Part shown: positions 1-64,000 of the stretch, piece after piece | Layout: each line of letters begins with the position of its first letter | Position numbering within the stretch: position 1 is the stretch's first letter | DNA from: Lachnospiraceae bacterium V9D3004 | GTDB taxonomy: Bacteria > Bacillota > Clostridia > Lachnospirales > Lachnospiraceae | NCBI GenBank assembly: GCA_000621985.1 | Contig: JHWW01000002.1 | Coordinates: 186,001 to 250,000, forward strand | Reading direction: 5' to 3' | Length of the DNA stretch: 64,000 nt | Notes under the pieces: model-generated | The model's input: the letters and a program-made list of their open reading frames with translations, nothing else | The model's database searches: none | What the model was told of the DNA's origin: nothing | Made by a program: the position numbers and the translations under genes

Positions 1-1730
1 ACAGTCTGTGGAGATACGCGAGCATAAGGGAACTTGTAAATGTTCTGCTTGCCTGTATCATATCCTCAGTAGTTCATATTACATCTTTATTTTTATACTA
101 CAGATATTTTACCAAAAGTTATATAATCATCTATATGATGCTGCTCTTTGTCTTTATTGCGCTGATAAGGTTTTCCTACAGGCTGACAAGACATCTGTTC
201 AGCATGTACAGTCATGGAGACGACACCCGCAACACAATGATCATAGGTGCGGGAGAAGCAGGCAATATGGTCATGAATGAGCTTATTATGAGTAACAGAC
301 TGGATGCCAGGATCAAATGTATCATAGACGATGATAAAGCCAAGAAGAATACTTATATCCATGGAGTTAAAGTTATCGGTGGCAGGGAATGTATTATTGA
401 AGCCGCGAAGAAGTATTCAATCAACGAGATAATCATCGCCATGCCGGCCGCTTCAAGGAAGACCATAAGTGAATTTGTGGAGATATGCCGTCATACAACG
501 GGCAAGCTTAAGATACTTCCCGGAATGTATCAGTTTGTTAACGGAGAGGCGACTCTTGATAAACTGCGTAATGTAGAGATAGAAGATCTTCTCGGGCGTG
601 AGCCGGTCAAGGTTGACATCAATTCCATAATCAATTATGTAAGCGGCAAGGTGGTCCTTGTCACGGGCGGAGGCGGATCCATAGGAAGCGAACTTTGCAG
701 ACAGGTCGCCGCTCATTCTCCCAAGAGACTTATCATACTTGACATATACGAGAATAATGCATATGACATTCAAAATGAATTGAAACATGATTATCCGGGA
801 CTTGATCTTGTGGTTCTTATTGCCTCGGTTCGCAATACGGAAAGGATGGACAGTATATTTGCAAAATATCGTCCCGATATAGTTTATCATGCGGCAGCTC
901 ACAAGCATGTTCCACTTATGGAAGACAGTCCCAACGAGGCGATCAAGAATAATGTATTCGGCACCTACAAGACGGCGCTTGCCGCCAATAAGTACGGCAC
1001 CGGCAAATTTGTCCTTATATCTACAGATAAAGCGGTTAATCCGACCAATATAATGGGTGCGTCAAAGAGAATATGCGAGATGGTCCTTCAGACTTTCAAC
1101 AATCATTCCGATACGGAATTTGTGGCAGTAAGATTCGGTAATGTCCTTGGAAGTAACGGAAGTGTAATCCCGCTTTTCCGTAAGCAGATTGAAGCAGGTG
1201 GGCCTGTAACTGTTACGCATCCCGACATAATAAGATATTTCATGACGATCGAAGAGGCGGTTTCACTCGTATTGCAGGCAGGCGCCTATGCAAAAGGCGG
1301 AGAGATATTTGTTCTTGATATGGGAGAGCCCGTTAAGATAATGGATCTTGCCGAGAATCTCATAAGACTGTCCGGTTACAGGGTAGGAGAGGATATCGAG
1401 ATCAAGATAACGGGATTAAGACCCGGTGAGAAATTATACGAAGAGATGCTTATGAGTGAGGAAGGTCTTAAGGAGACGGAGAATTCCCTTATTCATATCG
1501 GTAAGCCTCTTGAATTTGACGAGGATAAGTTCCTTGACTGGTTAGACAGGCTGTATGAATATGCATACAGTGAAAGAGATGATATCAAGTCGGTAGTTGA
1601 GCAGATCGTTCCGACATATAAAGAAAAAGATGTAGATGTTAAGAGAGACAGACAGATCCTTAATGAGCAGTTCAAAGAGATAGGTGACAGAGAGGCTACT
1701 CATAAGAAGCTGGCCGGATTCATACGATGA
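1..1730 (+). CDS. Membrane nucleotide-sugar dehydratase/epimerase, CapD/PglF/WbpM-like (5' end outside window)
   Basis: The reading frame is open from base 3 to the stop at 1730, so the gene starts left of the window; an internal ATG at 135 is not the start. The visible N-terminal part is hydrophobic, as in the membrane anchor of this family. A first Rossmann-like region near base 230 (GAGEAGN) and a second with GGGGSIGSE near base 665 follow. The active-site stretch STDKAVNPTNIMGASKR near base 1020 matches large membrane-bound UDP-GlcNAc 4,6-dehydratases of the PglF/WbpM type, where Asp-Lys replaces the usual Tyr. Inferred role: making a 4-keto-6-deoxy sugar nucleotide at the inner face of the membrane. 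The aminotransferase and sugar transferase downstream lie in the same operon (51 and 12 nt gaps) and fit a PglF-PglE-PglC style pathway. The exact substrate cannot be read from sequence. Confidence 0.9.
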   Translation, partial: SLWRYASIRELVNVLLACIISSVVHITSLFLYYRYFTKSYIIIYMMLLFVFIALIRFSYRLTRHLFSMYSHGDDTRNTMIIGAGEAGNMVMNELIMSNRLDARIKCIIDDDKAKKNTYIHGVKVIGGRECIIEAAKKYSINEIIIAMPAASRKTISEFVEICRHTTGKLKILPGMYQFVNGEATLDKLRNVEIEDLLGREPVKVDINSIINYVSGKVVLVTGGGGSIGSELCRQVAAHSPKRLIILDIYENNAYDIQNELKHDYPGLDLVVLIASVRNTERMDSIFAKYRPDIVYHAAAHKHVPLMEDSPNEAIKNNVFGTYKTALAANKYGTGKFVLISTDKAVNPTNIMGASKRICEMVLQTFNNHSDTEFVAVRFGNVLGSNGSVIPLFRKQIEAGGPVTVTHPDIIRYFMTIEEAVSLVLQAGAYAKGGEIFVLDMGEPVKIMDLAENLIRLSGYRVGEDIEIKITGLRPGEKLYEEMLMSEEGLKETENSLIHIGKPLEFDEDKFLDWLDRLYEYAYSERDDIKSVVEQIVPTYKEKDVDVKRDRQILNEQFKEIGDREATHKKLAGFIR

Positions 1731-1781
1731 GAATGTAGCATTTTCCAATGGGAATGAATATTCAGGAAGGAGCCTGATCAT

Positions 1782-2987
1782 ATGAATAAGATCATATTTT
1801 CGCCTCCGGATATATCGGAGATCGAGATTGAAAATGTAGTTGAGACACTTAAGAGCGGATGGCTTACAACAGGACCGCGTACCAAGCTGCTTGAAGAAAA
1901 GATTGCAGAGTATTGTCATACTTCAAAGGCGGTATGTCTTAATTCTGCTACTGCCTGCATGGAGACTACTCTCAGATTACTCGGAGTAGGCCCCGGGGAT
2001 GAAGTTATCACGACTGCTTATACTTATACGGCAAGCTGCAGCGTTATCGTGCATGTGGGAGCCACACCGGTGATCGTTGATACCGGCAAAGATTCCTATG
2101 AGATCGATTACGATGCTATTGCGGATGCGATCACCGAGAAGACAAAAGTTATCATTCCTGTGGATATTGCCGGAATGATGTGTGATTATGACAGGATAAT
2201 TAGGATCCTTGAAAGTAAGAAAGCTCTGTATTCACCTTCCACGCCGATACAGAAGTTATTCGACAGGGTTATCATAATGGCGGATTCGGCTCATGGTTTC
2301 GGAGCTTCATACAAAGGAAAAATGAGCGGCGAAGCTGCAGATTTCACTTCATTTTCATTCCATGCCGTTAAGAACTTCACGACAGGTGAAGGTGGTGCAG
2401 TTGTATGGAGAGACAGAGAAGGTCTTGATAATGACGAAGTATACCGTACGTACCAGCTGTTGTCACTTCACGGTCAGAATAAGGATGCTCTTGCAAAGAC
2501 AAGACTGGGTGCATGGGAATATGATATCATAGAACCGTATTATAAGTGCAATATGACCGATATAATGGCGGCTATAGGACTTGGCCAGCTTAACAGATAT
2601 GAGGGGCTTCTTGCCCGCAGAAAAGAGATCGTGGAGGCATATACCAAAGGTATATCTTCCGATACTGTTAGTGTGTTCAGACACGAAGATGATGATCGCA
2701 GATCGAGTATGCATCTTTGCCTTGTAAGACTTCTTGGAAAAGACAGGGAATTCTGTAACGAAGTGATCGTAAAGATGGCAGAAAAAGAGATACCTCTTAA
2801 TGTACATTACAAACCGTTGCCGCTTCATACGGCATACAAGAAGCTTGGATTTGATATTAAGGATTATCCGAATGCATATGCAATGTATGAGAATGAGATA
2901 ACACTGCCGCTTCATACAAAGCTTGACGATGAACAGGTGAAGTATATAATCAATAATTTTAATGAAGTTGTCTCATCATTGGGATAA
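1782..2987 (+). CDS. DegT/DnrJ/EryC1-family PLP-dependent sugar aminotransferase
   Basis: This 401-residue protein has the length and landmarks of sugar-nucleotide aminotransferases. Examples are LKSGWLTTGPRT near residue 24, the SATACMETTLRLLG stretch near 55, Asp168 in the IMADSAHGFGA segment that should contact the pyridine nitrogen, and Lys197 in FSFHAVKNFTTGEGG as the likely Schiff-base lysine. By analogy with PglE-type enzymes it would transaminate the 4-keto sugar made by the upstream dehydratase, using glutamate as donor. The ATG is preceded by GGAAGGAG. It sits 51 nt after the dehydratase and 12 nt before the sugar transferase. The segment around residues 140-160 is somewhat longer than in minimal family members. 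Substrate is inference. Confidence 0.9.
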   Translation: MNKIIFSPPDISEIEIENVVETLKSGWLTTGPRTKLLEEKIAEYCHTSKAVCLNSATACMETTLRLLGVGPGDEVITTAYTYTASCSVIVHVGATPVIVDTGKDSYEIDYDAIADAITEKTKVIIPVDIAGMMCDYDRIIRILESKKALYSPSTPIQKLFDRVIIMADSAHGFGASYKGKMSGEAADFTSFSFHAVKNFTTGEGGAVVWRDREGLDNDEVYRTYQLLSLHGQNKDALAKTRLGAWEYDIIEPYYKCNMTDIMAAIGLGQLNRYEGLLARRKEIVEAYTKGISSDTVSVFRHEDDDRRSSMHLCLVRLLGKDREFCNEVIVKMAEKEIPLNVHYKPLPLHTAYKKLGFDIKDYPNAYAMYENEITLPLHTKLDDEQVKYIINNFNEVVSSLG

Positions 2988-2999
2988 GGAGGATGTGCG

Positions 3000-3698
3000 A
3001 TGCTATATTACGATCTGCCTGACTGGGATGATATGCCCGAAAACATGAAGAACGATTATGTTAAAAGATATTATGATATATTAAAGAAAAAGCATACACA
3101 GCTTAAGATAAAGAGAGTATTTGACATTGTTATGTCGGTGCTTTTGATATTATTTTTACTCCCGGTATTCGTAGCGATCGCAGTTGCCATAAAGATCGAT
3201 TCTCCGGGACCGGTCATCTTTAAGCAGAAGAGGGTGACTGCTTTCGATAAAGATTTTACGATATATAAGTTCAGGACGATGGTTAATGATGCCGAGAGCA
3301 AAGGAACCAAAGTTACTGTTGCCGGGGACTGCCGTATAACTGACATCGGAAGTACACTTAGAAAGTACAGGCTTGACGAACTGCCGCAGCTTTTTAATGT
3401 TCTTTTTGGTGACATGAGTTTTGTGGGAACGAGACCCGAAGTCAGAAAATATGTCGACTGTTATTCAAAGTCAATGATGGCAACGCTTCTTATGCCTGCA
3501 GGGATCACTTCCGAAGCCAGTATAAGATATAAGGATGAAGAAAAACTCCTTGACGGAGTAGAGGATGTTGATCATGTATATGTTCATAAGATACTTCCCG
3601 CAAAGATGAAGTATAATCTGAGGAGCATAAGAAGATTCAGCATATTATCTGATGTTAAAACAATGATATCGACTGTTATCAATATACTGTCTGATTAA
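3000..3698 (+). CDS. Bacterial sugar transferase (undecaprenyl-phosphate phosphoglycosyl transferase, PglC/WcaJ class)
   Basis: 232 residues. One hydrophobic segment at about residues 40-62 follows the KRVFDIV motif and is followed by the SPGPVIFKQKR block, FRTM, the RLDELPQLFNVL block and SFVGTRPE, all hallmarks of the PF02397 family. Such enzymes move a sugar phosphate from a nucleotide sugar onto undecaprenyl phosphate at the cytoplasmic membrane, starting a glycan. The protein is small and monotopic, like PglC, rather than the long WbaP type with extra membrane segments. RBS AAGGAGG lies just before the ATG. It is the last enzyme of the visible surface-sugar operon. No PglD-like acetyltransferase lies between the aminotransferase and this gene. 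Confidence 0.93.
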   Translation: MLYYDLPDWDDMPENMKNDYVKRYYDILKKKHTQLKIKRVFDIVMSVLLILFLLPVFVAIAVAIKIDSPGPVIFKQKRVTAFDKDFTIYKFRTMVNDAESKGTKVTVAGDCRITDIGSTLRKYRLDELPQLFNVLFGDMSFVGTRPEVRKYVDCYSKSMMATLLMPAGITSEASIRYKDEEKLLDGVEDVDHVYVHKILPAKMKYNLRSIRRFSILSDVKTMISTVINILSD

Positions 3699-3707
3699 GG
3701 AAGAATT

Positions 3708-3923
3708 ATGGAAGACACGCATTTAAAAGATTCACATATGGAAACTGCTCATGATTATGATGACATAATCAATATGGATCGTCCCGTGTCCAAGAGACAG
3801 CGTATCACATTAGAGGAAAGAGCAGCGCAGTTCGGTGCATTTGCGGCGCTTACGGGATATGATTCAGAGATAGAAGAGACTGCAAAGGCAGTCATTGAAC
3901 AGGTTGAACATGAGTATGATTGA
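3708..3923 (+). CDS. Small conserved protein with AAQFGAFAALTGYD motif (YolD-like?)
   Basis: 71 residues, beginning 9 nt after the sugar transferase stop with a weak AAGGAAG site. The C-terminal half holds DRPVSKRQRITLEERAAQFG then AFAALTGYDSEIEETAK, a pattern I associate from memory with small YolD-like proteins of clostridia, often found near Y-family DNA polymerases. No polymerase is next to it here, so its place behind a sugar operon may be chance. The N-terminal part is acidic and His-rich and probably disordered. It is followed by a strong hairpin terminator. Function unknown. Confidence 0.7.
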   Translation: MEDTHLKDSHMETAHDYDDIINMDRPVSKRQRITLEERAAQFGAFAALTGYDSEIEETAKAVIEQVEHEYD

Positions 3924-3933
3924 ATGAAAAAAC

Positions 3934-3969
3934 CGAGTAGGGAGCTCTGATCTCCACTACTCGATTTTT
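3934..3969. terminator. Bidirectional intrinsic terminator
   Basis: CGAGTAG pairs with CTACTCG, continued by GGAG with CTCC, and the hairpin is flanked by AAAAAA on the left and TTTTTA on the right. It lies between the convergent sugar operon (+) and the von Willebrand lipoprotein gene (-) and can serve both. Confidence 0.85.
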
Positions 3970-4025
3970 AATTTGTAACACCAACTGGACAAGCTTGTGT
4001 CGTTCCTGTTGAACTAATTTAATTC

Positions 4026-5507
4026 TTACTGCGCATATTTATTATATATCTTGATTATCGTATCATACAATGATTCAACTTTGTAATCACCGATTATCGG
4101 TTCAAGATGAGATCCGCCAACACCTGAATCATCGGTAAGGAATACGTAATCGCTGTTTGTGCATATTGCGATGGCACGACCGAATAATTCGGTTTCTCTC
4201 TCAGCATTTGAGGATACGACCGGGATAAGATGAATTCCCATCTCGGAAGCTTTCTTAACAGAAGCATTAAGTGATTCGATCACGTCATCATTGTAATGAG
4301 GTGGTGCATCATATATAAGGAATGCAAGCTTAACCGCATCTTCACGCCAGGATGATTTGTTGATACTCTCATCAAGGATCGTATGTACTGCTTCAGGAAT
4401 ATCTCCGCCGCCGTCAGCACTCTGATCATTCAGATTTTTCTGGAGTTCTTTTACATCTTTAGTGAAATCGAAACATTTTGTTACATATTCATCGCCCTCA
4501 TCACGGTAGAAGTTTACACTGTAACGATTGTTTGAATCCTTCGTCTCTTTGGCGATCTTGGAGAAGTCTTTCTGAAGGAAAGTCATCTCATCTGTCATTG
4601 AACCTGTTGCATCCATAATGAACATGACATCCACGCCTTTTTTGAATTCGGGCTTTTCGTCGGATAATGATATCTCAAGTGAAGAATCTGATGCCTGTGT
4701 CGGATTCTGGTTATTGTCATTACCCTTTTTGTCTTCTTTGTCTTTTTTCTTACCGGAAGATGTCTTGTCGGCAACGTTGATCTTATAACTTTCGGTTGTG
4801 CCGTCGGCTTTAATGATATCAACTGATGCCGGTTTATCCGAATCCTTGTAGAAGAGATAGGCTACACCGTCTTTTCCGGTTACGGAACTCCATATATCAG
4901 AGCCGTCTTCCGACTTAAGAGTAACTTTTTTGTTGGGAAGAGCAGGGCCGTCATCACTCTTTGAACCTTTTACTGTTACGGCAAATCTGTTTCTTGGGTC
5001 AATTCCGAATGAAGGGAATTCAATAGTTTCATTATTGACCAGATTGGTAAAGAAGCCCCAATTGTCATTATCATTCCAACAGCCTGCAGTAAGTACGCCG
5101 GATTCTGCCTCATCTTCTTCGGGAGCGTGGGCAGTTTCATCTGAATCAACAGCAGATTTTTCGGCAGTACTGTCAGAAGTTTTTGCTTTGTCAGCACTTG
5201 CTGCACTGTCTGTCATAGCCATATCATCGCTTACAGCACCATCGGCTTCAGAGGCGGAAGAATCGGCTTCTGCTGCCATGGGTTCTGAATCCACAGCTTC
5301 TCCGACGGCCTCTTCGGTAAAAGCTTCGTCGGCAAATGCTTCGGCTCCGCTTTCATCGGAATCATCAGATGCGACATCGTCAGACTTTTCGCTTTCGACG
5401 GAATTCTCGGTTTCTGCTATAGGAGTTTCCTCTTTTTTGCCACAGGAAACAAGTGATACTGTCATGGCACTGATCGCCAATAATGTGATTATTTTCTTAA
5501 GTTTCAT
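4026..5507 (-). CDS. Secreted lipoprotein with von Willebrand factor A domain
   Basis: 493 residues. The first 22 form a lipoprotein signal peptide ending in LVSC before GKK, so the mature protein should be lipid-anchored outside the membrane. Residues 25-140 are very acidic and rich in Ala, Ser, Asp and Glu, and look like an unstructured spacer. A beta-rich region at about 150-245 precedes a Lys/Asp/Asn-rich linker. A von Willebrand A domain begins near residue 293 with VDVMFIMDATGSMTDEM; DxTGS is the first part of the metal-ion adhesion site. Such domains bind protein partners or ligands. RBS GAGGAAT precedes the ATG. It is separate from the response regulator upstream (about 200 nt). No partner is evident. 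Confidence 0.88.
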   Translation of the reverse strand: MKLKKIITLLAISAMTVSLVSCGKKEETPIAETENSVESEKSDDVASDDSDESGAEAFADEAFTEEAVGEAVDSEPMAAEADSSASEADGAVSDDMAMTDSAASADKAKTSDSTAEKSAVDSDETAHAPEEDEAESGVLTAGCWNDNDNWGFFTNLVNNETIEFPSFGIDPRNRFAVTVKGSKSDDGPALPNKKVTLKSEDGSDIWSSVTGKDGVAYLFYKDSDKPASVDIIKADGTTESYKINVADKTSSGKKKDKEDKKGNDNNQNPTQASDSSLEISLSDEKPEFKKGVDVMFIMDATGSMTDEMTFLQKDFSKIAKETKDSNNRYSVNFYRDEGDEYVTKCFDFTKDVKELQKNLNDQSADGGGDIPEAVHTILDESINKSSWREDAVKLAFLIYDAPPHYNDDVIESLNASVKKASEMGIHLIPVVSSNAERETELFGRAIAICTNSDYVFLTDDSGVGGSHLEPIIGDYKVESLYDTIIKIYNKYAQ

Positions 5508-5632
5508 ATTGATTCCTCCGTTTCATTTTAATGGTTATACCTAACTGTTTGGCGCCTTAATTAGCTTTATACTAATACTTCGCAGACAAGAGAGATATCT
5601 TACATGTTATTTAAAAAAATTTTTTCAGCGTT

Positions 5633-5699
5633 CCATTAACTCATAAGTATTCCAACTTGGAAAGCAGGCTTTTTAACTGATATTATTATGAGTTCATGG
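5633..5699. repeat. AT-rich branched inverted repeat downstream of the response regulator
   Basis: Two 14-nt arms at 5633-5646 and 5686-5699 pair with a single mismatch. They enclose a near-perfect small palindrome at 5650-5662 (TTCCAA c TTGGAA) and another at 5662-5671 (AAGC ag GCTT), so the piece can fold as a three-way junction. It begins just after the response-regulator stop. No long T tract follows in the minus direction, so a plain terminator is not certain. Confidence 0.55.
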
Positions 5700-5710
5700 G
5701 AATAGAACAG

Positions 5711-6505
5711 TTACATTATATACGAAGAATCACCCAGTACCATATTCTCTATAACAAGATCGATAGTATCAATAAGAGTCTTTGCGTTGGCAGGCTTTAG
5801 AAGATATCTTGCGGGTTTAAGAGCGAGCACGGCTTTGATATGCTCTTTATCATTAACGCCTGTAAGGAATATTACCGGAATATCCTTAAGATCTTCATCG
5901 GCACGTATCATCTCAAGAGTCTGTCTGCCATCGCATACAGGCATTTCATAGTCGAGCAGTATTACGTCCGGACGGTTTTTTCCTATAGAAGTCATTGCCT
6001 TCATTCCGGAATTGGCAAGAGTGACATTATATTTATTGGACAGCATATCTTTGGTCGTTCTTAATGTTGTCATGTCATCATCAACTACAAGAACTTTGAA
6101 TCTGTCGTCTTGTTTGATCTCATTTTCACGAACTTCCTTTTCTGACAGTCCGAGACGCTCGCAGATCGCAGTCAGGATATCCGAATTCTCGATAGGACGT
6201 ATGAGATGAGTGAACTGCCTGTCATCGGTATAATATTTTAAGAATTTTTTCTGTTCGGTCTCTGTTCCTATGGTGATAACCTTTGTGTCGGGGAATGCTT
6301 CTTTTATCTTATCAAATAAGACAGCGTTGACATCATAGAACCCCACAAGGCTTATTAAGATCAGATCCGGGTTGATAACTTTTAACATACCCAGAGTATT
6401 CTGTGTGTTTTCGGTACACAGCTGAATCCTGAAAAAACGGGACAAAAAGTCGTTAATGTCCTTCAGCATCTCATTCATTTTCCCAATCATTATTATTTTT
6501 TTCAT
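5711..6505 (-). CDS. Response regulator with two receiver domains, the first degenerate
   Basis: 264 residues. The C-terminal half, from about residue 137, is a normal receiver. It has VLVVDDDMTT (acidic pair), the phosphoacceptor Asp in DVILLDYEMPVCDG, Thr in VIFLTGV and Lys in YLLKPAN. The N-terminal 120 residues have the same fold pattern (MKKIIMIGKMNEMLKDIN, then PDLILISLVGFYDV) but lack the acidic pair and the phosphoacceptor Asp, so this copy is probably a pseudo-receiver. There is no DNA-binding output domain, so it would act through protein contacts. It lies 130 nt downstream of the giant hybrid kinase on the same strand and is a natural partner for its relay. Confidence 0.9.
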   Translation of the reverse strand: MKKIIMIGKMNEMLKDINDFLSRFFRIQLCTENTQNTLGMLKVINPDLILISLVGFYDVNAVLFDKIKEAFPDTKVITIGTETEQKKFLKYYTDDRQFTHLIRPIENSDILTAICERLGLSEKEVRENEIKQDDRFKVLVVDDDMTTLRTTKDMLSNKYNVTLANSGMKAMTSIGKNRPDVILLDYEMPVCDGRQTLEMIRADEDLKDIPVIFLTGVNDKEHIKAVLALKPARYLLKPANAKTLIDTIDLVIENMVLGDSSYIM

Positions 6506-6541
6506 ATAAAATATCCTCCTTGTATGAGATATGAGATCATA

Positions 6542-6590
6542 TTTTTTTATAGCATAGGAAATTGCGATGCATTTCCTATGCTAAAAAAAC
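6542..6590. repeat. Long perfect hairpin between giant kinase and response regulator
   Basis: A 13-bp perfect inverted repeat (6550-6562 with 6571-6583) is extended by T7 on the left pairing with A7 on the right. T tracts lie upstream and A tracts downstream on both strands, the reverse of an intrinsic terminator. The core 6560-6580 is nearly repeated at 42301-42320 and 58644-58663. Confidence 0.6.
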
Positions 6591-6635
6591 TCCGATTCAT
6601 TGTCACTCTGAGACAATGAAAAATTAATGTAGTTG

Positions 6636-9600
6636 CTAATTATATATGGCACGCATCTTTGATATGACTTCTTCGGCGGCATCGGTATCCATCTCCTTGA
6701 TCGATGATATAAGTTCTGGCATCAGTTCTTCAACAGCGTGAGAGTAGCCAAATGACTTCAGCCTGTCCGTAAGTTCGTCAACAGTATCAATATCAAAGTC
6801 TTCCATAGCGGAAAGCAGCATATCGAACAATGCATTGAGCATATCCGGATCGGCCTGTTCCTTATCGGAAGGATCCTCATTAAGTTCTGCACTGATTCCG
6901 AATACACCGTCTAATTTTGTGGCATAAGACAGCCATTCTTTTATGAAAATGTCATGCATGCTCCTTATTGTATCCGTGTCGCCTGATTTTGCGGCATATT
7001 CAAGTATCTTTGCCATTCCGGCAAGAGGAACGATTCCTATCGTTCCGGCTACACTCTTCATTGCATGTACCTTTATCCTGTATGCATCAAGTGCTTCGGA
7101 ATTATCTTCACCGGCAGCCGTAACGGCATCGTACATTTCCTGTAACTTACCGGTGTGGATCGCGATCATCTCATGGAATTCCTTTATTGTTGAAGACAAT
7201 AATTCTTCATCGGGAAGATGCAGGTTTGCATAACTCCAATCAAGTCCGTCAACAACAGGAAGATCATCCAAAGAAATATTATCCTGTTGTTCATCATTAT
7301 TTGATGAGGAAGATGATCTGCGGGCTTTGATCTTCTCCGCAATATCTTCGGGAACGGGACCAACCTTCTCGGGAGGAAGTTCATCCACAATGATCTGTTC
7401 GAGTTTGCTTGAAACGATCGGTTTTGTAAGGAATCCGTCGAAACCGGCTTCAAGATACTGCTCCCTGGCACCTGTTACGGCATTGGCGGTAAGTACATAT
7501 ATGGGAACATCTTTACAGTTTTCCATTTCGCGCATGTGCTGCATGGTTTCAACACCATCCATGTCAGGCATCATATGGTCTGTAAATATAATATCAAATT
7601 TTTGGTTTTTTACAATATCAAGTGCTTCAATTCCGCTTCCGGCTTCGATAATATTCATTCCGGTGAGCTTTAAGAGGCTTTTGAATACTTTGCGGTTCAT
7701 TGAATTGTCATCGACAACAAGTATATCAGCATCGGGAGCATAGAAACCTCCGTTATAAGAATAACTGTCAGCTGCTTTTTCGAGAAGTTCCTTAAAGCTT
7801 CCGACAGGAGTGTCATCTATGATCTTTTGATCAATGTCAAACCAGAATTTTGAACCTTCACCGTATACGCTCTCAACGTTCAGTTTGCTTCCCATAAGTT
7901 TCAGGAGCTGGAGAGTGATATTCATTCCGAGACCGGTTCCTTCAATGTTGCGGTTCCTTCCCTCTTCAATTCGCTGATATTCCATAAAAAGCTTCGGAAG
8001 ATCTTCTTCTTTGATACCGATACCGGTATCTTCGACTTCAATATGAAGAAGTTCGTTTTCGCCAGAGGCAGTGCCGCTTACTCTGAGCCATACGGTTCCT
8101 TCGTGGGTATATTTTACCGCGTTGGTAAGTATATTGGTGACCACCTGCTTGATCCTTACGTCATCACCGTATAATTTTGTCGGAAGATCTTCTTCGACAA
8201 TGACTTCAAGCTCCAGATTCTTGGAGGCGGCTTTTTGAGAGATCATGTTGACAAGATCACGTATCACGACAGGAAGCTCATATTCAACAGGGACGATCTC
8301 CATTTTACCGGATTCTATCTTCGAAGAATCAAGAATGTCATTGATAAGCGACAGGAGAGTATTGCCGGCGGTGAATATGTCCGAAGCATATCCGCGGATC
8401 TCTTTATCACTGCTTTCACGAAGGATCATCTCATCCATACCGAGTACTGTATTGATAGGTGTACGGATCTCATGTGACATATTGGCAAGGAATCGTGATT
8501 TTGCCTGATTAGCGAATTCAGCTTCTTCTTTGGCTTCGCGGATCTGATCGTACTGTCTGTTTATGACAGCCATGCTCTGCATTTCAGCTACCATCCATGC
8601 AAGAAAACCTACGAACAGAACTATTATGAACAGCACGTATAATCTGAAATAAAAGTGTTCATATAATTTTGAATCCTTATGTATTGGAAAAGCAGCCTGT
8701 TTCAATATTGTACCGTTATGTTCATCAAGCACCTGTATATGAAGAGTATAATCACCATACGGTATATTGGAATAGAAGTGTTCGGTGAGTTCAAGCTGAT
8801 GCTGTCTTGTTTCGGGTGAATCAAGACCTTCGATGTATACGTTGATAAGAGGATTGGATATGGTATAGTTAAGAACGGCGGGCTGTAACACAATGTCACC
8901 GTTTCCTGCCGGTATCTGATATACATTGTCGGATATTGCTATATCGTCGCCGTTATCGGTAAATGAATCGATTATTATATTATAATTATTATTGAATTTA
9001 TTAAAAGTATTCAGATTGATCCGTCTGATCCCATCGGTACAGCAAAGGTACAGATCTTCATTTTTAACAGTATTCCATGCATTTGCGGTAAGGGTTGTGT
9101 TAAAACCCCATGTGTGGTTAAGAAGCATATAGGAATATTCACCGTCATTTATTATATCATCGGCATCAGCCAGATATATTCCCGCGCTTCCCATTATCCA
9201 TGCTGTATTATCATCTGATATGTATATATCATAATTATTTGAGTATGGAAAATTAGACAGTTTTTTTACATCACTGTGGCTTCCGTTATCATAATAAAGT
9301 CCGTTGCTTGTTACATAGAAGAAGCCGTCTTTATAAGGTATTATGCGAAGAACTATAAGTGTCATAAGTCCTTCGGAATTACCGATATGTCCGGTCAGTT
9401 TTTTGTCTTTAATGATATATATTCCGTCACCGTCGGATCCTGCAAGGATCGATCCGTCTGAAAGTTCGGCGGCTGTAAGAATATAAGGCATTGTAAGTCC
9501 GTCATCTTCACTCAGGGTTGATATAATTTTGTTATTTTTGATAAAGTTGATGCCGTCTGAAGATGCTGCGAATATTTCTCCGTTATTCAATTCCATTGTG

Positions 9601-11594
9601 AACCTGAATCTGCTTCCGAGTAAACCGGGCTCATCATTATATAATACGATGTCGCCTGAAACCGGAATACATGCAAGACAATGCTCACCGTATGTGCTTA
9701 CCCATATATTACCGCTGTCATCTTTCATGAGATTTCTGATTCTTTCATTTTTGAATATATCAAGTCTTGTATCTTCGATCTTTTTATAATTTTCGGTATT
9801 GACCGCATACATTCCGTCATCGGTTCCGACATAGAGGATGTTACCTGATAATAATGTGGCATTTACAACGTCCTGTTTAAGTTCTGCTTTTTTAAAAATG
9901 TCGGCAAAAGGATTGAGAGAAAGCTTTAGAAGTCCCTGTTTTGATGAAGAAAACCATATATTGTTCTGATAATCTATAAGAACATCGCTTATCGCATTGG
10001 AGAAGCCGTCGACAGTAAGATTGAAAATTTTATTGTCCGAAGATTCATAGCCGAGACCGCTGTCTGTTGCGACAAAATATCCTCCCTGATTTTTATCATA
10101 TAGTATTGCGTTGCAGCTTGAGAGTTCGTGATCGTTTATAAAACTTTTTTCTTCAAGTTTTTCGCCGTCAAAATACAATTTTTCGAATATCCCCGAAGTG
10201 GTTCCGGCAATGATATTACCGTTGTTGTCACTTGCGATACAGGTGTAGGAAACATCACGATTGTGGAATACTTCCGTTGTGATAAGTCTGTCATTTTTTA
10301 TTATAAATAATACTCCGTCCTGAGTAACACCGGCTATGTGATCATCGCCGATATTATGGAGTGAATAAGCGCAGGTTATATCTTTCATATCATTGTAGAC
10401 CGTGATCTTTCCGGACTTATCGATCTTACAAAGGTTTGAAGATGTACTGATATACATGCTCCCGTCGTCACCTTCACATATTGAACGTATCGAATCAGAA
10501 GGAAGTCCCTGTTTGGTCGAATATAATTCCATGCTTTCTGTTCTGTGGGTGTAGCAGAATACACCGCTGTCATTTGTTCCTACCCAGATCCTTCCGTCGC
10601 TGTCTTCATACAGATCTATGGCATTATTGATCCTTTCATCAAGCCCGATGAGTTTGAATTTGGAACCGTTGTACATATACAGACCCGAATAAGCACCCGC
10701 CCATATGTAGCCGTCACTGGACTGAAGGATAGTATTGATCTCAGAAGAAGCGAGACCGTCATCCATACCGTAAGTAACCGCGATGTAATCGGAAGAATAG
10801 TCTGCACTTTTTGGGATTTTTTCTTCAGTTGTACGTGCTGATGAGGTATCCGAGCCTGTCATCGAGATAACGGGCAGGCTGATCAATATAAGAAATAAGG
10901 ACATTTTTGTGACGGAACCTGTATGTGATGTTTTTTTGATGCCGTTTACGGAATCATCTTTCGGAATGTCATTATCCGGATCGTTATCAGATGATTTTTT
11001 ATGCCAGAAAACATGGCTCATCACGTGAAGGGCTAATATCACCAATATTATACTTAATGCTTTGTCGGGCATGTTTACAAAAAGTGAGCCAAGTGTGCAA
11101 CGGACAAGACTGACATTTATTGAAGCTGACAGCATCTCAACCAGGGCGTCGCCCCATTCGTTTCCGACAAAACCATCATTTATTATCATATTGAGCGGGG
11201 TTGCGATAACAGACATAATAAAGCCGGCAAGAAGAGAAGTCGCTATAACCGCGAAAGATTCTTTTTTGTTATTTCTCGGGAAGAATCTTCCTACAATTAT
11301 GCCACCGGCAACATTTACAATAAAGAACATCAGCTGGGAAGGATCCCATATCGAGATTATCACATTAACAAGTCCGCCTGAGATGGCACCGGCTATAGGC
11401 CCGAGTATTATGGCAGTCTGGAATGTGCCGATGCAGTCAAGAAATAACGGAAGGGATAAGGTGTCCGCAACAAGTGACCCAAGTAAATTAAGTATTGTTC
11501 CAATAAGAATGATCAGAAAGTTGTTTGGGGAAGGTTTGAATAACCACTTCCCAAGCAGGTTGCCGTTTGTATATTTTGAGATTACATTTTTCAT
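6636..11594 (-). CDS. Giant hybrid sensor histidine kinase: membrane module, extracellular propeller, HisKA, HATPase, REC, HPt
   Basis: 1652 residues from the ATG at 11594. An in-frame ATG at 11654 overlaps the -35 box of a good promoter, so it is rejected. Domains in order: five or six membrane helices at about 20-210 with Gly-rich helices that recall ECF transporter S components; a further hydrophobic segment near 265; a long periplasmic region (about 285-950) of repeated IWVGT / IWFSS / ILAGS type blades (two-component regulator propeller); a Y_Y_Y-like domain (IPYGDYTLHIQVLDEHN); one helix near 985-1005; HisKA with FLANMSHEIRTPIN (His near 1039); an ATPase domain with N, G1 and G2 boxes; a receiver near 1284-1400 (DHMMPDMDG); and an HPt domain with HAMKSVAGTIG (near 1509). 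The propeller-Y_Y_Y part resembles Bacteroides polysaccharide sensors, so a glycan ligand is possible. Confidence 0.9.
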   Translation of the reverse strand: MKNVISKYTNGNLLGKWLFKPSPNNFLIILIGTILNLLGSLVADTLSLPLFLDCIGTFQTAIILGPIAGAISGGLVNVIISIWDPSQLMFFIVNVAGGIIVGRFFPRNNKKESFAVIATSLLAGFIMSVIATPLNMIINDGFVGNEWGDALVEMLSASINVSLVRCTLGSLFVNMPDKALSIILVILALHVMSHVFWHKKSSDNDPDNDIPKDDSVNGIKKTSHTGSVTKMSLFLILISLPVISMTGSDTSSARTTEEKIPKSADYSSDYIAVTYGMDDGLASSEINTILQSSDGYIWAGAYSGLYMYNGSKFKLIGLDERINNAIDLYEDSDGRIWVGTNDSGVFCYTHRTESMELYSTKQGLPSDSIRSICEGDDGSMYISTSSNLCKIDKSGKITVYNDMKDITCAYSLHNIGDDHIAGVTQDGVLFIIKNDRLITTEVFHNRDVSYTCIASDNNGNIIAGTTSGIFEKLYFDGEKLEEKSFINDHELSSCNAILYDKNQGGYFVATDSGLGYESSDNKIFNLTVDGFSNAISDVLIDYQNNIWFSSSKQGLLKLSLNPFADIFKKAELKQDVVNATLLSGNILYVGTDDGMYAVNTENYKKIEDTRLDIFKNERIRNLMKDDSGNIWVSTYGEHCLACIPVSGDIVLYNDEPGLLGSRFRFTMELNNGEIFAASSDGINFIKNNKIISTLSEDDGLTMPYILTAAELSDGSILAGSDGDGIYIIKDKKLTGHIGNSEGLMTLIVLRIIPYKDGFFYVTSNGLYYDNGSHSDVKKLSNFPYSNNYDIYISDDNTAWIMGSAGIYLADADDIINDGEYSYMLLNHTWGFNTTLTANAWNTVKNEDLYLCCTDGIRRINLNTFNKFNNNYNIIIDSFTDNGDDIAISDNVYQIPAGNGDIVLQPAVLNYTISNPLINVYIEGLDSPETRQHQLELTEHFYSNIPYGDYTLHIQVLDEHNGTILKQAAFPIHKDSKLYEHFYFRLYVLFIIVLFVGFLAWMVAEMQSMAVINRQYDQIREAKEEAEFANQAKSRFLANMSHEIRTPINTVLGMDEMILRESSDKEIRGYASDIFTAGNTLLSLINDILDSSKIESGKMEIVPVEYELPVVIRDLVNMISQKAASKNLELEVIVEEDLPTKLYGDDVRIKQVVTNILTNAVKYTHEGTVWLRVSGTASGENELLHIEVEDTGIGIKEEDLPKLFMEYQRIEEGRNRNIEGTGLGMNITLQLLKLMGSKLNVESVYGEGSKFWFDIDQKIIDDTPVGSFKELLEKAADSYSYNGGFYAPDADILVVDDNSMNRKVFKSLLKLTGMNIIEAGSGIEALDIVKNQKFDIIFTDHMMPDMDGVETMQHMREMENCKDVPIYVLTANAVTGAREQYLEAGFDGFLTKPIVSSKLEQIIVDELPPEKVGPVPEDIAEKIKARRSSSSSNNDEQQDNISLDDLPVVDGLDWSYANLHLPDEELLSSTIKEFHEMIAIHTGKLQEMYDAVTAAGEDNSEALDAYRIKVHAMKSVAGTIGIVPLAGMAKILEYAAKSGDTDTIRSMHDIFIKEWLSYATKLDGVFGISAELNEDPSDKEQADPDMLNALFDMLLSAMEDFDIDTVDELTDRLKSFGYSHAVEELMPELISSIKEMDTDAAEEVISKMRAIYN

Positions 11595-11625
11595 GACAAC
11601 ACCCCGATTTTTTAAGATTGCTTTA

Positions 11626-11654
11626 ATTTTACCACGAAACCCCGAAATGTTCAA
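11626..11654 (-). promoter_or_regulatory. Promoter of the giant hybrid kinase
   Basis: On the minus strand TTGAAC (11649-11654), a 17-nt spacer and TAAAAT (11626-11631). The start site should fall near 11619, about 25 nt before the ATG at 11594. This is why the upstream in-frame ATG at 11654 is not used. Confidence 0.7.
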
Positions 11655-11661
11655 TTAATGC

Positions 11662-11691
11662 TTGCATGTACAATATAAAGTTTTGTATAAT
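11662..11691 (+). promoter_or_regulatory. Promoter of the divergent membrane hybrid kinase
   Basis: TTGCAT (11662-11667), an 18-nt spacer and a perfect TATAAT (11686-11691), with RBS AGGGAGA and ATG at 11717. Its -35 box lies only 7 bp from the -35 box of the divergent giant kinase, so the two promoters probably share control. It also rules out the in-frame ATG at 11666. Confidence 0.7.
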
Positions 11692-11716
11692 TACCTTACA
11701 TAGGGAGACTGATCAT

Positions 11717-13894
11717 ATGGGATTTGAATTTTTCGACTACATATATGCTTTTATAACAACATTCATATCTCTTACGGTATGCTTTCTGGCTTATGTGAAT
11801 TATCCGCGAATGGTTTATTCCTACGCGATAATGTTTTTGCTAAGCAATCAGGTAAGCAATTATTTCTGTGTGATCTTTTATCTTGTTGTCGGTGATTATC
11901 CATCTTCTTACAGCATACTCGCCAATATCGGCTGGAATATCGGATATATATTTATGTTTCTGATGGTAATGAGCTTCAAATGCAAAGAAGAAAGACGGTA
12001 TTTTAACCCGGTAATGTTTCTTCCCATACCGATAGATATATTTTATTTCATATGGGATTATTCTAACGGAGGAGTGATCAATAATGCCTGGCAGGCGGTA
12101 GCATGTACGGCAATATCATGTATATGTATTCAGAGTATTTTATGGTACATAAAAGAGAAGAAAAACGAAAGCATCAAGCCGCCTTATGTTGCCATTGCAA
12201 TGCTCATTTACGTTGCATGCAATTATTTTATGTGGACATCGGAAAAGTTTGGTTTTAACAGCGGATGGCAGAATTACACCACGTTTTTTTCGGCTATTAA
12301 TTATACGGTTATCTTTTTCCTTCCTTATATCATTAAAAAATGCTACGGAGAGATGCAGAAGGTAGACATTTTTTCTTTGGGTGACAACAGATTCAAAGTA
12401 GTCATAAATATCGTCTCTTCATTTATCATTGCACTGTTCAGTATAGGCGGCTACGTTCTGGGTGCATGGATGAAAGACATACTTGTTTCTTTTGTAAATA
12501 AAGATTCGGTAGAAGATGCGTATGTTCTTATAGTAGCGATGCTGTTTGTTATAACAATAGTAATTACCATTGTTGTAATAGCGGTAGTATTGTTCGTCGG
12601 GTACTCACAGAAAATGTTTGAAAGCAATATGCTAAAAGAAGAAAAGATCCTCGCTGAAAAGGCCAATTCCGCCAAGAGTGAATTCCTTGCAAGTATGTCT
12701 CATGAGATAAGAACTCCCATCAATGCTGTTCTTGGTATGAATGAGATGATACTGAGGGAAAGTAAAAGCGTATATAATTCAAAAACCGAAGATGTTGAAA
12801 GTATGCACGGTTCTTTTGGTGAGATCATAAATTACGCTTCAAGTGTAGACAACGCAGGCAATAATCTGCTCGGAATAGTTAATGATATACTTGATTTTTC
12901 CAAGATCGAAGCCGGTGAACTTGATATTATCGAAAGCAGATATGATCTTGGTTCCATGATAAATGATATATCAAATATGCTTGTTTTCAGAGCAAGAGAA
13001 AAGAATCTGGAATTCCATGTGGAGGCGGCTGAAGACTTGCCTGCGGAAGTGTCAGGAGACGAGAAGAGAGTACGACAGATCGTAACCAATATTCTCACCA
13101 ATGCTGTCAAGTATACGGAAAAAGGAACCGTTAAAATGTCTGTAAAGAAGGGCGAAGCATTATCTGAAGGAAGAGTCGGGATAATATTTGTTGTAACGGA
13201 CACGGGAATAGGCATAAAAGAAGAAGATATGGACAAGTTGTTCGTAAAGTTCCGTCGTGTGGATCGTGAGAAGAATAAGAAGGTGGAAGGAACAGGTCTT
13301 GGCCTTGCAATTACTCAAAACCTTACTTCACTTATGGGAGGAAGTGTGAAGGTTGAAAGTGAGTACGGTAAGGGCTCAACATTTACCATCATTATCCCTC
13401 AGAAACCGGAGTCGGAGGGTCTGCTTGGTAATTACCGGGAAAAATATGAAAAGAGGAACATGGAATCCAATGAGTACAGAGAAAAATTCCGCGCTCCGTC
13501 TGCCGATGTCCTTATCGTGGATGATAACAGGGTGAATATTATCGTACTTGAAAAACTTCTCAAGAAGACCGAAGTAAAAGTTGATTCGGTCCTTAACGGC
13601 AAAGATGCGATAAAACTTGCCGACGAAAAGAAATATGATGTTATACTGATGGATAACAGAATGCCGGAGATGGATGGCTCGGAAGTGCTTAAGCTTATCC
13701 GCGCAAGCAGATCCGGAAAAAATCATGAAACACCTATAGTATGTCTTACTGCCGATGCGGTTTCGGATGCAAGGAACAGATATATTGCCGAAGGATTCTC
13801 GGATTATATGTCAAAGCCTGTAAGAGGAGATGAACTTGAACGAATGCTGATAAGATTCATACCGGAAGATAAGATATCCTATAAATCTGAGTAA
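11717..13894 (+). CDS. Hybrid sensor histidine kinase with seven-helix membrane sensor and receiver
   Basis: 725 residues from ATG 11717, which has RBS AGGGAGA. The first 300 residues hold about seven hydrophobic segments (7TM-type sensor) with no large external domain. A signalling helix leads to HisKA with FLASMSHEIRTPINAVLGMN (His near residue 329). It continues with an ATPase domain (NILTNAVKYT, DTGIGIKEEDM, GTGLGLAI) and a C-terminal receiver starting at DVLIVDDNRVN near 596 with phosphoacceptor Asp in MDNRMPEMDG. It is a complete kinase-receiver hybrid but has no HPt. The divergent giant kinase carries an HPt, so the two could share a relay; this is inference. The HAD phosphatase follows after 15 nt. 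Confidence 0.92.
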   Translation: MGFEFFDYIYAFITTFISLTVCFLAYVNYPRMVYSYAIMFLLSNQVSNYFCVIFYLVVGDYPSSYSILANIGWNIGYIFMFLMVMSFKCKEERRYFNPVMFLPIPIDIFYFIWDYSNGGVINNAWQAVACTAISCICIQSILWYIKEKKNESIKPPYVAIAMLIYVACNYFMWTSEKFGFNSGWQNYTTFFSAINYTVIFFLPYIIKKCYGEMQKVDIFSLGDNRFKVVINIVSSFIIALFSIGGYVLGAWMKDILVSFVNKDSVEDAYVLIVAMLFVITIVITIVVIAVVLFVGYSQKMFESNMLKEEKILAEKANSAKSEFLASMSHEIRTPINAVLGMNEMILRESKSVYNSKTEDVESMHGSFGEIINYASSVDNAGNNLLGIVNDILDFSKIEAGELDIIESRYDLGSMINDISNMLVFRAREKNLEFHVEAAEDLPAEVSGDEKRVRQIVTNILTNAVKYTEKGTVKMSVKKGEALSEGRVGIIFVVTDTGIGIKEEDMDKLFVKFRRVDREKNKKVEGTGLGLAITQNLTSLMGGSVKVESEYGKGSTFTIIIPQKPESEGLLGNYREKYEKRNMESNEYREKFRAPSADVLIVDDNRVNIIVLEKLLKKTEVKVDSVLNGKDAIKLADEKKYDVILMDNRMPEMDGSEVLKLIRASRSGKNHETPIVCLTADAVSDARNRYIAEGFSDYMSKPVRGDELERMLIRFIPEDKISYKSE

Positions 13895-13909
13895 AGGAAA
13901 GATAAAGTA

Positions 13910-14563
13910 ATGAAAGTAAACGGAATAATATTTGATGTGGACGGCACACTGCTTGATTCGATGCCGTTCTGGAAAAATGTCGGTAACAGATTCTTGGATT
14001 CGGTTGGAGTGAAACCAAAGGAAGATACCGAGGAGAGACTTCGTTCCATGAGCCTTTATGACGCTGCCATATATTATAAAAATGAATGTGGAGTGCCGAT
14101 GGCTGAACAGGAGATAATCGACAGAATTAACAGATTAATGGAAGAATTCTATATGAATGAAAATGCTCTTAAACCGGGTATGGCTGATATCCTTAAGATA
14201 TTTCATGAGAAAGGGATCAAAATGTGTATAGCGACAGCTACCGACAGATATCTTATAGAAGCAGCTCTTAAAAAGAACGGTATAGACGGTTATTTTATGA
14301 AGATATTTACATGTAATGAAGTCGGTGTCGGCAAAGAAGAACCGCTCATATTCGATAAAGCTGCTAAGTACATGGGAACAGACAAAACCGATACCGTAAT
14401 ATTCGAGGATGCTCTGTATGCTGTTCGTACCGCAAAGAATGCCGGTTATACGGTCGTTGCGGTAGAAGACAGTCTCTCGGGAGATCCTACACCCATAATC
14501 GAACTGGCCGATCATTACGTGAACGGAGATAACGTTGTATCCGTATGCAGGATGCTTGTTTAA
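13910..14563 (+). CDS. HAD-superfamily phosphatase, beta-phosphoglucomutase-like
   Basis: 217 residues. HAD motif I is FDVDGTLLDS near residue 8 (nucleophile Asp, acid/base Asp two later), motif II is the Thr in CIATATDR, the motif III Lys is in GVGKEEPLIFDKAAK, and motif IV is IFEDALYAVRTAKNAG. A helical cap lies between residues about 15 and 85, as in subfamily I enzymes that act on sugar phosphates. It starts 15 nt after the hybrid kinase with a GGAAAG site and probably shares its transcript. Substrate unknown. Confidence 0.9.
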   Translation: MKVNGIIFDVDGTLLDSMPFWKNVGNRFLDSVGVKPKEDTEERLRSMSLYDAAIYYKNECGVPMAEQEIIDRINRLMEEFYMNENALKPGMADILKIFHEKGIKMCIATATDRYLIEAALKKNGIDGYFMKIFTCNEVGVGKEEPLIFDKAAKYMGTDKTDTVIFEDALYAVRTAKNAGYTVVAVEDSLSGDPTPIIELADHYVNGDNVVSVCRMLV

Positions 14564-14573
14564 AAATATCTTC

Positions 14574-14602
14574 TTGTCACGTAAAAAAGATTGTGCTATA
14601 CT
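14574..14602 (+). promoter_or_regulatory. gdhA promoter
   Basis: TTGTCA (14574-14579), a 17-nt spacer and TATACT (14597-14602). Predicted start near 14609, giving a leader of about 140 nt before gdhA. Confidence 0.7.
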
Positions 14603-14608
14603 TTCACA

Positions 14609-16081
<1,473 letters not shown>

Positions 16082-16109
16082 TTAATTCAAAATTTTTTGA
16101 AAAAACCTC

Positions 16110-16137
16110 TTGACAATAAAAATAATTGTGATATTCT
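16110..16137 (+). promoter_or_regulatory. Promoter just upstream of a terminator, in the gdhA-glnN gap
   Basis: A perfect TTGACA (16110-16115), a 16-nt spacer and TATTCT (16132-16137). A transcript from here would meet the hairpin at 16154 after only about 10 nt, so it either makes a tiny aborted RNA or is an attenuated promoter of the glutamine synthetase gene. Confidence 0.6.
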
Positions 16138-16153
16138 ATTAAGTGGTTAAAGC

Positions 16154-16192
16154 AAAGGCGCTTTAGAGAACAATCTCTAAGGCGCTTTTTCT
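16154..16192 (+). terminator. Strong intrinsic terminator before glnN
   Basis: A 16-bp stem (16154-16169 with 16174-16189, two G-T pairs) with loop ACAA runs into a T tract. It ends gdhA transcripts and may attenuate those from the promoter at 16110. The octamer TAGAGAAC in it also occurs in the gdhA leader (14614-14621). Confidence 0.85.
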
Positions 16193-16268
16193 CGTTTATA
16201 ACTAATTTCGATATTTAATTCATGCATGATTTATATATACATTATTTTTTCCGAAAGGAGCTGTTGTT

Positions 16269-18380
16269 ATGAGTACCACATATGAAAATGATATTCCAAA
16301 GCTGTATGGCAGCTGTGTATTCAACGACAGGGAGATGCGTGCCAAACTCCCGAAAGATGTATATAAGGCACTTAAGAAGACAATAGAAAACGGAACCCAC
16401 TTAGAGCTTGATGTTGCCAATTCGGTAGCAGTTGCAATGAAAGAGTGGGCGGTAGAAAACGGAGCCACACATTATACACACTGGTTCCAGCCAATGACAG
16501 GTGTTACAGCTGAAAAGCATGACAGCTTCATTCAGCCGGACGGTGACGGAGAGGTTATCATGGAATTCTCCGGCAAGGAACTTGTAAAAGGTGAGCCTGA
16601 TGCTTCAAGCTTTCCGTCAGGAGGCTTAAGAGCAACATTCGAAGCAAGAGGATATACCGCATGGGATCCTACATCACCGGCATTTATCAAAGATCACACA
16701 TTATATATTCCGACAGCGTTCTGTTCTTATGACGGTCAGGCGCTTGATAAGAAGACACCGTTACTTCGTTCTATGGAAGTGTTAAGCGAGAAAGCGGTTA
16801 AGATGTTAAGACTTCTCGGTAATAACGATGTAACAGGCGTATCTACAACGATCGGACCTGAACAGGAATATTTCCTGATAGACAGTGAATTATACAATAT
16901 GAGGAAAGATCTTGTATTCTGCGGAAGAACATTATTCGGAGCACCTGCTCCGAAAGGACAGGAGATGGAGGACCACTACTTTGGGTCCATCAAGCCGAGG
17001 ATCGCAGCATTTATGCACGACCTTGACCTGGAACTCTGGAAGTTCGGAATTCCTGCCAAGACAAAGCATAATGAGGTTGCACCGGCACAGCATGAGATGG
17101 CTCCGATATTTGAGACAGCAAATGTTGCCGTAGACCACAATCAGCTTACAATGGACACAATGAAGAAGATCGCCGCAAGGCACGGACTTATGTGTCTGCT
17201 TCATGAAAAACCGTTCGAAGGCATTAACGGAAGCGGTAAGCATAACAACTGGTCAATGTCAACCAATACGGGCGAGAATCTTTTGAATCCGGGCAAGACA
17301 CCGGCGCAGAATATTCAGTTTCTGGTATTCCTTATGGCAGTTATCAAGGCAGTTGATGATTATGCGGATATGATGAGAATCTCCGCTGCTTCTGCCGGAA
17401 ATGATCACAGACTCGGAGGAAATGAGGCTCCGCCGGCAATAGTATCCATCTTCCTTGGAGATGAGCTTACGGCAGTGCTTGAGTCCATCGAGAATGATAC
17501 ATATTTTGGAAAGCATGATAAAGTCGAACTTGATATCGGCGCACATGTACTTCCGCATTTCACAAAAGACAATACGGATCGTAACCGTACATCACCGTTT
17601 GCTTTTACCGGAAATAAATTCGAGTTCCGTATGCTTGGTTCTTCATCATCGGTATCCAATCCGAATATCGTACTCAATACTGCTGTTGCAGAGGCACTTG
17701 ACCAGTTCTATTCAGAGCTTGAAGGCACGCCGGCAGAAGATATGGAACACGCAGTACATGAACTCATAAAGAGAGCCATCAAGAAGCATAAGAAGGTAAT
17801 ATTCAACGGTAACGGTTATACCGAAGAATGGATAAAGGAAGCCGAGAAGAGAGGATTATACAATCTTCCGTCACTTCCGGATTGTATGCCTAAGTTTATT
17901 GAAGATAAGAATGTTGAGATATTCACAAAATACAACATTTTCACAAAGGAAGAGATATTCTCAAGATATGAGATATTCCTTGAGAATTATGTTAAGACAA
18001 TTCTTATCGAATCACGTACTATGGCAGACATGATCACAAGAGATCTTCTTCCGGCAATATCGGAATTCTCCGGTGACACAGCTCTTAATGCGGCCAACAA
18101 GAAAGCATTCCTTCCTAATATCAAGACAACCGCTGAAGAGGCACTGGTTAAGAAACTTAACGATTCCTACATATATCTTACCGAGAATGTTGCAAACCTT
18201 AAGGATTCCGTTAAGGAGATCGAGTGCATGGAGGATATGCAGGCAGCTGCAGAAGCATGTCGTGATACATTGCTTACAGGAATGGATGCTATCGCTGCAT
18301 GTGCAAATGAAGCCGAAGCTCTTATCCCTGATGAACTGCTTCCGTATCCGACATACGAAAAACTGCTGTTCTCAGTATAA
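16269..18380 (+). CDS. glnN: Glutamine synthetase type III
   Basis: 703 residues, the length of type III glutamine synthetases, far above the ~445 of type I. It makes glutamine from glutamate, ammonia and ATP. Landmarks: HWFQPMTG near residue 74, FPSGGLRATFEARGYTAWD near 115, GPEQEYFLID near 197 (metal-binding Glu), HNEVAPAQHE near 263 and GINGSGKHNNWSMSTNTG near 318, all typical of type III. There is no type-I adenylylation loop, consistent with control by transcription or by PII-type partners. The start has RBS GAAAGGAG. It lies between gdhA and purF. No ANTAR regulator, the usual clostridial antiterminator for glutamine synthetase, is in the window. Confidence 0.97.
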   Translation: MSTTYENDIPKLYGSCVFNDREMRAKLPKDVYKALKKTIENGTHLELDVANSVAVAMKEWAVENGATHYTHWFQPMTGVTAEKHDSFIQPDGDGEVIMEFSGKELVKGEPDASSFPSGGLRATFEARGYTAWDPTSPAFIKDHTLYIPTAFCSYDGQALDKKTPLLRSMEVLSEKAVKMLRLLGNNDVTGVSTTIGPEQEYFLIDSELYNMRKDLVFCGRTLFGAPAPKGQEMEDHYFGSIKPRIAAFMHDLDLELWKFGIPAKTKHNEVAPAQHEMAPIFETANVAVDHNQLTMDTMKKIAARHGLMCLLHEKPFEGINGSGKHNNWSMSTNTGENLLNPGKTPAQNIQFLVFLMAVIKAVDDYADMMRISAASAGNDHRLGGNEAPPAIVSIFLGDELTAVLESIENDTYFGKHDKVELDIGAHVLPHFTKDNTDRNRTSPFAFTGNKFEFRMLGSSSSVSNPNIVLNTAVAEALDQFYSELEGTPAEDMEHAVHELIKRAIKKHKKVIFNGNGYTEEWIKEAEKRGLYNLPSLPDCMPKFIEDKNVEIFTKYNIFTKEEIFSRYEIFLENYVKTILIESRTMADMITRDLLPAISEFSGDTALNAANKKAFLPNIKTTAEEALVKKLNDSYIYLTENVANLKDSVKEIECMEDMQAAAEACRDTLLTGMDAIAACANEAEALIPDELLPYPTYEKLLFSV

Positions 18381-18424
18381 AATATATATAATTAGCAATA
18401 TATACCATGGAGGCACATGAGCAG

Positions 18425-19804
18425 ATGATAACCGGTGATAAACTATCCGAAGAATGTGGCGTGTTCGGGATATACGATCTTGATGGCGGTGATGTGGCAG
18501 ATAAGATATTTTACGGTCTGGAAGCATTACAGCACAGAGGTCAGGAATCATGCGGCATTGCAATATCCGATACATACGGTGACAAGGGCAACATGAGTGT
18601 CCGTAAGGGCATGGGACTTGTAAATGAAGTGTTCCGGAAAGAAGATATTGCACCTATGAAGGGAAATATCGGCGTAGGTCATGTGAGATATTCCACCACT
18701 GGTGATACGACAATCGATAATGCTCAGCCTCTGGTGATCAATTATATAAAAGGAACCCTCGTGCTTGCGCATAATGGTAATCTTGTCAATACAGATGAGC
18801 TTAAAGAGGAACTTGCACATGACGGAGCGATCTTTCGTACAACAACCGATTCGGAAGTTATCGCATATCATATCGCAAGAGCAAGAGTTAAGACACCATC
18901 TGTGGAAGAAGCCATTGTAAGTACGGCGGGAAAGATCAAAGGAGCTTACGGTCTTGTGATATCAAGCCCGAGAAAGCTCATAGGTGTAAGAGATCCTTTT
19001 GGACTTAAGCCTTTATGCATAGGAAAAAAGGATAATACATATATAATAACATCCGAGAGTTGCGCACTTGCTTCTGTAGGCGCACAGTTCATAAGGGATG
19101 TTGAGCCCGGAGAGATAGTTACCGTTACAAAGGACGGAATTCAATCGAATAAGTCTTTGTGTCAGGAAAGAAAAGCGCACTGCATATTTGAGTACATATA
19201 TTTTGCAAGGCTTGACAGCAAATTAGATGGAATATCTGTATATGAGTCAAGATTAAGGGCAGGAGAAGCTCTTGCGGATGCATATCCGGTTGAGGCGGAT
19301 CTTGTTGCGGGAGTCCCTGAATCGGGAGTGGCTGCAGCTCAGGGGTATGCAGACCGGTCAGGAATTCCATACAGACAGATATTTCATAAGAACAGTTATG
19401 TGGGCAGAACATTTATCAAGCCTACACAGGAAGAGAGAGAGCTTGGAGTCAAGATAAAGCTCAGCGTCCTTGATGCAGCGGTAAAGGGTAAGAATATAGT
19501 TCTTGTTGACGATTCGATCGTAAGGGGAACTACGATAGCCAACCTTATCAGACTGCTTAAGAATGCAGGGGCGTTAAGTGTTCATGTGAGAATATGTTCA
19601 CCGCCGTTTTTATATCCGTGTTACTACGGTACGGATGTTCCATCCAATAAGCAATTGATTGCTTCAGAGCACTCCACCGAAGAGATCAGAGAATATATCG
19701 GTGCGGATTCGCTTGGATATATGCAGATTGAGGATCTATACAAAATGGTCCCCGGACTTCAGATTTGCAAGGCATGCTTTGATAATAACTATCCGGTATT
19801 ATAA
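18425..19804 (+). CDS. purF: Amidophosphoribosyltransferase (PurF)
   Basis: 459 residues from ATG 18425, which has GGAGG 11 nt upstream; an earlier in-frame ATG at 18407 lacks a site. It transfers glutamine amide nitrogen to PRPP, the first step of purine synthesis. EECGVFGIYD near residue 9 carries the N-terminal nucleophile Cys after a short propeptide, the form found in Bacillus-type enzymes. The 4Fe-4S ligands of that type appear to be present: a Cys in AHCIFEY, a Cys in the CSPPFLYPCYYG stretch and CKAC near the C-terminus. The PRPP-binding motif is VLVDDSIVRGTT. Being oxygen-labile, this form suits an anaerobe. It follows glnN, one of four glutamine amidotransferase genes in the island. 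Confidence 0.96.
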   Translation: MITGDKLSEECGVFGIYDLDGGDVADKIFYGLEALQHRGQESCGIAISDTYGDKGNMSVRKGMGLVNEVFRKEDIAPMKGNIGVGHVRYSTTGDTTIDNAQPLVINYIKGTLVLAHNGNLVNTDELKEELAHDGAIFRTTTDSEVIAYHIARARVKTPSVEEAIVSTAGKIKGAYGLVISSPRKLIGVRDPFGLKPLCIGKKDNTYIITSESCALASVGAQFIRDVEPGEIVTVTKDGIQSNKSLCQERKAHCIFEYIYFARLDSKLDGISVYESRLRAGEALADAYPVEADLVAGVPESGVAAAQGYADRSGIPYRQIFHKNSYVGRTFIKPTQEERELGVKIKLSVLDAAVKGKNIVLVDDSIVRGTTIANLIRLLKNAGALSVHVRICSPPFLYPCYYGTDVPSNKQLIASEHSTEEIREYIGADSLGYMQIEDLYKMVPGLQICKACFDNNYPVL

Positions 19805-19805
19805 T
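19779..19805 (+). promoter_or_regulatory. Possible amt promoter inside the end of purF
   Basis: TTGATA (19779-19784) and a perfect TATAAT (19800-19805), 15 nt apart; shifting the -35 by one gives TTTGAT with 16 nt. Spacing is short, so confidence is modest. It would place the hairpin at 19824-19877 in the amt leader. Confidence 0.4.
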
Positions 19806-19823
19806 GCTAGAATATTGATTTTT

Positions 19824-19882
19824 AAGATGCAATGGGGCATCAGGCAGCGTACAGGCTACCCGACCCATCAGCATCTTTTTTT
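19824..19882 (+). terminator. Terminator/attenuator between purF and amt
   Basis: AAGATGC (19824-19830) pairs with GCATCTT (19871-19877), and inside it ATGGG (19832-19836) pairs with CCCAT (19864-19868). T7 follows and then, at once, the amt RBS AAGGAGGAG. The T tract touching the RBS suggests either a plain purF terminator or an attenuator of amt. Confidence 0.7.
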
Positions 19883-19896
19883 AAGGAGGAGATAAT

Positions 19897-21681
19897 ATGA
19901 GTGAAGAAGTAATGAGTTTCGTATCAGATAATATTTTTGGTGTTTGGTTTCTTATAGGTGCAGCACTGGTTTTCTGGATGCAGGCAGGTTTTGCTATGGT
20001 AGAAACTGGTTTCACCAGAGCAAAGAATGCAGGTAACATTATAATGAAGAATCTTATGGATTTCTGTATCGGTACCGTAATGTTCATCCTCATCGGATTT
20101 TCACTGTTGCTTGGTGAGGATATAGTAGGACTTATCGGAAAGCCCGGATTTGATATATTCACATCATTTGCGGATTTTGATTGGTCCAATTTCGTATTCA
20201 ACCTTGTATTCTGTGCTACAACGGCAACGATCGTATCGGGAGCAATGGCTGAGAGAACAAAGTTCTTATCATACTGTGTATATTCGGCTGTTATATCCGG
20301 TTTGATCTATCCGATAGAAGCTCACTGGGTATGGGGCGGAGGATTCCTCGCACAGATGGGATTCCATGATTTTGCAGGTTCGGCATGTATCCATATGGTT
20401 GGTGGTATATGCGCACTTATCGGTGCAGCAATACTTGGACCCCGTATCGGTAAGTTCTCTAAGAATAAAGAAGGAAAAGTTGTCAAAGTCAATGCATTTC
20501 CTGGACACAACCTTCCGATCGGAGCACTTGGTGTATTCATTCTGTGGTTAGGCTGGTATGGATTCAACGGTGCAGCTGCAGTAAGTGTTGACGAACTTGG
20601 AGCAATATTTGTTACAACAACGATCGCACCGGCAATTGCAACTGTAGTATGTATGATATTCACATGGATCAAATTCGGTAAGCCTGATGTATCAATGTGT
20701 CTGAACGCTTCTCTTGCAGGTCTTGTTGCAATAACAGCACCTTGTGATGTGACTGATGCATTCGGAGCAATTGTGATAGGTATCGTAGCAGGACTTCTGG
20801 TAGTATTCGGTGTATGGCTTCTTGATCATAAGCTTCATATTGATGACCCGGTTGGTGCAGTAGCAGTTCATATGATGAACGGTATCTGGGGAACTATTGC
20901 AGTAGGTTTATTTGCAACAGATACGGCTCCTGCATATGCAAGAGGTTTTGGTGACGGAGTGGAATTCGGTGGAAACCAGATCTGCGGAACAGGTTTATTC
21001 TACGGTGGCGGATTCAAACTCCTTGGAACACAGCTTCTCGGTGTATTGACGATCGCAGCTTATACGGCAGTAGCAATTACAATTACTTTCTTCGTAATTA
21101 AAGCAGTATTCGGTCTGAGAGCATCGGAAGAAGAAGAGATCGTTGGTCTTGATTCTACAGAACACGGACTTGCATCAGCATATTCGGGATTCGGACTTAT
21201 GGATATATCTAACATCATGGAAGAAAATGAGAATACTGATCTTGGTGTAAGTGATTATGAAAAGGCATCACAGGCTAAGAAAGATGCAGCTGTCAAGGTA
21301 GTCGGTGAACCGGTTGATACCGACACCGGAATACATAAGGTAGTAATCGTTGCCAAGTTGTCAAGATATGAGAAACTTAGAAAAGCACTCAATAATCTTG
21401 GTGTAACGGGAATGACAATGACTCAGGTAATGGGATGCGGTATCCAGAACGGATCCGGCGAGAAATATCGTGGTGTTGAACTTGATGCAACACTCCTTCC
21501 AAAAGTTAAGATCGAAGTTGTTGTAAGTAAGATTCCTGTATCAGATGTAATTGAAACAGTTAAGAAGACGCTCTATACCGGTCATATCGGAGATGGAAAG
21601 ATCTTTGTATACAATGTACAGAATGTAATTAAGGTACGTACCGGTGAAGAAGGATATGAGGCACTGCAAGATGTTGAATAG
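19897..21681 (+). CDS. amt: Ammonium transporter fused to a C-terminal PII signalling domain
   Basis: 594 residues, about 180 longer than a plain Amt. Residues 1-410 are the eleven-helix channel: FWMQAGFAMVETGFTRAKN near 26, AHWVWGGGFL near 147 and DFAGSACIHMVGG near 159. The two pore histidines fall in the IHMVGG and VHMMNGIWG stretches. After a short linker, residues about 480-594 form a GlnK/PII domain: HKVVIVAKLSRYEKLRKAL, then a T-loop with EKYRGVE whose Tyr matches the uridylylation site of PII, then LLPKVKIEVVV and GHIGDGKIFVYNV. PII normally plugs Amt pores in trans when nitrogen is rich; here the regulator is covalently attached. No separate glnK or glnD is seen in the window. Position among gdhA, glnN and gltBD fits ammonia uptake. 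Confidence 0.96.
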   Translation: MSEEVMSFVSDNIFGVWFLIGAALVFWMQAGFAMVETGFTRAKNAGNIIMKNLMDFCIGTVMFILIGFSLLLGEDIVGLIGKPGFDIFTSFADFDWSNFVFNLVFCATTATIVSGAMAERTKFLSYCVYSAVISGLIYPIEAHWVWGGGFLAQMGFHDFAGSACIHMVGGICALIGAAILGPRIGKFSKNKEGKVVKVNAFPGHNLPIGALGVFILWLGWYGFNGAAAVSVDELGAIFVTTTIAPAIATVVCMIFTWIKFGKPDVSMCLNASLAGLVAITAPCDVTDAFGAIVIGIVAGLLVVFGVWLLDHKLHIDDPVGAVAVHMMNGIWGTIAVGLFATDTAPAYARGFGDGVEFGGNQICGTGLFYGGGFKLLGTQLLGVLTIAAYTAVAITITFFVIKAVFGLRASEEEEIVGLDSTEHGLASAYSGFGLMDISNIMEENENTDLGVSDYEKASQAKKDAAVKVVGEPVDTDTGIHKVVIVAKLSRYEKLRKALNNLGVTGMTMTQVMGCGIQNGSGEKYRGVELDATLLPKVKIEVVVSKIPVSDVIETVKKTLYTGHIGDGKIFVYNVQNVIKVRTGEEGYEALQDVE

Positions 21682-21687
21682 AGTTAC

Positions 21688-21837
21688 TATTCGCGGTTGA
21701 TTTGGGCACGTAAGCCGATGCAAGCTAGCTTGCAGATCGGCTTACGTGGATCAAATCGTACTGCGAAGCAGTGACCAAACAGCGTGAGCGTTTGCACGAA
21801 GTGCAAATGCGAATGTTGGTTGGTCAGACCGCGAATA
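21688..21837. repeat. Cloverleaf intergenic element 1 (amt-pyrG)
   Basis: Outer 10-bp stem 21688-21697 with 21828-21837. Arm 1 (21699-21757) has a 6-bp base, a perfect 13-bp stem (21707-21719 with 21736-21748) and a palindromic tip. Arm 2 is the mini-hairpin ACTGC-GAA-GCAGT (21760-21772). Arm 3 (21773-21825) closes with GACCAA/TTGGTC and carries a 10-bp inner stem (21788-21797 with 21801-21810) around a GAA loop. The outer stem matches that of the element at 48592 except for one compensated base pair. I do not recognise it as a named RNA or repeat class. Confidence 0.8.
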
Positions 21838-21849
21838 AAATATATATGG

Positions 21850-21942
21850 ACGTGCGAGTCCGGGGTATGAGTTTTCGGCCTCGCACGTGTATGTTGGTTC
21901 GGCTGACCTGTGGGGAAGAGCAGAGTGTTGTTCCTCGCAGGT
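21850..21942. repeat. Two further hairpins after cloverleaf 1, upstream of pyrG
   Basis: A 9-bp stem (21850-21858 with 21880-21888) and a weaker one (ACCTG 21906-21910 with CAGGT 21938-21942, inner GGAA/TTCC). With the cloverleaf they fill the whole 311-nt amt-pyrG gap. No clear promoter for pyrG is seen in it. Confidence 0.6.
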
Positions 21943-21992
21943 GGGGTGAATGAGCAAAGAGGGAAAAGAGAATTATGAAAGGGGGCAGTCAT

Positions 21993-23621
21993 ATGGCTGT
22001 CAAATATGTATTTGTTACCGGTGGCGTTGTTTCCGGATTGGGTAAGGGAATAACGGCATCGTCACTTGGAAGGCTGCTTAAGTCGAGAGGGTATCGTGTA
22101 ACGATGCAAAAATTTGATCCGTATATCAACATGGATCCGGGAACCATGAATCCTATTCAGCATGGCGAAGTGTTCGTGACTGATGACGGAACAGAGACGG
22201 ATCTGGATCTTGGACATTATGAGAGATTCATTGATGAAAGTCTTGATAAGAATTCTAATGTAACTACCGGAAAGATATACTGGTCGGTTCTTCAGAAGGA
22301 AAGACACGGAGATTACGGCGGAGGAACGGTTCAGGTTATTCCTCACATAACAAATGAGATCAAGAGTCGTTTTTATTCGGGTGACAGTGATGAAAACGAG
22401 ATCGCTATAATTGAAGTCGGCGGAACTGTCGGGGACATCGAGAGCCAGCCATTTCTTGAAGCGATAAGACAATTCCAGCACGATGTGGGACATAATAATG
22501 CGATCCTGATTCATGTGACATTAATACCATACATTAAGGCATCCGGAGAGCTGAAGACCAAACCCACACAGCAGAGTGTAAAAGAATTACAGGGAATGGG
22601 ATTGTGGCCTGACATAATAGTTTGCCGGACAGAATATGAGTTATCAGAGGAACTTAAGTCGAAGATAGCTCTGTTTTGTAATGTTACGGCGAAAAATGTT
22701 CTGCAGAATATGGATGTTGAATATCTGTATGAAGCACCGCTTGCATTAGAGAGAGAACACCTTGCACAGGTCGTATGCGGGGCACTTGAGATAGATTGTC
22801 CTGAGCCCGATCTTACAGACTGGAAGGACATGATACACAGACTTCGTAATCCCAAGACAGAAGTAACAATTGCGGTTGTAGGAAAATATATTCAGTTACA
22901 TGATGCATACCTCAGTGTTGTTGAAGCGCTTAAACACGGCGGTATTGCCGCAGGAGCACTGGTACATATCGATTGGATCGATTCTGAAGAGTTTGAGAAA
23001 GACGATATCTCATCAAAGCTTTCAGGTGCAGACGGAATACTTGTTCCGGGAGGTTTCGGACAAAGAGGTGTGGAAGGTAAGATCAAGGCGATAAAATACG
23101 CCAGAGAGAATAATATACCATTCTTAGGTATATGTCTTGGAATGCAGATGGCGGTTGTAGAATATGCAAGAAATGTTATAGGATTCGAAGATGCAGACAG
23201 TATAGAATTCAATCCGGACACACCGCATCCGGTTATAGCGCTTATGCCTGATCAGGAAGGCGTGACCAATATAGGAGGTACGTTAAGACTGGGAGCTTAT
23301 CCATGTATTCTGAGTGATAACACTCTTGCAAGATCATTATTCAATGAAGAAAAAATATATGAAAGACACAGACACAGATACGAATTCAATAATGATTATA
23401 TCGAAGATTTTGAGAAGACCGGAATGGTATTTTCAGGACGGTCGCCGGATGGCAGGATCATAGAGATGTTGGAATTACCGGAACATCCTTTCTTCATTGC
23501 GACGCAGGGACATCCGGAATTCAAGTCAAGACCCAACAGGGCACATCCGTTATTCAGAGGATTAATTGAAAATGCCATAAAATATGCAAAATCCAATCAG
23601 GGAGGAAATAAAAATGAGTGA
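21993..23621 (+). CDS. pyrG: CTP synthase
   Basis: 542 residues from ATG 21993, with AAAGGGGGC just upstream; an ATG at 21975 in the same frame overlaps that site and is rejected. It converts UTP to CTP using glutamine nitrogen. The N-terminal synthase domain starts [20 protein letters not shown] (phosphate-binding loop) and includes [12 protein letters not shown]. The C-terminal class I amidotransferase has its nucleophile Cys in FLGICLGMQ and the His/Glu pair in GHPEFKSRP. Its end overlaps the gltB start by 8 nt (ATGAGTGA), so the two are translationally coupled, which ties pyrimidine and glutamate synthesis in one transcript. Confidence 0.97.
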
Positions 23622-26600
23622 GAACAGGGGATTGTACAGAGAACAATTTGAACATGACAACTGCGGTATAGGAGCAGTTGTGAGCAGCAAGGGAATCAAG
23701 TCCCATCAGACAGTGGAGAATGCTCTTAAGATAGTGGAAAATCTTGAGCACAGGGCAGGAAAGGATGCAGAAGGAAAAACCGGTGACGGTGTCGGAATCT
23801 TACTTCAGATCTCGCACAAATTCTTCAAAAAAGAATGTAAAAAAATCGGTATAAACATTGGAAATGAAAGGGAATACGGAATTGCCCAACTGTTTTTTCC
23901 GCAGAATGAATTAAAGCGTAATCAGGCTAAAAAAATGTTCGAGATCATTGTTAACAAAGAGGAGCTCGAGATACTGGGATACAGAGATGTCCCGGTTGAT
24001 GCTGACGTTCTCGGACATAAGGCAAGAGAGTGTATGCCGCATATTGTCCAGGCATTTATAAAGAAACCGGACAATCTTTCTACAGGAATAGAATTTGACA
24101 GGGCATTATATGTTGCAAGAAGAGAATTCGAACAGTCAAATGACAATACTTACGTTGTATCAATGTCAAGCAGAACCATCGTCTATAAAGGAATGTTTCT
24201 TGTTGGTCAGTTGAGGACATTTTTTGCCGATCTTCAGGATAAGGCATATGAATCAGCGATCGCTATGGTACATTCAAGATTCAGTACCAATACGAATCCA
24301 AGCTGGGAGAGAGCTCATCCCAACAGATTCATTGTACATAACGGTGAGATCAATACGATCAGAGGTAATGCCGATAAGATGCTTGCCCGTGAGGAAACAA
24401 TGGAATCCGAATATCTTAAGGGACAGCTTCATAAGGTGCTTCCTGTTGTAGATACAAGAGGATCCGATTCCGCAATGCTTGATAATACGCTGGAGTTCCT
24501 CGTTATGAACGGAATGGAGCTTCCGCTTGCGGTAATGATCACGATTCCCGAGCCATGGGCCAACAACCAGACCCTTGATCAGGATGAGAGAGATTTTTAT
24601 CAGTATTATGCAACAATGATGGAACCGTGGGACGGTCCTGCTTCAATTGTATTTTCAGACGGTGATGTTGTGGGTGCTGTGCTTGATCGAAACGGTCTCA
24701 GACCTTCAAGATATTATGTCCTTAAAAACGGTGATGTAGTACTTTCATCCGAAGTTGGTGTCCTTGATATTCCCGAGGAGGATATAGTACTTAAGGAAAG
24801 ACTTCATCCGGGAAAAATGCTTCTTATAGATACTGTTAGCGGCAGTATTCTTCAGGATGAAGAAGTAAAGGCAAGATATATTACCAAACAGCCTTACGGT
24901 GAATGGCTTGACAGTAATCTTGTATTATTAAAAGAGATCAAGATACCTAATTTCAGAATTGATACATACGAAGGAGACAGGCTTAAGAAACTTCAGAAGG
25001 CTTTCGGTTATACATATGAGGAATACCGTAATTCCATTTATAATATGGCATTAAGCGGTTCCGAAGCAATAGCTGCCATGGGTGTAGATACGCCTCTTGC
25101 CGCTTTGTCAGGAAAAAATCACGGATTATTCGATTATTTCAAACAATTATTCGCACAGGTTACCAATCCTCCTATTGATGCGATCAGAGAAGAGATAGTA
25201 ACAAGTACGACCGTATATGTCGGAAGACAGGGTAATCTGATCGAAGAAAAATCAGAGAACTGCCAGGTATTAAAGATAGAGAATCCGATCCTTACGAATA
25301 CGGATATGCTTAAGATAAAGCATATGGAGCGTGAGGGCTTCAAAGTATGTGTTGTGCCGATCACCTATTATAAGAGTACGAAGCTTGAGAGAGCGATAGA
25401 CAGATTATTTGTTGCTGTTGATAAAGCTTATAAAGACGGAGCCAATATCATCGTGTTGTCGGACAGGGGAGTTGATGAAAATCACGTTCCTATCCCTTCA
25501 CTGCTTGCGGTATCCGCTGTTCATCAGCATCTTGTAAATACGAAAAAGCAGACTTCACTTGCACTCATCCTTGAATCCGGTGAGCCGAGAGAGGTACATC
25601 ATTTTGCTACCCTGTTAGGTTATGGTGCTGTTGCAGTCAATCCATATCTTGCACAGGATACAATAAGGGAACTTATTGATGAGAATCTTCTTGATAAAGA
25701 TTATTATGCTGCTGTGGACGATTACAATTATGCGATACTTCACGGTATAGTTAAGATCGCTTCAAAGATGGGTATATCAACGATCCAGTCTTATCAGGGT
25801 GCGAAGATATTCGAAGCAATCGGAATCTCTAAGAATGTTGTTGACACATATTTCAACGGAACAGTCAGCAGAGTCGGTGGAATCGAGCTTGAAGATATTG
25901 AAAAGCAGACCGATGAGAGACATTCAAGGGCATTCGATCCGTTAGGTCTTGAGATCGATCTTACTCTTGACAGTTTGGGCAAACATAAGAGAAGAAGCGG
26001 AGGCGAGGAGCACAGATACAATCCGCAGACAATACATATGCTTCAGCAGGCATGCTGGACCGGCAATTACGAATTATATAAAAAATATACAGAACTTATC
26101 AACGAAGAAAAAAGCGGTTATTTAAGAAGTATGATGGATTTTGTATATCCTGAAAAGGGAGTTCCGTTAGATGAAGTTGAGAGTGAAGATGATATAGTTA
26201 AAAGATTCAAGACCGGTGCAATGTCTTACGGATCGATCTCTGAAGAAGCTCATGAAACACTTGCTATCGCAATGAACAGACTTCATGGCAAATCAAATAC
26301 CGGTGAAGGCGGAGAAAGTGAGGAACGTCTTGATTCGGCAGGAAGCGAAGTTGACAGATGTTCTGCGATCAAGCAGGTTGCATCAGGAAGATTTGGAGTA
26401 ACAAGCAGATATCTTGTAAGCGCAAAAGAGATCCAGATAAAGATGGCGCAGGGTGCAAAGCCCGGAGAAGGAGGACATCTTCCTGCAAGAAAAGTGTATC
26501 CGTGGATCGCAAAGACCAGACATTCAACACCGGGTGTAAGTCTTATATCACCGCCGCCTCATCATGATATATATTCGATAGAGGACCTTGCGGAGCTTAT

Positions 26601-28161
26601 ATATGACCTTAAAAATGCGAATAAATATGCTGACATTTCAGTCAAACTTGTATCGGAAGCCGGTGTGGGTACTGTAGCTGCCGGTGTTGCAAAAGCCGGA
26701 GCTCAGGTTATTCTTATATCGGGTTATGACGGCGGAACAGGAGCTGCTCCGGAAAGTTCTATTCATAATGCCGGACTTCCATGGGAACTCGGACTTGCCG
26801 AGACACATCAGACACTTATACAGAACGGACTCAGAAGCAGGGTGCGCATCGAAACAGACGGTAAGCTCATGAGCGGACGTGATGTTGCGATAGCTGCGCT
26901 TCTCGGTGCCGAAGAATTCGGATTTGCAACTGCACCGCTTGTAACAATGGGATGTATTATGATGCGTGTATGTAATCTTGATACATGTCCTGTTGGTGTT
27001 GCGACCCAGAATCCGGAGCTTCGTAAAAGGTTCAAAGGAAAGCCTGAATATGTGGAGAATTTCATGAGATTTATTGCAAGAGATCTTCGTGAACATATGG
27101 CAAAACTTGGTGTAAGAACAATTAACGAAATGGTAGGAAGAACGGGAATGCTTAAGATCAGGGAAGATAATTCCCTCGTAATGGCGCCTAAGATGGACCT
27201 TAGCGAGATATTGTATCATCCCGAAAATAATTCCGATGATTCACCTGTAATTTTCGACAAATCACAGGTATATGATTTTGAACTTGAAAAAACTCTTGAT
27301 GAGAAGATTCTTATTAAAAAATTATCGGGTGCCGTTAAAGCCGGTGAGAGAATTGAGATAAATGTAAATGTAAGCAATACAGACAGAGCATTCGGAACTA
27401 TCCTTGGTGCAGAGATCACAAGGAATCATAAGAATGGTCTTGAAGAAGATACGATAAGGGTTAATTGTACGGGAGCAGGAGGACAGAGCTTCGGAGCATT
27501 TATTCCTTCAGGACTTACACTGTCGCTGTGCGGCGATACAAACGATTATTTCGGTAAAGGATTATCAGGAGGAAAACTTGCGATATTCCCGCCGAAGAAC
27601 AGAGGTTATAAAGCAGAAGATAATGTTATTGCAGGAAATGTTGCGTTGTACGGTGCAACAAGCGGTAAGGTATTCATCAACGGAATCGCAGGCGAGCGTT
27701 TTGCTGTAAGAAATTCCGGTGCTTTTGCCGTGGTTGAAGGAGTGGGAGAGCATGGATGCGAATATATGACCGGCGGAAGAGTTGTTGTACTCGGACGTAC
27801 AGGCAAAAACTTCGCTGCAGGAATGAGCGGCGGTATCGCGTATGTTCTTGATGAAGATAATCATCTGTACCGCAACCTTAACAAGGATATGATCTCAATA
27901 GAAAAATTAGAGAGCAAATATGACATAATCGAGCTTAAAAATCTTATTGAAGAACACGTTGAAGCAACGGGTTCCGAAAGAGGAAAAATGATACTTTCAG
28001 ATTGGGATTATTATGTAGAACATTTCAAAAAAATAATTCCTAACGATTATAAAAAGATCACAGCTCTTTCTTCCAAGCTCGAAGAAAAAGGAATGAGCAG
28101 GGAACAGGCACAGATGGAAGCATTTTACGAGAGTTTTTCGGATAATAATAAGGAGGACTAA
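23614..28161 (+). CDS. gltB: Glutamate synthase large subunit
   Basis: 1515 residues from ATG 23614 (RBS GGGAGG), the usual size. It makes two glutamates from glutamine and 2-oxoglutarate. The N-terminal class II amidotransferase carries its Cys in [10 protein letters not shown]; as in the family, a short propeptide is expected to be cut before it. The FMN/synthase half includes [42 protein letters not shown] and the 3Fe-4S Cys cluster in [16 protein letters not shown]. The C-terminal beta-helix (Gly-rich, [10 protein letters not shown]) follows. The start overlaps pyrG by 8 nt and gltD begins 4 nt after the stop, so all three are co-transcribed. Confidence 0.97.
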
Positions 28162-28165
28162 GGGG

Positions 28166-29644
28166 ATGGAAGAACAGAATAAAAAAATGGAATTCGGTAT
28201 GGATCCGGAGAGGTTTGAGGCGCCTCTCGAAAGAATAAAACATTTTAATGAATTTCACGCTCCGGTTTCGCTTGAAAAACAGCAGAATCAGGGTGACAGA
28301 TGTATGAACTGCGGGGTTCCTTTCTGCCAGAACGGCCAGCTTGTAGGAACAATGTTTTCGGGATGTCCGCTTAATAATCTGGTTCCCGAGACGAACAATC
28401 TTGTATGCGGAGGTAACTGGGAACAGGCATATGAAAGGCTTACAAAGACAAACCCGCTTCCCGAATTCACAAGCAGAGTATGTCCGGCATTATGCGAACA
28501 TGCCTGCACACATAATCTCTTCGAGCCTCCTGTGGAGACAAAGGAAAATGAACGTGCTATAATCGAAAATGCATATAAGAACGGATGGGTACATTCCGCA
28601 CCTCCGGCTGTAAGAACAGGAAAGAAAGTTGCTATCGTCGGAAGCGGTCCGTCAGGACTTGCAGCAGCATTAAAACTTAATAAAAGAGGACATGAAGTAA
28701 CGGTATTCGAACGTTCCGACAGGATCGGAGGACTTATAAGATACGGAATTCCGAATATGAAGCTTGACAAGAGCGTGATCGACAGAAGAATGGAGATCAT
28801 GGAAGCTGACGGGATCAAATTCCGTACAGGAGTCGATGTCGGAAAAGATATTAAAGCAGAAGATCTGAAAAAAGAATACGATGCGGTCGTATTAACATGC
28901 GGTGCATCAAATCCAAGAGATATAGGCGCACCCGGGCGTGACGCCGATGGAATATATTTTGCTGTTACATATCTTGCTGCTAATACAAAATGGCTTCTTG
29001 ACGGCAGAAAAACCGAAGAATCTCCGATAAGTGCCAAGGATAAGAATGTAATAGTTATCGGAGGCGGAGATACAGGTAATGACTGTGTAGGAACTGCTAT
29101 AAGACAGGGAGCAAAATCAGTGACACAGCTTGAGATGATGCCGATGCCTCCTGAAGAAAGAGCAGATAATAATCCATGGCCCGAATGGCCGAGAGTCCTT
29201 AAGACAGATTACGGTCAGCAGGAAGCGATCGCGGTATTCGGTCACGATCCGAGAATATACAAGACAACCGTAAAAGAATTCATAAAAGACAAAAAAGGAA
29301 AATTAAAGAAAGCAGTTATAGTCAGTCTTGAATCAAAGAAAGACGAAAAAACAGGAAGAATGCAGATGGTTCCGATTGAGGGAAGTGAGAAAGAAATACC
29401 CGCAGAACTTGTTCTTATAGCTGCAGGATTCTTAGGAAGTGAGAAATATGTTACCGACGCATTCAAAGTTGAAGTGGACGGAAGAACCAACGTATCGACA
29501 AACGACTTCGAAACATCTGTAAAAGGTGTATTCGCTGCAGGCGACATGAGAAGAGGACAGTCACTTGTAGTATGGGCAATACGTGAAGGAATAGACGTGG
29601 CACGTGCCGTCGACAAAAACCTTATGGGGTATACAAACTTGTAA
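28166..29644 (+). CDS. gltD: Glutamate synthase small subunit, NAD(P)H-dependent
   Basis: 492 residues. It feeds electrons from NAD(P)H through FAD and two 4Fe-4S clusters to GltB. The N-terminal cluster region has CMNCGVPFCQ, SGCPLNN and VCPALCEHACTHN. The FAD-binding motif is VAIVGSGPSGLAAA near residue 153 and the pyridine nucleotide motif is VIVIGGGDTGNDCVG near 295. The C-terminal GVFAAGDMRRGQSLVVWAI is the usual FAD-tail motif. RBS AAGGAGG, 4 nt after gltB. Cloverleaf element 2 starts 4 nt after its stop. Confidence 0.97.
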   Translation: MEEQNKKMEFGMDPERFEAPLERIKHFNEFHAPVSLEKQQNQGDRCMNCGVPFCQNGQLVGTMFSGCPLNNLVPETNNLVCGGNWEQAYERLTKTNPLPEFTSRVCPALCEHACTHNLFEPPVETKENERAIIENAYKNGWVHSAPPAVRTGKKVAIVGSGPSGLAAALKLNKRGHEVTVFERSDRIGGLIRYGIPNMKLDKSVIDRRMEIMEADGIKFRTGVDVGKDIKAEDLKKEYDAVVLTCGASNPRDIGAPGRDADGIYFAVTYLAANTKWLLDGRKTEESPISAKDKNVIVIGGGDTGNDCVGTAIRQGAKSVTQLEMMPMPPEERADNNPWPEWPRVLKTDYGQQEAIAVFGHDPRIYKTTVKEFIKDKKGKLKKAVIVSLESKKDEKTGRMQMVPIEGSEKEIPAELVLIAAGFLGSEKYVTDAFKVEVDGRTNVSTNDFETSVKGVFAAGDMRRGQSLVVWAIREGIDVARAVDKNLMGYTNL

Positions 29645-29647
29645 AAA

Positions 29648-29798
29648 GACCGGCACCCGGTGTGACCGTGAAGAATTCAGTCGGAAAGCTTGCTTTCCAG
29701 ATGAATTCTTCATGGTCACACCGGGCGGACAAGATGCGAAGCATCTCCGTCCGCCCACATTCGCCTGTGCTATGCACAGGCGAATGCGGGTGCCGGTC
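29648..29798. repeat. Cloverleaf intergenic element 2 (gltD-carA)
   Basis: A nearly fully paired four-way junction. Outer 12-bp perfect stem 29648-29659 with 29787-29798. Arm 1: 20-nt arms 29659-29678 and 29703-29722, perfectly paired except one G-T, with an inner 7-bp stem at 29683-29698. Arm 2: GGGCGGAC (29723-29730) with GTCCGCCC (29749-29756), tip AGATGC-GAA-GCATCT. Arm 3: perfect 13-bp stem 29758-29770 with 29774-29786. Almost no unpaired bases remain at the junction. It is GC-rich compared with the genes around it and fills the gap. Confidence 0.85.
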
Positions 29799-29831
29799 AT
29801 ACCCCACCCAATACATGAGGAATGGAGAAAC

Positions 29832-31037
29832 ATGCGAATGAAATCATATCTTATATTGGAAAACGGAATGATATTTAAAGGAGAACATTACGGCTCAGAC
29901 AAGGAGGTTGTCAGTGAGCTTGTATTTAATACTTCCATGACCGGATATCTGGAAGTATTAACCGACCCGTCATATGCGGGTCAGGCAGTATGTATGACTT
30001 ATCCTCTTATCGGTAATTACGGAATATGTTATGAGGATGAAGAATCCGTTAAGCCTGCGCTTGACGGATTTATTGCAAGGGAGATATCAAAAACCGCAAG
30101 TAATTTCAGAAGTGAAGGACTTCTTACCGATTATCTGTTGCAACATGATATACCTGCAATATGCGGTATTGATACGAGAATGCTGACCCGTATATTAAGG
30201 GACAGCGGTACAATGAATTGTATGATGACCACCGATGACAGTGTCTTTAAGATTGTTGAAGATCCCGACCAAAATATAATAAAAGATGAATGGGATCATC
30301 TGTCTCCCGACAATGTTATCATTGATGATAATGTCATGAAAAAAATAAAAGAATACACAACAGGCAATGTAGTAGACAGGGTTACGTGCGATCATGTTAT
30401 CACATATAATCCTGTCCTTTCCTCCTCTGAAGGAGATATAAAAGAAGATCAAAAAAAATGCGCAAAAAAAATTGCATTGATGGATTTTGGAAGCAAAAAA
30501 AATATTATAAGATCGTTACTTTCATACTGTTGTGAAGTAATGGTTTATCCGGCGCGTACAAAAGCAGAAGATATATTAAAAGAAAATCCCGATGGGATCA
30601 TGCTTTCAAACGGCCCCGGAGATCCCAAAGCGTGCGGAAGTATTATTGACGAAATAAAAAAAATATATGATTCCGATATACCTGTATTTGCGATATGCCT
30701 TGGTCATCAGCTGATGGCTCTTGCAACCGGCGCAACCACAAAGAAAATGAAGTACGGACATCGTGGAGGCAATCATCCGGTCAAGGATTTGCGTACGGGA
30801 AGAGTATATATTTCTTCACAGAATCATGGGTATATGGTTGATATGGATTCGCTGGATGAAAAAATAGCCGTGCCTGCATTTATAAATGTAAATGACAATA
30901 CAAATGAAGGACTCGAATATACAGGCAAAAAAATATTTACCGTACAGTTTCATCCGGAAGCATGCCCCGGACCCCATGACTCGGAATTTTTGTTCAAAAG
31001 ATTTCTGGAAATGATGGAGGAAGATAAAAATGCCTAA
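29832..31037 (+). CDS. carA: Carbamoyl-phosphate synthase small (glutaminase) subunit
   Basis: 401 residues from ATG 29832 with GGAATGGAGAA upstream; the frame stays open further upstream through the cloverleaf, but that is not coding. It releases ammonia from glutamine for carbamoyl phosphate. N-terminal SYLILENGMIFKGEHYGS and FNTSMTGYLEVLTDPSYAGQ are family marks. The C-terminal class I amidotransferase has the Cys in FAICLGHQLMALATG and the His/Glu pair in VQFHPEACPGP. A loop around residues 150-220 is longer and more charged than usual. Its end overlaps carB by 8 nt. Confidence 0.96.
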   Translation: MRMKSYLILENGMIFKGEHYGSDKEVVSELVFNTSMTGYLEVLTDPSYAGQAVCMTYPLIGNYGICYEDEESVKPALDGFIAREISKTASNFRSEGLLTDYLLQHDIPAICGIDTRMLTRILRDSGTMNCMMTTDDSVFKIVEDPDQNIIKDEWDHLSPDNVIIDDNVMKKIKEYTTGNVVDRVTCDHVITYNPVLSSSEGDIKEDQKKCAKKIALMDFGSKKNIIRSLLSYCCEVMVYPARTKAEDILKENPDGIMLSNGPGDPKACGSIIDEIKKIYDSDIPVFAICLGHQLMALATGATTKKMKYGHRGGNHPVKDLRTGRVYISSQNHGYMVDMDSLDEKIAVPAFINVNDNTNEGLEYTGKKIFTVQFHPEACPGPHDSEFLFKRFLEMMEEDKNA

Positions 31038-34000
31038 AAATAAATCGATAAAAAAAGTTCTTGTGATCGGATCGGGACCGATAATAATCGGTCAGGCGGC
31101 GGAATTTGACTATGCGGGTACGCAGGCTTGCCGTTCGCTTAAAGAAGAGGGCATGGAAGTTGTCCTTATCAATTCTAATCCGGCTACAATAATGACCGAT
31201 AAAAATATTGCTGATAAAGTATATATAGAACCGCTCACCGTAAAAGCTGTCGAACAGCTTATAAAAAAAGAAAAACCCGACAGTATATTACCGACTCTCG
31301 GCGGTCAGGCAGGTCTTAATCTTGCAATGGAACTTGAAGAGAGAGGATTCCTTAAAGAAAACGGTGTAAAGCTTATCGGAACGACTGCCCTGACAATAAA
31401 AAAAGCCGAAGACAGACAGGAATTCAAGGATACGATGGAGAAGATAGGAGAGCCGGTTGCAGCTTCCACTGTCGTAAAAACAGTAGAGGAAGGTATAGCA
31501 TTTTCCGGTAAGATCGGTTATCCCGTCGTACTCAGACCGGCTTACACACTTGGTGGCAGCGGCGGAGGAATCGCATATAACGAAGAACAGCTTATAAGCA
31601 TACTTGAAAACGGTCTCAGACTCTCAAGAGTGGGAGAGGTTCTTGTGGAACGTTGTATTGCCGGCTGGAAAGAGATCGAATACGAAGTAATGCGTGATAA
31701 CGCAGGGAATTGTATTACAGTATGTAATATGGAAAATATTGATCCGGTTGGTGTACATACCGGAGACAGTATTGTTGTTGCGCCGTCCCAGACACTCGGT
31801 GATAAAGAATATCAGATGCTCAGATCCTCGGCTCTCAATATTATAACGGAGCTTGGAATTACCGGAGGCTGTAATGTCCAATATGCACTTAATCCGGACA
31901 GTTTCGAATACTGTGTTATAGAGGTTAATCCAAGAGTATCAAGGTCATCCGCTCTTGCAAGTAAGGCAACCGGTTATCCTATAGCGAAAGTTGCAGCCAA
32001 GATCGCACTGGGATATAATCTTGATGAGATTAAGAACGCCATAACCGGTAAGACATATGCATGTTTTGAGCCGATGCTTGATTATGTTGTTGTTAAGATA
32101 CCGAGACTGCCTTTTGACAAATTCATAAGCGCAAGAAGGACTCTTACAACCCAGATGAAAGCTACCGGTGAAGTAATGAGTATATGCAATAATTTTGAAG
32201 GCGCGCTCATGAAAGCGATAAGGTCGCTTGAACAGCATGTTGACAGTTTAATGTCATATGATTTTTCGGAGCTTTCAAGGAAAGAAATGTTGGCTGAATT
32301 AGAGACAGTTGACGACATGAGGATATGGAGAGCCGCTCAGGCGCTCAGAATGGGAATAACAAGAGATGAAGTACAGAAAATCACAAGAATAGACAGATGG
32401 TTTATTGATAAGCTGTATAACATCACGGAAATGGAGTACAGATTAAAAACTGCCGAACTTGATATACCTATGTTACGTGAAGCAAAAAGGATAGAATTTC
32501 CTGACTATATGATCGCTTCTCTTAACGGAAAAACACTTCAGTATGTCAAGGATATGAGATTGTCGGCAGGCATTACGGCATCATATAAGATCGTTGATAC
32601 ATGCGCTGCAGAATTCGAGGCTGAGACACCGTATTATTATTCGGTTTACGGCGATGAAAATGAAGTGATAACCACTGATTCCGATAAGAAAAAAATACTT
32701 GTTCTCGGTTCCGGACCGATAAGGATAGGTCAGGGGATCGAATTCGATTTTTGCAGTGTTCATTGTACATGGGCATTAAAAAATGAAGGGTACGAAACAA
32801 TAATAATCAATAATAATCCGGAAACGGTAAGTACGGATTTTGATATTGCGGACAGATTATATTTTGAACCGCTCACACCGGAAGACGTTGAGAATATTGT
32901 TAATATTGAGCATCCTGTGGGCGCGGTTGTCCAGTTCGGAGGACAGACAGCTATAAAGCTTACCCGTTCTCTTATAGATATGGGTGTACCGATACTCGGA
33001 ACTTCCGCAGAGAATGTTGATGCGGCGGAAGACAGGGAATTATTCGACGGAATACTTGAAAAATGCGGTATACAAAGACCGAAAGGACATACGGTATTTA
33101 CCGTGGAGGAAGCTATTGACGCTGCACACGAACTGGGTTATCCCGTGCTTGTAAGACCGTCGTATGTTCTTGGCGGACAGGGAATGCAGATAGCGGTAAA
33201 TGATGAAGATATAGAACAGTATATAGGAATAATCAATCGTATAGTTCAGGAACATCCTATTCTTGTTGATAAATATCTCGAAGGAAAAGAGATAGAAGTC
33301 GATGCGGTATGTGACGGAGAAGATGTTCTTATCCCCGGTATTATGGAACATATTGAGCGTGCTGGAATTCATTCGGGAGACAGTATCTCGGTATATCCTG
33401 CAAGAACAATATCGGATACAGCCAGAAAAAAACTTGCCGACTATACGAAAAAACTTGCAGCGGCGCTTCATGTTGTGGGAATGATCAATATTCAGTTTAT
33501 CGTCTGTGATGATGACGTATACGTAATTGAGGTAAATCCGAGATCCAGCCGTACCGTTCCTTATATAAGCAAGGTTACCGGACTGCCCGTGATACCTCTT
33601 GCGGTTAAGTGTATAACCGGACATAAACTGAAAGATATAATGCCGGAGATGTTTGCTGAAAAAGACAATAATGATCCGGAAAATGATATCCCGGGATTGT
33701 GGCCTGAGAGAGATTATTTTGCAATAAAGATACCTGTATTTTCATTTGAAAAAATCAGAGGAGCCGATATCAGTCTCGGCCCGGAAATGAAATCAACAGG
33801 AGAATGCCTTGGAATATCAAAAAGCTTTAACGAAGCGCTTTACAAGGCATTTCTCGGGGCAGGGATCAATCTTCCAAAACATAAAAATATGATCATGACT
33901 GTTCGTGATGAAGAAAAAGAAGAAGCAGTTGATATCGCAAGAAGATTCGAAAAACTCGGCTATAAAATATATGCAACTCTCGGTACGGCAAAAGTTCTTA

Positions 34001-34272
34001 ATGCTGCAGGTATCAATGCGGTACGAACCAATAAGATCGAACAGGATTCACCGAATCTTATGGACCTCATTCTCGGTCATAAGATAGACCTTGTTATTGA
34101 TATTCCACCGCAGGGTGCAGAGCATTCAAGAGACGGATTCCTGATCAGAAGAAATGCGATTGAAACAGGTGTGAACGTGATTACCGCAATAGATACGGCA
34201 AGGGCACTTGTGACAAGTCTTGAGAACAGAAATGATGATAAATTATCGCTTATTAATATTGCTAAGCTGTAG
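31030..34272 (+). CDS. carB: Carbamoyl-phosphate synthase large subunit
   Basis: 1080 residues, full length. It makes carbamoyl phosphate from bicarbonate, two ATP and ammonia delivered from CarA, for pyrimidines and arginine. The two homologous halves each start with an ATP-grasp pre-domain: KKVLVIGSGPIIIGQAAEFD near residue 9 and KKILVLGSGPIRIGQGIEFD near 555. Other repeats are RPAYTLGGSGGGIA and RPSYVLGGQGMQIA. The C-terminal MGS-like allosteric domain (about 940-1080) includes YATLGTAKVLN and DLVIDIPPQG. Translationally coupled to carA by an 8-nt overlap. Confidence 0.97.
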   Translation: MPKNKSIKKVLVIGSGPIIIGQAAEFDYAGTQACRSLKEEGMEVVLINSNPATIMTDKNIADKVYIEPLTVKAVEQLIKKEKPDSILPTLGGQAGLNLAMELEERGFLKENGVKLIGTTALTIKKAEDRQEFKDTMEKIGEPVAASTVVKTVEEGIAFSGKIGYPVVLRPAYTLGGSGGGIAYNEEQLISILENGLRLSRVGEVLVERCIAGWKEIEYEVMRDNAGNCITVCNMENIDPVGVHTGDSIVVAPSQTLGDKEYQMLRSSALNIITELGITGGCNVQYALNPDSFEYCVIEVNPRVSRSSALASKATGYPIAKVAAKIALGYNLDEIKNAITGKTYACFEPMLDYVVVKIPRLPFDKFISARRTLTTQMKATGEVMSICNNFEGALMKAIRSLEQHVDSLMSYDFSELSRKEMLAELETVDDMRIWRAAQALRMGITRDEVQKITRIDRWFIDKLYNITEMEYRLKTAELDIPMLREAKRIEFPDYMIASLNGKTLQYVKDMRLSAGITASYKIVDTCAAEFEAETPYYYSVYGDENEVITTDSDKKKILVLGSGPIRIGQGIEFDFCSVHCTWALKNEGYETIIINNNPETVSTDFDIADRLYFEPLTPEDVENIVNIEHPVGAVVQFGGQTAIKLTRSLIDMGVPILGTSAENVDAAEDRELFDGILEKCGIQRPKGHTVFTVEEAIDAAHELGYPVLVRPSYVLGGQGMQIAVNDEDIEQYIGIINRIVQEHPILVDKYLEGKEIEVDAVCDGEDVLIPGIMEHIERAGIHSGDSISVYPARTISDTARKKLADYTKKLAAALHVVGMINIQFIVCDDDVYVIEVNPRSSRTVPYISKVTGLPVIPLAVKCITGHKLKDIMPEMFAEKDNNDPENDIPGLWPERDYFAIKIPVFSFEKIRGADISLGPEMKSTGECLGISKSFNEALYKAFLGAGINLPKHKNMIMTVRDEEKEEAVDIARRFEKLGYKIYATLGTAKVLNAAGINAVRTNKIEQDSPNLMDLILGHKIDLVIDIPPQGAEHSRDGFLIRRNAIETGVNVITAIDTARALVTSLENRNDDKLSLINIAKL

Positions 34273-34316
34273 AATATAAAATATACTTTTGGTTTATGGA
34301 GTGTACAGCCGGATAT

Positions 34317-34344
34317 TTTACAATAAAAAACTGTTGTATATTAT
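34317..34344 (+). promoter_or_regulatory. arcC promoter
   Basis: TTTACA (34317-34322), a 16-nt spacer and TATTAT (34339-34344), 40 nt before the arcC ATG. So arcC need not depend on carAB transcription. Confidence 0.55.
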
Positions 34345-34383
34345 TTAAGTATAAAGATGAAAAGAAAGCGTGAGGTATGAAAT

Positions 34384-35316
34384 ATGGCTAATAACAGAGT
34401 AGTTGTGGCACTCGGTCACAGCGCTATAGGAATTACAATGCCCGAACAGAAAGCTGCTGCAAAAGTGACGGCAAAAAAGATAGTTGATATCGTAAAAAAA
34501 GGTGCGGATGTTGTGATAACACACGGTAATATCCCGCAGCTTGGAATGATCCATACGGCTATGAACGAATTCGGAAAATCCCATCCGGATTTTACACCGG
34601 CACCCATGAGTGTCTGTTCGGCAATGAGTCAGGGTTATATCGGATATGATCTTCAGAATGCTATACGTTCCGAACTTCTCAAAGCGGGCATATATAAACC
34701 TGTATGTACGATAATAACACAGGTTGTGGTTGATACTTATGATGATGCATTTGCAAACCCTATCAAGCACATAGGCAGGGAATTGACGTCCGAAGAAGCT
34801 GAAAAAGAAGAGCTTAAAGGGAATTATGTCGTAAAAGAAGGAGAAGTATACCGAAGGATCGTTGCAGCACCGAAACCGTGCAGGATAGTAGAGATAGATG
34901 CGATAAAGACTCTTATGGATTCGGGATGTATAGTAATTGCATGCGGAGGCGGCGGAATCCCGGTGCTTGAACAAAAGACCGAACTTAAAGGAGCAAGCGC
35001 GGTAATTGAAAAAGATTATTCCGGAGGCCTTATGGCTGATGAGCTTGATGCGGATATGTTGTTGATACTTACAGATGTGGAATATGTTATGAGCGGTTAC
35101 GGAACCGGGGAAGAGCAGGCACTTGAATCTATCACGGTATCACAGGCAGAGGATTATATCAGAGCCGGAGAATTCGAAGAGAAAAACATGCTTCCGAAGA
35201 TTGCAGCTTCGGTTGATTATGTAAACAAAAAGAAAGGGAGGTGCGCTGTCATCACCTCCATTAACGATGCATATGAGGGGTATACAGGGGAAAAAGGAAC
35301 CCGTATCACCTTTTAA
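34384..35316 (+). CDS. arcC: Carbamate kinase
   Basis: 310 residues, family length. It interconverts carbamoyl phosphate plus ADP with carbamate plus ATP. The amino-acid-kinase fold shows in VVITHGNIPQLG, YNPIKHIG-like NPIKHIG, IVIACGGGGIPV near residue 180 and TDVEYVMSGYGT. The N-terminal phosphate loop reads VVVALGHSAIG, where classical ArcC has a Gly-Gly-Asn-Ala loop, so this is a divergent branch. There is no arginine deiminase or ornithine transcarbamylase beside it. Placed right after carAB, it could drain or balance carbamoyl phosphate; that is inference. RBS is weak (GTGAGG). Confidence 0.88.
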   Translation: MANNRVVVALGHSAIGITMPEQKAAAKVTAKKIVDIVKKGADVVITHGNIPQLGMIHTAMNEFGKSHPDFTPAPMSVCSAMSQGYIGYDLQNAIRSELLKAGIYKPVCTIITQVVVDTYDDAFANPIKHIGRELTSEEAEKEELKGNYVVKEGEVYRRIVAAPKPCRIVEIDAIKTLMDSGCIVIACGGGGIPVLEQKTELKGASAVIEKDYSGGLMADELDADMLLILTDVEYVMSGYGTGEEQALESITVSQAEDYIRAGEFEEKNMLPKIAASVDYVNKKKGRCAVITSINDAYEGYTGEKGTRITF

Positions 35317-35731
35317 CTTCCCTGCATATAATACTTTTACCGATCGATCTGGCATTATCCGTTAGGAGAACTTTTATGATATACGGCATATGAGACTTCT
35401 TGTCGGGAGATATGGAGTATATCTGAAAGTTCTCATAATAATCTTCGGCATATTCGAGAATTCTTTTGCCGATTTTCAGACGTGCATCTTCTTCGGATTC
35501 GCCGTTCTCGGTAATGTCGATAATATCGAGTGCTATTGTGACCGATCCGTCGGGTTCGGTGAACTGCTTGGCTGTAAATGTATAGACAGCAAGAATTTCA
35601 TTCATTAGTTTTACACTGGATAAGCACATCTTATCGCGTGTACGCTTGATGAACTTCGGACGTTCCCTTATAACACTGTCACATACGGAACTCCACTCTT
35701 TTCTGACGTCGGTTGCCTGTTCATATTTCAT
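35306..35731 (-). CDS. Antitoxin-like small protein, Phd/YefM-like N-terminus
   Basis: 141 residues from ATG 35731. An ATG at 35779 would sit at the transcription start of a strong promoter and is rejected. The N-terminus (KYEQATDVRKEWSSVCDSV, RPKFIKRTRDKMCLSS) follows the pattern of Phd/YefM antitoxins, in which a DNA-binding helix pair is followed by an RxGKP-like strand. The remaining 95 residues are a mixed alpha/beta domain I cannot name. The 3' end overlaps the end of arcC by 11 nt, convergently. No toxin gene stands next to it. I recall similar clostridial orphan proteins, but the role is unproven. Confidence 0.75.
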   Translation of the reverse strand: MKYEQATDVRKEWSSVCDSVIRERPKFIKRTRDKMCLSSVKLMNEILAVYTFTAKQFTEPDGSVTIALDIIDITENGESEEDARLKIGKRILEYAEDYYENFQIYSISPDKKSHMPYIIKVLLTDNARSIGKSIICREVKR

Positions 35732-35784
35732 AATTATCACCCCATAACATATATTTACCTGACTTGCTTTGCACCCCATAGTTC

Positions 35785-35814
35785 ATTATATCAATCAAAT
35801 GGACACAATGTCAA
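35785..35814 (-). promoter_or_regulatory. Promoter of the antitoxin-like gene
   Basis: On the minus strand TTGACA (35809-35814), an 18-nt spacer and TATAAT (35785-35790), both perfect. It lies back to back with the start of the RelA/SpoT-like gene at 35839, so the two are divergently transcribed from about 100 nt. Confidence 0.8.
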
Positions 35815-35838
35815 TAGTGTACATTATGGAGAAAAACA

Positions 35839-36681
35839 ATGATTTTATTAAATGATTATTTATTTTCAGGTGATACGGTTTTGAAGATACTTCATCAGTA
35901 CTCATCCGATCTGAAAGCTTCTGCAATAAAAGAGCATGATCCCATTGATCTGGCTCACAGTAATTTTTTAATACAGATAATTGAGATCCTCGAGCACAAC
36001 GATTTCCTTACGTCACAGTCCCAGAGGATCAAAGAATTCTACAAATACATGACACATGAATATCCCTGTTTCAGGGATCTTATTGCATACCGTATAGTTA
36101 TTTCGCTGCCCAGATGCCACGTTAAAGAAGGAGAAGACTATACTGAACAGGAAAAAAAATATCTGTATGAGATCGCCGATGTCCTCAGGGAATTTCTTGA
36201 GGTCAGAGGCTTTACGGCAGAGCTTGCCGGAATACCAGAAGAGTATTGTTCCGATGCGCTCAGTGAGAGTAATCGCCCATATTACAGGGATTATATAAAA
36301 AAGCCTCGTTCTTCCGGATATCGTTCATTGCATATCACATTTTATGATAATTTTGCAAGATGTTATACGGAACTGCAGCTTAGGACAAAAGACATGGATG
36401 ATTACGCTGAGATAGGTTCGGCCAATCATTTTAATTATGAAAAGCATCAGGAAGAAAGCAGATCCAAAAGAGACATTATTCCTTTGGGGGAATGCAGATA
36501 TTTTGACAATGCTTATGAAAGACTGATCAAATTGCAGGAACTCGATCTTACTGCGGTTAATGTGAATATGTTCAGGGCTTTAAGCAATCACCTTATTAAT
36601 GACGGATGCGGTCTGTTCAGGGGGCGTCAGATCCTCCCGTTTGAACATCTGTCGCGTTTTCAAAATGATCTGATCGATTAA
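35839..36681 (+). CDS. RelA/SpoT synthetase-domain protein
   Basis: 280 residues. A helical N-terminus (1-70) precedes a RelA/SpoT synthetase fold: FRDLIAYRIVISLP near residue 76, YYRDYIKKPRSSGYRSLHIT near 150 and ELQLRTKDMDDYAEIGSANH near 180. These correspond to the ATP/GTP-binding and strand motifs of (p)ppGpp synthetases. There is no hydrolase, TGS or ACT domain, so it would be a small standalone alarmone synthetase or a related nucleotide pyrophosphokinase. Whether it makes ppGpp or another product cannot be read here. RBS GGAGAAA. Neighbours are the divergent antitoxin-like gene and the FHA/kinase operon. Confidence 0.85.
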   Translation: MILLNDYLFSGDTVLKILHQYSSDLKASAIKEHDPIDLAHSNFLIQIIEILEHNDFLTSQSQRIKEFYKYMTHEYPCFRDLIAYRIVISLPRCHVKEGEDYTEQEKKYLYEIADVLREFLEVRGFTAELAGIPEEYCSDALSESNRPYYRDYIKKPRSSGYRSLHITFYDNFARCYTELQLRTKDMDDYAEIGSANHFNYEKHQEESRSKRDIIPLGECRYFDNAYERLIKLQELDLTAVNVNMFRALSNHLINDGCGLFRGRQILPFEHLSRFQNDLID

Positions 36682-36689
36682 AAAACTTA

Positions 36690-36727
36690 TTGACATACGG
36701 TAATACACATGCTATCATGGTAATACA
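36690..36727 (+). promoter_or_regulatory. Promoter of the FHA operon with 20-bp-spaced direct repeat
   Basis: TTGACA (36690-36695), a 17-nt spacer and TATCAT (36713-36718). GGTAATACA occurs at 36699-36707 and again at 36719-36727, exactly two helical turns apart and flanking the -10 box, as expected for an operator bound by a dimer on one DNA face. Confidence 0.7.
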
Positions 36728-36751
36728 TTAAAGGTCTGTGGCTGGATCGTA

Positions 36752-38227
36752 ATGATTGAAGTCGGGAATGATTCTTTCGGATACGATGTATGTTATACGA
36801 AAGGAAGATGTGTATTGCTCGGTTTTAGAATTGAAAATGAAGGTGTGGAAAGAAGACTTGTTTACAGGTTGGAGGCAGAAGAGTATGTTGACAGCTTCTG
36901 TTATTCAATGCTCATCGATAATGATATTGAGGGATTGCTTCCGATCATTACAAGCGGTATGAATGGGATTGAGGATATCAGATATGATATCCGGTCGATG
37001 ATCTCATTAAGGACTTATCTTGAGTCAAGCATGTCCGGTAGAAGGCTTATTGAGCTTTTCCTGGATATCATTAATGTTATCGGTTCTGTATCGGAATATC
37101 TGCTTGACAGCAGTATGCTGGTATTTGATATGGATAACATATTTCTAAACGGTAACCCTTTTGGGGTTTCTATGGTTTGTCTGCCCGTTGTCGGGCATGT
37201 GATCACAGATGATGTTAATGAGGCTGTAAGGAATCTTTTCCGTATGGTCATAATATCTGCGCGTTTTATTGTGGAACAGGATAATTCATATGTTACGGAA
37301 TTGCTTAATGCCCTTAACTGTGACCAGGATTTTTCTATCCGTGGATTCACAGAATTGCTTGGGAGACTGCGAGCAGGAGCCGGTCAGCCCGTTGATCAGG
37401 GGATATCTGTAAATGATGGGCATAAGTCGGGAAGATTTATTTATTTTGATAATGTTAAAAATACCGAGAGCAACATCTGTGATTTCAAGGAATATTCCGA
37501 TAATCGTACAGGTAAAGAAAATGATAAGGATGGGATATACAGTAAAAATATAAAATATACAAATGACAAACAAATCAACAATGACCCGGAGAACAATTCC
37601 GGCAATGTTATAGATTTCCCATATGATCATAATGAGAATTATTCAGATAATAAGGTTTTAACGGATACGTCAGAGAATTCTTCGGCAAATAAAGGAATAA
37701 TATTCAGATTCACCAATGTTATAAAAAGTATTTTCAAGAACGATCATTCCTTTAAAACAGGGAAAATTCACACAACGGATTCCGGTAAAAAAAATGAAGT
37801 TTCCATAACGGGAAATATTGATATTGATGACTGGGATAATGATTATTATGACGTGGATCAAAAGCCCGCAATGGTTTGTGAAAGTGATGAATCCATGGAG
37901 ACAGTTCTTCTTAAAAAATCTCCTAAAGATGATAATATTCCTTATCTTACACGTGTATCCACAGATGAGATCATAGGAATAGATAAGCAGATATTAAGGA
38001 TCGGCAAAGATGAAAGATACGCTGATTACAGAATTACGGACAATGCCGCAATAAGCAGGGCGCATGCAGAGATATCCGTTAAGGATGGAATATGTTTTCT
38101 TATAGATCAGGATTCTCTTAATCACACATATATTAACGGAAAGGAGTTGCCGGGACATACACCCGAAGAATTAAGATCGGGAGATGTCTTAAGGTTTGCC
38201 GATGAAGAATTCATATTTCGCTGTTGA
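36752..38227 (+). CDS. FHA-domain protein with DUF6382-like N-terminus
   Basis: 491 residues. Residues 1-210 look like the N-terminal domain (DUF6382-like, from memory) that comes before FHA domains in Lachnospiraceae. Residues about 230-400 are Asn/Asp/Lys-rich and low in complexity, probably a flexible linker containing Thr residues open to phosphorylation. A C-terminal FHA domain (about 410-491) shows RIGKDERYADYRI, then the SRAHAEI motif and DSLNHTYINGKELP. FHA domains bind phosphothreonine, and a Ser/Thr kinase lies two genes downstream. The next gene overlaps its end by 26 nt. Confidence 0.87.
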   Translation: MIEVGNDSFGYDVCYTKGRCVLLGFRIENEGVERRLVYRLEAEEYVDSFCYSMLIDNDIEGLLPIITSGMNGIEDIRYDIRSMISLRTYLESSMSGRRLIELFLDIINVIGSVSEYLLDSSMLVFDMDNIFLNGNPFGVSMVCLPVVGHVITDDVNEAVRNLFRMVIISARFIVEQDNSYVTELLNALNCDQDFSIRGFTELLGRLRAGAGQPVDQGISVNDGHKSGRFIYFDNVKNTESNICDFKEYSDNRTGKENDKDGIYSKNIKYTNDKQINNDPENNSGNVIDFPYDHNENYSDNKVLTDTSENSSANKGIIFRFTNVIKSIFKNDHSFKTGKIHTTDSGKKNEVSITGNIDIDDWDNDYYDVDQKPAMVCESDESMETVLLKKSPKDDNIPYLTRVSTDEIIGIDKQILRIGKDERYADYRITDNAAISRAHAEISVKDGICFLIDQDSLNHTYINGKELPGHTPEELRSGDVLRFADEEFIFRC

Positions 38228-38915
38228 TATCAAAAAGACAGATATAATCAATAATAACGAAGCAGGATATATTGAGATGAGGAGATGGGAGAACAGGAAT
38301 ATTGTGATCCTTACAGTTATGAAATGTAATGAGGGAATTGCTGATAACAGCACGTCAATACAGTATCTGACTGAAAGAATATCCGGATGGACTGAACGAT
38401 TTTTCACAGAAGAAAACAAGAAAAAAATATCACATAAAAAAGCAGAAAAAGAATTAAAAAAAGTCATTGTCGACTGTAATTCTTATATGTATGGATCAAG
38501 TTGCAGTAAACAGGTTTTAAGTGCATCTTTGGGGATTGTCGTAATAATTAAAAACAGATATATATTATTACAGGCAGGAAACGTTACTTTCTGCAGTTTT
38601 ACAAAGGGTCATTCTGATATATTTATATCAGGATCTGACAATGTTCTCGGGAGACATTCGGATTGTGAGATTATTGCTAACACCGGGAAGATCGGTTTAG
38701 GAGATATGCTTGTAATGTGTAATGTGCGATGTACATCCGATTCATATCGGTGGTATATGAAAACTCTTCTCAAAAAAAGATACAGGTATACAAGGCGTCA
38801 TGGAAGAGGAATATCCTGCGCCGATATTAATGATTGTCTGATACAGGCCTCATGTGATGCCGGTATAACGGATATGGTATCTTCCGTTATATGTTGCGAA
38901 AGATCGGCAATATGA
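38202..38915 (+). CDS. PP2C-like protein lacking metal-binding residues (probable pseudophosphatase)
   Basis: 237 residues from ATG 38202 with AAGG 7 nt upstream, overlapping the FHA gene by 26 nt. The order of strands resembles a PP2C phosphatase. SASLGIVVIIKNRYILLQAG corresponds to the GTT...VGDS region, and KIGLGDMLVMCNVRC corresponds to the GD...LLCSDG strand. But the metal-binding Asp residues are replaced (no DGMGG near residue 30; GNV instead of GDS; CNV instead of SDG). If the fold call is right it cannot be a normal Mn/Mg phosphatase and may only bind the kinase or phosphoproteins. The kinase gene starts inside its stop (ATGA overlap). The fold call is from pattern reading only. Confidence 0.6.
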   Translation: MKNSYFAVDIKKTDIINNNEAGYIEMRRWENRNIVILTVMKCNEGIADNSTSIQYLTERISGWTERFFTEENKKKISHKKAEKELKKVIVDCNSYMYGSSCSKQVLSASLGIVVIIKNRYILLQAGNVTFCSFTKGHSDIFISGSDNVLGRHSDCEIIANTGKIGLGDMLVMCNVRCTSDSYRWYMKTLLKKRYRYTRRHGRGISCADINDCLIQASCDAGITDMVSSVICCERSAI

Positions 38916-39910
38916 AAAGTATGAATATAATAAAGTATAAAAAAGATATAACTGATATATTATGTGGCAGGATCATTGAAGAAAGATATTATATTGAGAA
39001 GTATATGTGTTCCGGAGGAATGTCTGTTATTTTTTCCGGAACAAGAGTGGAAGACAATCGCAGGATAATCATTAAGGCGTGTGAACATGATCAGACAACT
39101 TATCGAAAGGCGCTAAAAAATGAATATGATGTACTTAATCTGATCAACGGATATAATAAAACCAAGAATGTCTTAAACAGTAACATTATAAGCAATAATA
39201 CAGGTAAGGGAATTATTGCAGGAATTCCGCAAGTGTATGATTATTTTACAAAAGAAAACACTGATTTTCTTGTGATGGAATATATTCAGGGCAAAACACT
39301 GGATAATGCTTTTAAAATGAATGATCATTCCGATGATACACGTATGAAGATTTTGCTTTTACTTTGTCATGTTATTCAATATCTTCATGACATGCCGGTT
39401 CCGGTATATCATTGTGACATCAAGCCTTCCAATATAATTATCGGAGAAGATAAAGATGGTGATTCCTTTAGCAGTAAAGGATGCATGGAAAGTGATCAAA
39501 GCGATACCCGGGACAACGCAGATATATATATTGATCATGAAGCGTACGGGGTTACCCTGATTGATTACGGAACGGCAGTTACAGGACATGACAGGCATGA
39601 TATAATAAGGAAGATGTCAGGACGATCCGGTATTACAGGATTCGGAACTTTGGCATATGCTGCACCCGAACAATTCATATCAGGTGGTTCTGTCACAGAT
39701 GTAGGAACGGATATATATGCGATCGGTGTTTTGTTGAAATATTCAGCGGAATATTTTGAAGATAAAAGAACAGCATCAGGATTAATAAAGATTGCAAAAA
39801 GGTGTACATTTAAACATATAAAACGCCGTTATGCAAACATGGCGGAAGTAATATGTGAGCTTATGACAATTGCCGGATTTGAAGGTTGCTGTAAGTCACT
39901 GATCATTTGA
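38912..39910 (+). CDS. Hanks-type serine/threonine protein kinase
   Basis: 332 residues from ATG 38912, whose ATGA overlaps the upstream stop. Kinase motifs: Gly-rich CSGGMSVIFSG, Lys in IIIKACE, catalytic YHCDIKPSN (HCD in place of HRD), DYG in LIDYGTAVTG (in place of DFG) and the APE-like YAAPEQF. The N-terminus carries a short extension. There is no transmembrane helix or PASTA domain, so it is a cytoplasmic kinase unlike PrkC. With the FHA protein and the PP2C-like protein it forms a phosphothreonine signalling operon. The activation loop insert (about residues 185-210) is acidic and longer than usual. Confidence 0.92.
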   Translation: MKSMNIIKYKKDITDILCGRIIEERYYIEKYMCSGGMSVIFSGTRVEDNRRIIIKACEHDQTTYRKALKNEYDVLNLINGYNKTKNVLNSNIISNNTGKGIIAGIPQVYDYFTKENTDFLVMEYIQGKTLDNAFKMNDHSDDTRMKILLLLCHVIQYLHDMPVPVYHCDIKPSNIIIGEDKDGDSFSSKGCMESDQSDTRDNADIYIDHEAYGVTLIDYGTAVTGHDRHDIIRKMSGRSGITGFGTLAYAAPEQFISGGSVTDVGTDIYAIGVLLKYSAEYFEDKRTASGLIKIAKRCTFKHIKRRYANMAEVICELMTIAGFEGCCKSLII

Positions 39911-39964
39911 ATTACGGAAACCGGATGTGTGAACTGTCGGATGAAAAGTTACTTATGATAATAG

Positions 39965-39993
39965 TTGACACATGAGTGAAATAAAATTATACT
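39965..39993 (+). promoter_or_regulatory. Promoter of the secreted esterase
   Basis: TTGACA (39965-39970), a 17-nt spacer and TATACT (39988-39993), close to consensus. Start near 40000, 50 nt before the ATG. Confidence 0.75.
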
Positions 39994-40051
39994 ATTTACT
40001 GTATGCACTTACTGGGGTAAGTGTTAATTTAAGAGAGGAGAGTATTTTATT

Positions 40052-42094
40052 ATGTACAGGAAAACGGGGGAACAATCTATTAAGAGCAGTCCGGTCATTA
40101 AGATCATGAGAGCACTGGTCGTATTGGCTTTGAGTATTGTGTTATTTGCCGGAGCTGCAAGTGCTGAAGCAGGTATGAGGAAGGAGCTTACCACATCAAA
40201 GACAGGACTTCCTACAGAGTGGAAGTTCAATGTTATCGCCGAGCCTTTTGCATGGGGCAAGGATGTTACGAGACTTATAATCAATGCAGGTCAGAGCTTT
40301 AATGCCGCTGATGTCAATGCCGCTGATTTCTCTGTTACGGGAAGACATTACAGTGAACAGGCCATGAGAGATGATTCTAACGGATCACGTAAGGTTATTG
40401 ATGCTTATCCTGTTGACGAAGAAGGCAACAGGGTTGAAGACAGTACATATATTGTAGTTGAACTTGAGTACGGCAAGGATGTAAAGGCTGCTCATCTCGG
40501 TTCAGCCAGTTATGCGAGTTATTATACACCGCTTACACCGTATTATACTGTTAAGTGGTCAAAGGTTGATGGTCTTGAGCAGGAAGGCGTTGCAGATCTT
40601 GTATGTGATGAATTCGAACTTAAAAGACATGTAGACGACTCTATTGCAGATTCAACATATAATTTTGTTGATTATGCTTTCTATTCACCAAAGAATGTCA
40701 GCGGTAAGGCACCTCTTATAATATTCTTCCATGGAATGGGTGAAGGAGGAGCAAGAGACCTTAACAATAAAGGAGTGCAGATGTACGCTTATCAGGAAGA
40801 ATATTTTGCTGAACCAGAAGTTCAGGAGATAATGGGCGGTGCCGCCTATGTACTTCTTCCGCAGGCTCCTGATCAGTGGCCTACTGACGGATTCACTAAT
40901 GAATCAAAATATCTTGAAGTAGTTAAGAGCCTTGTAGACACAATAATTGCACAGAATCCTGATATTGATACAGATCGAATATATATTGGTGGACTTTCAA
41001 TGGGTGGTTATATGTGTTGTCGTATGATCATCAATTATCCTGAAATGTTTGCAGCTGCATTCCCATGCAGCCAGGCTTATGCAATTACGGAAGAAGATGC
41101 GGAGAAACTGAAGGATCTTCCGATATGGGTAAGCTGTAGTGAGGTTGACGGAACATGTAGAATGGATCCGTATACTTATTCATCATATCTTAAGATCAAA
41201 GATGGAGGTAATAAGAAGTCGGTGTGCTGTGTTATGGAATCCTGCCAGCAAGATCCGAGGTGTACCTTCAGATTCTATACGACGGACAGTGATGATCCTA
41301 CAGTATATGAGATAGCATGTGATCCCGCAAATGAGAAGAGGGGAGATCTTACATGGAATAATGATACTTATGGCGGTCATGAGGCAGGATGGATACTTCT
41401 TTTCAATAATCAGGAATATTATATGGATGGCGATCAGAAGATATCAGTTATGGAATGGGTTGCATCACAGAGTCTTGTTGAAGAAGTCAAGCTCGACACA
41501 TCAAAGGCTAAGCTTAACTTTGCTGTAGGTGAGGAATTCAACAGTGACGGACTTGAAGTTAACGTAGTTAAGCGAGACGGATCAACCGGTCCGGCATCAA
41601 GTTATTCTGTATATCATCCCGATACCACACAGGCAGGTACCCAGAAGGTTAAGGTAACATGTTCCGGTAAGACAGTATATTATGATATAACTGTCGGCGG
41701 TTCACTTGCAAAACCTACCACAGCACCTTCAGCAACCAATGCTCCTGCAACAACACAGGTGATCATACCTTCAGCTGCACCGACACAGACTGTTGTTACA
41801 ACAAGTAAGAAAGCAGTTAAGGTTGGTAAGGTTAAGTCCATAAGTGTTAAGAAAAAGGGTGCAGGTAAGGTATATGTATCATGGAAGAAGGCATCAGGCG
41901 CCAAAAAATATGAGCTTTATTATTCAACAGACAAGAAATTCAAGAAGGGTGTTAAGAAGCTGACAATAAAGCAGACATCTATAACATTTAAGATATTAAA
42001 GTACGGAACAAATTATTATTTCAAAGTAAGAGGTTTTTCAGGAAAGACTTACGGCGGATATTCGCCAGTTAAAAAATTTAAAACCAAAAAATAA
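40052..42094 (+). CDS. Secreted alpha/beta-hydrolase esterase (LpqC/feruloyl-esterase-like) with Ig-like and FN3-like domains
   Basis: 680 residues. A signal peptide (helix about 17-38, ending ASAEA) exports it. Residues about 45-190 form a beta-rich N-terminal domain. The hydrolase core has LIIFFHGMGEGG near 225 (oxyanion loop) and the nucleophile elbow GGLSMGGYM near 314. A His in GGHEAGW is the likely third catalytic residue. This arrangement fits polyhydroxybutyrate-depolymerase-like and feruloyl or acetyl esterases acting on plant polysaccharide. A bacterial Ig-like domain (about 475-545), a Pro/Thr/Ala linker and a Lys-rich fibronectin-III-like domain (595-680) follow; the basic tail may bind cell wall or glycan. 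RBS AGAGAGGAGAG. It stands alone under its own promoter. Confidence 0.88.
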   Translation: MYRKTGEQSIKSSPVIKIMRALVVLALSIVLFAGAASAEAGMRKELTTSKTGLPTEWKFNVIAEPFAWGKDVTRLIINAGQSFNAADVNAADFSVTGRHYSEQAMRDDSNGSRKVIDAYPVDEEGNRVEDSTYIVVELEYGKDVKAAHLGSASYASYYTPLTPYYTVKWSKVDGLEQEGVADLVCDEFELKRHVDDSIADSTYNFVDYAFYSPKNVSGKAPLIIFFHGMGEGGARDLNNKGVQMYAYQEEYFAEPEVQEIMGGAAYVLLPQAPDQWPTDGFTNESKYLEVVKSLVDTIIAQNPDIDTDRIYIGGLSMGGYMCCRMIINYPEMFAAAFPCSQAYAITEEDAEKLKDLPIWVSCSEVDGTCRMDPYTYSSYLKIKDGGNKKSVCCVMESCQQDPRCTFRFYTTDSDDPTVYEIACDPANEKRGDLTWNNDTYGGHEAGWILLFNNQEYYMDGDQKISVMEWVASQSLVEEVKLDTSKAKLNFAVGEEFNSDGLEVNVVKRDGSTGPASSYSVYHPDTTQAGTQKVKVTCSGKTVYYDITVGGSLAKPTTAPSATNAPATTQVIIPSAAPTQTVVTTSKKAVKVGKVKSISVKKKGAGKVYVSWKKASGAKKYELYYSTDKKFKKGVKKLTIKQTSITFKILKYGTNYYFKVRGFSGKTYGGYSPVKKFKTKK

Positions 42095-42206
42095 AAAAAA
42101 TTGTTCAGTACCCCACAGTAGAATATGGAATAATATTGGAAAACATTATTTCAGATAGAACTAACTGCAAATCAAGGGGCAAAATAGTTACAATCATAAT
42201 AAGTAT

Positions 42207-42255
42207 GGGGGTGCAAACAGGCATGTTATACGCCTGCAGCAGCCCCCTTGTTATA
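42207..42255 (+). terminator. GC-rich hairpin upstream of fliB
   Basis: GGGGG (42207-42211) pairs with CCCCC (42243-42247), with inner GC/GC and CAGGC/GCCTG. A T-rich run follows, so a terminator of the esterase transcript or a leader attenuator is likely. The 318-nt gap also holds TGTTCAGTACCCCA (42102-42115) and the small repeat at 42301-42320. No clear promoter was found. Confidence 0.6.
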
Positions 42256-42412
42256 TTTTTTGAAAGTTGCAAAGAGAAGCCTTTTGCATTCTATGTAAAA
42301 AATTGCTATGCATTTACTATAAAAAAAACGATCCGTTACGGATTCATTATTAATATTTCGAAGATGACCACGGGGGATATAACTCACATAATTAATTAGG
42401 GAGAAAAGGATC

Positions 42413-43579
42413 ATGATTCACGAATATCCGGCATATTATACCGAATTCCGGTGTATAGGCGGCAAATGCAAAGACAGTTGCTGTATATCATGGGAACTTG
42501 ATATTGATGATGAGACGTATGAATATTATAAAAGCGTTCAGGGAGAATTCGGCGACAGACTGAGAAGATCGATGAACAATGATGACGGGAATACATTTGT
42601 GCTTTGCGATGACGGCAGGTGCCCGTTTTTGAATAAAGAGAATCTCTGTGACATATATACCGAACTCGGAGAAGCGAGTCTCTGCAATGTGTGTACGGAA
42701 TTCCCGCGAAGTCATGAGACAATAGGTGATTATACCCGGTCGGATGTCGGATTGTCTTGTCCGGAGGCTGCAAGACTTATAATAACGGGTGATATTAATT
42801 ACGTTACCCATATTGATAAGTATGACAGCGGAGAGAGGCTCAACAGGAGTGATAAGAAAAGGCTTAAGACAATTCTTGCCATAAAAGACGGGCTTATAGA
42901 TTATATAGAGAGTGATATGTATGATGAAGCAGGCATCCCACCGGCAGGAAAAGCTGATAGCACAAAAGAAGGAACAGACAATAGCTCATGGAAAACGAAA
43001 GCTAACACCATGGTAAAATATGTTGAAAAATGGCAACTGCAATGGAATGACGAAGATTATAAGAAAATAGATGCAAAGATTGATGCAAAGATTGATGCAA
43101 AGATTGATTCAAAGCGAGGAAATAATAGTGGACTGAAAGAAGAACCCGAAGAGAAGATATCAACACACGAAAAAAGGCTTGATATGCTTGATATTATAGA
43201 AAAACTTGAACTGCTTGATGATACACTTGCTTCATGGGCAAAAAAGTATAAGGAATTATATGATGAAACTTCCTGGAGTGAATTTGTCAGAGAAAGAGGC
43301 TCCTTATATGACGTTTGGATGGAAAAGATCATGGCTTATTATATATTCAGATATATGATAAGAGCATATTATGATAATAATATTCAGACAAAGATCGATA
43401 TGGCTGTATATTCATGCTCGGTGATAGAGTGCGTGGATTATGTCAGATGGCTTGAAAACGGGCGTTGTTTTCAAGTGGAAGACATGATTGATATCGCCCG
43501 TAAATATGCCAAAGAGATAGAACATTCAGAAGAAAATCTTGAATATATTGAGGAAGAATTCCTGTTTGCGGGGGTATAA
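42413..43579 (+). CDS. fliB: FliB-like flagellin lysine N-methylase family protein
   Basis: 388 residues. The N-terminal half carries the family's cysteine pattern: YTEFRCIGGKCKDSCCISWE near residue 10, then FVLCDDGRCPFLNKENLCDIY near 63, and SLCNVCTEFPR near 88. This pattern suggests an iron-sulfur centre. In Salmonella FliB methylates flagellin lysines; in Lachnospiraceae relatives are common and their substrate is not established. No flagellar gene lies in the window. A run of IDAK units near residues 220-234 comes from a 12-nt tandem repeat. RBS AGGGAGAAAAGG. Confidence 0.85.
   Translation: MIHEYPAYYTEFRCIGGKCKDSCCISWELDIDDETYEYYKSVQGEFGDRLRRSMNNDDGNTFVLCDDGRCPFLNKENLCDIYTELGEASLCNVCTEFPRSHETIGDYTRSDVGLSCPEAARLIITGDINYVTHIDKYDSGERLNRSDKKRLKTILAIKDGLIDYIESDMYDEAGIPPAGKADSTKEGTDNSSWKTKANTMVKYVEKWQLQWNDEDYKKIDAKIDAKIDAKIDSKRGNNSGLKEEPEEKISTHEKRLDMLDIIEKLELLDDTLASWAKKYKELYDETSWSEFVRERGSLYDVWMEKIMAYYIFRYMIRAYYDNNIQTKIDMAVYSCSVIECVDYVRWLENGRCFQVEDMIDIARKYAKEIEHSEENLEYIEEEFLFAGV
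43067..43114 (+). repeat. 12-nt tandem repeat within fliB
   Basis: About four copies of GATGCAAAGATT, the last with one change, encode IDAK units. The unit is a multiple of three, so changes in copy number keep the frame. It falls between the Cys-rich domain and the C-terminal helices, in a poorly conserved-looking linker. Confidence 0.85.
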
Positions 43580-43603
43580 GGTTTATAACTGTTCAGCACC
43601 CCA

Positions 43604-43668
43604 GTTCCTTGTCGCTTCGCGCCAAGGAACATTTGGGCGTCCGAGACGCTTCGCGTCTTGTCCGCCCC
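43604..43668. repeat. Short relative of the cloverleaf elements (fliB-asd)
   Basis: Hairpin A: GTTCCTTG (43604-43611) with CAAGGAAC (43623-43630) and tip CGC-TTC-GCG. Hairpin B: GGGCG (43635-43639) with CGCCC (43663-43667) and a perfect inner stem AGACGC-TTC-GCGTCT (43644-43658). Read on the minus strand, hairpin B aligns closely with arm 2 of the element at 29648. No closing outer stem is seen, so it may be a remnant. The rest of the 43580-43799 gap is AT-rich without an obvious promoter. Confidence 0.75.
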
Positions 43669-43799
43669 ATGAAATCATAAAAAAATTATAAAAAACACAA
43701 ATTTATGGTTTTAATAATCTGATTTTTGGTGTAGAATGAATCGGATAATGATAAGCAGATGTACTTATTGTAATAATTTAATAGTTGGAGGATATGAAA

Positions 43800-44885
43800 A
43801 TGAGCGAGAAATTAAAAGTAGGTATTCTTGGTGGAACAGGTATGGTCGGACAGAGATTCATATCTCTGCTTGAGAATCATCCGTGGTTTGAAGTAGTATG
43901 TATTGCTGCAAGTCCGAGAAGTGCAGGAAAGACTTACGAAGAGGCTGTAGGCGGAAGATGGAAGATGACTACACCTATGCCGGAAGCTGTTAAGAATATT
44001 GTTGTAAATGATGTAAATGATATAGAGACTGTAAGCAGCAAAGTTGATTTTGTATTCAGCGCTGTTGACATGACAAAGGATGAGATAAGGGCTATTGAAG
44101 AGGCTTATGCAAAGACAGAGACACCGGTTGTATCAAATAACAGCGCGCACAGATGGACACCTGATGTACCTATGGTAGTTCCGGAACTTAACCCTGAGCA
44201 TCTTGCTGTTATAGCAGATCAGCAGAAGCGTCTCGGTACTACAAGAGGATTCATAGTAGTTAAGCCTAACTGTTCTATCCAGAGTTATACGCCGGCGCTT
44301 CATGCACTTCGTGAATTCAAACCGCTTAAGGTTGTTGCTTCAACTTATCAGGCAATATCAGGTGCAGGAAAGACATTTAAAGACTGGCCTGAGATGGAAG
44401 GCAATATTATTCCTTACATCAGCGGCGAGGAAGAAAAGAGCGAGCAGGAGCCACTTCGTATATGGGGAACCGTAAAAGACGGAGTTATTGTAAAGGCTGA
44501 ACTTCCTGTAATAACAAGCCAGTGTATAAGAGTTCCGGTTCTCAACGGACATACGGCAACAGTATTCGTTACTTTCGAGAAAAAGCCTGAAAAGGAACAG
44601 ATGATAGAGTTGTGGAATAATTTCAAAGGACTTCCTCAGGAGCTAGATCTTCCAAGTGCACCAAAGCAGTTTATCAGATATATGGAAGAAGATAACAGAC
44701 CTCAGGTTCAGCTTGATGTAGATTATGAGAACGGAATGGGAGTTACTCTCGGAAGACTTCGTGAGGATATAATATTCGATTATAAGTTTGTTGGTCTTTC
44801 ACACAATACTGTAAGAGGAGCAGCAGGCGGAGCAGTTCTTATTGCCGAACTTCTTAAGGCACAGGGAAGGATCACGGCAAAATAA
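43800..44885 (+). CDS. asd: Aspartate-semialdehyde dehydrogenase
   Basis: 361 residues from ATG 43800, 8 nt after GGAGG; in-frame starts at 43785 (TTG) and 43794 are too close to or before that site. It reduces aspartyl phosphate to aspartate semialdehyde on the way to lysine, threonine, methionine and cell-wall diaminopimelate. The NADP loop VGILGGTGMVGQRF is at the N-terminus, the catalytic Cys is in VKPNCSIQSY near 160, and the substrate His is in CIRVPVLNGHTA near 245. The pattern matches the longer archaeal/clostridial-type enzyme. A terminator follows. Confidence 0.96.
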   Translation: MSEKLKVGILGGTGMVGQRFISLLENHPWFEVVCIAASPRSAGKTYEEAVGGRWKMTTPMPEAVKNIVVNDVNDIETVSSKVDFVFSAVDMTKDEIRAIEEAYAKTETPVVSNNSAHRWTPDVPMVVPELNPEHLAVIADQQKRLGTTRGFIVVKPNCSIQSYTPALHALREFKPLKVVASTYQAISGAGKTFKDWPEMEGNIIPYISGEEEKSEQEPLRIWGTVKDGVIVKAELPVITSQCIRVPVLNGHTATVFVTFEKKPEKEQMIELWNNFKGLPQELDLPSAPKQFIRYMEEDNRPQVQLDVDYENGMGVTLGRLREDIIFDYKFVGLSHNTVRGAAGGAVLIAELLKAQGRITAK

Positions 44886-44916
44886 GCAAAAAATTGTTTC
44901 TCAAAACCTAAGTGCA

Positions 44917-44970
44917 CAAAAACCATACATTACATATTCGTAACTGATATTGTATTGTGTGGTTTTTTTT
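44917..44970 (+). terminator. Terminator after asd
   Basis: AACCATACA (44921-44929) pairs with TGTGTGGTT (one G-T pair) at 44956-44964, followed by a long T run. Confidence 0.75.
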
Positions 44971-45008
44971 GTTAAACTGTTACTGAATGCGAGAGGAGGG
45001 AACTGTTT

Positions 45009-46298
45009 GTGGAACTGTTGATCAAGAACGGACATCTTATCGATCCGGAAGCCAATCGTGACGGAATCCATGATATTCTTATTAAAGACGGGATAATTGA
45101 TATCGTTGCCGGGAAAAGTAAAAATATAGTCACCGATTCGGTTGATAAGGTAATAGATGCAAAAGGGTTATATGTAATGCCGGGTTTTGTTGACCTTCAT
45201 GTTCATTTCAGAGATCCGGGTCTTACATACAAAGAAACCGTCAAAAGCGGAAGCCATGCTGCTGCAGCAGGCGGATATACATCGGTATTCTGTATGCCCA
45301 ATACGAAGCCTGTAATAGATTCTGTTGAAAATTACGAGCTGCTCACTAATATAATAAAGTGTGATTCGCATATAAATGTATATCCGGTCGGAGCAGTTAC
45401 GAAAGGACAGCAGGGAAATGAACTTGCCGAGATAGAAGATATGGCTGATATGGGAATGAAAGCCATAAGCGAAGACGGAAAGTCTGTTATGAATTCTGCA
45501 ATATATCGCAGAGCAATGAATATTGCAAAAGAAAAGAATATTACTGTGTTTGCTCATTGTGAGGATATTAATCTTGTAGAAGGCGGAGTGATGAACGCCG
45601 GAAAGAGAGCCGATGAGCTCGGACTTCCGGGGATAAGCAATGCCGTTGAAGACATAATTACGGCAAGAGATATCCTTCTTGCAAAAGAAACCGGTGTAAA
45701 GCTTCATCTCTGCCACTGTTCCACTAAAGACAGTGTCTTCATGGTGAAAGCTGCAAAAGAAGCAGGCGTTGCCGTTACTGCAGAGGTGTGTCCGCATCAT
45801 TTTACGTTATCTGATGAAGATATACCCGGGGATGATGCCAATTATAAGATGAATCCGCCTTTAAGATCACGTGAGGATGTTGAAGCGTTGCTTAACGGAC
45901 TGAACGAAGGAATAATAGAGGTTATATCAACGGATCACGCACCGCACAGCGCCGAAGAAAAGAGCGGTTCAATGAAAAACGCCCCTTTCGGAATAGTAGG
46001 GCTTGAAACTTCATTTGCATTGTCATATTCCGAACTTGTATGCAAAGGAGTACTGTCACTTCCGGGACTTGTCAGATGCATGAGCACGAATCCGGCTAAG
46101 ATAGCAGGGATAGACAGGGGAAGTCTTGCAGAGGGTAAGATTGCTGATATAGTCATAGTTGATCTTGACAGAGAATATAAGATAGATCCTTCTTCATTCA
46201 GATCAAAGGGAAGGAATACACCTTTTGGCGGAAGAACAGTAAGAGGAAAAGTTGTAAAGACAATCGTTAACGGTTACGAAGTGTATTCGGAAGAATAA
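45009..46298 (+). CDS. pyrC: Dihydroorotase
   Basis: 429 residues with a GTG start at 45009, 8 nt after GAGGAGGGA; no ATG is better placed. It closes carbamoyl aspartate to dihydroorotate in pyrimidine synthesis. Metal ligands are in VDLHVHFRDPG near residue 56, with later His residues in FAHCED, CHCSTKD and the Asp of ISTDHAPHS near 305. The pattern is that of the class I, Bacillus-type zinc enzyme. pyrF follows after 57 nt. Confidence 0.96.
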   Translation: MELLIKNGHLIDPEANRDGIHDILIKDGIIDIVAGKSKNIVTDSVDKVIDAKGLYVMPGFVDLHVHFRDPGLTYKETVKSGSHAAAAGGYTSVFCMPNTKPVIDSVENYELLTNIIKCDSHINVYPVGAVTKGQQGNELAEIEDMADMGMKAISEDGKSVMNSAIYRRAMNIAKEKNITVFAHCEDINLVEGGVMNAGKRADELGLPGISNAVEDIITARDILLAKETGVKLHLCHCSTKDSVFMVKAAKEAGVAVTAEVCPHHFTLSDEDIPGDDANYKMNPPLRSREDVEALLNGLNEGIIEVISTDHAPHSAEEKSGSMKNAPFGIVGLETSFALSYSELVCKGVLSLPGLVRCMSTNPAKIAGIDRGSLAEGKIADIVIVDLDREYKIDPSSFRSKGRNTPFGGRTVRGKVVKTIVNGYEVYSEE

Positions 46299-46355
46299 GA
46301 TGATTAACCGGACGGTATATCATATGGATAATAACTATATAGGAGGAATATAACA

Positions 46356-47276
46356 ATGATAAATAAACTAATTGAAAACATTAAGAAAACCGAGGCACCG
46401 ATCGTAGTTGGCCTTGATCCCATGCTGGATTATGTCCCTTCACATATCCGTGAACAGTCATTTAATGACTGTGGAGAGACACTAGAAGGTGCGGCGATGG
46501 CAATATGGAGGTACAATAAAGAGATCATTGATGCAGTATATGATCTGATACCTGCTGTAAAACCTCAGATAGCAATGTATGAACAGTTTGGTCTGCCGGG
46601 CCTTGCAGTATTTAAGAATACGGTTGACTACTGCAAAGCCAAGGGCCTTGTTGTAATTGGAGATATCAAGCGAGGAGACATAGGTTCAACATCGGCTGCA
46701 TATGCGACCGGTCATATCGGAAAGACAAAAGTCGGAGATAATTACATATCAGCATTTGATGAGGATTTCATAACAGTCAATCCGTATCTTGGAACAGACG
46801 GAATCAAGCCGTTTGCAGATGTGTGTCGAACAGAACATAAAGGAATGTTCATACTTGTAAAAACATCCAATCCGTCAAGCGGTGAATTCCAGGACAGACT
46901 GATCGACGGTGTCCCTTTATATGAGCATGTTGCTGCCAAGGTTGCAGAGTGGGGCAGTGATGTCATGGGTGATGATTACAGTTATGTCGGTGCGGTTGTC
47001 GGAGCTACTTATCCGGAGATGGGCAAAGTGCTTCGTAACATCATGCCAAAGTCTTATATCCTTGTTCCCGGTTACGGTGCACAGGGCGGTAAGGGAAGTG
47101 ATCTTGGAAACTTCTTTAACAAGGATGGTCTTGGTGCGATCGTCAATTCTTCCAGAGGGATCATAGCTGCATATAAGCAGGATAAATATGCAGCTTACGG
47201 CGAGAAAGGATTTGCGGACGCTTCAAGAGCAGCAGTTCTTGATATGAAAGAAGACTTAAAACAGGCATGGATGTAA
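46356..47276 (+). CDS. pyrF: Orotidine 5'-phosphate decarboxylase (long type)
   Basis: 306 residues, the longer subfamily related to mycobacterial and clostridial enzymes rather than the ~230-residue E. coli form. It makes UMP from OMP. VVGLDPMLDYVP near residue 18 and the catalytic DIKRGDIGSTSAAY near 107 (Asp-Lys-x-x-Asp) are clear; GAVVGATYPE and LVPGYGAQGG are C-terminal phosphate-binding parts. RBS TAGGAGGAAT. pyrC-pyrF lie together, while carAB and pyrG are 10-25 kb upstream. Confidence 0.95.
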   Translation: MINKLIENIKKTEAPIVVGLDPMLDYVPSHIREQSFNDCGETLEGAAMAIWRYNKEIIDAVYDLIPAVKPQIAMYEQFGLPGLAVFKNTVDYCKAKGLVVIGDIKRGDIGSTSAAYATGHIGKTKVGDNYISAFDEDFITVNPYLGTDGIKPFADVCRTEHKGMFILVKTSNPSSGEFQDRLIDGVPLYEHVAAKVAEWGSDVMGDDYSYVGAVVGATYPEMGKVLRNIMPKSYILVPGYGAQGGKGSDLGNFFNKDGLGAIVNSSRGIIAAYKQDKYAAYGEKGFADASRAAVLDMKEDLKQAWM

Positions 47277-47313
47277 CAAATATTCACAGGACACAAAACT
47301 TTCACAAAAAAAA

Positions 47314-47340
47314 TTAGCACTCACCTCTTGACAGTGCTAA
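47314..47340 (+). promoter_or_regulatory. CIRCE operator (HrcA site) before hsp20
   Basis: TTAGCACTC (47314-47322), nine bases, then CAGTGCTAA (47332-47340), matching the CIRCE consensus except one base at the start of the second half. It overlaps the -35 box of the hsp20 promoter, so HrcA would block transcription until heat shock. Confidence 0.93.
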
Positions 47341-47356
47341 CAAAAGGTGGTATAAC
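47328..47356 (+). promoter_or_regulatory. hsp20 promoter
   Basis: TTGACA (47328-47333), a 17-nt spacer and TATAAC (47351-47356). Start near 47363, giving a leader of about 95 nt. Confidence 0.8.
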
Positions 47357-47405
47357 GTAGTCAGAACAAAGGAACAGAGAAGATTCAAAGAAGTGAATCC
47401 GAACA

Positions 47406-47447
47406 CTCCTTCCCTTGCTCAGAAAGAAAATGATTTTTGAGAAGGAG
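47406..47447 (+). promoter_or_regulatory. Hairpin hiding the hsp20 ribosome binding site (candidate RNA thermometer)
   Basis: CTCCTTC (47406-47412) pairs with GAAGGAG (47441-47447), the Shine-Dalgarno itself. Above a 6-nt bulge, TCAGAAA (47419-47425) pairs with TTTTTGA (47434-47440). The SD is thus sequestered by a weak stem, as in heat-responsive small-heat-shock-protein leaders. Confidence 0.55.
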
Positions 47448-47456
47448 GAATGACCT

Positions 47457-47906
47457 ATGTTGTTACCAAGTGTTTTTGGAGAGAATTTATTGGATGACTG
47501 GCTTGATTTTCCGAGGATGAGAGATTTTGAAGATGTTGACCGCAAGTTATACGGCAAACACGCTGCTTACGTTATGAAGACTGATGTTCATGAACATGAC
47601 GACGGATATGAACTTGACATCGATCTGCCGGGATTCAAGAAGGATGAGATCAAGGTATCTCTTGAGAACGGATATCTGTCGGTATCGGCAGCCAAGGGAC
47701 TTGACAATGATAAGAAGGATAAGAAAGGTAAGATCATCCGCAGGGAAAGATATTCCGGTTCGATGCAAAGGAGTTTCTATGTGGGAGACGTGGTTACCGA
47801 AGAAGACATCAAAGCAAAATTCGAAGACGGTGTGCTCAGACTGAGCATCCCAAAGAAAGAGGCTGAGAAGATACCGCAGAAGAAGATGATAAGTATAGAC
47901 GGATGA
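47457..47906 (+). CDS. hsp20: Small heat-shock protein, Hsp20/alpha-crystallin family
   Basis: 149 residues. A short N-terminus (LLPSVFGENLLDDWLDFP) precedes the alpha-crystallin domain (about 38-145), with VHEHDDGYELDIDLPGFKKD, the GYLSVSAAKG strand, RRERYSGSMQRSFYV and the closing GVLRLSIPK before EKIPQKK. It is an ATP-independent holdase that keeps unfolding proteins soluble. Control by CIRCE plus a possible SD-hiding hairpin is visible upstream. A strong terminator follows. Confidence 0.96.
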   Translation: MLLPSVFGENLLDDWLDFPRMRDFEDVDRKLYGKHAAYVMKTDVHEHDDGYELDIDLPGFKKDEIKVSLENGYLSVSAAKGLDNDKKDKKGKIIRRERYSGSMQRSFYVGDVVTEEDIKAKFEDGVLRLSIPKKEAEKIPQKKMISIDG

Positions 47907-47977
47907 ACATATAGTTAGTTATGCAAAGAGCACAGATATAATATAATAATGGACGTGATAGATTATAACGTGCTTTT

Positions 47978-48028
47978 AACGCCCGTTCAGGTAAGAAGAG
48001 TGATTGGAATACCTGAACGGGCGTTTTG
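47978..48028 (+). terminator. Terminator between hsp20 and the sigma factor
   Basis: A perfect 15-bp stem (47978-47992 with 48011-48025), then TTTT. A TATAAT-like box lies just upstream (about 47938-47950) with only a weak -35, so this could also attenuate a sigma-factor transcript. It shows that an ATG at 47949 in the sigma-factor frame is not a real start. Confidence 0.85.
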
Positions 48029-48071
48029 TACGTATCAGGGAGGGAAGAATCTTGAAGATAAGGAGAAACAT

Positions 48072-48620
48072 ATGTCACTTAATACATTTGAAGACAGACA
48101 ACGATTTGCAGAATTCTATCATGCGACATATGATGAGCTTTTAGAGCTGGCGTTTGGCATGTTACATAATAAACATGATGCAGAAGAAACAGTGCATGAT
48201 GTATATGCCAAACTGGCAGATGATTATAACAGTTATAAGACTAAAAGTGTCAGAAAAATGAAAAGTATTGCTGTTACTGCAACAAGAAATTCAAGTATTA
48301 ATCTTATACGTAAGAGAGAAAGACACAGAGAGATATTGATCGATATTAAGGAAAATATGCTTGGATCATATGATAACGTTCAGATGGATTTTTTAAGAAA
48401 ATGCAAAGAACAGGATATAAAAAATGCACTTGATAAACTGAAAACAGATGACAGAGATATTCTGATATTAAAATATTATCTTGAAATGAGTTATTCCGAG
48501 ATGGGAAAATTGTTATCTTTGAAAAATAAAACCGTGGAGGTAAGATTGAGGCGTGCAAAACAGAGACTGGAAGAGATATTGAGGGAAGAAAGTTACTATT
48601 CACGGTCCCCACGCTCTTAA
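48072..48620 (+). CDS. RNA polymerase sigma factor, ECF/sigma-70 type
   Basis: 182 residues from ATG 48072 with AAGGAGAAA upstream; the frame is open to 47949 but only through a terminator. Region 2 includes FYHATYDELLELAFGMLHNK and the EETVHDVYAKLAD segment, then TATRNSSINLIRKRERH. Region 4 shows DRDILILKYYLEMSYSEMGK and KTVEVRLRRAKQRLEEIL, a helix-turn-helix. No anti-sigma gene is adjacent. The last eight or so residues (YYSRSPRS) are encoded by the 5' arm of cloverleaf element 3, so the element has rewritten the C-terminus. Confidence 0.88.
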   Translation: MSLNTFEDRQRFAEFYHATYDELLELAFGMLHNKHDAEETVHDVYAKLADDYNSYKTKSVRKMKSIAVTATRNSSINLIRKRERHREILIDIKENMLGSYDNVQMDFLRKCKEQDIKNALDKLKTDDRDILILKYYLEMSYSEMGKLLSLKNKTVEVRLRRAKQRLEEILREESYYSRSPRS

Positions 48621-48783
48621 CCCATAGCCCATCTGCTTCGCATCTGACGCGGCTTCGCCGCTTATGGCTATGGGGCGTGGGGGCGGTTCCTGCTTCACAG
48701 GAACCTTGCACGTAACAGCATATAGATTCTTACGTACAAGCACGACGAATCTGTATACCGTTACGTGCACCGTGAATAGTAAC
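48592..48783. repeat. Cloverleaf intergenic element 3 (sigma factor-hybrid kinase)
   Basis: Outer perfect 15-bp stem 48592-48606 with 48769-48783. Arm 1: CCCCACGC (48607-48614) with GCGTGGGG (48675-48682), then CCCATAGCC (48621-48629) with GGCTATGGG (48666-48674), carrying two mini-hairpins at 48634-48642 and 48649-48661. Arm 2: GGTTCCTG (48685-48692) with CAGGAACC (48698-48705). Arm 3: TGCACGTAAC (48707-48716) with GTTACGTGCA (48760-48769) and an inner GATTC/GAATC stem. The largest of the family; it overlaps the last codons of the sigma factor. Confidence 0.85.
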
Positions 48784-48803
48784 AACTTATATTTGATGTA
48801 AAA

Positions 48804-48847
48804 AACATTAAAATTTTATGGAATTTTAATGTTACATGTGGTATAAT
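48804..48847 (+). promoter_or_regulatory. Promoter with overlapping 12-bp inverted repeat, before the LacI-domain hybrid kinase
   Basis: AACATTAAAATT (48804-48815) and AATTTTAATGTT (48822-48833) form a perfect inverted repeat with a 6-nt spacer. It overlaps the -35 position of a promoter with TATAAT at 48842-48847; the -35 itself, TGGAAT at 48819-48824, is weak. This looks like an operator. Confidence 0.6.
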
Positions 48848-48909
48848 ATTCAATGTCTATATATTTAATAATTTTGGCTGCTTGCTAATGGGGAGAGAGG
48901 TGACATAAT

Positions 48910-51450
48910 ATGCTAGGGAACAATTACAAGAATATAGGTGTATTTTTGTCGCTTCCTTGTGCTTATTATCAAAGTCAGATCAGTAATGAACTGTGTAAAT
49001 ACGGTAATCTCTCCGGGTATAATGTTGTTGTATTCTGTAATTTCGGTGCATATGATGAATCCAATCCGGAATATGCCATAGGTGAGAGAAGTATTGTTGA
49101 TATTCCCGATTTCAGCAAGTATGACGGTATTATCCTTCTTGCGGACTGTTTTGATGTTCCCGGAATGTTCGAGGGATTAGAGAAGAATCTCGCAAAGTAT
49201 CCCAATCTTCCTATTGTAAGTGTAAGAAAATATCTTCCGCAGTATTATAACGTGCTTTTTGACGAGAGTACTGCGCTTGACGGAATCCTTGATCATATAC
49301 TCGGTTTTCACAAATTCAAAAAGGTGTACTATGTGTCCGGATCAAGGGGAAGACGTGATGCGGAGGAGAGACTGAAGAATTATCGTCGTAAGATGGATCA
49401 ATATGGATGTCCTTATGAAGAAGACTGGATATATCATGGTAATTTTTGGACAGATCAGGGCCCGCAGACTGCCGACTGGATTGAGGAACAGGGCATGCCT
49501 GAGGCTATTGTATGTGCCAATGACTATATGGCGATCGCTCTTTTGGAAGAACTTGAGAACAGAGGATACAAGATACCCAATGATGTTGTGATCACCGGAT
49601 TTGATGATATAGATAAGGCATCTCTTAATTCGGTGTCTCTTACAACCGTTAATGTATCGCCCAAGCTTTTTGCCAAGAAGACAATAGAAGTTCTCGACAG
49701 ACTTATTCTCGGAAAACCTACGAGCGATATATCATATATTTCCACTGAGCTTGTTATCAGAGATTCGTGCGGATGCAAGAAGAGAGATAACGAAGAGCTT
49801 CTTGATATGAGCAAGAATATGTATTTCCAGTATGAGAATTCGATTCTCTACAATGAACGTAACAGCTATTTTTCGAGAGCAGCGCAGAATAAGAAGAATC
49901 TTGATGACGTTATGGAATCCGGCGCGTATTATTCCGATATGATAGAAGCGTTCAATGGAATATATATCGTATTTAACGAAGATTTTGAATCAAAAGAATA
50001 CAAAGAATATTCAATTTATAAATACCATATTTTGGAAGATAAAAGTTTCGAAATACTGGATAAGAGATTTAAGACAGGTGAATTGTTTCCGTTTGAAAAG
50101 ACGGATAAGCCGCAGAGATTATTTGTGGTATCGCTTCATCACGAAGATTATTTGTACGGTTATGTCGGAATCGATACGGGTGATGATAAGCCTGTAGGAA
50201 TGTTTTTCTCGAATTTCCTCGCAACAATAACCAACAGTATAGAGAGAATAACTCAGGAACAGAAAGTTAATGAATCCATGGCAAGGGTTGAAGAAGCAAA
50301 GAATATTGCGGAGAAAGCCAACAGGGTTAAGGATGATTTCCTTGTCAATCTCTCTCATGAGGTAAGAACTCCGCTCAATACGATCATAGGACTTGCCAAT
50401 ATGCTTCATGATGAGGAATTGTCCGAAGAAGGTATGGAGTACCTTGAGTCGATCAGATATGCCGGTGACAATCTTCTCAGGATGCTTGGGGATATTCTTG
50501 ATTATTGTGAGCTGGTTGCCGGTACATTTAAGATCAAGAATGAGAGATACAGTACCGATAAGCTTCAGAATGATATAGATAAGATGCTTGAGATGTTCTG
50601 TCGCAACAAAGAGCATGTCAAATATTCGGTAGCCAAGGGTGATAATGTCCCTGCAAGGCTGATCGGTGACAAAGAACGTATTGAACAGATAATGGTCAAT
50701 ATGTGCAGCAATGCCGCCAAATTCACCAACAAAGGACGCGTTAAGGTTCTTGTCAGGTGGAAAGAGGTATCCAAGACAGAAGGAGTTCTTGTATTTGCCG
50801 TTATGGATACCGGTATGGGTATAGATAAGAGAGATATTGAAACGATCTTTGATGCATTTTCACAGATAGATTCTACCAGAAAGAGAGCCAATGAGGGTTC
50901 CGGTATTGGCCTTGCCGTATGCCATATGCTTGTTAAAGCTATGAACGGAACCATAGCGGTTGACAGTATTCCGGGAAAAGGCTCATGTTTTACTGTTGAG
51001 ATTCCTCAGAACATCGGGGAATCTTCCGGAAGAAAGAGAAGACCGGTTGAAAAGAACAAGATCCTTGAAGGAGTCAGCGGATCGAAAGTTTTGATCGTTG
51101 ATGATAATAAGATGAATCTTAAGGTTGAGGGGCTTCTTCTTAAAAAATACGGAATAGATGTTGTGTCGGCAATGAGTGGTCCCGAAGCTATTGAGATGCT
51201 TGAAAGTGATAGTACTATAAGACTTGTATTCATGGACTATATGATGCCGGGAATGGATGGCGCGGAAGCAACAAGGATTGCCAGATCCAAAGGGATCAAG
51301 GTTCCGATCATTGCTGTTACTGCCAATACAGTATCCGGTGCTTCGGAAGGTTATTATGAAGCGGGAATGTCCGATTATCTTCCAAAACCGATAGATATCA
51401 ATCGTATGGAAGATATTTTGAAAAAATGGCTCACAGGCAGTGAAGACTGA
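48910..51450 (+). CDS. Cytoplasmic hybrid histidine kinase with LacI/GalR-type ligand-binding sensor domain
   Basis: 846 residues, no signal peptide or membrane helix. Residues 1-285 match the periplasmic-binding-like core of LacI/GalR regulators without the DNA-binding headpiece: KNIGVFLSLPCAYYQSQI, YDGIILLADC, KKVYYVSGS, PEAIVCANDYMAIALLEEL and VITGFDDIDKASLNSVSLTT. A linker with a possible GAF-like domain follows. HisKA has FLVNLSHEVRTPLNTI (His near 482), the ATPase domain has NMCSNAAKFT, MDTGMGIDKRD and GSGIGLAV, and a receiver starts near 722 (VLIVDDNKMN, phospho-Asp in FMDYMMPGMDG). It should sense a sugar or similar small ligand inside the cell. The symporter gene lies next, on the same strand. 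Confidence 0.93.
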   Translation: MLGNNYKNIGVFLSLPCAYYQSQISNELCKYGNLSGYNVVVFCNFGAYDESNPEYAIGERSIVDIPDFSKYDGIILLADCFDVPGMFEGLEKNLAKYPNLPIVSVRKYLPQYYNVLFDESTALDGILDHILGFHKFKKVYYVSGSRGRRDAEERLKNYRRKMDQYGCPYEEDWIYHGNFWTDQGPQTADWIEEQGMPEAIVCANDYMAIALLEELENRGYKIPNDVVITGFDDIDKASLNSVSLTTVNVSPKLFAKKTIEVLDRLILGKPTSDISYISTELVIRDSCGCKKRDNEELLDMSKNMYFQYENSILYNERNSYFSRAAQNKKNLDDVMESGAYYSDMIEAFNGIYIVFNEDFESKEYKEYSIYKYHILEDKSFEILDKRFKTGELFPFEKTDKPQRLFVVSLHHEDYLYGYVGIDTGDDKPVGMFFSNFLATITNSIERITQEQKVNESMARVEEAKNIAEKANRVKDDFLVNLSHEVRTPLNTIIGLANMLHDEELSEEGMEYLESIRYAGDNLLRMLGDILDYCELVAGTFKIKNERYSTDKLQNDIDKMLEMFCRNKEHVKYSVAKGDNVPARLIGDKERIEQIMVNMCSNAAKFTNKGRVKVLVRWKEVSKTEGVLVFAVMDTGMGIDKRDIETIFDAFSQIDSTRKRANEGSGIGLAVCHMLVKAMNGTIAVDSIPGKGSCFTVEIPQNIGESSGRKRRPVEKNKILEGVSGSKVLIVDDNKMNLKVEGLLLKKYGIDVVSAMSGPEAIEMLESDSTIRLVFMDYMMPGMDGAEATRIARSKGIKVPIIAVTANTVSGASEGYYEAGMSDYLPKPIDINRMEDILKKWLTGSED

Positions 51451-51576
51451 TCAGGTTATTATGGCGCATGTTTAGGCTGGGTGGTACGATTATGCCATTG
51501 CATGCGCTAAAGATATGCCCAAAGGCCAAGATATATTACGAACCCAATAAAATTTACATAAAAAGGAGAAGGAAAA

Positions 51577-53193
51577 ATGTTTATTAAAGTTGGAATGTTA
51601 CTGTTGTTTTTTGCTGTAATGATCGGGGTTGGTATCTATTCAAGAAAGACCGCGACGGATATTAACGGTTTCGTACTCGGAGGACGTTCTGTAGGGCCGT
51701 GGCTTACGGCATTTGCATACGGTACGTCTTATTTTTCGGCAGTTATCTTCGTCGGATACGCAGGACAGTTTGGATGGAAATTCGGTCTTGCATCCACATG
51801 GATAGGTCTTGGAAATGCAGTTATAGGCTCACTCATCGCATGGGTTATCTTAGGAAGAAGAACGAGAGTTCTTACACATAAGCTCGATTCGTCGACAATG
51901 CCCGATTATTTTGAGAAGAGATTCCATAGCAAAGGTCTTAAGATAGTCGCTTCGACTATTATATTCATATTCCTTATTCCTTATACGGCTTCTCTGTATA
52001 ACGGTCTTTCAAGATTATTCAATATGGCTTTCGATATTGATTATACGGTATGTGTTATTGTAATGGCTGTTCTCACCGGAATATATGTTATAGTCGGTGG
52101 TTATATGGCTACCGCCATCAATGACTTTATTCAGGGTATTATAATGCTTGTCGGAATAGTGGCTGTTATCGGCGCCGTTCTTGCAAGTCATGGTGGATTC
52201 ATGGAATCTGTTATTGAACTTGCAGGTTATTCGGATGCTCAGGAGGCAGCTTATCATACCGGAGCATATGAAGTTGTTGCTAACGGAGACGTTCCGGGAA
52301 TATTCGCTTCATTCTTCGGACCTGACCCGCTTAATCTGTTATTCGTTGTAATACTTACATCTCTTGGTACATGGGGACTTCCTCAGATGGTTCAGAAGTT
52401 CTATGCGATCAAGAGTGAGAGAGCGGTTAAGACCGGTACCATCGTATCAACAGCATTTGCAATTGTTGTTGCGGGCGGCTGCTATTTCCTGGGAGGATTT
52501 GCACGTCTTACAGCTGATGCGGTTGAACGTAAGGATGACGGTTCGGTAATATTCGACTCTGTAATTCCGAAGATGATCGAAAACCTTCCGGAACTTCTTA
52601 TTGCAGTAGTTGTTATTCTTGTATTATCCGCAAGTATGTCAACACTTTCTTCGCTGGTTCTTACTTCAAGTTCGACTATGACACTTGATTTTATCAAAGG
52701 AACAGTAGTTAAGAAAATGTCGGAAAAGAAGCAGATCCTTCTTATAAGAGTATTCATAGTTATATTCGTTGTAATATCTGCTATTATTGCCATAGTACAA
52801 TATAAGAGCAGCGTTACATTTATCGCCCAGCTCATGGGCGTGTCGTGGGGAGCTCTTGCCGGAGCGTTCCTTGCACCGTTCTTATATTCACTTTATTCCA
52901 AGAAAGTTACGGTTGCTTCATGCTGGGTAAGCTTCATATTCGGTTCGGTATTCATGATACTTAATCTGTTCAATACACTTGGAATACTTACGCTGCCGAT
53001 ATTTGACGGAATACTTGCTTCACCTATCAACAGCGGAGCATTTACAATGATCGCGGGACTTATAATAGTTCCTGTTGTTAATCTGTTCACTAAGAAGCCG
53101 GATCAGAAGTCAGTTGATGAGCTGTTCATGGCATTTGAAGAAAAGGTTGTCGTTAAGAGACGCAACTCCCTTGAAACATCAGAGGATGAATGA
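51577..53193 (+). CDS. Sodium:solute symporter (SSS family)
   Basis: 538 residues with about 13 hydrophobic segments across its length. FLLFFAVMIGVGIYSRK-like N-terminal helix, GGRSVGPWLTAFAYGTSYFSA near residue 35, TWGLPQMVQKFYAIKSERAV near 265 and the helix with SASMSTLSSLVLTSSS near 350 are typical of SSS transporters such as PutP and PanF. It imports a solute with sodium; sequence alone does not name it. RBS AAAAAGGAGAAGG. It follows the LacI-domain kinase after 126 nt and may carry that sensor's ligand. The gap holds a loose inverted repeat (GCGCATG / CATGCGC). Confidence 0.93.
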   Translation: MFIKVGMLLLFFAVMIGVGIYSRKTATDINGFVLGGRSVGPWLTAFAYGTSYFSAVIFVGYAGQFGWKFGLASTWIGLGNAVIGSLIAWVILGRRTRVLTHKLDSSTMPDYFEKRFHSKGLKIVASTIIFIFLIPYTASLYNGLSRLFNMAFDIDYTVCVIVMAVLTGIYVIVGGYMATAINDFIQGIIMLVGIVAVIGAVLASHGGFMESVIELAGYSDAQEAAYHTGAYEVVANGDVPGIFASFFGPDPLNLLFVVILTSLGTWGLPQMVQKFYAIKSERAVKTGTIVSTAFAIVVAGGCYFLGGFARLTADAVERKDDGSVIFDSVIPKMIENLPELLIAVVVILVLSASMSTLSSLVLTSSSTMTLDFIKGTVVKKMSEKKQILLIRVFIVIFVVISAIIAIVQYKSSVTFIAQLMGVSWGALAGAFLAPFLYSLYSKKVTVASCWVSFIFGSVFMILNLFNTLGILTLPIFDGILASPINSGAFTMIAGLIIVPVVNLFTKKPDQKSVDELFMAFEEKVVVKRRNSLETSEDE

Positions 53194-53230
53194 TGAAAGC
53201 TTCTTTAAGTATTATTAATTGGAGGTGACC

Positions 53231-53806
53231 ATGTCTAATTCAGCCATTACCAAAAATGCGCTTGCATTGAGCTTGAAACAGCTTACGGGAAGGATGAACT
53301 TTGACAAGATTACTATTGCTGATATCACAGAATCCTGCGGGCTTAACAGGCAGACATTTTATTATCATTTCACAGATAAACTTGATCTGCTGTACTGGAT
53401 ATATGATAATGAAGCATTCGCAATCACAAAAGATATTAATATAAGTAACTGGGACGAAAAACTTAAAAAATTCATGCGCCATATGAGAAGAGACAGAGAT
53501 TTTTACATGGGTACGATCAAATGTTCCGACAATTATTTTGAAGAATATCTGTACGGTGTTCTCAAAGTTCTGCTGAGGAAAGGTATTGATGAGATCAGAG
53601 AAATGTCGGAGAATGACGAACTCCCGGATGATGTCGGGCAGGACATGGATGAAGATGAAAAAGAATTCATGTCGAGCTTTTTCTCACACGCATTATGCGG
53701 AATGATCTTAGAATGGGCCATGAGCGGAATGAAGGAGAATGAAAATAAACTGGCAGATACGTTAAAGCAGTTTGTTATGAGGCTTCTACACACCAAATTT
53801 ATATAG
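53231..53806 (+). CDS. TetR/AcrR-family regulator (DhaS-like)
   Basis: 191 residues from ATG 53231 with GGAGGTGA; a TTG at 53219 in the frame is rejected. The N-terminal helix-turn-helix region reads MNFDKITIADITESCG then LNRQTFYYHFTDKLDLLYWI, the TetR signature. The C-terminal ligand domain resembles the DhaS branch, with GMILEWAMSG near the end. It lies between the symporter and the heptad-repeat lipoprotein/MMPL pair and most likely controls the latter, since TetR proteins often sit next to exporters. The hairpin at 53819-53866 could be its operator or its terminator. Confidence 0.9.
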   Translation: MSNSAITKNALALSLKQLTGRMNFDKITIADITESCGLNRQTFYYHFTDKLDLLYWIYDNEAFAITKDINISNWDEKLKKFMRHMRRDRDFYMGTIKCSDNYFEEYLYGVLKVLLRKGIDEIREMSENDELPDDVGQDMDEDEKEFMSSFFSHALCGMILEWAMSGMKENENKLADTLKQFVMRLLHTKFI

Positions 53807-53818
53807 TTGTACAAAATT

Positions 53819-53866
53819 AAGACACTTCTTAAAAAATGTATAGTGACATTGCTTAAGAGGTGTCTT
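53819..53866. promoter_or_regulatory. Inverted repeat between tetR-like gene and lipoprotein gene
   Basis: 14-nt arms (53819-53832 with 53853-53866, one G-T pair) enclose a second pair AATGT/ACATT. There is no clean T tract after it, so it may be a TetR operator rather than a terminator. Confidence 0.5.
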
Positions 53867-53932
53867 ATCATATGTGGCAAGAAAGTTGCTATGCACAGCA
53901 ACATCAAATATATAGGGAAAGGGTGACTATTT

Positions 53933-56449
53933 ATGAAGAAGAAAAATGTCAGAGTTGTAGGTGCTTTAGTGATAACCGGTATGGTGATGTCAGGGTTGTC
54001 GGGTTGTGACGCAGTAAAGCAGGAACTGGAAAACGGTGTTGGCTCTGTGGCGGTAGCACAGGCAGAGGGTGAGCCGGACGACAGTGCCGAAGATGCTGTT
54101 ACCAAAGCGATATCATCCGGGCTTAAACAGACTTCGCTTGATGCCGGCAAGGATGAGACGGTATATGTATTTGCAGATAATTCAGGTAATGTGACCAAGA
54201 TAATGGTTAATGATGTTCTTAAGAATATCGGAGAGGGAAGTATAGAAGATGTATCGGACCTGAATGATATCAAGAATATTCTCGGTGATGAATCTTGCGA
54301 GAACAAAGATGGAAAACTGGTGTGGAATTCTAACGGAAAAGATATTACATATCAGGGAACAACCGATAAAGAACTTCCAGTAGACATGAAGATATCTTAT
54401 GAGCTCGATGGAAAATCAGTGGAACCTTCCAAGCTTGCAGGGGCATCGGGTCATTTAAAGATTAATTATGAATACACGAACAATACCAAAACAACAAAGA
54501 AGGTTGACGGTAAGGATAAAGAAGTGGTCGTTCCTTTCATAGTTGCATCGGGAATGATGGTATCGTCCGATATCTGCAGCAATATTACTGTTAATAATGG
54601 AAAGGTGCTTGAAGAGGGCGGTAATTCGATCGTTGTCGGATATGCGATCCCCGGTGTTATGGATTGCCTGAAAGATCAGATCACAGATGAACAGAATATA
54701 TTGGATAAGATAAAACTTCCGGATTCATTTTCTGTTGAAGCCGATGTGACGGATTTTGAACAGAAGATGTGCCTGACGGTTGTTATCCCATGTGCATTCG
54801 GTGTGGAAGAAGATGCTAAGGAAGATGTGGATCTTGATGGTGTAAATGAAAAGATAGAAGACTTTAAAGATGCTACCGAACAGCTTATGGATGGTACCGA
54901 AAAGCTGGATGAAGGCGTTGGTGATCTCAAAGACGGAGCTGATAAGCTTAAGGATGGAAGCAAAGAGATCAAAGACGGGGCAGAAAGCCTTAAAGACGGA
55001 ACAGGTAAGTTAAAGGATGGTTCCGGTAAACTTGCTGATGGAACAGGTAAACTTGAAAAAGGAACAAAAGATGCAAAGAATGGTGCAAAAAAATTAAAAG
55101 ACGGTTCTAAAAAAATCTCAGATGGATCAGAGACAATTAAGACCAATATGAATAAATTAAGCGATGGTGCCGCAAAGGCAGAAACCGGAGCAAAGCAGGT
55201 GGCAGACGGAACCGGCAAATTAAAGACTTCATGTGACACTCTTTCATCGGGAGTTGCATCAGCAGCATCAGGTGCCGGAGATGTTGCTTTAGGTATTCAG
55301 ACCGTGGATTCTTCACTCGCACAGATCAATACCGGCCTTAATTCGGAACAGGGTCTTGTTAACGGAGCAGCAGCTGTGGCAAAGGGAGCTGAAACAGCAG
55401 AAGCCGGCGTGACAACACTTGTAAGCACTCTTCAGGGCACTCCGACATCAATCGATGCGGAAATCGACAAGGTTATGGCACAGGTTACAGAGATGTCAGG
55501 AATCAAGACAGCAGAAGAACTTGCACAGACTATAAGTTCTGTTGATACTGCAATATCCGGCAATGCAGAAGTTCCCGTAGCTACAGTGCTTGCCAATGCA
55601 ACCGGTGGAAAGATAACAACATATGCAGCATATTCTAAGTTAGTTCAGGCTAATTACAGCATTATCGCACTTCAGGGCGTTAAGGAAAGCATGACAACAA
55701 CTATTAAAGGAAGTGCGGATCAGATAAAGGCTCTGCAGGATGGAATGGCTTCACTTAAGACAGGAGCAAAGGGAGTATCCGATGGTGTAAGCAAAGTTGC
55801 GGATTCAACTACAAAGCTTGAAGCGGGAACGAAAAAACTCGTAACCGGAGCCAATTCACTTAAGAGCGGCCTTGATACGATAAACGGCGGAATGACACTG
55901 CTTACAGCAGGTGTCGGAACGCTTAACACAGGTGCAAAGAGTCTCTATGAAGGAAATAAGAGCATCAGTTCCGGTTCGTCGGCATTATACAAAGGAATGG
56001 TTACACTAGATACCGGAATTGGAACTTTATCAAAAGGTATCACATCATTATATAACGGCAATGCCAAGTTATACTCTGGTGCGGTACAGCTTAATTCAGG
56101 AGCAAAGACACTTAACAACGGAATCATTACGCTTGATACCGGTGCCGGTAAGCTTTATGATGGAATCGGAACATTTGATAAGGGCGTAGGCACCTTAAGA
56201 GACGGAGTTGTTACACTTAAGGATGGTACTTCAAAACTTAATGATGGAATGGTTAAGTATAATGAAGAGGGAGTAAGCAAGATCACAGATCTGTTCGGTA
56301 ATAACCTGACGAATGCTGTTAAGCTCATAGAAGCTGTAGTTGATGAAGGTTCCGATTATAAGAATTTCTCGGGAATCAACGAGAAAATGGACGGAACAGT
56401 CAAGTTCATCTACAAGACCGAAGGAATAAGCAAAGAAGCAGATGAATAA
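53933..56449 (+). CDS. Heptad-repeat surface lipoprotein (YhgE/Pip-like repeats), partner of MMPL transporter
   Basis: 838 residues. A lipoprotein signal peptide ends in GLSGC before DAVKQ. Residues about 30-290 form a mixed domain. From about 300 to 435 and again about 600 to 780 the chain is made of seven-residue units of the form LKDGxxK or LxxGxxx, the repeat seen in YhgE/Pip-type proteins, which forms long helical rods. Unlike YhgE it has no C-terminal membrane helices; it should project from the membrane by its lipid anchor. The MMPL gene starts 30 nt downstream, so it probably acts as an external accessory of that transporter. RBS AAAGGGTGA. Confidence 0.88.
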   Translation: MKKKNVRVVGALVITGMVMSGLSGCDAVKQELENGVGSVAVAQAEGEPDDSAEDAVTKAISSGLKQTSLDAGKDETVYVFADNSGNVTKIMVNDVLKNIGEGSIEDVSDLNDIKNILGDESCENKDGKLVWNSNGKDITYQGTTDKELPVDMKISYELDGKSVEPSKLAGASGHLKINYEYTNNTKTTKKVDGKDKEVVVPFIVASGMMVSSDICSNITVNNGKVLEEGGNSIVVGYAIPGVMDCLKDQITDEQNILDKIKLPDSFSVEADVTDFEQKMCLTVVIPCAFGVEEDAKEDVDLDGVNEKIEDFKDATEQLMDGTEKLDEGVGDLKDGADKLKDGSKEIKDGAESLKDGTGKLKDGSGKLADGTGKLEKGTKDAKNGAKKLKDGSKKISDGSETIKTNMNKLSDGAAKAETGAKQVADGTGKLKTSCDTLSSGVASAASGAGDVALGIQTVDSSLAQINTGLNSEQGLVNGAAAVAKGAETAEAGVTTLVSTLQGTPTSIDAEIDKVMAQVTEMSGIKTAEELAQTISSVDTAISGNAEVPVATVLANATGGKITTYAAYSKLVQANYSIIALQGVKESMTTTIKGSADQIKALQDGMASLKTGAKGVSDGVSKVADSTTKLEAGTKKLVTGANSLKSGLDTINGGMTLLTAGVGTLNTGAKSLYEGNKSISSGSSALYKGMVTLDTGIGTLSKGITSLYNGNAKLYSGAVQLNSGAKTLNNGIITLDTGAGKLYDGIGTFDKGVGTLRDGVVTLKDGTSKLNDGMVKYNEEGVSKITDLFGNNLTNAVKLIEAVVDEGSDYKNFSGINEKMDGTVKFIYKTEGISKEADE

Positions 56450-56479
56450 TATGTGAGCGATTCGAAAGGGTGATATATA

Positions 56480-58570
56480 ATGTTGCATTTTGGTAAATTC
56501 GTTGTAAAATTCAGACATGTGATTCTGATCGCTGCGGTTTTACTGCTTATTCCTGCTGCGATCGGTTATATAGGAACAAGAGTTAATTATGACCTGCTCT
56601 ATTATCTTCCCGACGGAATAGACACAATGGACGGACAGGACATAATGATGGAAGATTTCGGCGCGGGAGCATTCTCGATGGTAGTTGTCGAGAATATGGA
56701 TTATAAGAACGTTGCCGAACTGAAAAAGAAGATAGAAGGCGTGGATCATGTTGCCAAGGTACTGTGGTATGATTCATTTGTCGACATCAATATACCTGTA
56801 GAGATGATGCCTGAAAAGGTATATAAAGCGTTCAATACCGAAGATTCGACGCTTATGATGGTCATATTCGATGACACAAGTTCGGGAGACGGAACTCTTC
56901 AGGCGATCAATGATGTTCGTGACGTAACCGAACATCAATGCTTTATTAGCGGTATATCAGCAATAGTTGCGGATACAAAAGCATTGTCGGAACGTGAGAC
57001 ACCGATATATGTTGTTCTTGCCGTGGCTATATCGCTGATCATAATGGCACTTATAATGGATTCATATCTTGTGCCGTTATTCTTCTTACTCAGTATAGGA
57101 ATGGCAATTGTGTACAATCTCGGTAGCAATATAGTATTCGGTGAGATATCTTATGTGACCAAAGCGCTTGCTGCGGTTCTTCAGCTTGGTGTGACAATGG
57201 ACTATTCGATATTCCTGTGGCACAGTTATGAAGAGCAGTGTAAGATTCATGATGATCATCTTGAAGCCATGGCTCAGGCGATCGCATCTACGATCGTATC
57301 GGTAGTAGGTAGCTCAATAACTACAATAGCCGGTTTCGTGGCACTCTGCTTCATGAGCTTCACACTTGGATTTGACCTTGGAATCGTAATGGCAAAGGGT
57401 GTAATATTCGGCGTTATCGGATGTGTAACGATCTTACCTTCGATGATACTTATATTCGATAAAGCACTTAAGAAGACTCATCATAAGCCTCTTATTCCGA
57501 CTATGGTTAAGCTTCCTAAGGCAATAGTTAAGATATATCCTGTATTCCTGATATTAATGCTTGCGCTTATCGCACCTGCTATCTACGGATATTTCAATAC
57601 AAATGTATATTATGATCTCACGCTCAGCCTTCCTACTGACCTTGAGAGCGTTGTAGCGCAGAATGAGCTGCAGAGAGAGTATGAATTAAGTTCAGCTAAT
57701 ATGATACTTGTGGATAGGAATATGTCAGCCAAATCCATTATCGATATGGTAGAAGAGATGGAAAAAGTTGACGGGGTATCGGACGTGCTCGCGATGGAAG
57801 AGATAACAAAGGGTAAGATTCCGGAGGAATTCATTCCAAAAGACCTTATGAAGGAACTTAAAAGTGATTCTCATGAGATGATAATCCTTACGTCGGAATA
57901 TAAGACAGGCTCGGATGAGGCTAATGCTCAATGTGACGCTCTTGAGAAGATCATCAAGAAATATGATCCTAACGGAATGCTTGTCGGAGAAGCAGCATGT
58001 ACAAGAGATCTTATCAATATAACAAACGATGACTTCAAGCGCGTAAGCGCCGTATCGATAGGTGCGATATTCCTTATTATCGCAATACTTTACCTGTCAC
58101 CGTTACTTCCGGTTCTTTTGGTTGCACTTATAGAATTTGCGATATTTGTAAATATGGCAATACCGTGCTATACGCAAACAACCCTTCCTTTCATTGCATC
58201 AATAGTGATCGGAACGATACAGCTAGGTGCGACGGTTGACTATGCAATTCTTATGACAACCAGATACCGCGCAGAACGTAATCTTGGAAAAGATAAGAAA
58301 GAGGCCGTTACAATAACACTTACATCATCAATGCCTTCGATAATTGCCAGTGCATTAAGTTTCTTTGGTTCGACATTCGGAGTCGGCATATATTCAAGTA
58401 TTGACATGATAAGTTCGCTCTGTATACTGATGGCAAGAGGAGCCGTGATCAGTATGGTATCGGTAATATGCATACTGCCTGCAATGTTAATGGTATTTGA
58501 TAAGCTTATTGTCAAGTCAAGTGCGACATTCAAGTCAAAGATCGCATTCGGTAAGAAAGCAGTTAATTGA
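56480..58570 (+). CDS. MMPL/RND-family transporter
   Basis: 696 residues with the two-halved RND plan. One N-terminal helix (about 12-32), an external loop domain, five helices (about 170-330), then a second helix near 352-375, another external domain and five helices near 530-690. Conserved pieces include LGVTMDYSIFLWHSYEE near 235 and the matching LGATVDYAILMTTRYR near 580, whose Asp-Tyr pair belongs to the proton relay of MMPL proteins. It would export lipids or small hydrophobic compounds using the proton gradient. Coupled to the heptad-repeat lipoprotein upstream. A terminator follows. Confidence 0.94.
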   Translation: MLHFGKFVVKFRHVILIAAVLLLIPAAIGYIGTRVNYDLLYYLPDGIDTMDGQDIMMEDFGAGAFSMVVVENMDYKNVAELKKKIEGVDHVAKVLWYDSFVDINIPVEMMPEKVYKAFNTEDSTLMMVIFDDTSSGDGTLQAINDVRDVTEHQCFISGISAIVADTKALSERETPIYVVLAVAISLIIMALIMDSYLVPLFFLLSIGMAIVYNLGSNIVFGEISYVTKALAAVLQLGVTMDYSIFLWHSYEEQCKIHDDHLEAMAQAIASTIVSVVGSSITTIAGFVALCFMSFTLGFDLGIVMAKGVIFGVIGCVTILPSMILIFDKALKKTHHKPLIPTMVKLPKAIVKIYPVFLILMLALIAPAIYGYFNTNVYYDLTLSLPTDLESVVAQNELQREYELSSANMILVDRNMSAKSIIDMVEEMEKVDGVSDVLAMEEITKGKIPEEFIPKDLMKELKSDSHEMIILTSEYKTGSDEANAQCDALEKIIKKYDPNGMLVGEAACTRDLINITNDDFKRVSAVSIGAIFLIIAILYLSPLLPVLLVALIEFAIFVNMAIPCYTQTTLPFIASIVIGTIQLGATVDYAILMTTRYRAERNLGKDKKEAVTITLTSSMPSIIASALSFFGSTFGVGIYSSIDMISSLCILMARGAVISMVSVICILPAMLMVFDKLIVKSSATFKSKIAFGKKAVN

Positions 58571-58604
58571 AGTAACAAAGCAACAATCGATGAGAATATT
58601 GAGA

Positions 58605-58636
58605 AAGGTGTGCCTTAACCGGTACACCTTGTTTTT
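58605..58636 (+). terminator. Terminator after MMPL gene
   Basis: AAGGTGTGCC (58605-58614) pairs with GGTACACCTT (58621-58630), one G-T pair, followed by GTTTTTA. Confidence 0.85.
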
Positions 58637-58759
58637 ATAATGAATTGCGATACATTTCTTATGAAACATTTCGCACTTTGTGCTCCATGTTCTTGATAAA
58701 TGTTCCGGTATATGTTAGTATAATAAAACATTAAATAATTATTTGGAAGGAATCATTGT

Positions 58760-59263
58760 ATGTTCAGGAATTTATATCCGGATAATACAGCTGCTTCGGC
58801 ATATGATATTGATTACAAGAGTCTGTACGAGAGTGGCAAGAGAGGCATTCTCTTTGATATAGATAACACTCTTGTGGAACATGGCGCCGACTCTGATGAG
58901 AGATCTGAGCGTTTATTTACCATGCTTCATGAGATGGGTTTCAAGACATGCATAATATCCAATAACAGAGAAGCGCGCGTGAAGCGTTTTAATAAGAATA
59001 TAGGAACTTTGTACGTATTCAAGGCAGGCAAGCCGTCAAAAAAAGGTTATCTTAAGGGTATCGAAATGATGGGTATAAGACCTGATCAGGCCATATTCAT
59101 CGGTGACCAGTTATTTACCGACATATACGGAGCCAACAAAGCGGGGATCGATAATATATGTGTAAAGCCTATCGCAAAACACGAAGAACCTCAGATCATA
59201 TTGAAGAGAAAGCTTGAATGGATCATATACAGGTTTTACAGGAGGCGTGTGCGCAATGCATAA
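58760..59263 (+). CDS. YqeG-family HAD phosphatase
   Basis: 167 residues. HAD motif I is ILFDIDNTLVEHGAD near residue 30, motif II is the Ser in TCIISNNREARVKRF, the Lys is in FKAGKPSKKGYLKG, and motif IV is IFIGDQLFTDIYGANKAG. This compact form without a cap domain is the YqeG group (HAD IIIA), related to phosphatidylglycerophosphate phosphatase. RBS GGAAGGAA. A possible promoter TTGATA-17-TAGTAT lies near 58692. Its last 8 nt overlap the Xaa-Pro peptidase start. In many Firmicutes YqeG stands near aroE and the shikimate genes, as here. Confidence 0.92.
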   Translation: MFRNLYPDNTAASAYDIDYKSLYESGKRGILFDIDNTLVEHGADSDERSERLFTMLHEMGFKTCIISNNREARVKRFNKNIGTLYVFKAGKPSKKGYLKGIEMMGIRPDQAIFIGDQLFTDIYGANKAGIDNICVKPIAKHEEPQIILKRKLEWIIYRFYRRRVRNA

Positions 59264-60320
59264 GATAAATGAACTGCTTGAGCTTATCGGTAAAGACGGT
59301 ATAGATGCCGTTATCATAACAGATCCATATAATCTAAGATATTACAGCGGCTTTTCCGGAAGGGAAGGGTGCTTATATATATCCCGTAACCGTAATATGC
59401 TTATAACCGATTCAAGGTATACTCTGTGGGCTAAGAAAGAATGCGGAGAAGAATCGGTATATATAGCGGGTGACGGCGGAAAGGATATTCTGAAAAAATT
59501 CGCGAAAGAAGACAAAGTATCACGTCTTGGTCTTGAAGGAAATCATCTCACATGGAAAGAATATAATAAATACTCGGGATTATTTGAAGGGGTGGACATT
59601 GTATCGGTAGAAGATGCCACAGATAGTCTTCGAATGATCAAGTCTTCGGATGAGATAGAGAAAATTGCTTCGGCGGAAGCAATAGGCGATGCCGCATTCG
59701 AATACATTCTTGGAATTCTTCGCCCGGGACTTAACGAACGTGAAGTAGCACTTGAACTGGAGATGTTCATGCGTAGGAACGGGGCAGAAGGGCTTAGTTT
59801 TGATGTGATTGCCGCTTCGGGACTTAATTCGGCAAGCCCTCATGCGATGCCTTCCGATAAAAAGCTTGGTTCCGGTGAATTCCTTACAATGGATTTTGGC
59901 TGTATATATGAAGGATACTGTTCCGATATGACAAGAACTGTTGTTATAGGAAAAGCAGATGAGAAAATGAGACAGCTGTATAATATTGTACTACAGGCGC
60001 AGAATGCCGCTATCGACAGGCTTAGAGCAGGGATCACAGGAAGTGCCGGCGATGCTTATGGCAGAGATGTCATAAAAGAAGCAGGATATGGAGATCATTT
60101 TGGTCACGGGCTTGGTCACAGCGTCGGGTTATATATTCACGAGTCGCCAAGACTGTCACCGAAAGAGACTGCTGTTCTAAAACCCGGTATGGTCTTAACC
60201 GTTGAACCGGGAATATATGTGGAAGGCTTCGGCGGAGTAAGGATCGAAGACGTGGTCGTAATTGAGCAGGATGGTGTGAGGAATCTTACTTCATCGCCTA
60301 AGGAACTGATCGAGGTATAA
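59256..60320 (+). CDS. Xaa-Pro aminopeptidase / dipeptidase (M24 family)
   Basis: 354 residues from ATG 59256 (RBS CAGGAGG); the earlier in-frame ATG at 59214 lies inside yqeG. The N-terminal creatinase-like domain (1-125) includes DPYNLRYYSGFSG. The pita-bread catalytic domain carries the metal ligands: Asp in TMDFGCIYEGYCSDMTRT near 215, His in HFGHGLGHSVGLYIHE near 283 and the Glu residues in TVEPGIYVEG and RIEDVV. It removes N-terminal residues before proline. Translationally coupled to yqeG. In Firmicutes this gene commonly lies directly before efp, and here only aroD and aroK separate them. Confidence 0.94.
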   Translation: MHKINELLELIGKDGIDAVIITDPYNLRYYSGFSGREGCLYISRNRNMLITDSRYTLWAKKECGEESVYIAGDGGKDILKKFAKEDKVSRLGLEGNHLTWKEYNKYSGLFEGVDIVSVEDATDSLRMIKSSDEIEKIASAEAIGDAAFEYILGILRPGLNEREVALELEMFMRRNGAEGLSFDVIAASGLNSASPHAMPSDKKLGSGEFLTMDFGCIYEGYCSDMTRTVVIGKADEKMRQLYNIVLQAQNAAIDRLRAGITGSAGDAYGRDVIKEAGYGDHFGHGLGHSVGLYIHESPRLSPKETAVLKPGMVLTVEPGIYVEGFGGVRIEDVVVIEQDGVRNLTSSPKELIEV

Positions 60321-60342
60321 TAATTTTTATGATATGTAAATG

Positions 60343-60438
60343 TTCAGCACACGATTAATGTTAAACATCTGATGAAATCCGCATGATTTTCATCGGTCGG
60401 ATGAGACATGAAACGCCTATGACAATCAGAGTGCTGAA
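60343..60438 (+). promoter_or_regulatory. Structured leader before aroD
   Basis: TTCAGCAC (60343-60350) pairs with GTGCTGAA (60431-60438), enclosing a 9-bp stem CTGATGAAA with TTTCATCGG (one G-T pair). No T tract follows and no promoter was found, so its role is unclear; it does not match a leader I know. Confidence 0.45.
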
Positions 60439-60486
60439 AATAAATACGAATTAAGTATATAAGAAAACCGAAAGGAATCATAACTT

Positions 60487-61263
60487 GTGAAAGATTTAAC
60501 AAACTGTTCCGGAAACAACCGCCCGGACATGGGCGAGATGTACAGAAAGCTTAACAGACCGCTTATCTGTGTGCCTATAGTGGATGAGACTGTAGAAGAT
60601 ATAATGAATTCACTTGAGGCGATCAAAAATGAGCCGGCAGATATAATCGAATGGCGCATAGATCATTTTGACGGTCATGATGATATAGAAAAAGTCGTTG
60701 ATATGTTATGTAAGCTTAAGAATAAGATGGATGATATCCCTTTGATAAGCACTTTCAGAACTCATCATGAAGGCGGAGGTTATATCGATGATGAGAGATA
60801 TCTTCTGATGTTGAAAGCAATCGCACAGACCGGATGGGCTGATTACATAGATCTTGAGATCAAAAGATGTTCACATACCGCTGCATCGGGGATGACGGAT
60901 ATTATCAGGCAGAACGGCAGCAAAGTGATAACATCGTGTCATTATTTTGAATGTACTCCTGATGACAATGAGATGAAGGATGTATTAAGGACAATGGCGG
61001 AAGCGGGCGCTGATGTGCTCAAGCTTGCGGTAATGCCTAAGGACAGACATGATGTATTAAGACTGCTTAATATAACAGAGTATGCATCAGGTGAATATGA
61101 ACAACCGGTCATAACGATGTCTATGGGAAAGACGGGGCTTATTAGCAGGGTTGCCGGAGGATTAACGGGTTCGGTACTCACATTTGCAAGTGTGGGAAAA
61201 GCATCCGCACCGGGACAGATCCCCGCAAAGGACATGAAGACGATGCTTGATATTCTTAGTTGA
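60487..61263 (+). CDS. aroD: 3-Dehydroquinate dehydratase, type I
   Basis: 258 residues with a GTG start at 60487 (AAAGGAA upstream); no ATG lies nearby. Third step of the shikimate pathway. Type I features: PADIIEWRIDHFDG near residue 57, ISTFRTHHEGGG near 87, the catalytic His in ITSCHYFECTPD and the Schiff-base Lys in DVLKLAVMPKD near 178; MGKTGLISR and GKASAPGQIP close the barrel. aroK follows after 13 nt, so they are co-transcribed. Confidence 0.96.
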   Translation: MKDLTNCSGNNRPDMGEMYRKLNRPLICVPIVDETVEDIMNSLEAIKNEPADIIEWRIDHFDGHDDIEKVVDMLCKLKNKMDDIPLISTFRTHHEGGGYIDDERYLLMLKAIAQTGWADYIDLEIKRCSHTAASGMTDIIRQNGSKVITSCHYFECTPDDNEMKDVLRTMAEAGADVLKLAVMPKDRHDVLRLLNITEYASGEYEQPVITMSMGKTGLISRVAGGLTGSVLTFASVGKASAPGQIPAKDMKTMLDILS

Positions 61264-61276
61264 TAAGGAGAACATG

Positions 61277-61786
61277 ATGGAATTACATAAACATATATTT
61301 CTTGTGGGATTCATGGGATGCGGCAAAAGTACTGTCGCAAAACTTCTGTCGGAATCTTATAATGTAAGACATATTGACACCGATGCCGAGATCGTAAATG
61401 AACAGAAGATGTCTATAGCAGACATATTCGAAAGATATGGAGAGGAACATTTCAGAAAGCTTGAGACGAACCTTCTGTTAAGACTTAAGGAAGAAGCGCC
61501 GGCAGTGATCGCCTGTGGCGGAGGAATGGCTGTACGTGATGCCAATATTGACATTATGAAGTCATGCGGAACCGTTATAATGCTTACTGCAACGCCGGAA
61601 ACCATATATAAGAGGGTAAGGCATCAGACGGACAGACCGATACTTAACGGACATATGAATGTGGAATATATATCTGATCTGATGGATAAGAGAACGCCGT
61701 ATTATAACAGGGCTTCCGACGTAAAAGTAACCACAGATAATACGTCACCTGAAGAGATTGTACAGAAAATAGTTGAAATTATCTAA
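61277..61786 (+). CDS. aroK: Shikimate kinase
   Basis: 169 residues from ATG 61277, 6 nt after AAGGAG; the adjacent ATG at 61274 is possible but nearer. P-loop GFMGCGKSTVAKLL near residue 9, DTDAEI (shikimate- and metal-binding Asp) near 32, FRKLET near 57, IACGGGMAVRD near 77 and the lid Arg region RHQTDRPIL near 115. It phosphorylates shikimate with ATP. Co-transcribed with aroD; efp follows after 71 nt. Confidence 0.96.
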   Translation: MELHKHIFLVGFMGCGKSTVAKLLSESYNVRHIDTDAEIVNEQKMSIADIFERYGEEHFRKLETNLLLRLKEEAPAVIACGGGMAVRDANIDIMKSCGTVIMLTATPETIYKRVRHQTDRPILNGHMNVEYISDLMDKRTPYYNRASDVKVTTDNTSPEEIVQKIVEII

Positions 61787-61857
61787 ACTATGTAATAGAA
61801 TATTAGAGATTGATTATGTTGATATAAGAAACGAATATTATTAGGAGGAATTAATTA

Positions 61858-62412
61858 ATGGTAGCAGGAGATTTCAGAAACGGACTTACAATCGAATGGG
61901 AAGGCGGAGTATATCAGGTAGTTGAATTCCAGCATGTTAAGCCGGGTAAAGGTGCTGCATTCGTAAGAACAAAGCTTAAGAATATCAAGAGTGGCGGTGT
62001 TGTTGAGAAGAGCTTCCGTCCTACAGAAAAATTTGAGCAGGCACATATCGAGAGAAAAGACATGCAGTATCTGTATGCAGACGGAGATATGTATAACTTC
62101 ATGGATAACGAGACATATGAGCAGATCGCTCTTAATGCAGAGCAGGTTGGCGATTCTCTTAAGTTTGTTAAGGAGAATGACAATGTTAAGATGCTCTCAC
62201 ATGCAGGCGAAGTATTCGCTATCGAGCCACCTCTTTCGGTAGAACTTGAAGTAACCGAGACAGAGCCGGGCGTTAAGGGAGATACAGCTACAGGCGCAAC
62301 CAAGCCTGCGATCGTTGAGACAGGTGCAAAGGTTCTTGTTCCGCTTTTCGTTAACCAGGGAGACAGGATCCAGATCGATACACGTACAGGTGAGTATACC
62401 AAGAGAGCATAA
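61858..62412 (+). CDS. efp: Elongation factor P
   Basis: 184 residues, the normal length. It binds stalled ribosomes and relieves stops at proline runs. The N-terminal KOW-like domain has [20 protein letters not shown] and the tip loop [11 protein letters not shown], whose Lys (near 31) is the residue modified in many bacteria. The last OB-fold domain contains [13 protein letters not shown], the family signature. RBS TTAGGAGGAATT. A shared bidirectional terminator separates it from tyrA. Confidence 0.98.
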
Positions 62413-62537
62413 TATAATATTCGAGAGCTCAAGAGGTATATGAATATATATGCGCAGAATAGATTAAAAAGACAGCTTGCGTATTGTAACAAAAGTATAC
62501 GATAGATATACTAATAAATATATTAACAGATAAAAAT

Positions 62538-62578
62538 ACCTGCAGGACTTATGGTTTATGAGTCTTGCAGGTTTATTT
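62538..62578. terminator. Bidirectional terminator between efp and tyrA
   Basis: 13-nt arms (62538-62550 with 62560-62572, two G-T pairs), with AAAAAT on the left and TTTATTTTA on the right. It serves the convergent efp and tyrA genes. Confidence 0.85.
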
Positions 62579-63681
62579 TATCTGTCATATACCGGGAAAG
62601 GATATTGCTTAAGAGCATTTCTTGCGTCATTCTCATCATTATCGTTGTAGAATTCAATCCTTAGAACACCATTTTCATATTCTCTGTTGTGGACAATACC
62701 GATATTGCGTATGCTGATGGAATTACTTGACAGTATAGTTGCGATTATGGCAATGATGCCTGGTACATCCGGTACGTCTACATATATCTCATGTATATCA
62801 GGCAGAGTTCCCGGTCTTCCCTTGGGTATACTGTCACGGTAGTCTCTTGAACTTTCGAACATTCTATAGAGGTAGTCGCTGTCACCCGCTTTAAGAGCTT
62901 CCATGGTCTTATCAAGCGATGAACGATATAAGTCAAGATATTTTAATATGCTGTCAGTGTTGGTAAGGCATATGTTCTGCCACATCTGTGGAGAAGAAGA
63001 TGCTATCCTTGTGATATCCTTGAAACCACCGGCCGCAAATGTCTTCATGTGCGCATCTTCATCATCATTATCATGAACGAGGTTGACAAGAGAAGAAGCG
63101 ATGATGTGGGGGAGATGGCTTATGGCAGCAGTTATCTCGTCATGCTTAACATTATCGAGAACATAGGGGATCGCCTTGATGATATGTATAATCTTCATCA
63201 TCATGTCAACTGCCTTGTCCGGCGTGGAATCGGTTGGCGTTAACAGATAATAAGTATTCTCGAATAAAAGCTCTGAAGCGTTCTCATATCCGGTTCTGTC
63301 AGAACCTGTCATTGGATGCCCGCCTATGAAGTTTTTCTGCATATTGAGGCGTTCTACTTCTGTATGAATGGAAGTCTTGACGCTTCCTACATCTGTAATT
63401 ATGCAGTTTTCTTTTATAATACCTTTCAATTGTTCAAGATAAGATACGTTGAGCATTACCGGTGCGCACAGGAATATTAAGTCGCATGCGGCAAAATCTT
63501 CGATCGAAGTATATATATTGTCAAGAACACCGTCTTTTACGGCATTTTCAAGAGAGGCATTGGCCTTGGGGTAATATCTGTTATATGAACAGGTTATATA
63601 TTCATCGGAATATTTTTTAAGTGCTTTCGCAACTGATCCTCCGATCAGTCCGAAGCCTATGAATCCAACAGTAATAGACAT
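62578..63681 (-). CDS. tyrA: Prephenate dehydrogenase with C-terminal ACT domain
   Basis: 367 residues. It oxidises prephenate to 4-hydroxyphenylpyruvate for tyrosine. The NAD-binding loop VGFIGFGLIGGSVAKAL is at the N-terminus, VGSVKTSI near 97, and the active-site HPMTGSDRTGYENA near 120 carries the catalytic His. AISHLPHIIASSLV lies near 185. The last 75 residues form an ACT domain (YVDVPDVPGIIAIIATIL), which suggests feedback control by tyrosine. RBS GGAGGTG. It faces aroD-aroK-efp across a terminator. Confidence 0.96.
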   Translation of the reverse strand: MSITVGFIGFGLIGGSVAKALKKYSDEYITCSYNRYYPKANASLENAVKDGVLDNIYTSIEDFAACDLIFLCAPVMLNVSYLEQLKGIIKENCIITDVGSVKTSIHTEVERLNMQKNFIGGHPMTGSDRTGYENASELLFENTYYLLTPTDSTPDKAVDMMMKIIHIIKAIPYVLDNVKHDEITAAISHLPHIIASSLVNLVHDNDDEDAHMKTFAAGGFKDITRIASSSPQMWQNICLTNTDSILKYLDLYRSSLDKTMEALKAGDSDYLYRMFESSRDYRDSIPKGRPGTLPDIHEIYVDVPDVPGIIAIIATILSSNSISIRNIGIVHNREYENGVLRIEFYNDNDENDARNALKQYPFPVYDR

Positions 63682-63745
63682 ACTGCACCTCCGGGTTTTA
63701 GATATAGTAAAACACTATCACTACACGCCTTAAAAGTCAATATTC

Positions 63746-63774
63746 TTGACATCCGTCTACCACTGTACTACTAT
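63746..63774 (+). promoter_or_regulatory. Promoter reading toward the right-edge gene
   Basis: TTGACA (63746-63751), a 17-nt spacer and TACTAT (63769-63774). A transcript from here would carry the long hairpin at 63812-63897 in its leader. Confidence 0.6.
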
Positions 63775-63811
63775 ATTGTAGTTGCTGTTAACAGTCAATG
63801 AGGTATGTAGT

Positions 63812-63897
63812 GTGAGTGCATGGTGTAAATGTTCGGCTTTTCAAAACTCGCTTCGCTCAGACAGTTGAAAAGCCTGCAACTTACACCATGCACTCAC
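63812..63897. repeat. Long two-storey hairpin related to the cloverleaf elements (tyrA-right edge)
   Basis: Perfect 17-bp outer stem (63812-63828 with 63881-63897) and, after small bulges, a perfect 10-bp inner stem (63835-63844 with 63865-63874). The loop holds GCTTCGC (63850-63856), the same heptamer found at the tips of the other elements. It is GC-richer than its surroundings. Confidence 0.8.
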
Positions 63898-63965
63898 GCT
63901 CAGGCAGTCAACATTTTGACTTGTTTCACAGCAATTACTTGATTGATTGTTGGGAGAGAATGACT

Positions 63966-64000
63966 ATGGTAGAGAAGATTAAGGAAATCATCGCGGTTCA
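63966..64000 (+). CDS. Start of an unidentified gene, cut by the window edge
   Basis: ATG at 63966 is preceded by GGGAGAGAA, a fair ribosome binding site, and the frame stays open to the last base (MVEKIKEIIA). Only eleven codons are visible, too few to name it. Confidence 0.5.
   Translation, partial: MVEKIKEIIAV

What the first reader, a model, noticed from the sequence alone, without database searches (positions are those of the whole stretch)
21688..48783. Compensatory changes between element copies show selection for structure
The outer stems of the elements at 21688 and 48592 share TATTC-x-CGGT on the 5' side. Position x is G in one and A in the other, and the 3' sides read ACCG-C-GAATA and ACCG-T-GAATA, so the pair changes from G-C to A-T. 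The arm GGGCGGACAAGA at 29723 and the minus-strand copy at 43635-43667 differ at the tip, GATGC-GAA-GCATC against GACGC-GAA-GCGTC, again a compensated pair. Independent modules are shared in different combinations, so the family looks mosaic.
Basis: seen in the sequence. Interest (0 to 1): 0.9.

Follow-up and report, generated by a model that had tools for sequence, protein, structure and literature searches.

The report
Folded mobile repeats in gut bacteria
The repeats are small mobile DNA elements whose ends look like those of a known transposon family, and whose insides keep folding into the same three-armed shape even when the letters change, which suggests the fold itself is useful.

Summary
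The letters reported are there. The copies belong to a large family: at least 38 places in this 3.4-Mb genome by covariance model, and 37 of 199 other genera sampled from its family. A full copy is an outer stem enclosing three arms. The outer stem is a pair of transposon terminal inverted repeats (GTTAC/GTAAC ends). Of 63 complete copies, 27 have flanking 8-bp duplications matching at 7 or 8 bases (shuffled: 1%); none exceeds 8. IS66 relics carry similar ends, so these are most likely non-autonomous IS66-type elements, though PF03050 was found in only 8 of 24 carrier genomes. Pairing covaries at 69 of 75 pairs over 98 copies. In the arms G-T mismatches outnumber A-C 223:77 on one strand (p 1e-17); in the outer stem 32:23, not significant. 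So the arms look selected as a one-strand fold, while outer-stem changes need only mean that the two ends match. Module shuffling is supported but one-sided. The nearest catalogued relative is Rfam Clostridiales-1, whose cut-off the tested copies do not reach. Whether the fold works as RNA or single-stranded DNA, and what it does, is unresolved.

The parts
21683..21838 (+). element copy (subfamily I ends), read in the order outer stem - arm C - arm B - arm A - outer stem; right end decayed (GAATAAAAT in place of GAATAGTAAC)
   Evidence: R1 match 21683-21841 +, 40.5 bits, E 2.9e-10; sequence
29648..29798 (+). second-subfamily copy just after ORF 28166-29644: outer stem GACCGGCACCCG..CGGGTGCCGGTC with three arms; arm B at 29723-29756
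   Evidence: sequence; similar copies elsewhere in the genome (query 9645-9797) with the same three-arm fold in the fuller ones; not matched by R1
43587..43683 (-). truncated second-subfamily copy: end AACTGTTCAGCACCCC, arm A, arm B (43635-43667) and only the start of arm C
   Evidence: sequence; matches at query 1286-1384; fuller copies such as L220, L222, L225
48592..48783 (-). complete subfamily I copy, outer stem plus arms C, B, A on the minus strand; its + strand start overlaps the last codons of ORF 47949-48620; no target duplication visible (2 of 8)
   Evidence: 195.1 bits on the minus strand, 56.7 on the plus (a model row)

Best explanation
The elements are non-autonomous transposons (MITEs) of IS66 type. 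Shown: paired ends beginning GTTAC or GTAAC, 8-bp target duplications at many copies, no room for a transposase gene inside, amplification in some genomes and rarity or absence in congeners, arm combinations that differ between copies, and an interior whose three arms keep pairing on one strand while the letters change. Inferred: an IS66-type transposase supplied in trans acts on the two ends, which form the outer stem, and moves the element. Inferred with less confidence: when the C-B-A strand is single (as a read-through transcript, or as DNA during replication or transfer) it folds into a junction of three arms with GNA-capped hairpins and a conserved GU/UAA internal loop beneath the tip of arm C; the fold is recognised by a host or transposon factor and helps the element persist or spread. 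I put RNA and single-stranded DNA at about 0.4 each for the working form, and 0.2 for neither.
For: TSDs: 27 of 63 complete sites match at 7-8 of 8 adjacent bases, against 1.0% in shuffled pairings; 14 exact at 8, none at 9-12. A second set of 20: 19 evaluable, 9 exact and 2 at 7 of 8. Ends: IS66 (PF03050) relics carry matching ends, L247 in the own genome 12 of 12 (14 of 18), L263 17 of 18, L259 16 of 18, L260 14 of 18; an intact IS66-like element, L293, 11 of 12 (15 of 18); four ordinary IS66s as controls match 7-8 of 12 and 9-12 of 18. Ordinary IS66s here: of four with paired ends, two have exact 8-bp TSDs, one 5 of 8, one runs to the contig end. Copy number: 38 places in the own genome, 0-5 matches in nine congeners. 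Covariation: 69 of 75 pairs above all 150 tree nulls; 92 rows outside the model 0.92 paired, slid 0.34-0.43. Strand: arms G-T 223 to A-C 77 in 98 copies, 171 to 73 counting each context once (p 3e-10); outer stem 32 to 23; by folding without G-U, arms 74 to 25, outer 6 to 7. GNA triloops in 53 of 129 distinct hairpins of arms B and A against 1 of 352 terminator-like hairpins.
Against: PF03050 was found in only 8 of 24 element-bearing genomes searched, and the own genome has only a 51-residue fragment, so the mobiliser is often missing now. Typical IS66 ends begin GTAAGCG (passage in PMC11946415), not GTTAC. The best GTTAC-ended IS66, L293, has only 4 of 8 at its own flanks, and its ORF scores 137.1 against NCBIfam's IS66 cut-off of 180, though above Pfam's. 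One GTTACTATTCACAG pair flanks an IS4-type gene instead. Only 2 of the 13 own-genome sites among the 63 have a TSD at 7-8 of 8. Among six second-subfamily copies with readable ends none reached 7 of 8 (best 6). G-T over A-C is only about 2.3:1 over distinct contexts, low for a strongly constrained RNA (recalled expectation), and an early count gave 25:12 in the outer stem too. Orientation to genes is unbiased. The alignments were made with the structural model, which leans towards that structure.
Confidence: 0.75

Rival explanations
1. The interior is a structured noncoding RNA of the Clostridiales-1 kind that was captured by transposon ends and works as RNA in transcripts through the element.
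For: Same overall plan and, in three of the four above-cut-off Clostridiales-1 copies of this genome, a GTGCnnGCAC arm C tip like the elements'; weak matches in both directions (RF01699 on L149 at 36.4 and L124 at 38.4 bits; R1 on L029 at 19.9, L031 at 22.6, L032 at 14.1 and L033 at 28.2 bits); one-strand pairing; arm C capped by CNNG loops, of which CUUG is an RNA-stable one (recalled).
Against: None of the tested transposon copies reaches Rfam's cut-off of 48: L021 gave 30.4 bits but did not reappear, L024 22 bits; L231, L218, L151 and L079 gave no RF01699 match. No orientation preference relative to neighbouring genes. GNA triloops are a DNA mini-hairpin signature (PMC4686876 passage). No expression data.
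Confidence: 0.4
2. The interior works as single-stranded DNA: the C-B-A strand folds when exposed and is recognised by a replication, recombination or transposition protein.
For: GNA triloops with all four N, 86 of 113 closed by C-G and none by G-C, 113 on the C-B-A strand against 2 on the other; such hairpins with GNA or GNNA loops are extraordinarily stable in DNA (passage); unbiased orientation to genes; lower energy on that strand with DNA parameters in 94 of 98.
Against: A DDE transposon with 8-bp duplications does not need single strands (recalled). GNRA loops are also rare in the terminator control (8 of 352), so the control shows that GNA is special here, not that the molecule is DNA. 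The energy bias is the same with RNA parameters (93 of 98).
Confidence: 0.4
3. The arms stay paired because imperfect palindromes are corrected by template switching during replication, with no selection.
For: Long perfect stems, tandem copies (L095) and arms that differ wholly between copies are what such a process could leave.
Against: Conserved unpaired parts would tend to be erased, yet the GU/UAA loop is kept in 53 of 63 and RTGAG..CGAAT in 29 of 63 (2 of 63 on the other strand); the G-T over A-C bias is not predicted.
Confidence: 0.12
4. The GTTAC-ended copies are moved by an IS4-type transposase rather than IS66.
For: L295:574-2321, 1748 bp, has ends GTTACTATTCACAGTCC matching element ends at 17 of 18, flanks matching at 7 of 8, and one 461-aa ORF scoring 167.9 bits for IS4 family (cut-off 115).
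Against: Its inner CCAATGTCATTTAG resembles the CCAATGTCATTAAG of Lactococcus IS1675, whose outer flanks differ, so the IS4-type gene may merely have inserted between two element ends; only one such case seen.
Confidence: 0.2

Closest known systems
Rfam RF01699 Clostridiales-1 RNA
   Same: Outer stem with three arms in the same order, GTGCnnGCAC-type arm C tip, GNA-capped hairpins in some copies; four above-cut-off copies in this very genome
   Different: Outer stems vary between copies and lack GTTAC ends; I saw no flanking duplication by eye (not tested by script). Transposon copies score 22-38 bits or not at all against a cut-off of 48. The 2010 paper's table lists it as RNA 'probably', cis-regulatory 'probably not' (passage, PMC2864571)
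IS66-family insertion sequences
   Same: Ends starting GTAA, 8-bp target duplications, end sequences shared with relics
   Different: No gene; R1 finds no arms in the 12 IS66-bearing stretches examined; ends GTTAC/GTAAC rather than GTAAGCG
MITEs with foldable transcripts, e.g. QMITE2 of Coxiella
   Same: Short, inverted ends, 7-9-bp direct repeats, stable predicted fold (passages in PMC10969869)
   Different: The passages seen mention no covariation; here the interior is a conserved three-arm fold of one strand
Mobile/repeat structured candidates (MRSC) of the 50-genome RNA survey
   Same: Multi-copy structured motifs with inconsistent orientation to genes; the authors allow a DNA form for their example (passages in PMC11109978)
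   Different: The one example read has UYCCGG repeats, not these ends or arms

Membership tests
IS66-type MITE | 8-bp target duplications next to the ends | tested here: met
   27 of 63 at 7-8 of 8; 11 of 19; the window copy at 48592 itself shows none (2 of 8), and six second-subfamily copies reach at most 6
IS66-type MITE | Terminal inverted repeats shared with an IS66 element | tested here: met
   relics L247, L263, L259, less closely L260, and L293; controls 7-8 of 12
IS66-type MITE | Ends starting GTAAGCG | tested here: not met
   GTAAC or GTTAC; the relics with matching ends also deviate; the feature is from a passage
IS66-type MITE | No transposase gene inside | tested here: met
   the 63 complete elements are 148-243 bp
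IS66-type MITE | Moved in trans by IS66 proteins | not testable with these tools
   needs a transposition assay; PF03050 in 8 of 24 element-bearing genomes
Rfam Clostridiales-1 | Score of 48 bits or more to RF01699 | tested here: not met
   30.4 (L021, one of three searches), 22 (L024), 36.4 (L149), 38.4 (L124); none for L001, L002, L006 or L231, L218, L151, L079
Rfam Clostridiales-1 | Outer stem, three arms, arm C tip CGUGCUUGCACG or close | tested here: met
   by folding and inspection of selected copies
REP/RAYT or IS200/IS605-derived repeats | Y1 transposase gene beside the repeats | tested here: inconclusive
   four PF01797 places, all at contig ends; one (C16) has an element about 0.8 kb away (L027/L054); the other three were not searched with R1
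REP/RAYT or IS200/IS605-derived repeats | No target duplication | tested here: not met
   8-bp duplications present; the feature is recalled

The most novel reading that the evidence does not exclude
A superfamily of bacterial DNA transposons whose interior is under selection as a one-strand, GNA-capped three-arm fold, probably single-stranded DNA, and of which the catalogued RNA family Clostridiales-1 is a settled or separately moving branch, so that a family listed as a small RNA is really part of a mobile structured-DNA lineage.
Probability: 0.3. Interest if true: 0.8.

Novelty: new variant of a known kind. Interest (0 to 1): 0.62.

Why it matters
MITEs are usually treated as leftovers with random interiors (recalled). 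Here the ends behave as transposon ends and the interior as a conserved one-strand fold, with different results in the same strand test. That gives a concrete system for asking whether selfish DNA recruits structured nucleic acid, and it offers a context for an Rfam family of unknown function found in gut Clostridia.

Tried and rejected
Y1/REP origin: the four own-genome PF01797 hits lie at contig ends; the four stretches printed look like copies of one IS200-type element with its own hairpin (family recalled). Against a clean rejection, one lies about 0.8 kb from an element. Rfam at the gathering cut-off finds nothing in the window. A near-stop-codon, sense-only placement suggested by 25 own-genome loci vanished over 79 sites. 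Empty sites in congeners could not be read: matches are mostly 66-83% identical and gene order differs. The 48592 copy has no DNA match in the plasmid or phage collections (no other copy was tried). IMG/VR searched with the IS4-type protein gave no relative. Of 11 IS66 stretches fetched, 5 showed no paired ends by my test and one pair (L285) looked spurious.

Known faults: the A4 half is invalid because I mistyped its structure string (467 characters for 472 columns). The pair labels used a wrong index; counts were re-read by eye. Nine second-strand rows were dropped. The loci behind one search come from searches seeded with arm C, the end motif or R1, and only sites with similar ends entered, so copies without arm C are under-represented. 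One search's null holds true element ends. Copies are related, so p-values that count them singly are too small; counts by distinct context are the safer ones. Genome searches with R1 scored 150 or 13 candidates per genome, so copy numbers are lower bounds; the 21683 copy is itself missing. One search's table was cut off.

Papers: PMC2864571, PMC10969869, PMC4686876, PMC11946415, PMC3189936 and PMC11109978 were seen only as passages; all others only as search listings. Searches for these end sequences, for IS66 with MITE, and for Clostridiales-1 showed in their listings no paper describing these elements (open-licence PMC only).

Full report
1. The observation. The quoted letters are in the window. 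The elements at 21683 and 48592 share ends GTTACTATTC and differ by a compensated G-C/A-T pair; over 98 family copies that pair is A-T 81, G-C 7, C-G 4 and the rest mismatched or gapped. The arm at 29723 and the minus-strand copy at 43635-43667 differ by a compensated T-A/C-G pair; over the 18 readable copies of that arm (of 20 examined) it is C-G 14, T-A 2, T-G 1, C-A 1 (read by eye).

2. Anatomy and spread. Folding copies gathered from the own and other genomes showed one plan in the full copies: an outer stem of about 15 bp, then arm C (long, mostly capped by a CNNG loop with an asymmetric internal loop beneath), arm B (short hairpin) and arm A (often with two sub-hairpins). I call the strand read in that order C-B-A. 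A covariance model R1 from six own-genome copies finds 42 matches at E <= 1e-3 in the own genome; four are second-strand matches at places already counted, leaving 38 places, several of them fragments, the six model copies included and the 21683 copy not (it appears when the window is searched alone). Nine congeners have 0-5 matches, five of them none. In 200 genomes of the family, one per genus, 38 have a match at E <= 1e-6, the own genome being one, so 37 of 199 others. A second subfamily, with ends like AACTGTTCAGCACCCC, has the same plan in its fuller copies (18 stretches fetched); the window copies at 29648 and 43587 belong there. R1 links it to the first only weakly (L231, 27 bits; of 14 such stretches no other convincing match; L232's 14.4 bits falls on a different, first-subfamily fragment), so that link rests on architecture.

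3. They are transposons. Ends are GTTAC or GTAAC. In 63 complete copies, 14 have exact 8-bp direct repeats immediately outside and 13 more match at 7 of 8; shuffled pairings give 1.0%; no exact repeat is longer than 8. In a second set of 20, 19 were evaluable: 9 exact and 2 at 7 of 8. The 48592 copy has none (2 of 8) and is presumably old; only 2 of 13 own-genome sites and none of six second-subfamily copies reach 7. IS66 is described with GTAAGCG ends and 8-bp repeats (PMC11946415, passage), and of four IS66s with paired ends fetched here two show exact ones, one 5 of 8, one unreadable. IS66 relics carry the elements' ends about 130-220 bp beyond the match to the transposase's last part: L247 (own genome), L263, L259 and, less closely, L260; the intact IS66-like L293 begins GTTACTTTTCACGG, with flanks at 4 of 8. 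Ordinary IS66 controls match only 7-8 of 12. Against this, 16 of 24 element-bearing genomes gave no PF03050 match, and one GTTACTATTCACAG pair encloses an IS4-type gene related to Lactococcus IS1675. I read the latter as an insertion between two ends, but cannot exclude that it is a mobiliser.

4. Covariation. On 98 best-strand copies (107 rows, 9 second-strand rows dropped), 69 of 75 pairs have a G statistic above all 150 tree-based nulls: outer 14 of 15, arms 55 of 60. In the 92 copies not used for the model, 92% of cells pair against 34-43% when partners are slid by 1-3, and 75 of 76 pairs show Watson-Crick types differing on both sides against 45-51. The alignment leans towards the model, and recombination makes the tree null imperfect.

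5. Mosaicism. Among 19 full own-genome copies, identity in arm C and in arm A is nearly uncorrelated (r 0.14 over 171 comparisons), and 8 comparisons have arm A at 0.85 or more with arm C at 0.55 or less; none has the reverse (arm C 0.80 or more with arm A 0.62 or less). Single-linkage groups cross in two places: one arm C group occurs with two arm A groups (L042, L044), another likewise (L038 group, L053). So shuffling is supported, but faster change of arm C could explain part of it.

6. One strand only. On the 98 copies the arms hold G-T 223 and A-C 77 (p 1e-17), or 171 and 73 counting each context once (p 3e-10); the outer stem holds 32 and 23 (p 0.28), or 28 and 22. Folding without G-U pairs and counting single mismatches gives 74 and 25 in the arms and 6 and 7 outside (51 and 21 distinct contexts, p 5e-4). 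An earlier count on 29 own copies, fragments included, gave 83 and 20 in the arms but also 25 and 12 in the outer stem, so a weak bias there is not excluded. The C-B-A strand has the lower energy in 93 of 98 with RNA and 94 of 98 with DNA parameters. The ends thus look like paired binding sites and the arms like a single-strand fold.

7. DNA or RNA. Hairpins of arms B and A are capped by GNA triloops in 53 of 129 distinct cases against 1 of 352 terminator-like hairpins in flanking DNA; over all copies GAA 90, GTA 13, GCA 8, GGA 2, closed by C-G in 86 of 113 and never by G-C. GNA and GNNA loops make extraordinarily stable DNA mini-hairpins (PMC4686876, passage). But GNRA loops are also rare in that control (8 of 352), and arm C's cap suits RNA as well (recalled). 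Orientation to neighbouring genes is unbiased. I leave this open.

8. Known relatives. Clostridiales-1 (RF01699) shares the plan; four copies above cut-off lie in this genome. The transposon copies stay below it: L021 30.4 bits but absent, L024 22, L149 36.4, L124 38.4, and no match for seven others tested. R1 matches the four above-cut-off copies at 19.9 (L029), 22.6 (L031) and 14.1 bits (L032) and not at all (L030). The RTGAG..CGAAT motif is in 29 of 63 elements but in only one of those four copies. I take them as probable relatives, not members. R1 finds no arms in the 12 IS66-bearing stretches examined.

9. Verdict. A real, amplified family of IS66-type non-autonomous transposons with a conserved one-strand interior fold.

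Noticed in passing
L218:12-261 (G000:C7, about 22211-22460): A T-box leader (106 bits, RF00230) lies just upstream of a second-subfamily copy in the own genome.
   Followed up: no
G000:C3:125062, C2:170075, C15:57638, C4:124568 (L029-L032): Four above-cut-off Clostridiales-1 RNAs, with outer stems that differ between copies; two start within a base of a stop codon by my ORF calls.
   Followed up: partly
L295:574-2321 (G076:C9); L298:3587-3614 (G076:C3): An IS4-type gene related to IS1675 sits between two element ends with no arms left; a minimal end-to-end palindrome of 28 bp also occurs in that genome.
   Followed up: partly
L187:7690-7881: A copy lies on a viral contig whose ORF 2913-4571 looks like a terminase (by eye), so prophages may carry the elements. 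Its score equals that of L096, so it may be the same host record.
   Followed up: no
L082, L100, L144, L150 (Pseudalkalibacillus caeni): Arm C motif in 10 of the 110 stretches, from a distant Bacillales genome, but in the copies folded it lies inside a different outer architecture.
   Followed up: no
window 21850-21960: Two further predicted hairpins between the 21683 element and the next ORF (21975-23621, thought from recall to be CTP synthase), possibly a leader.
   Followed up: no
L095:765-1159: Two nearly identical copies head to tail, seven bases apart by the model's ends.
   Followed up: no
G000 contig ends C2, C8, C16, C17: Repeated IS200-type Y1 transposase gene at assembly breaks; the C16 one lies about 0.8 kb from an element.
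   Followed up: partly
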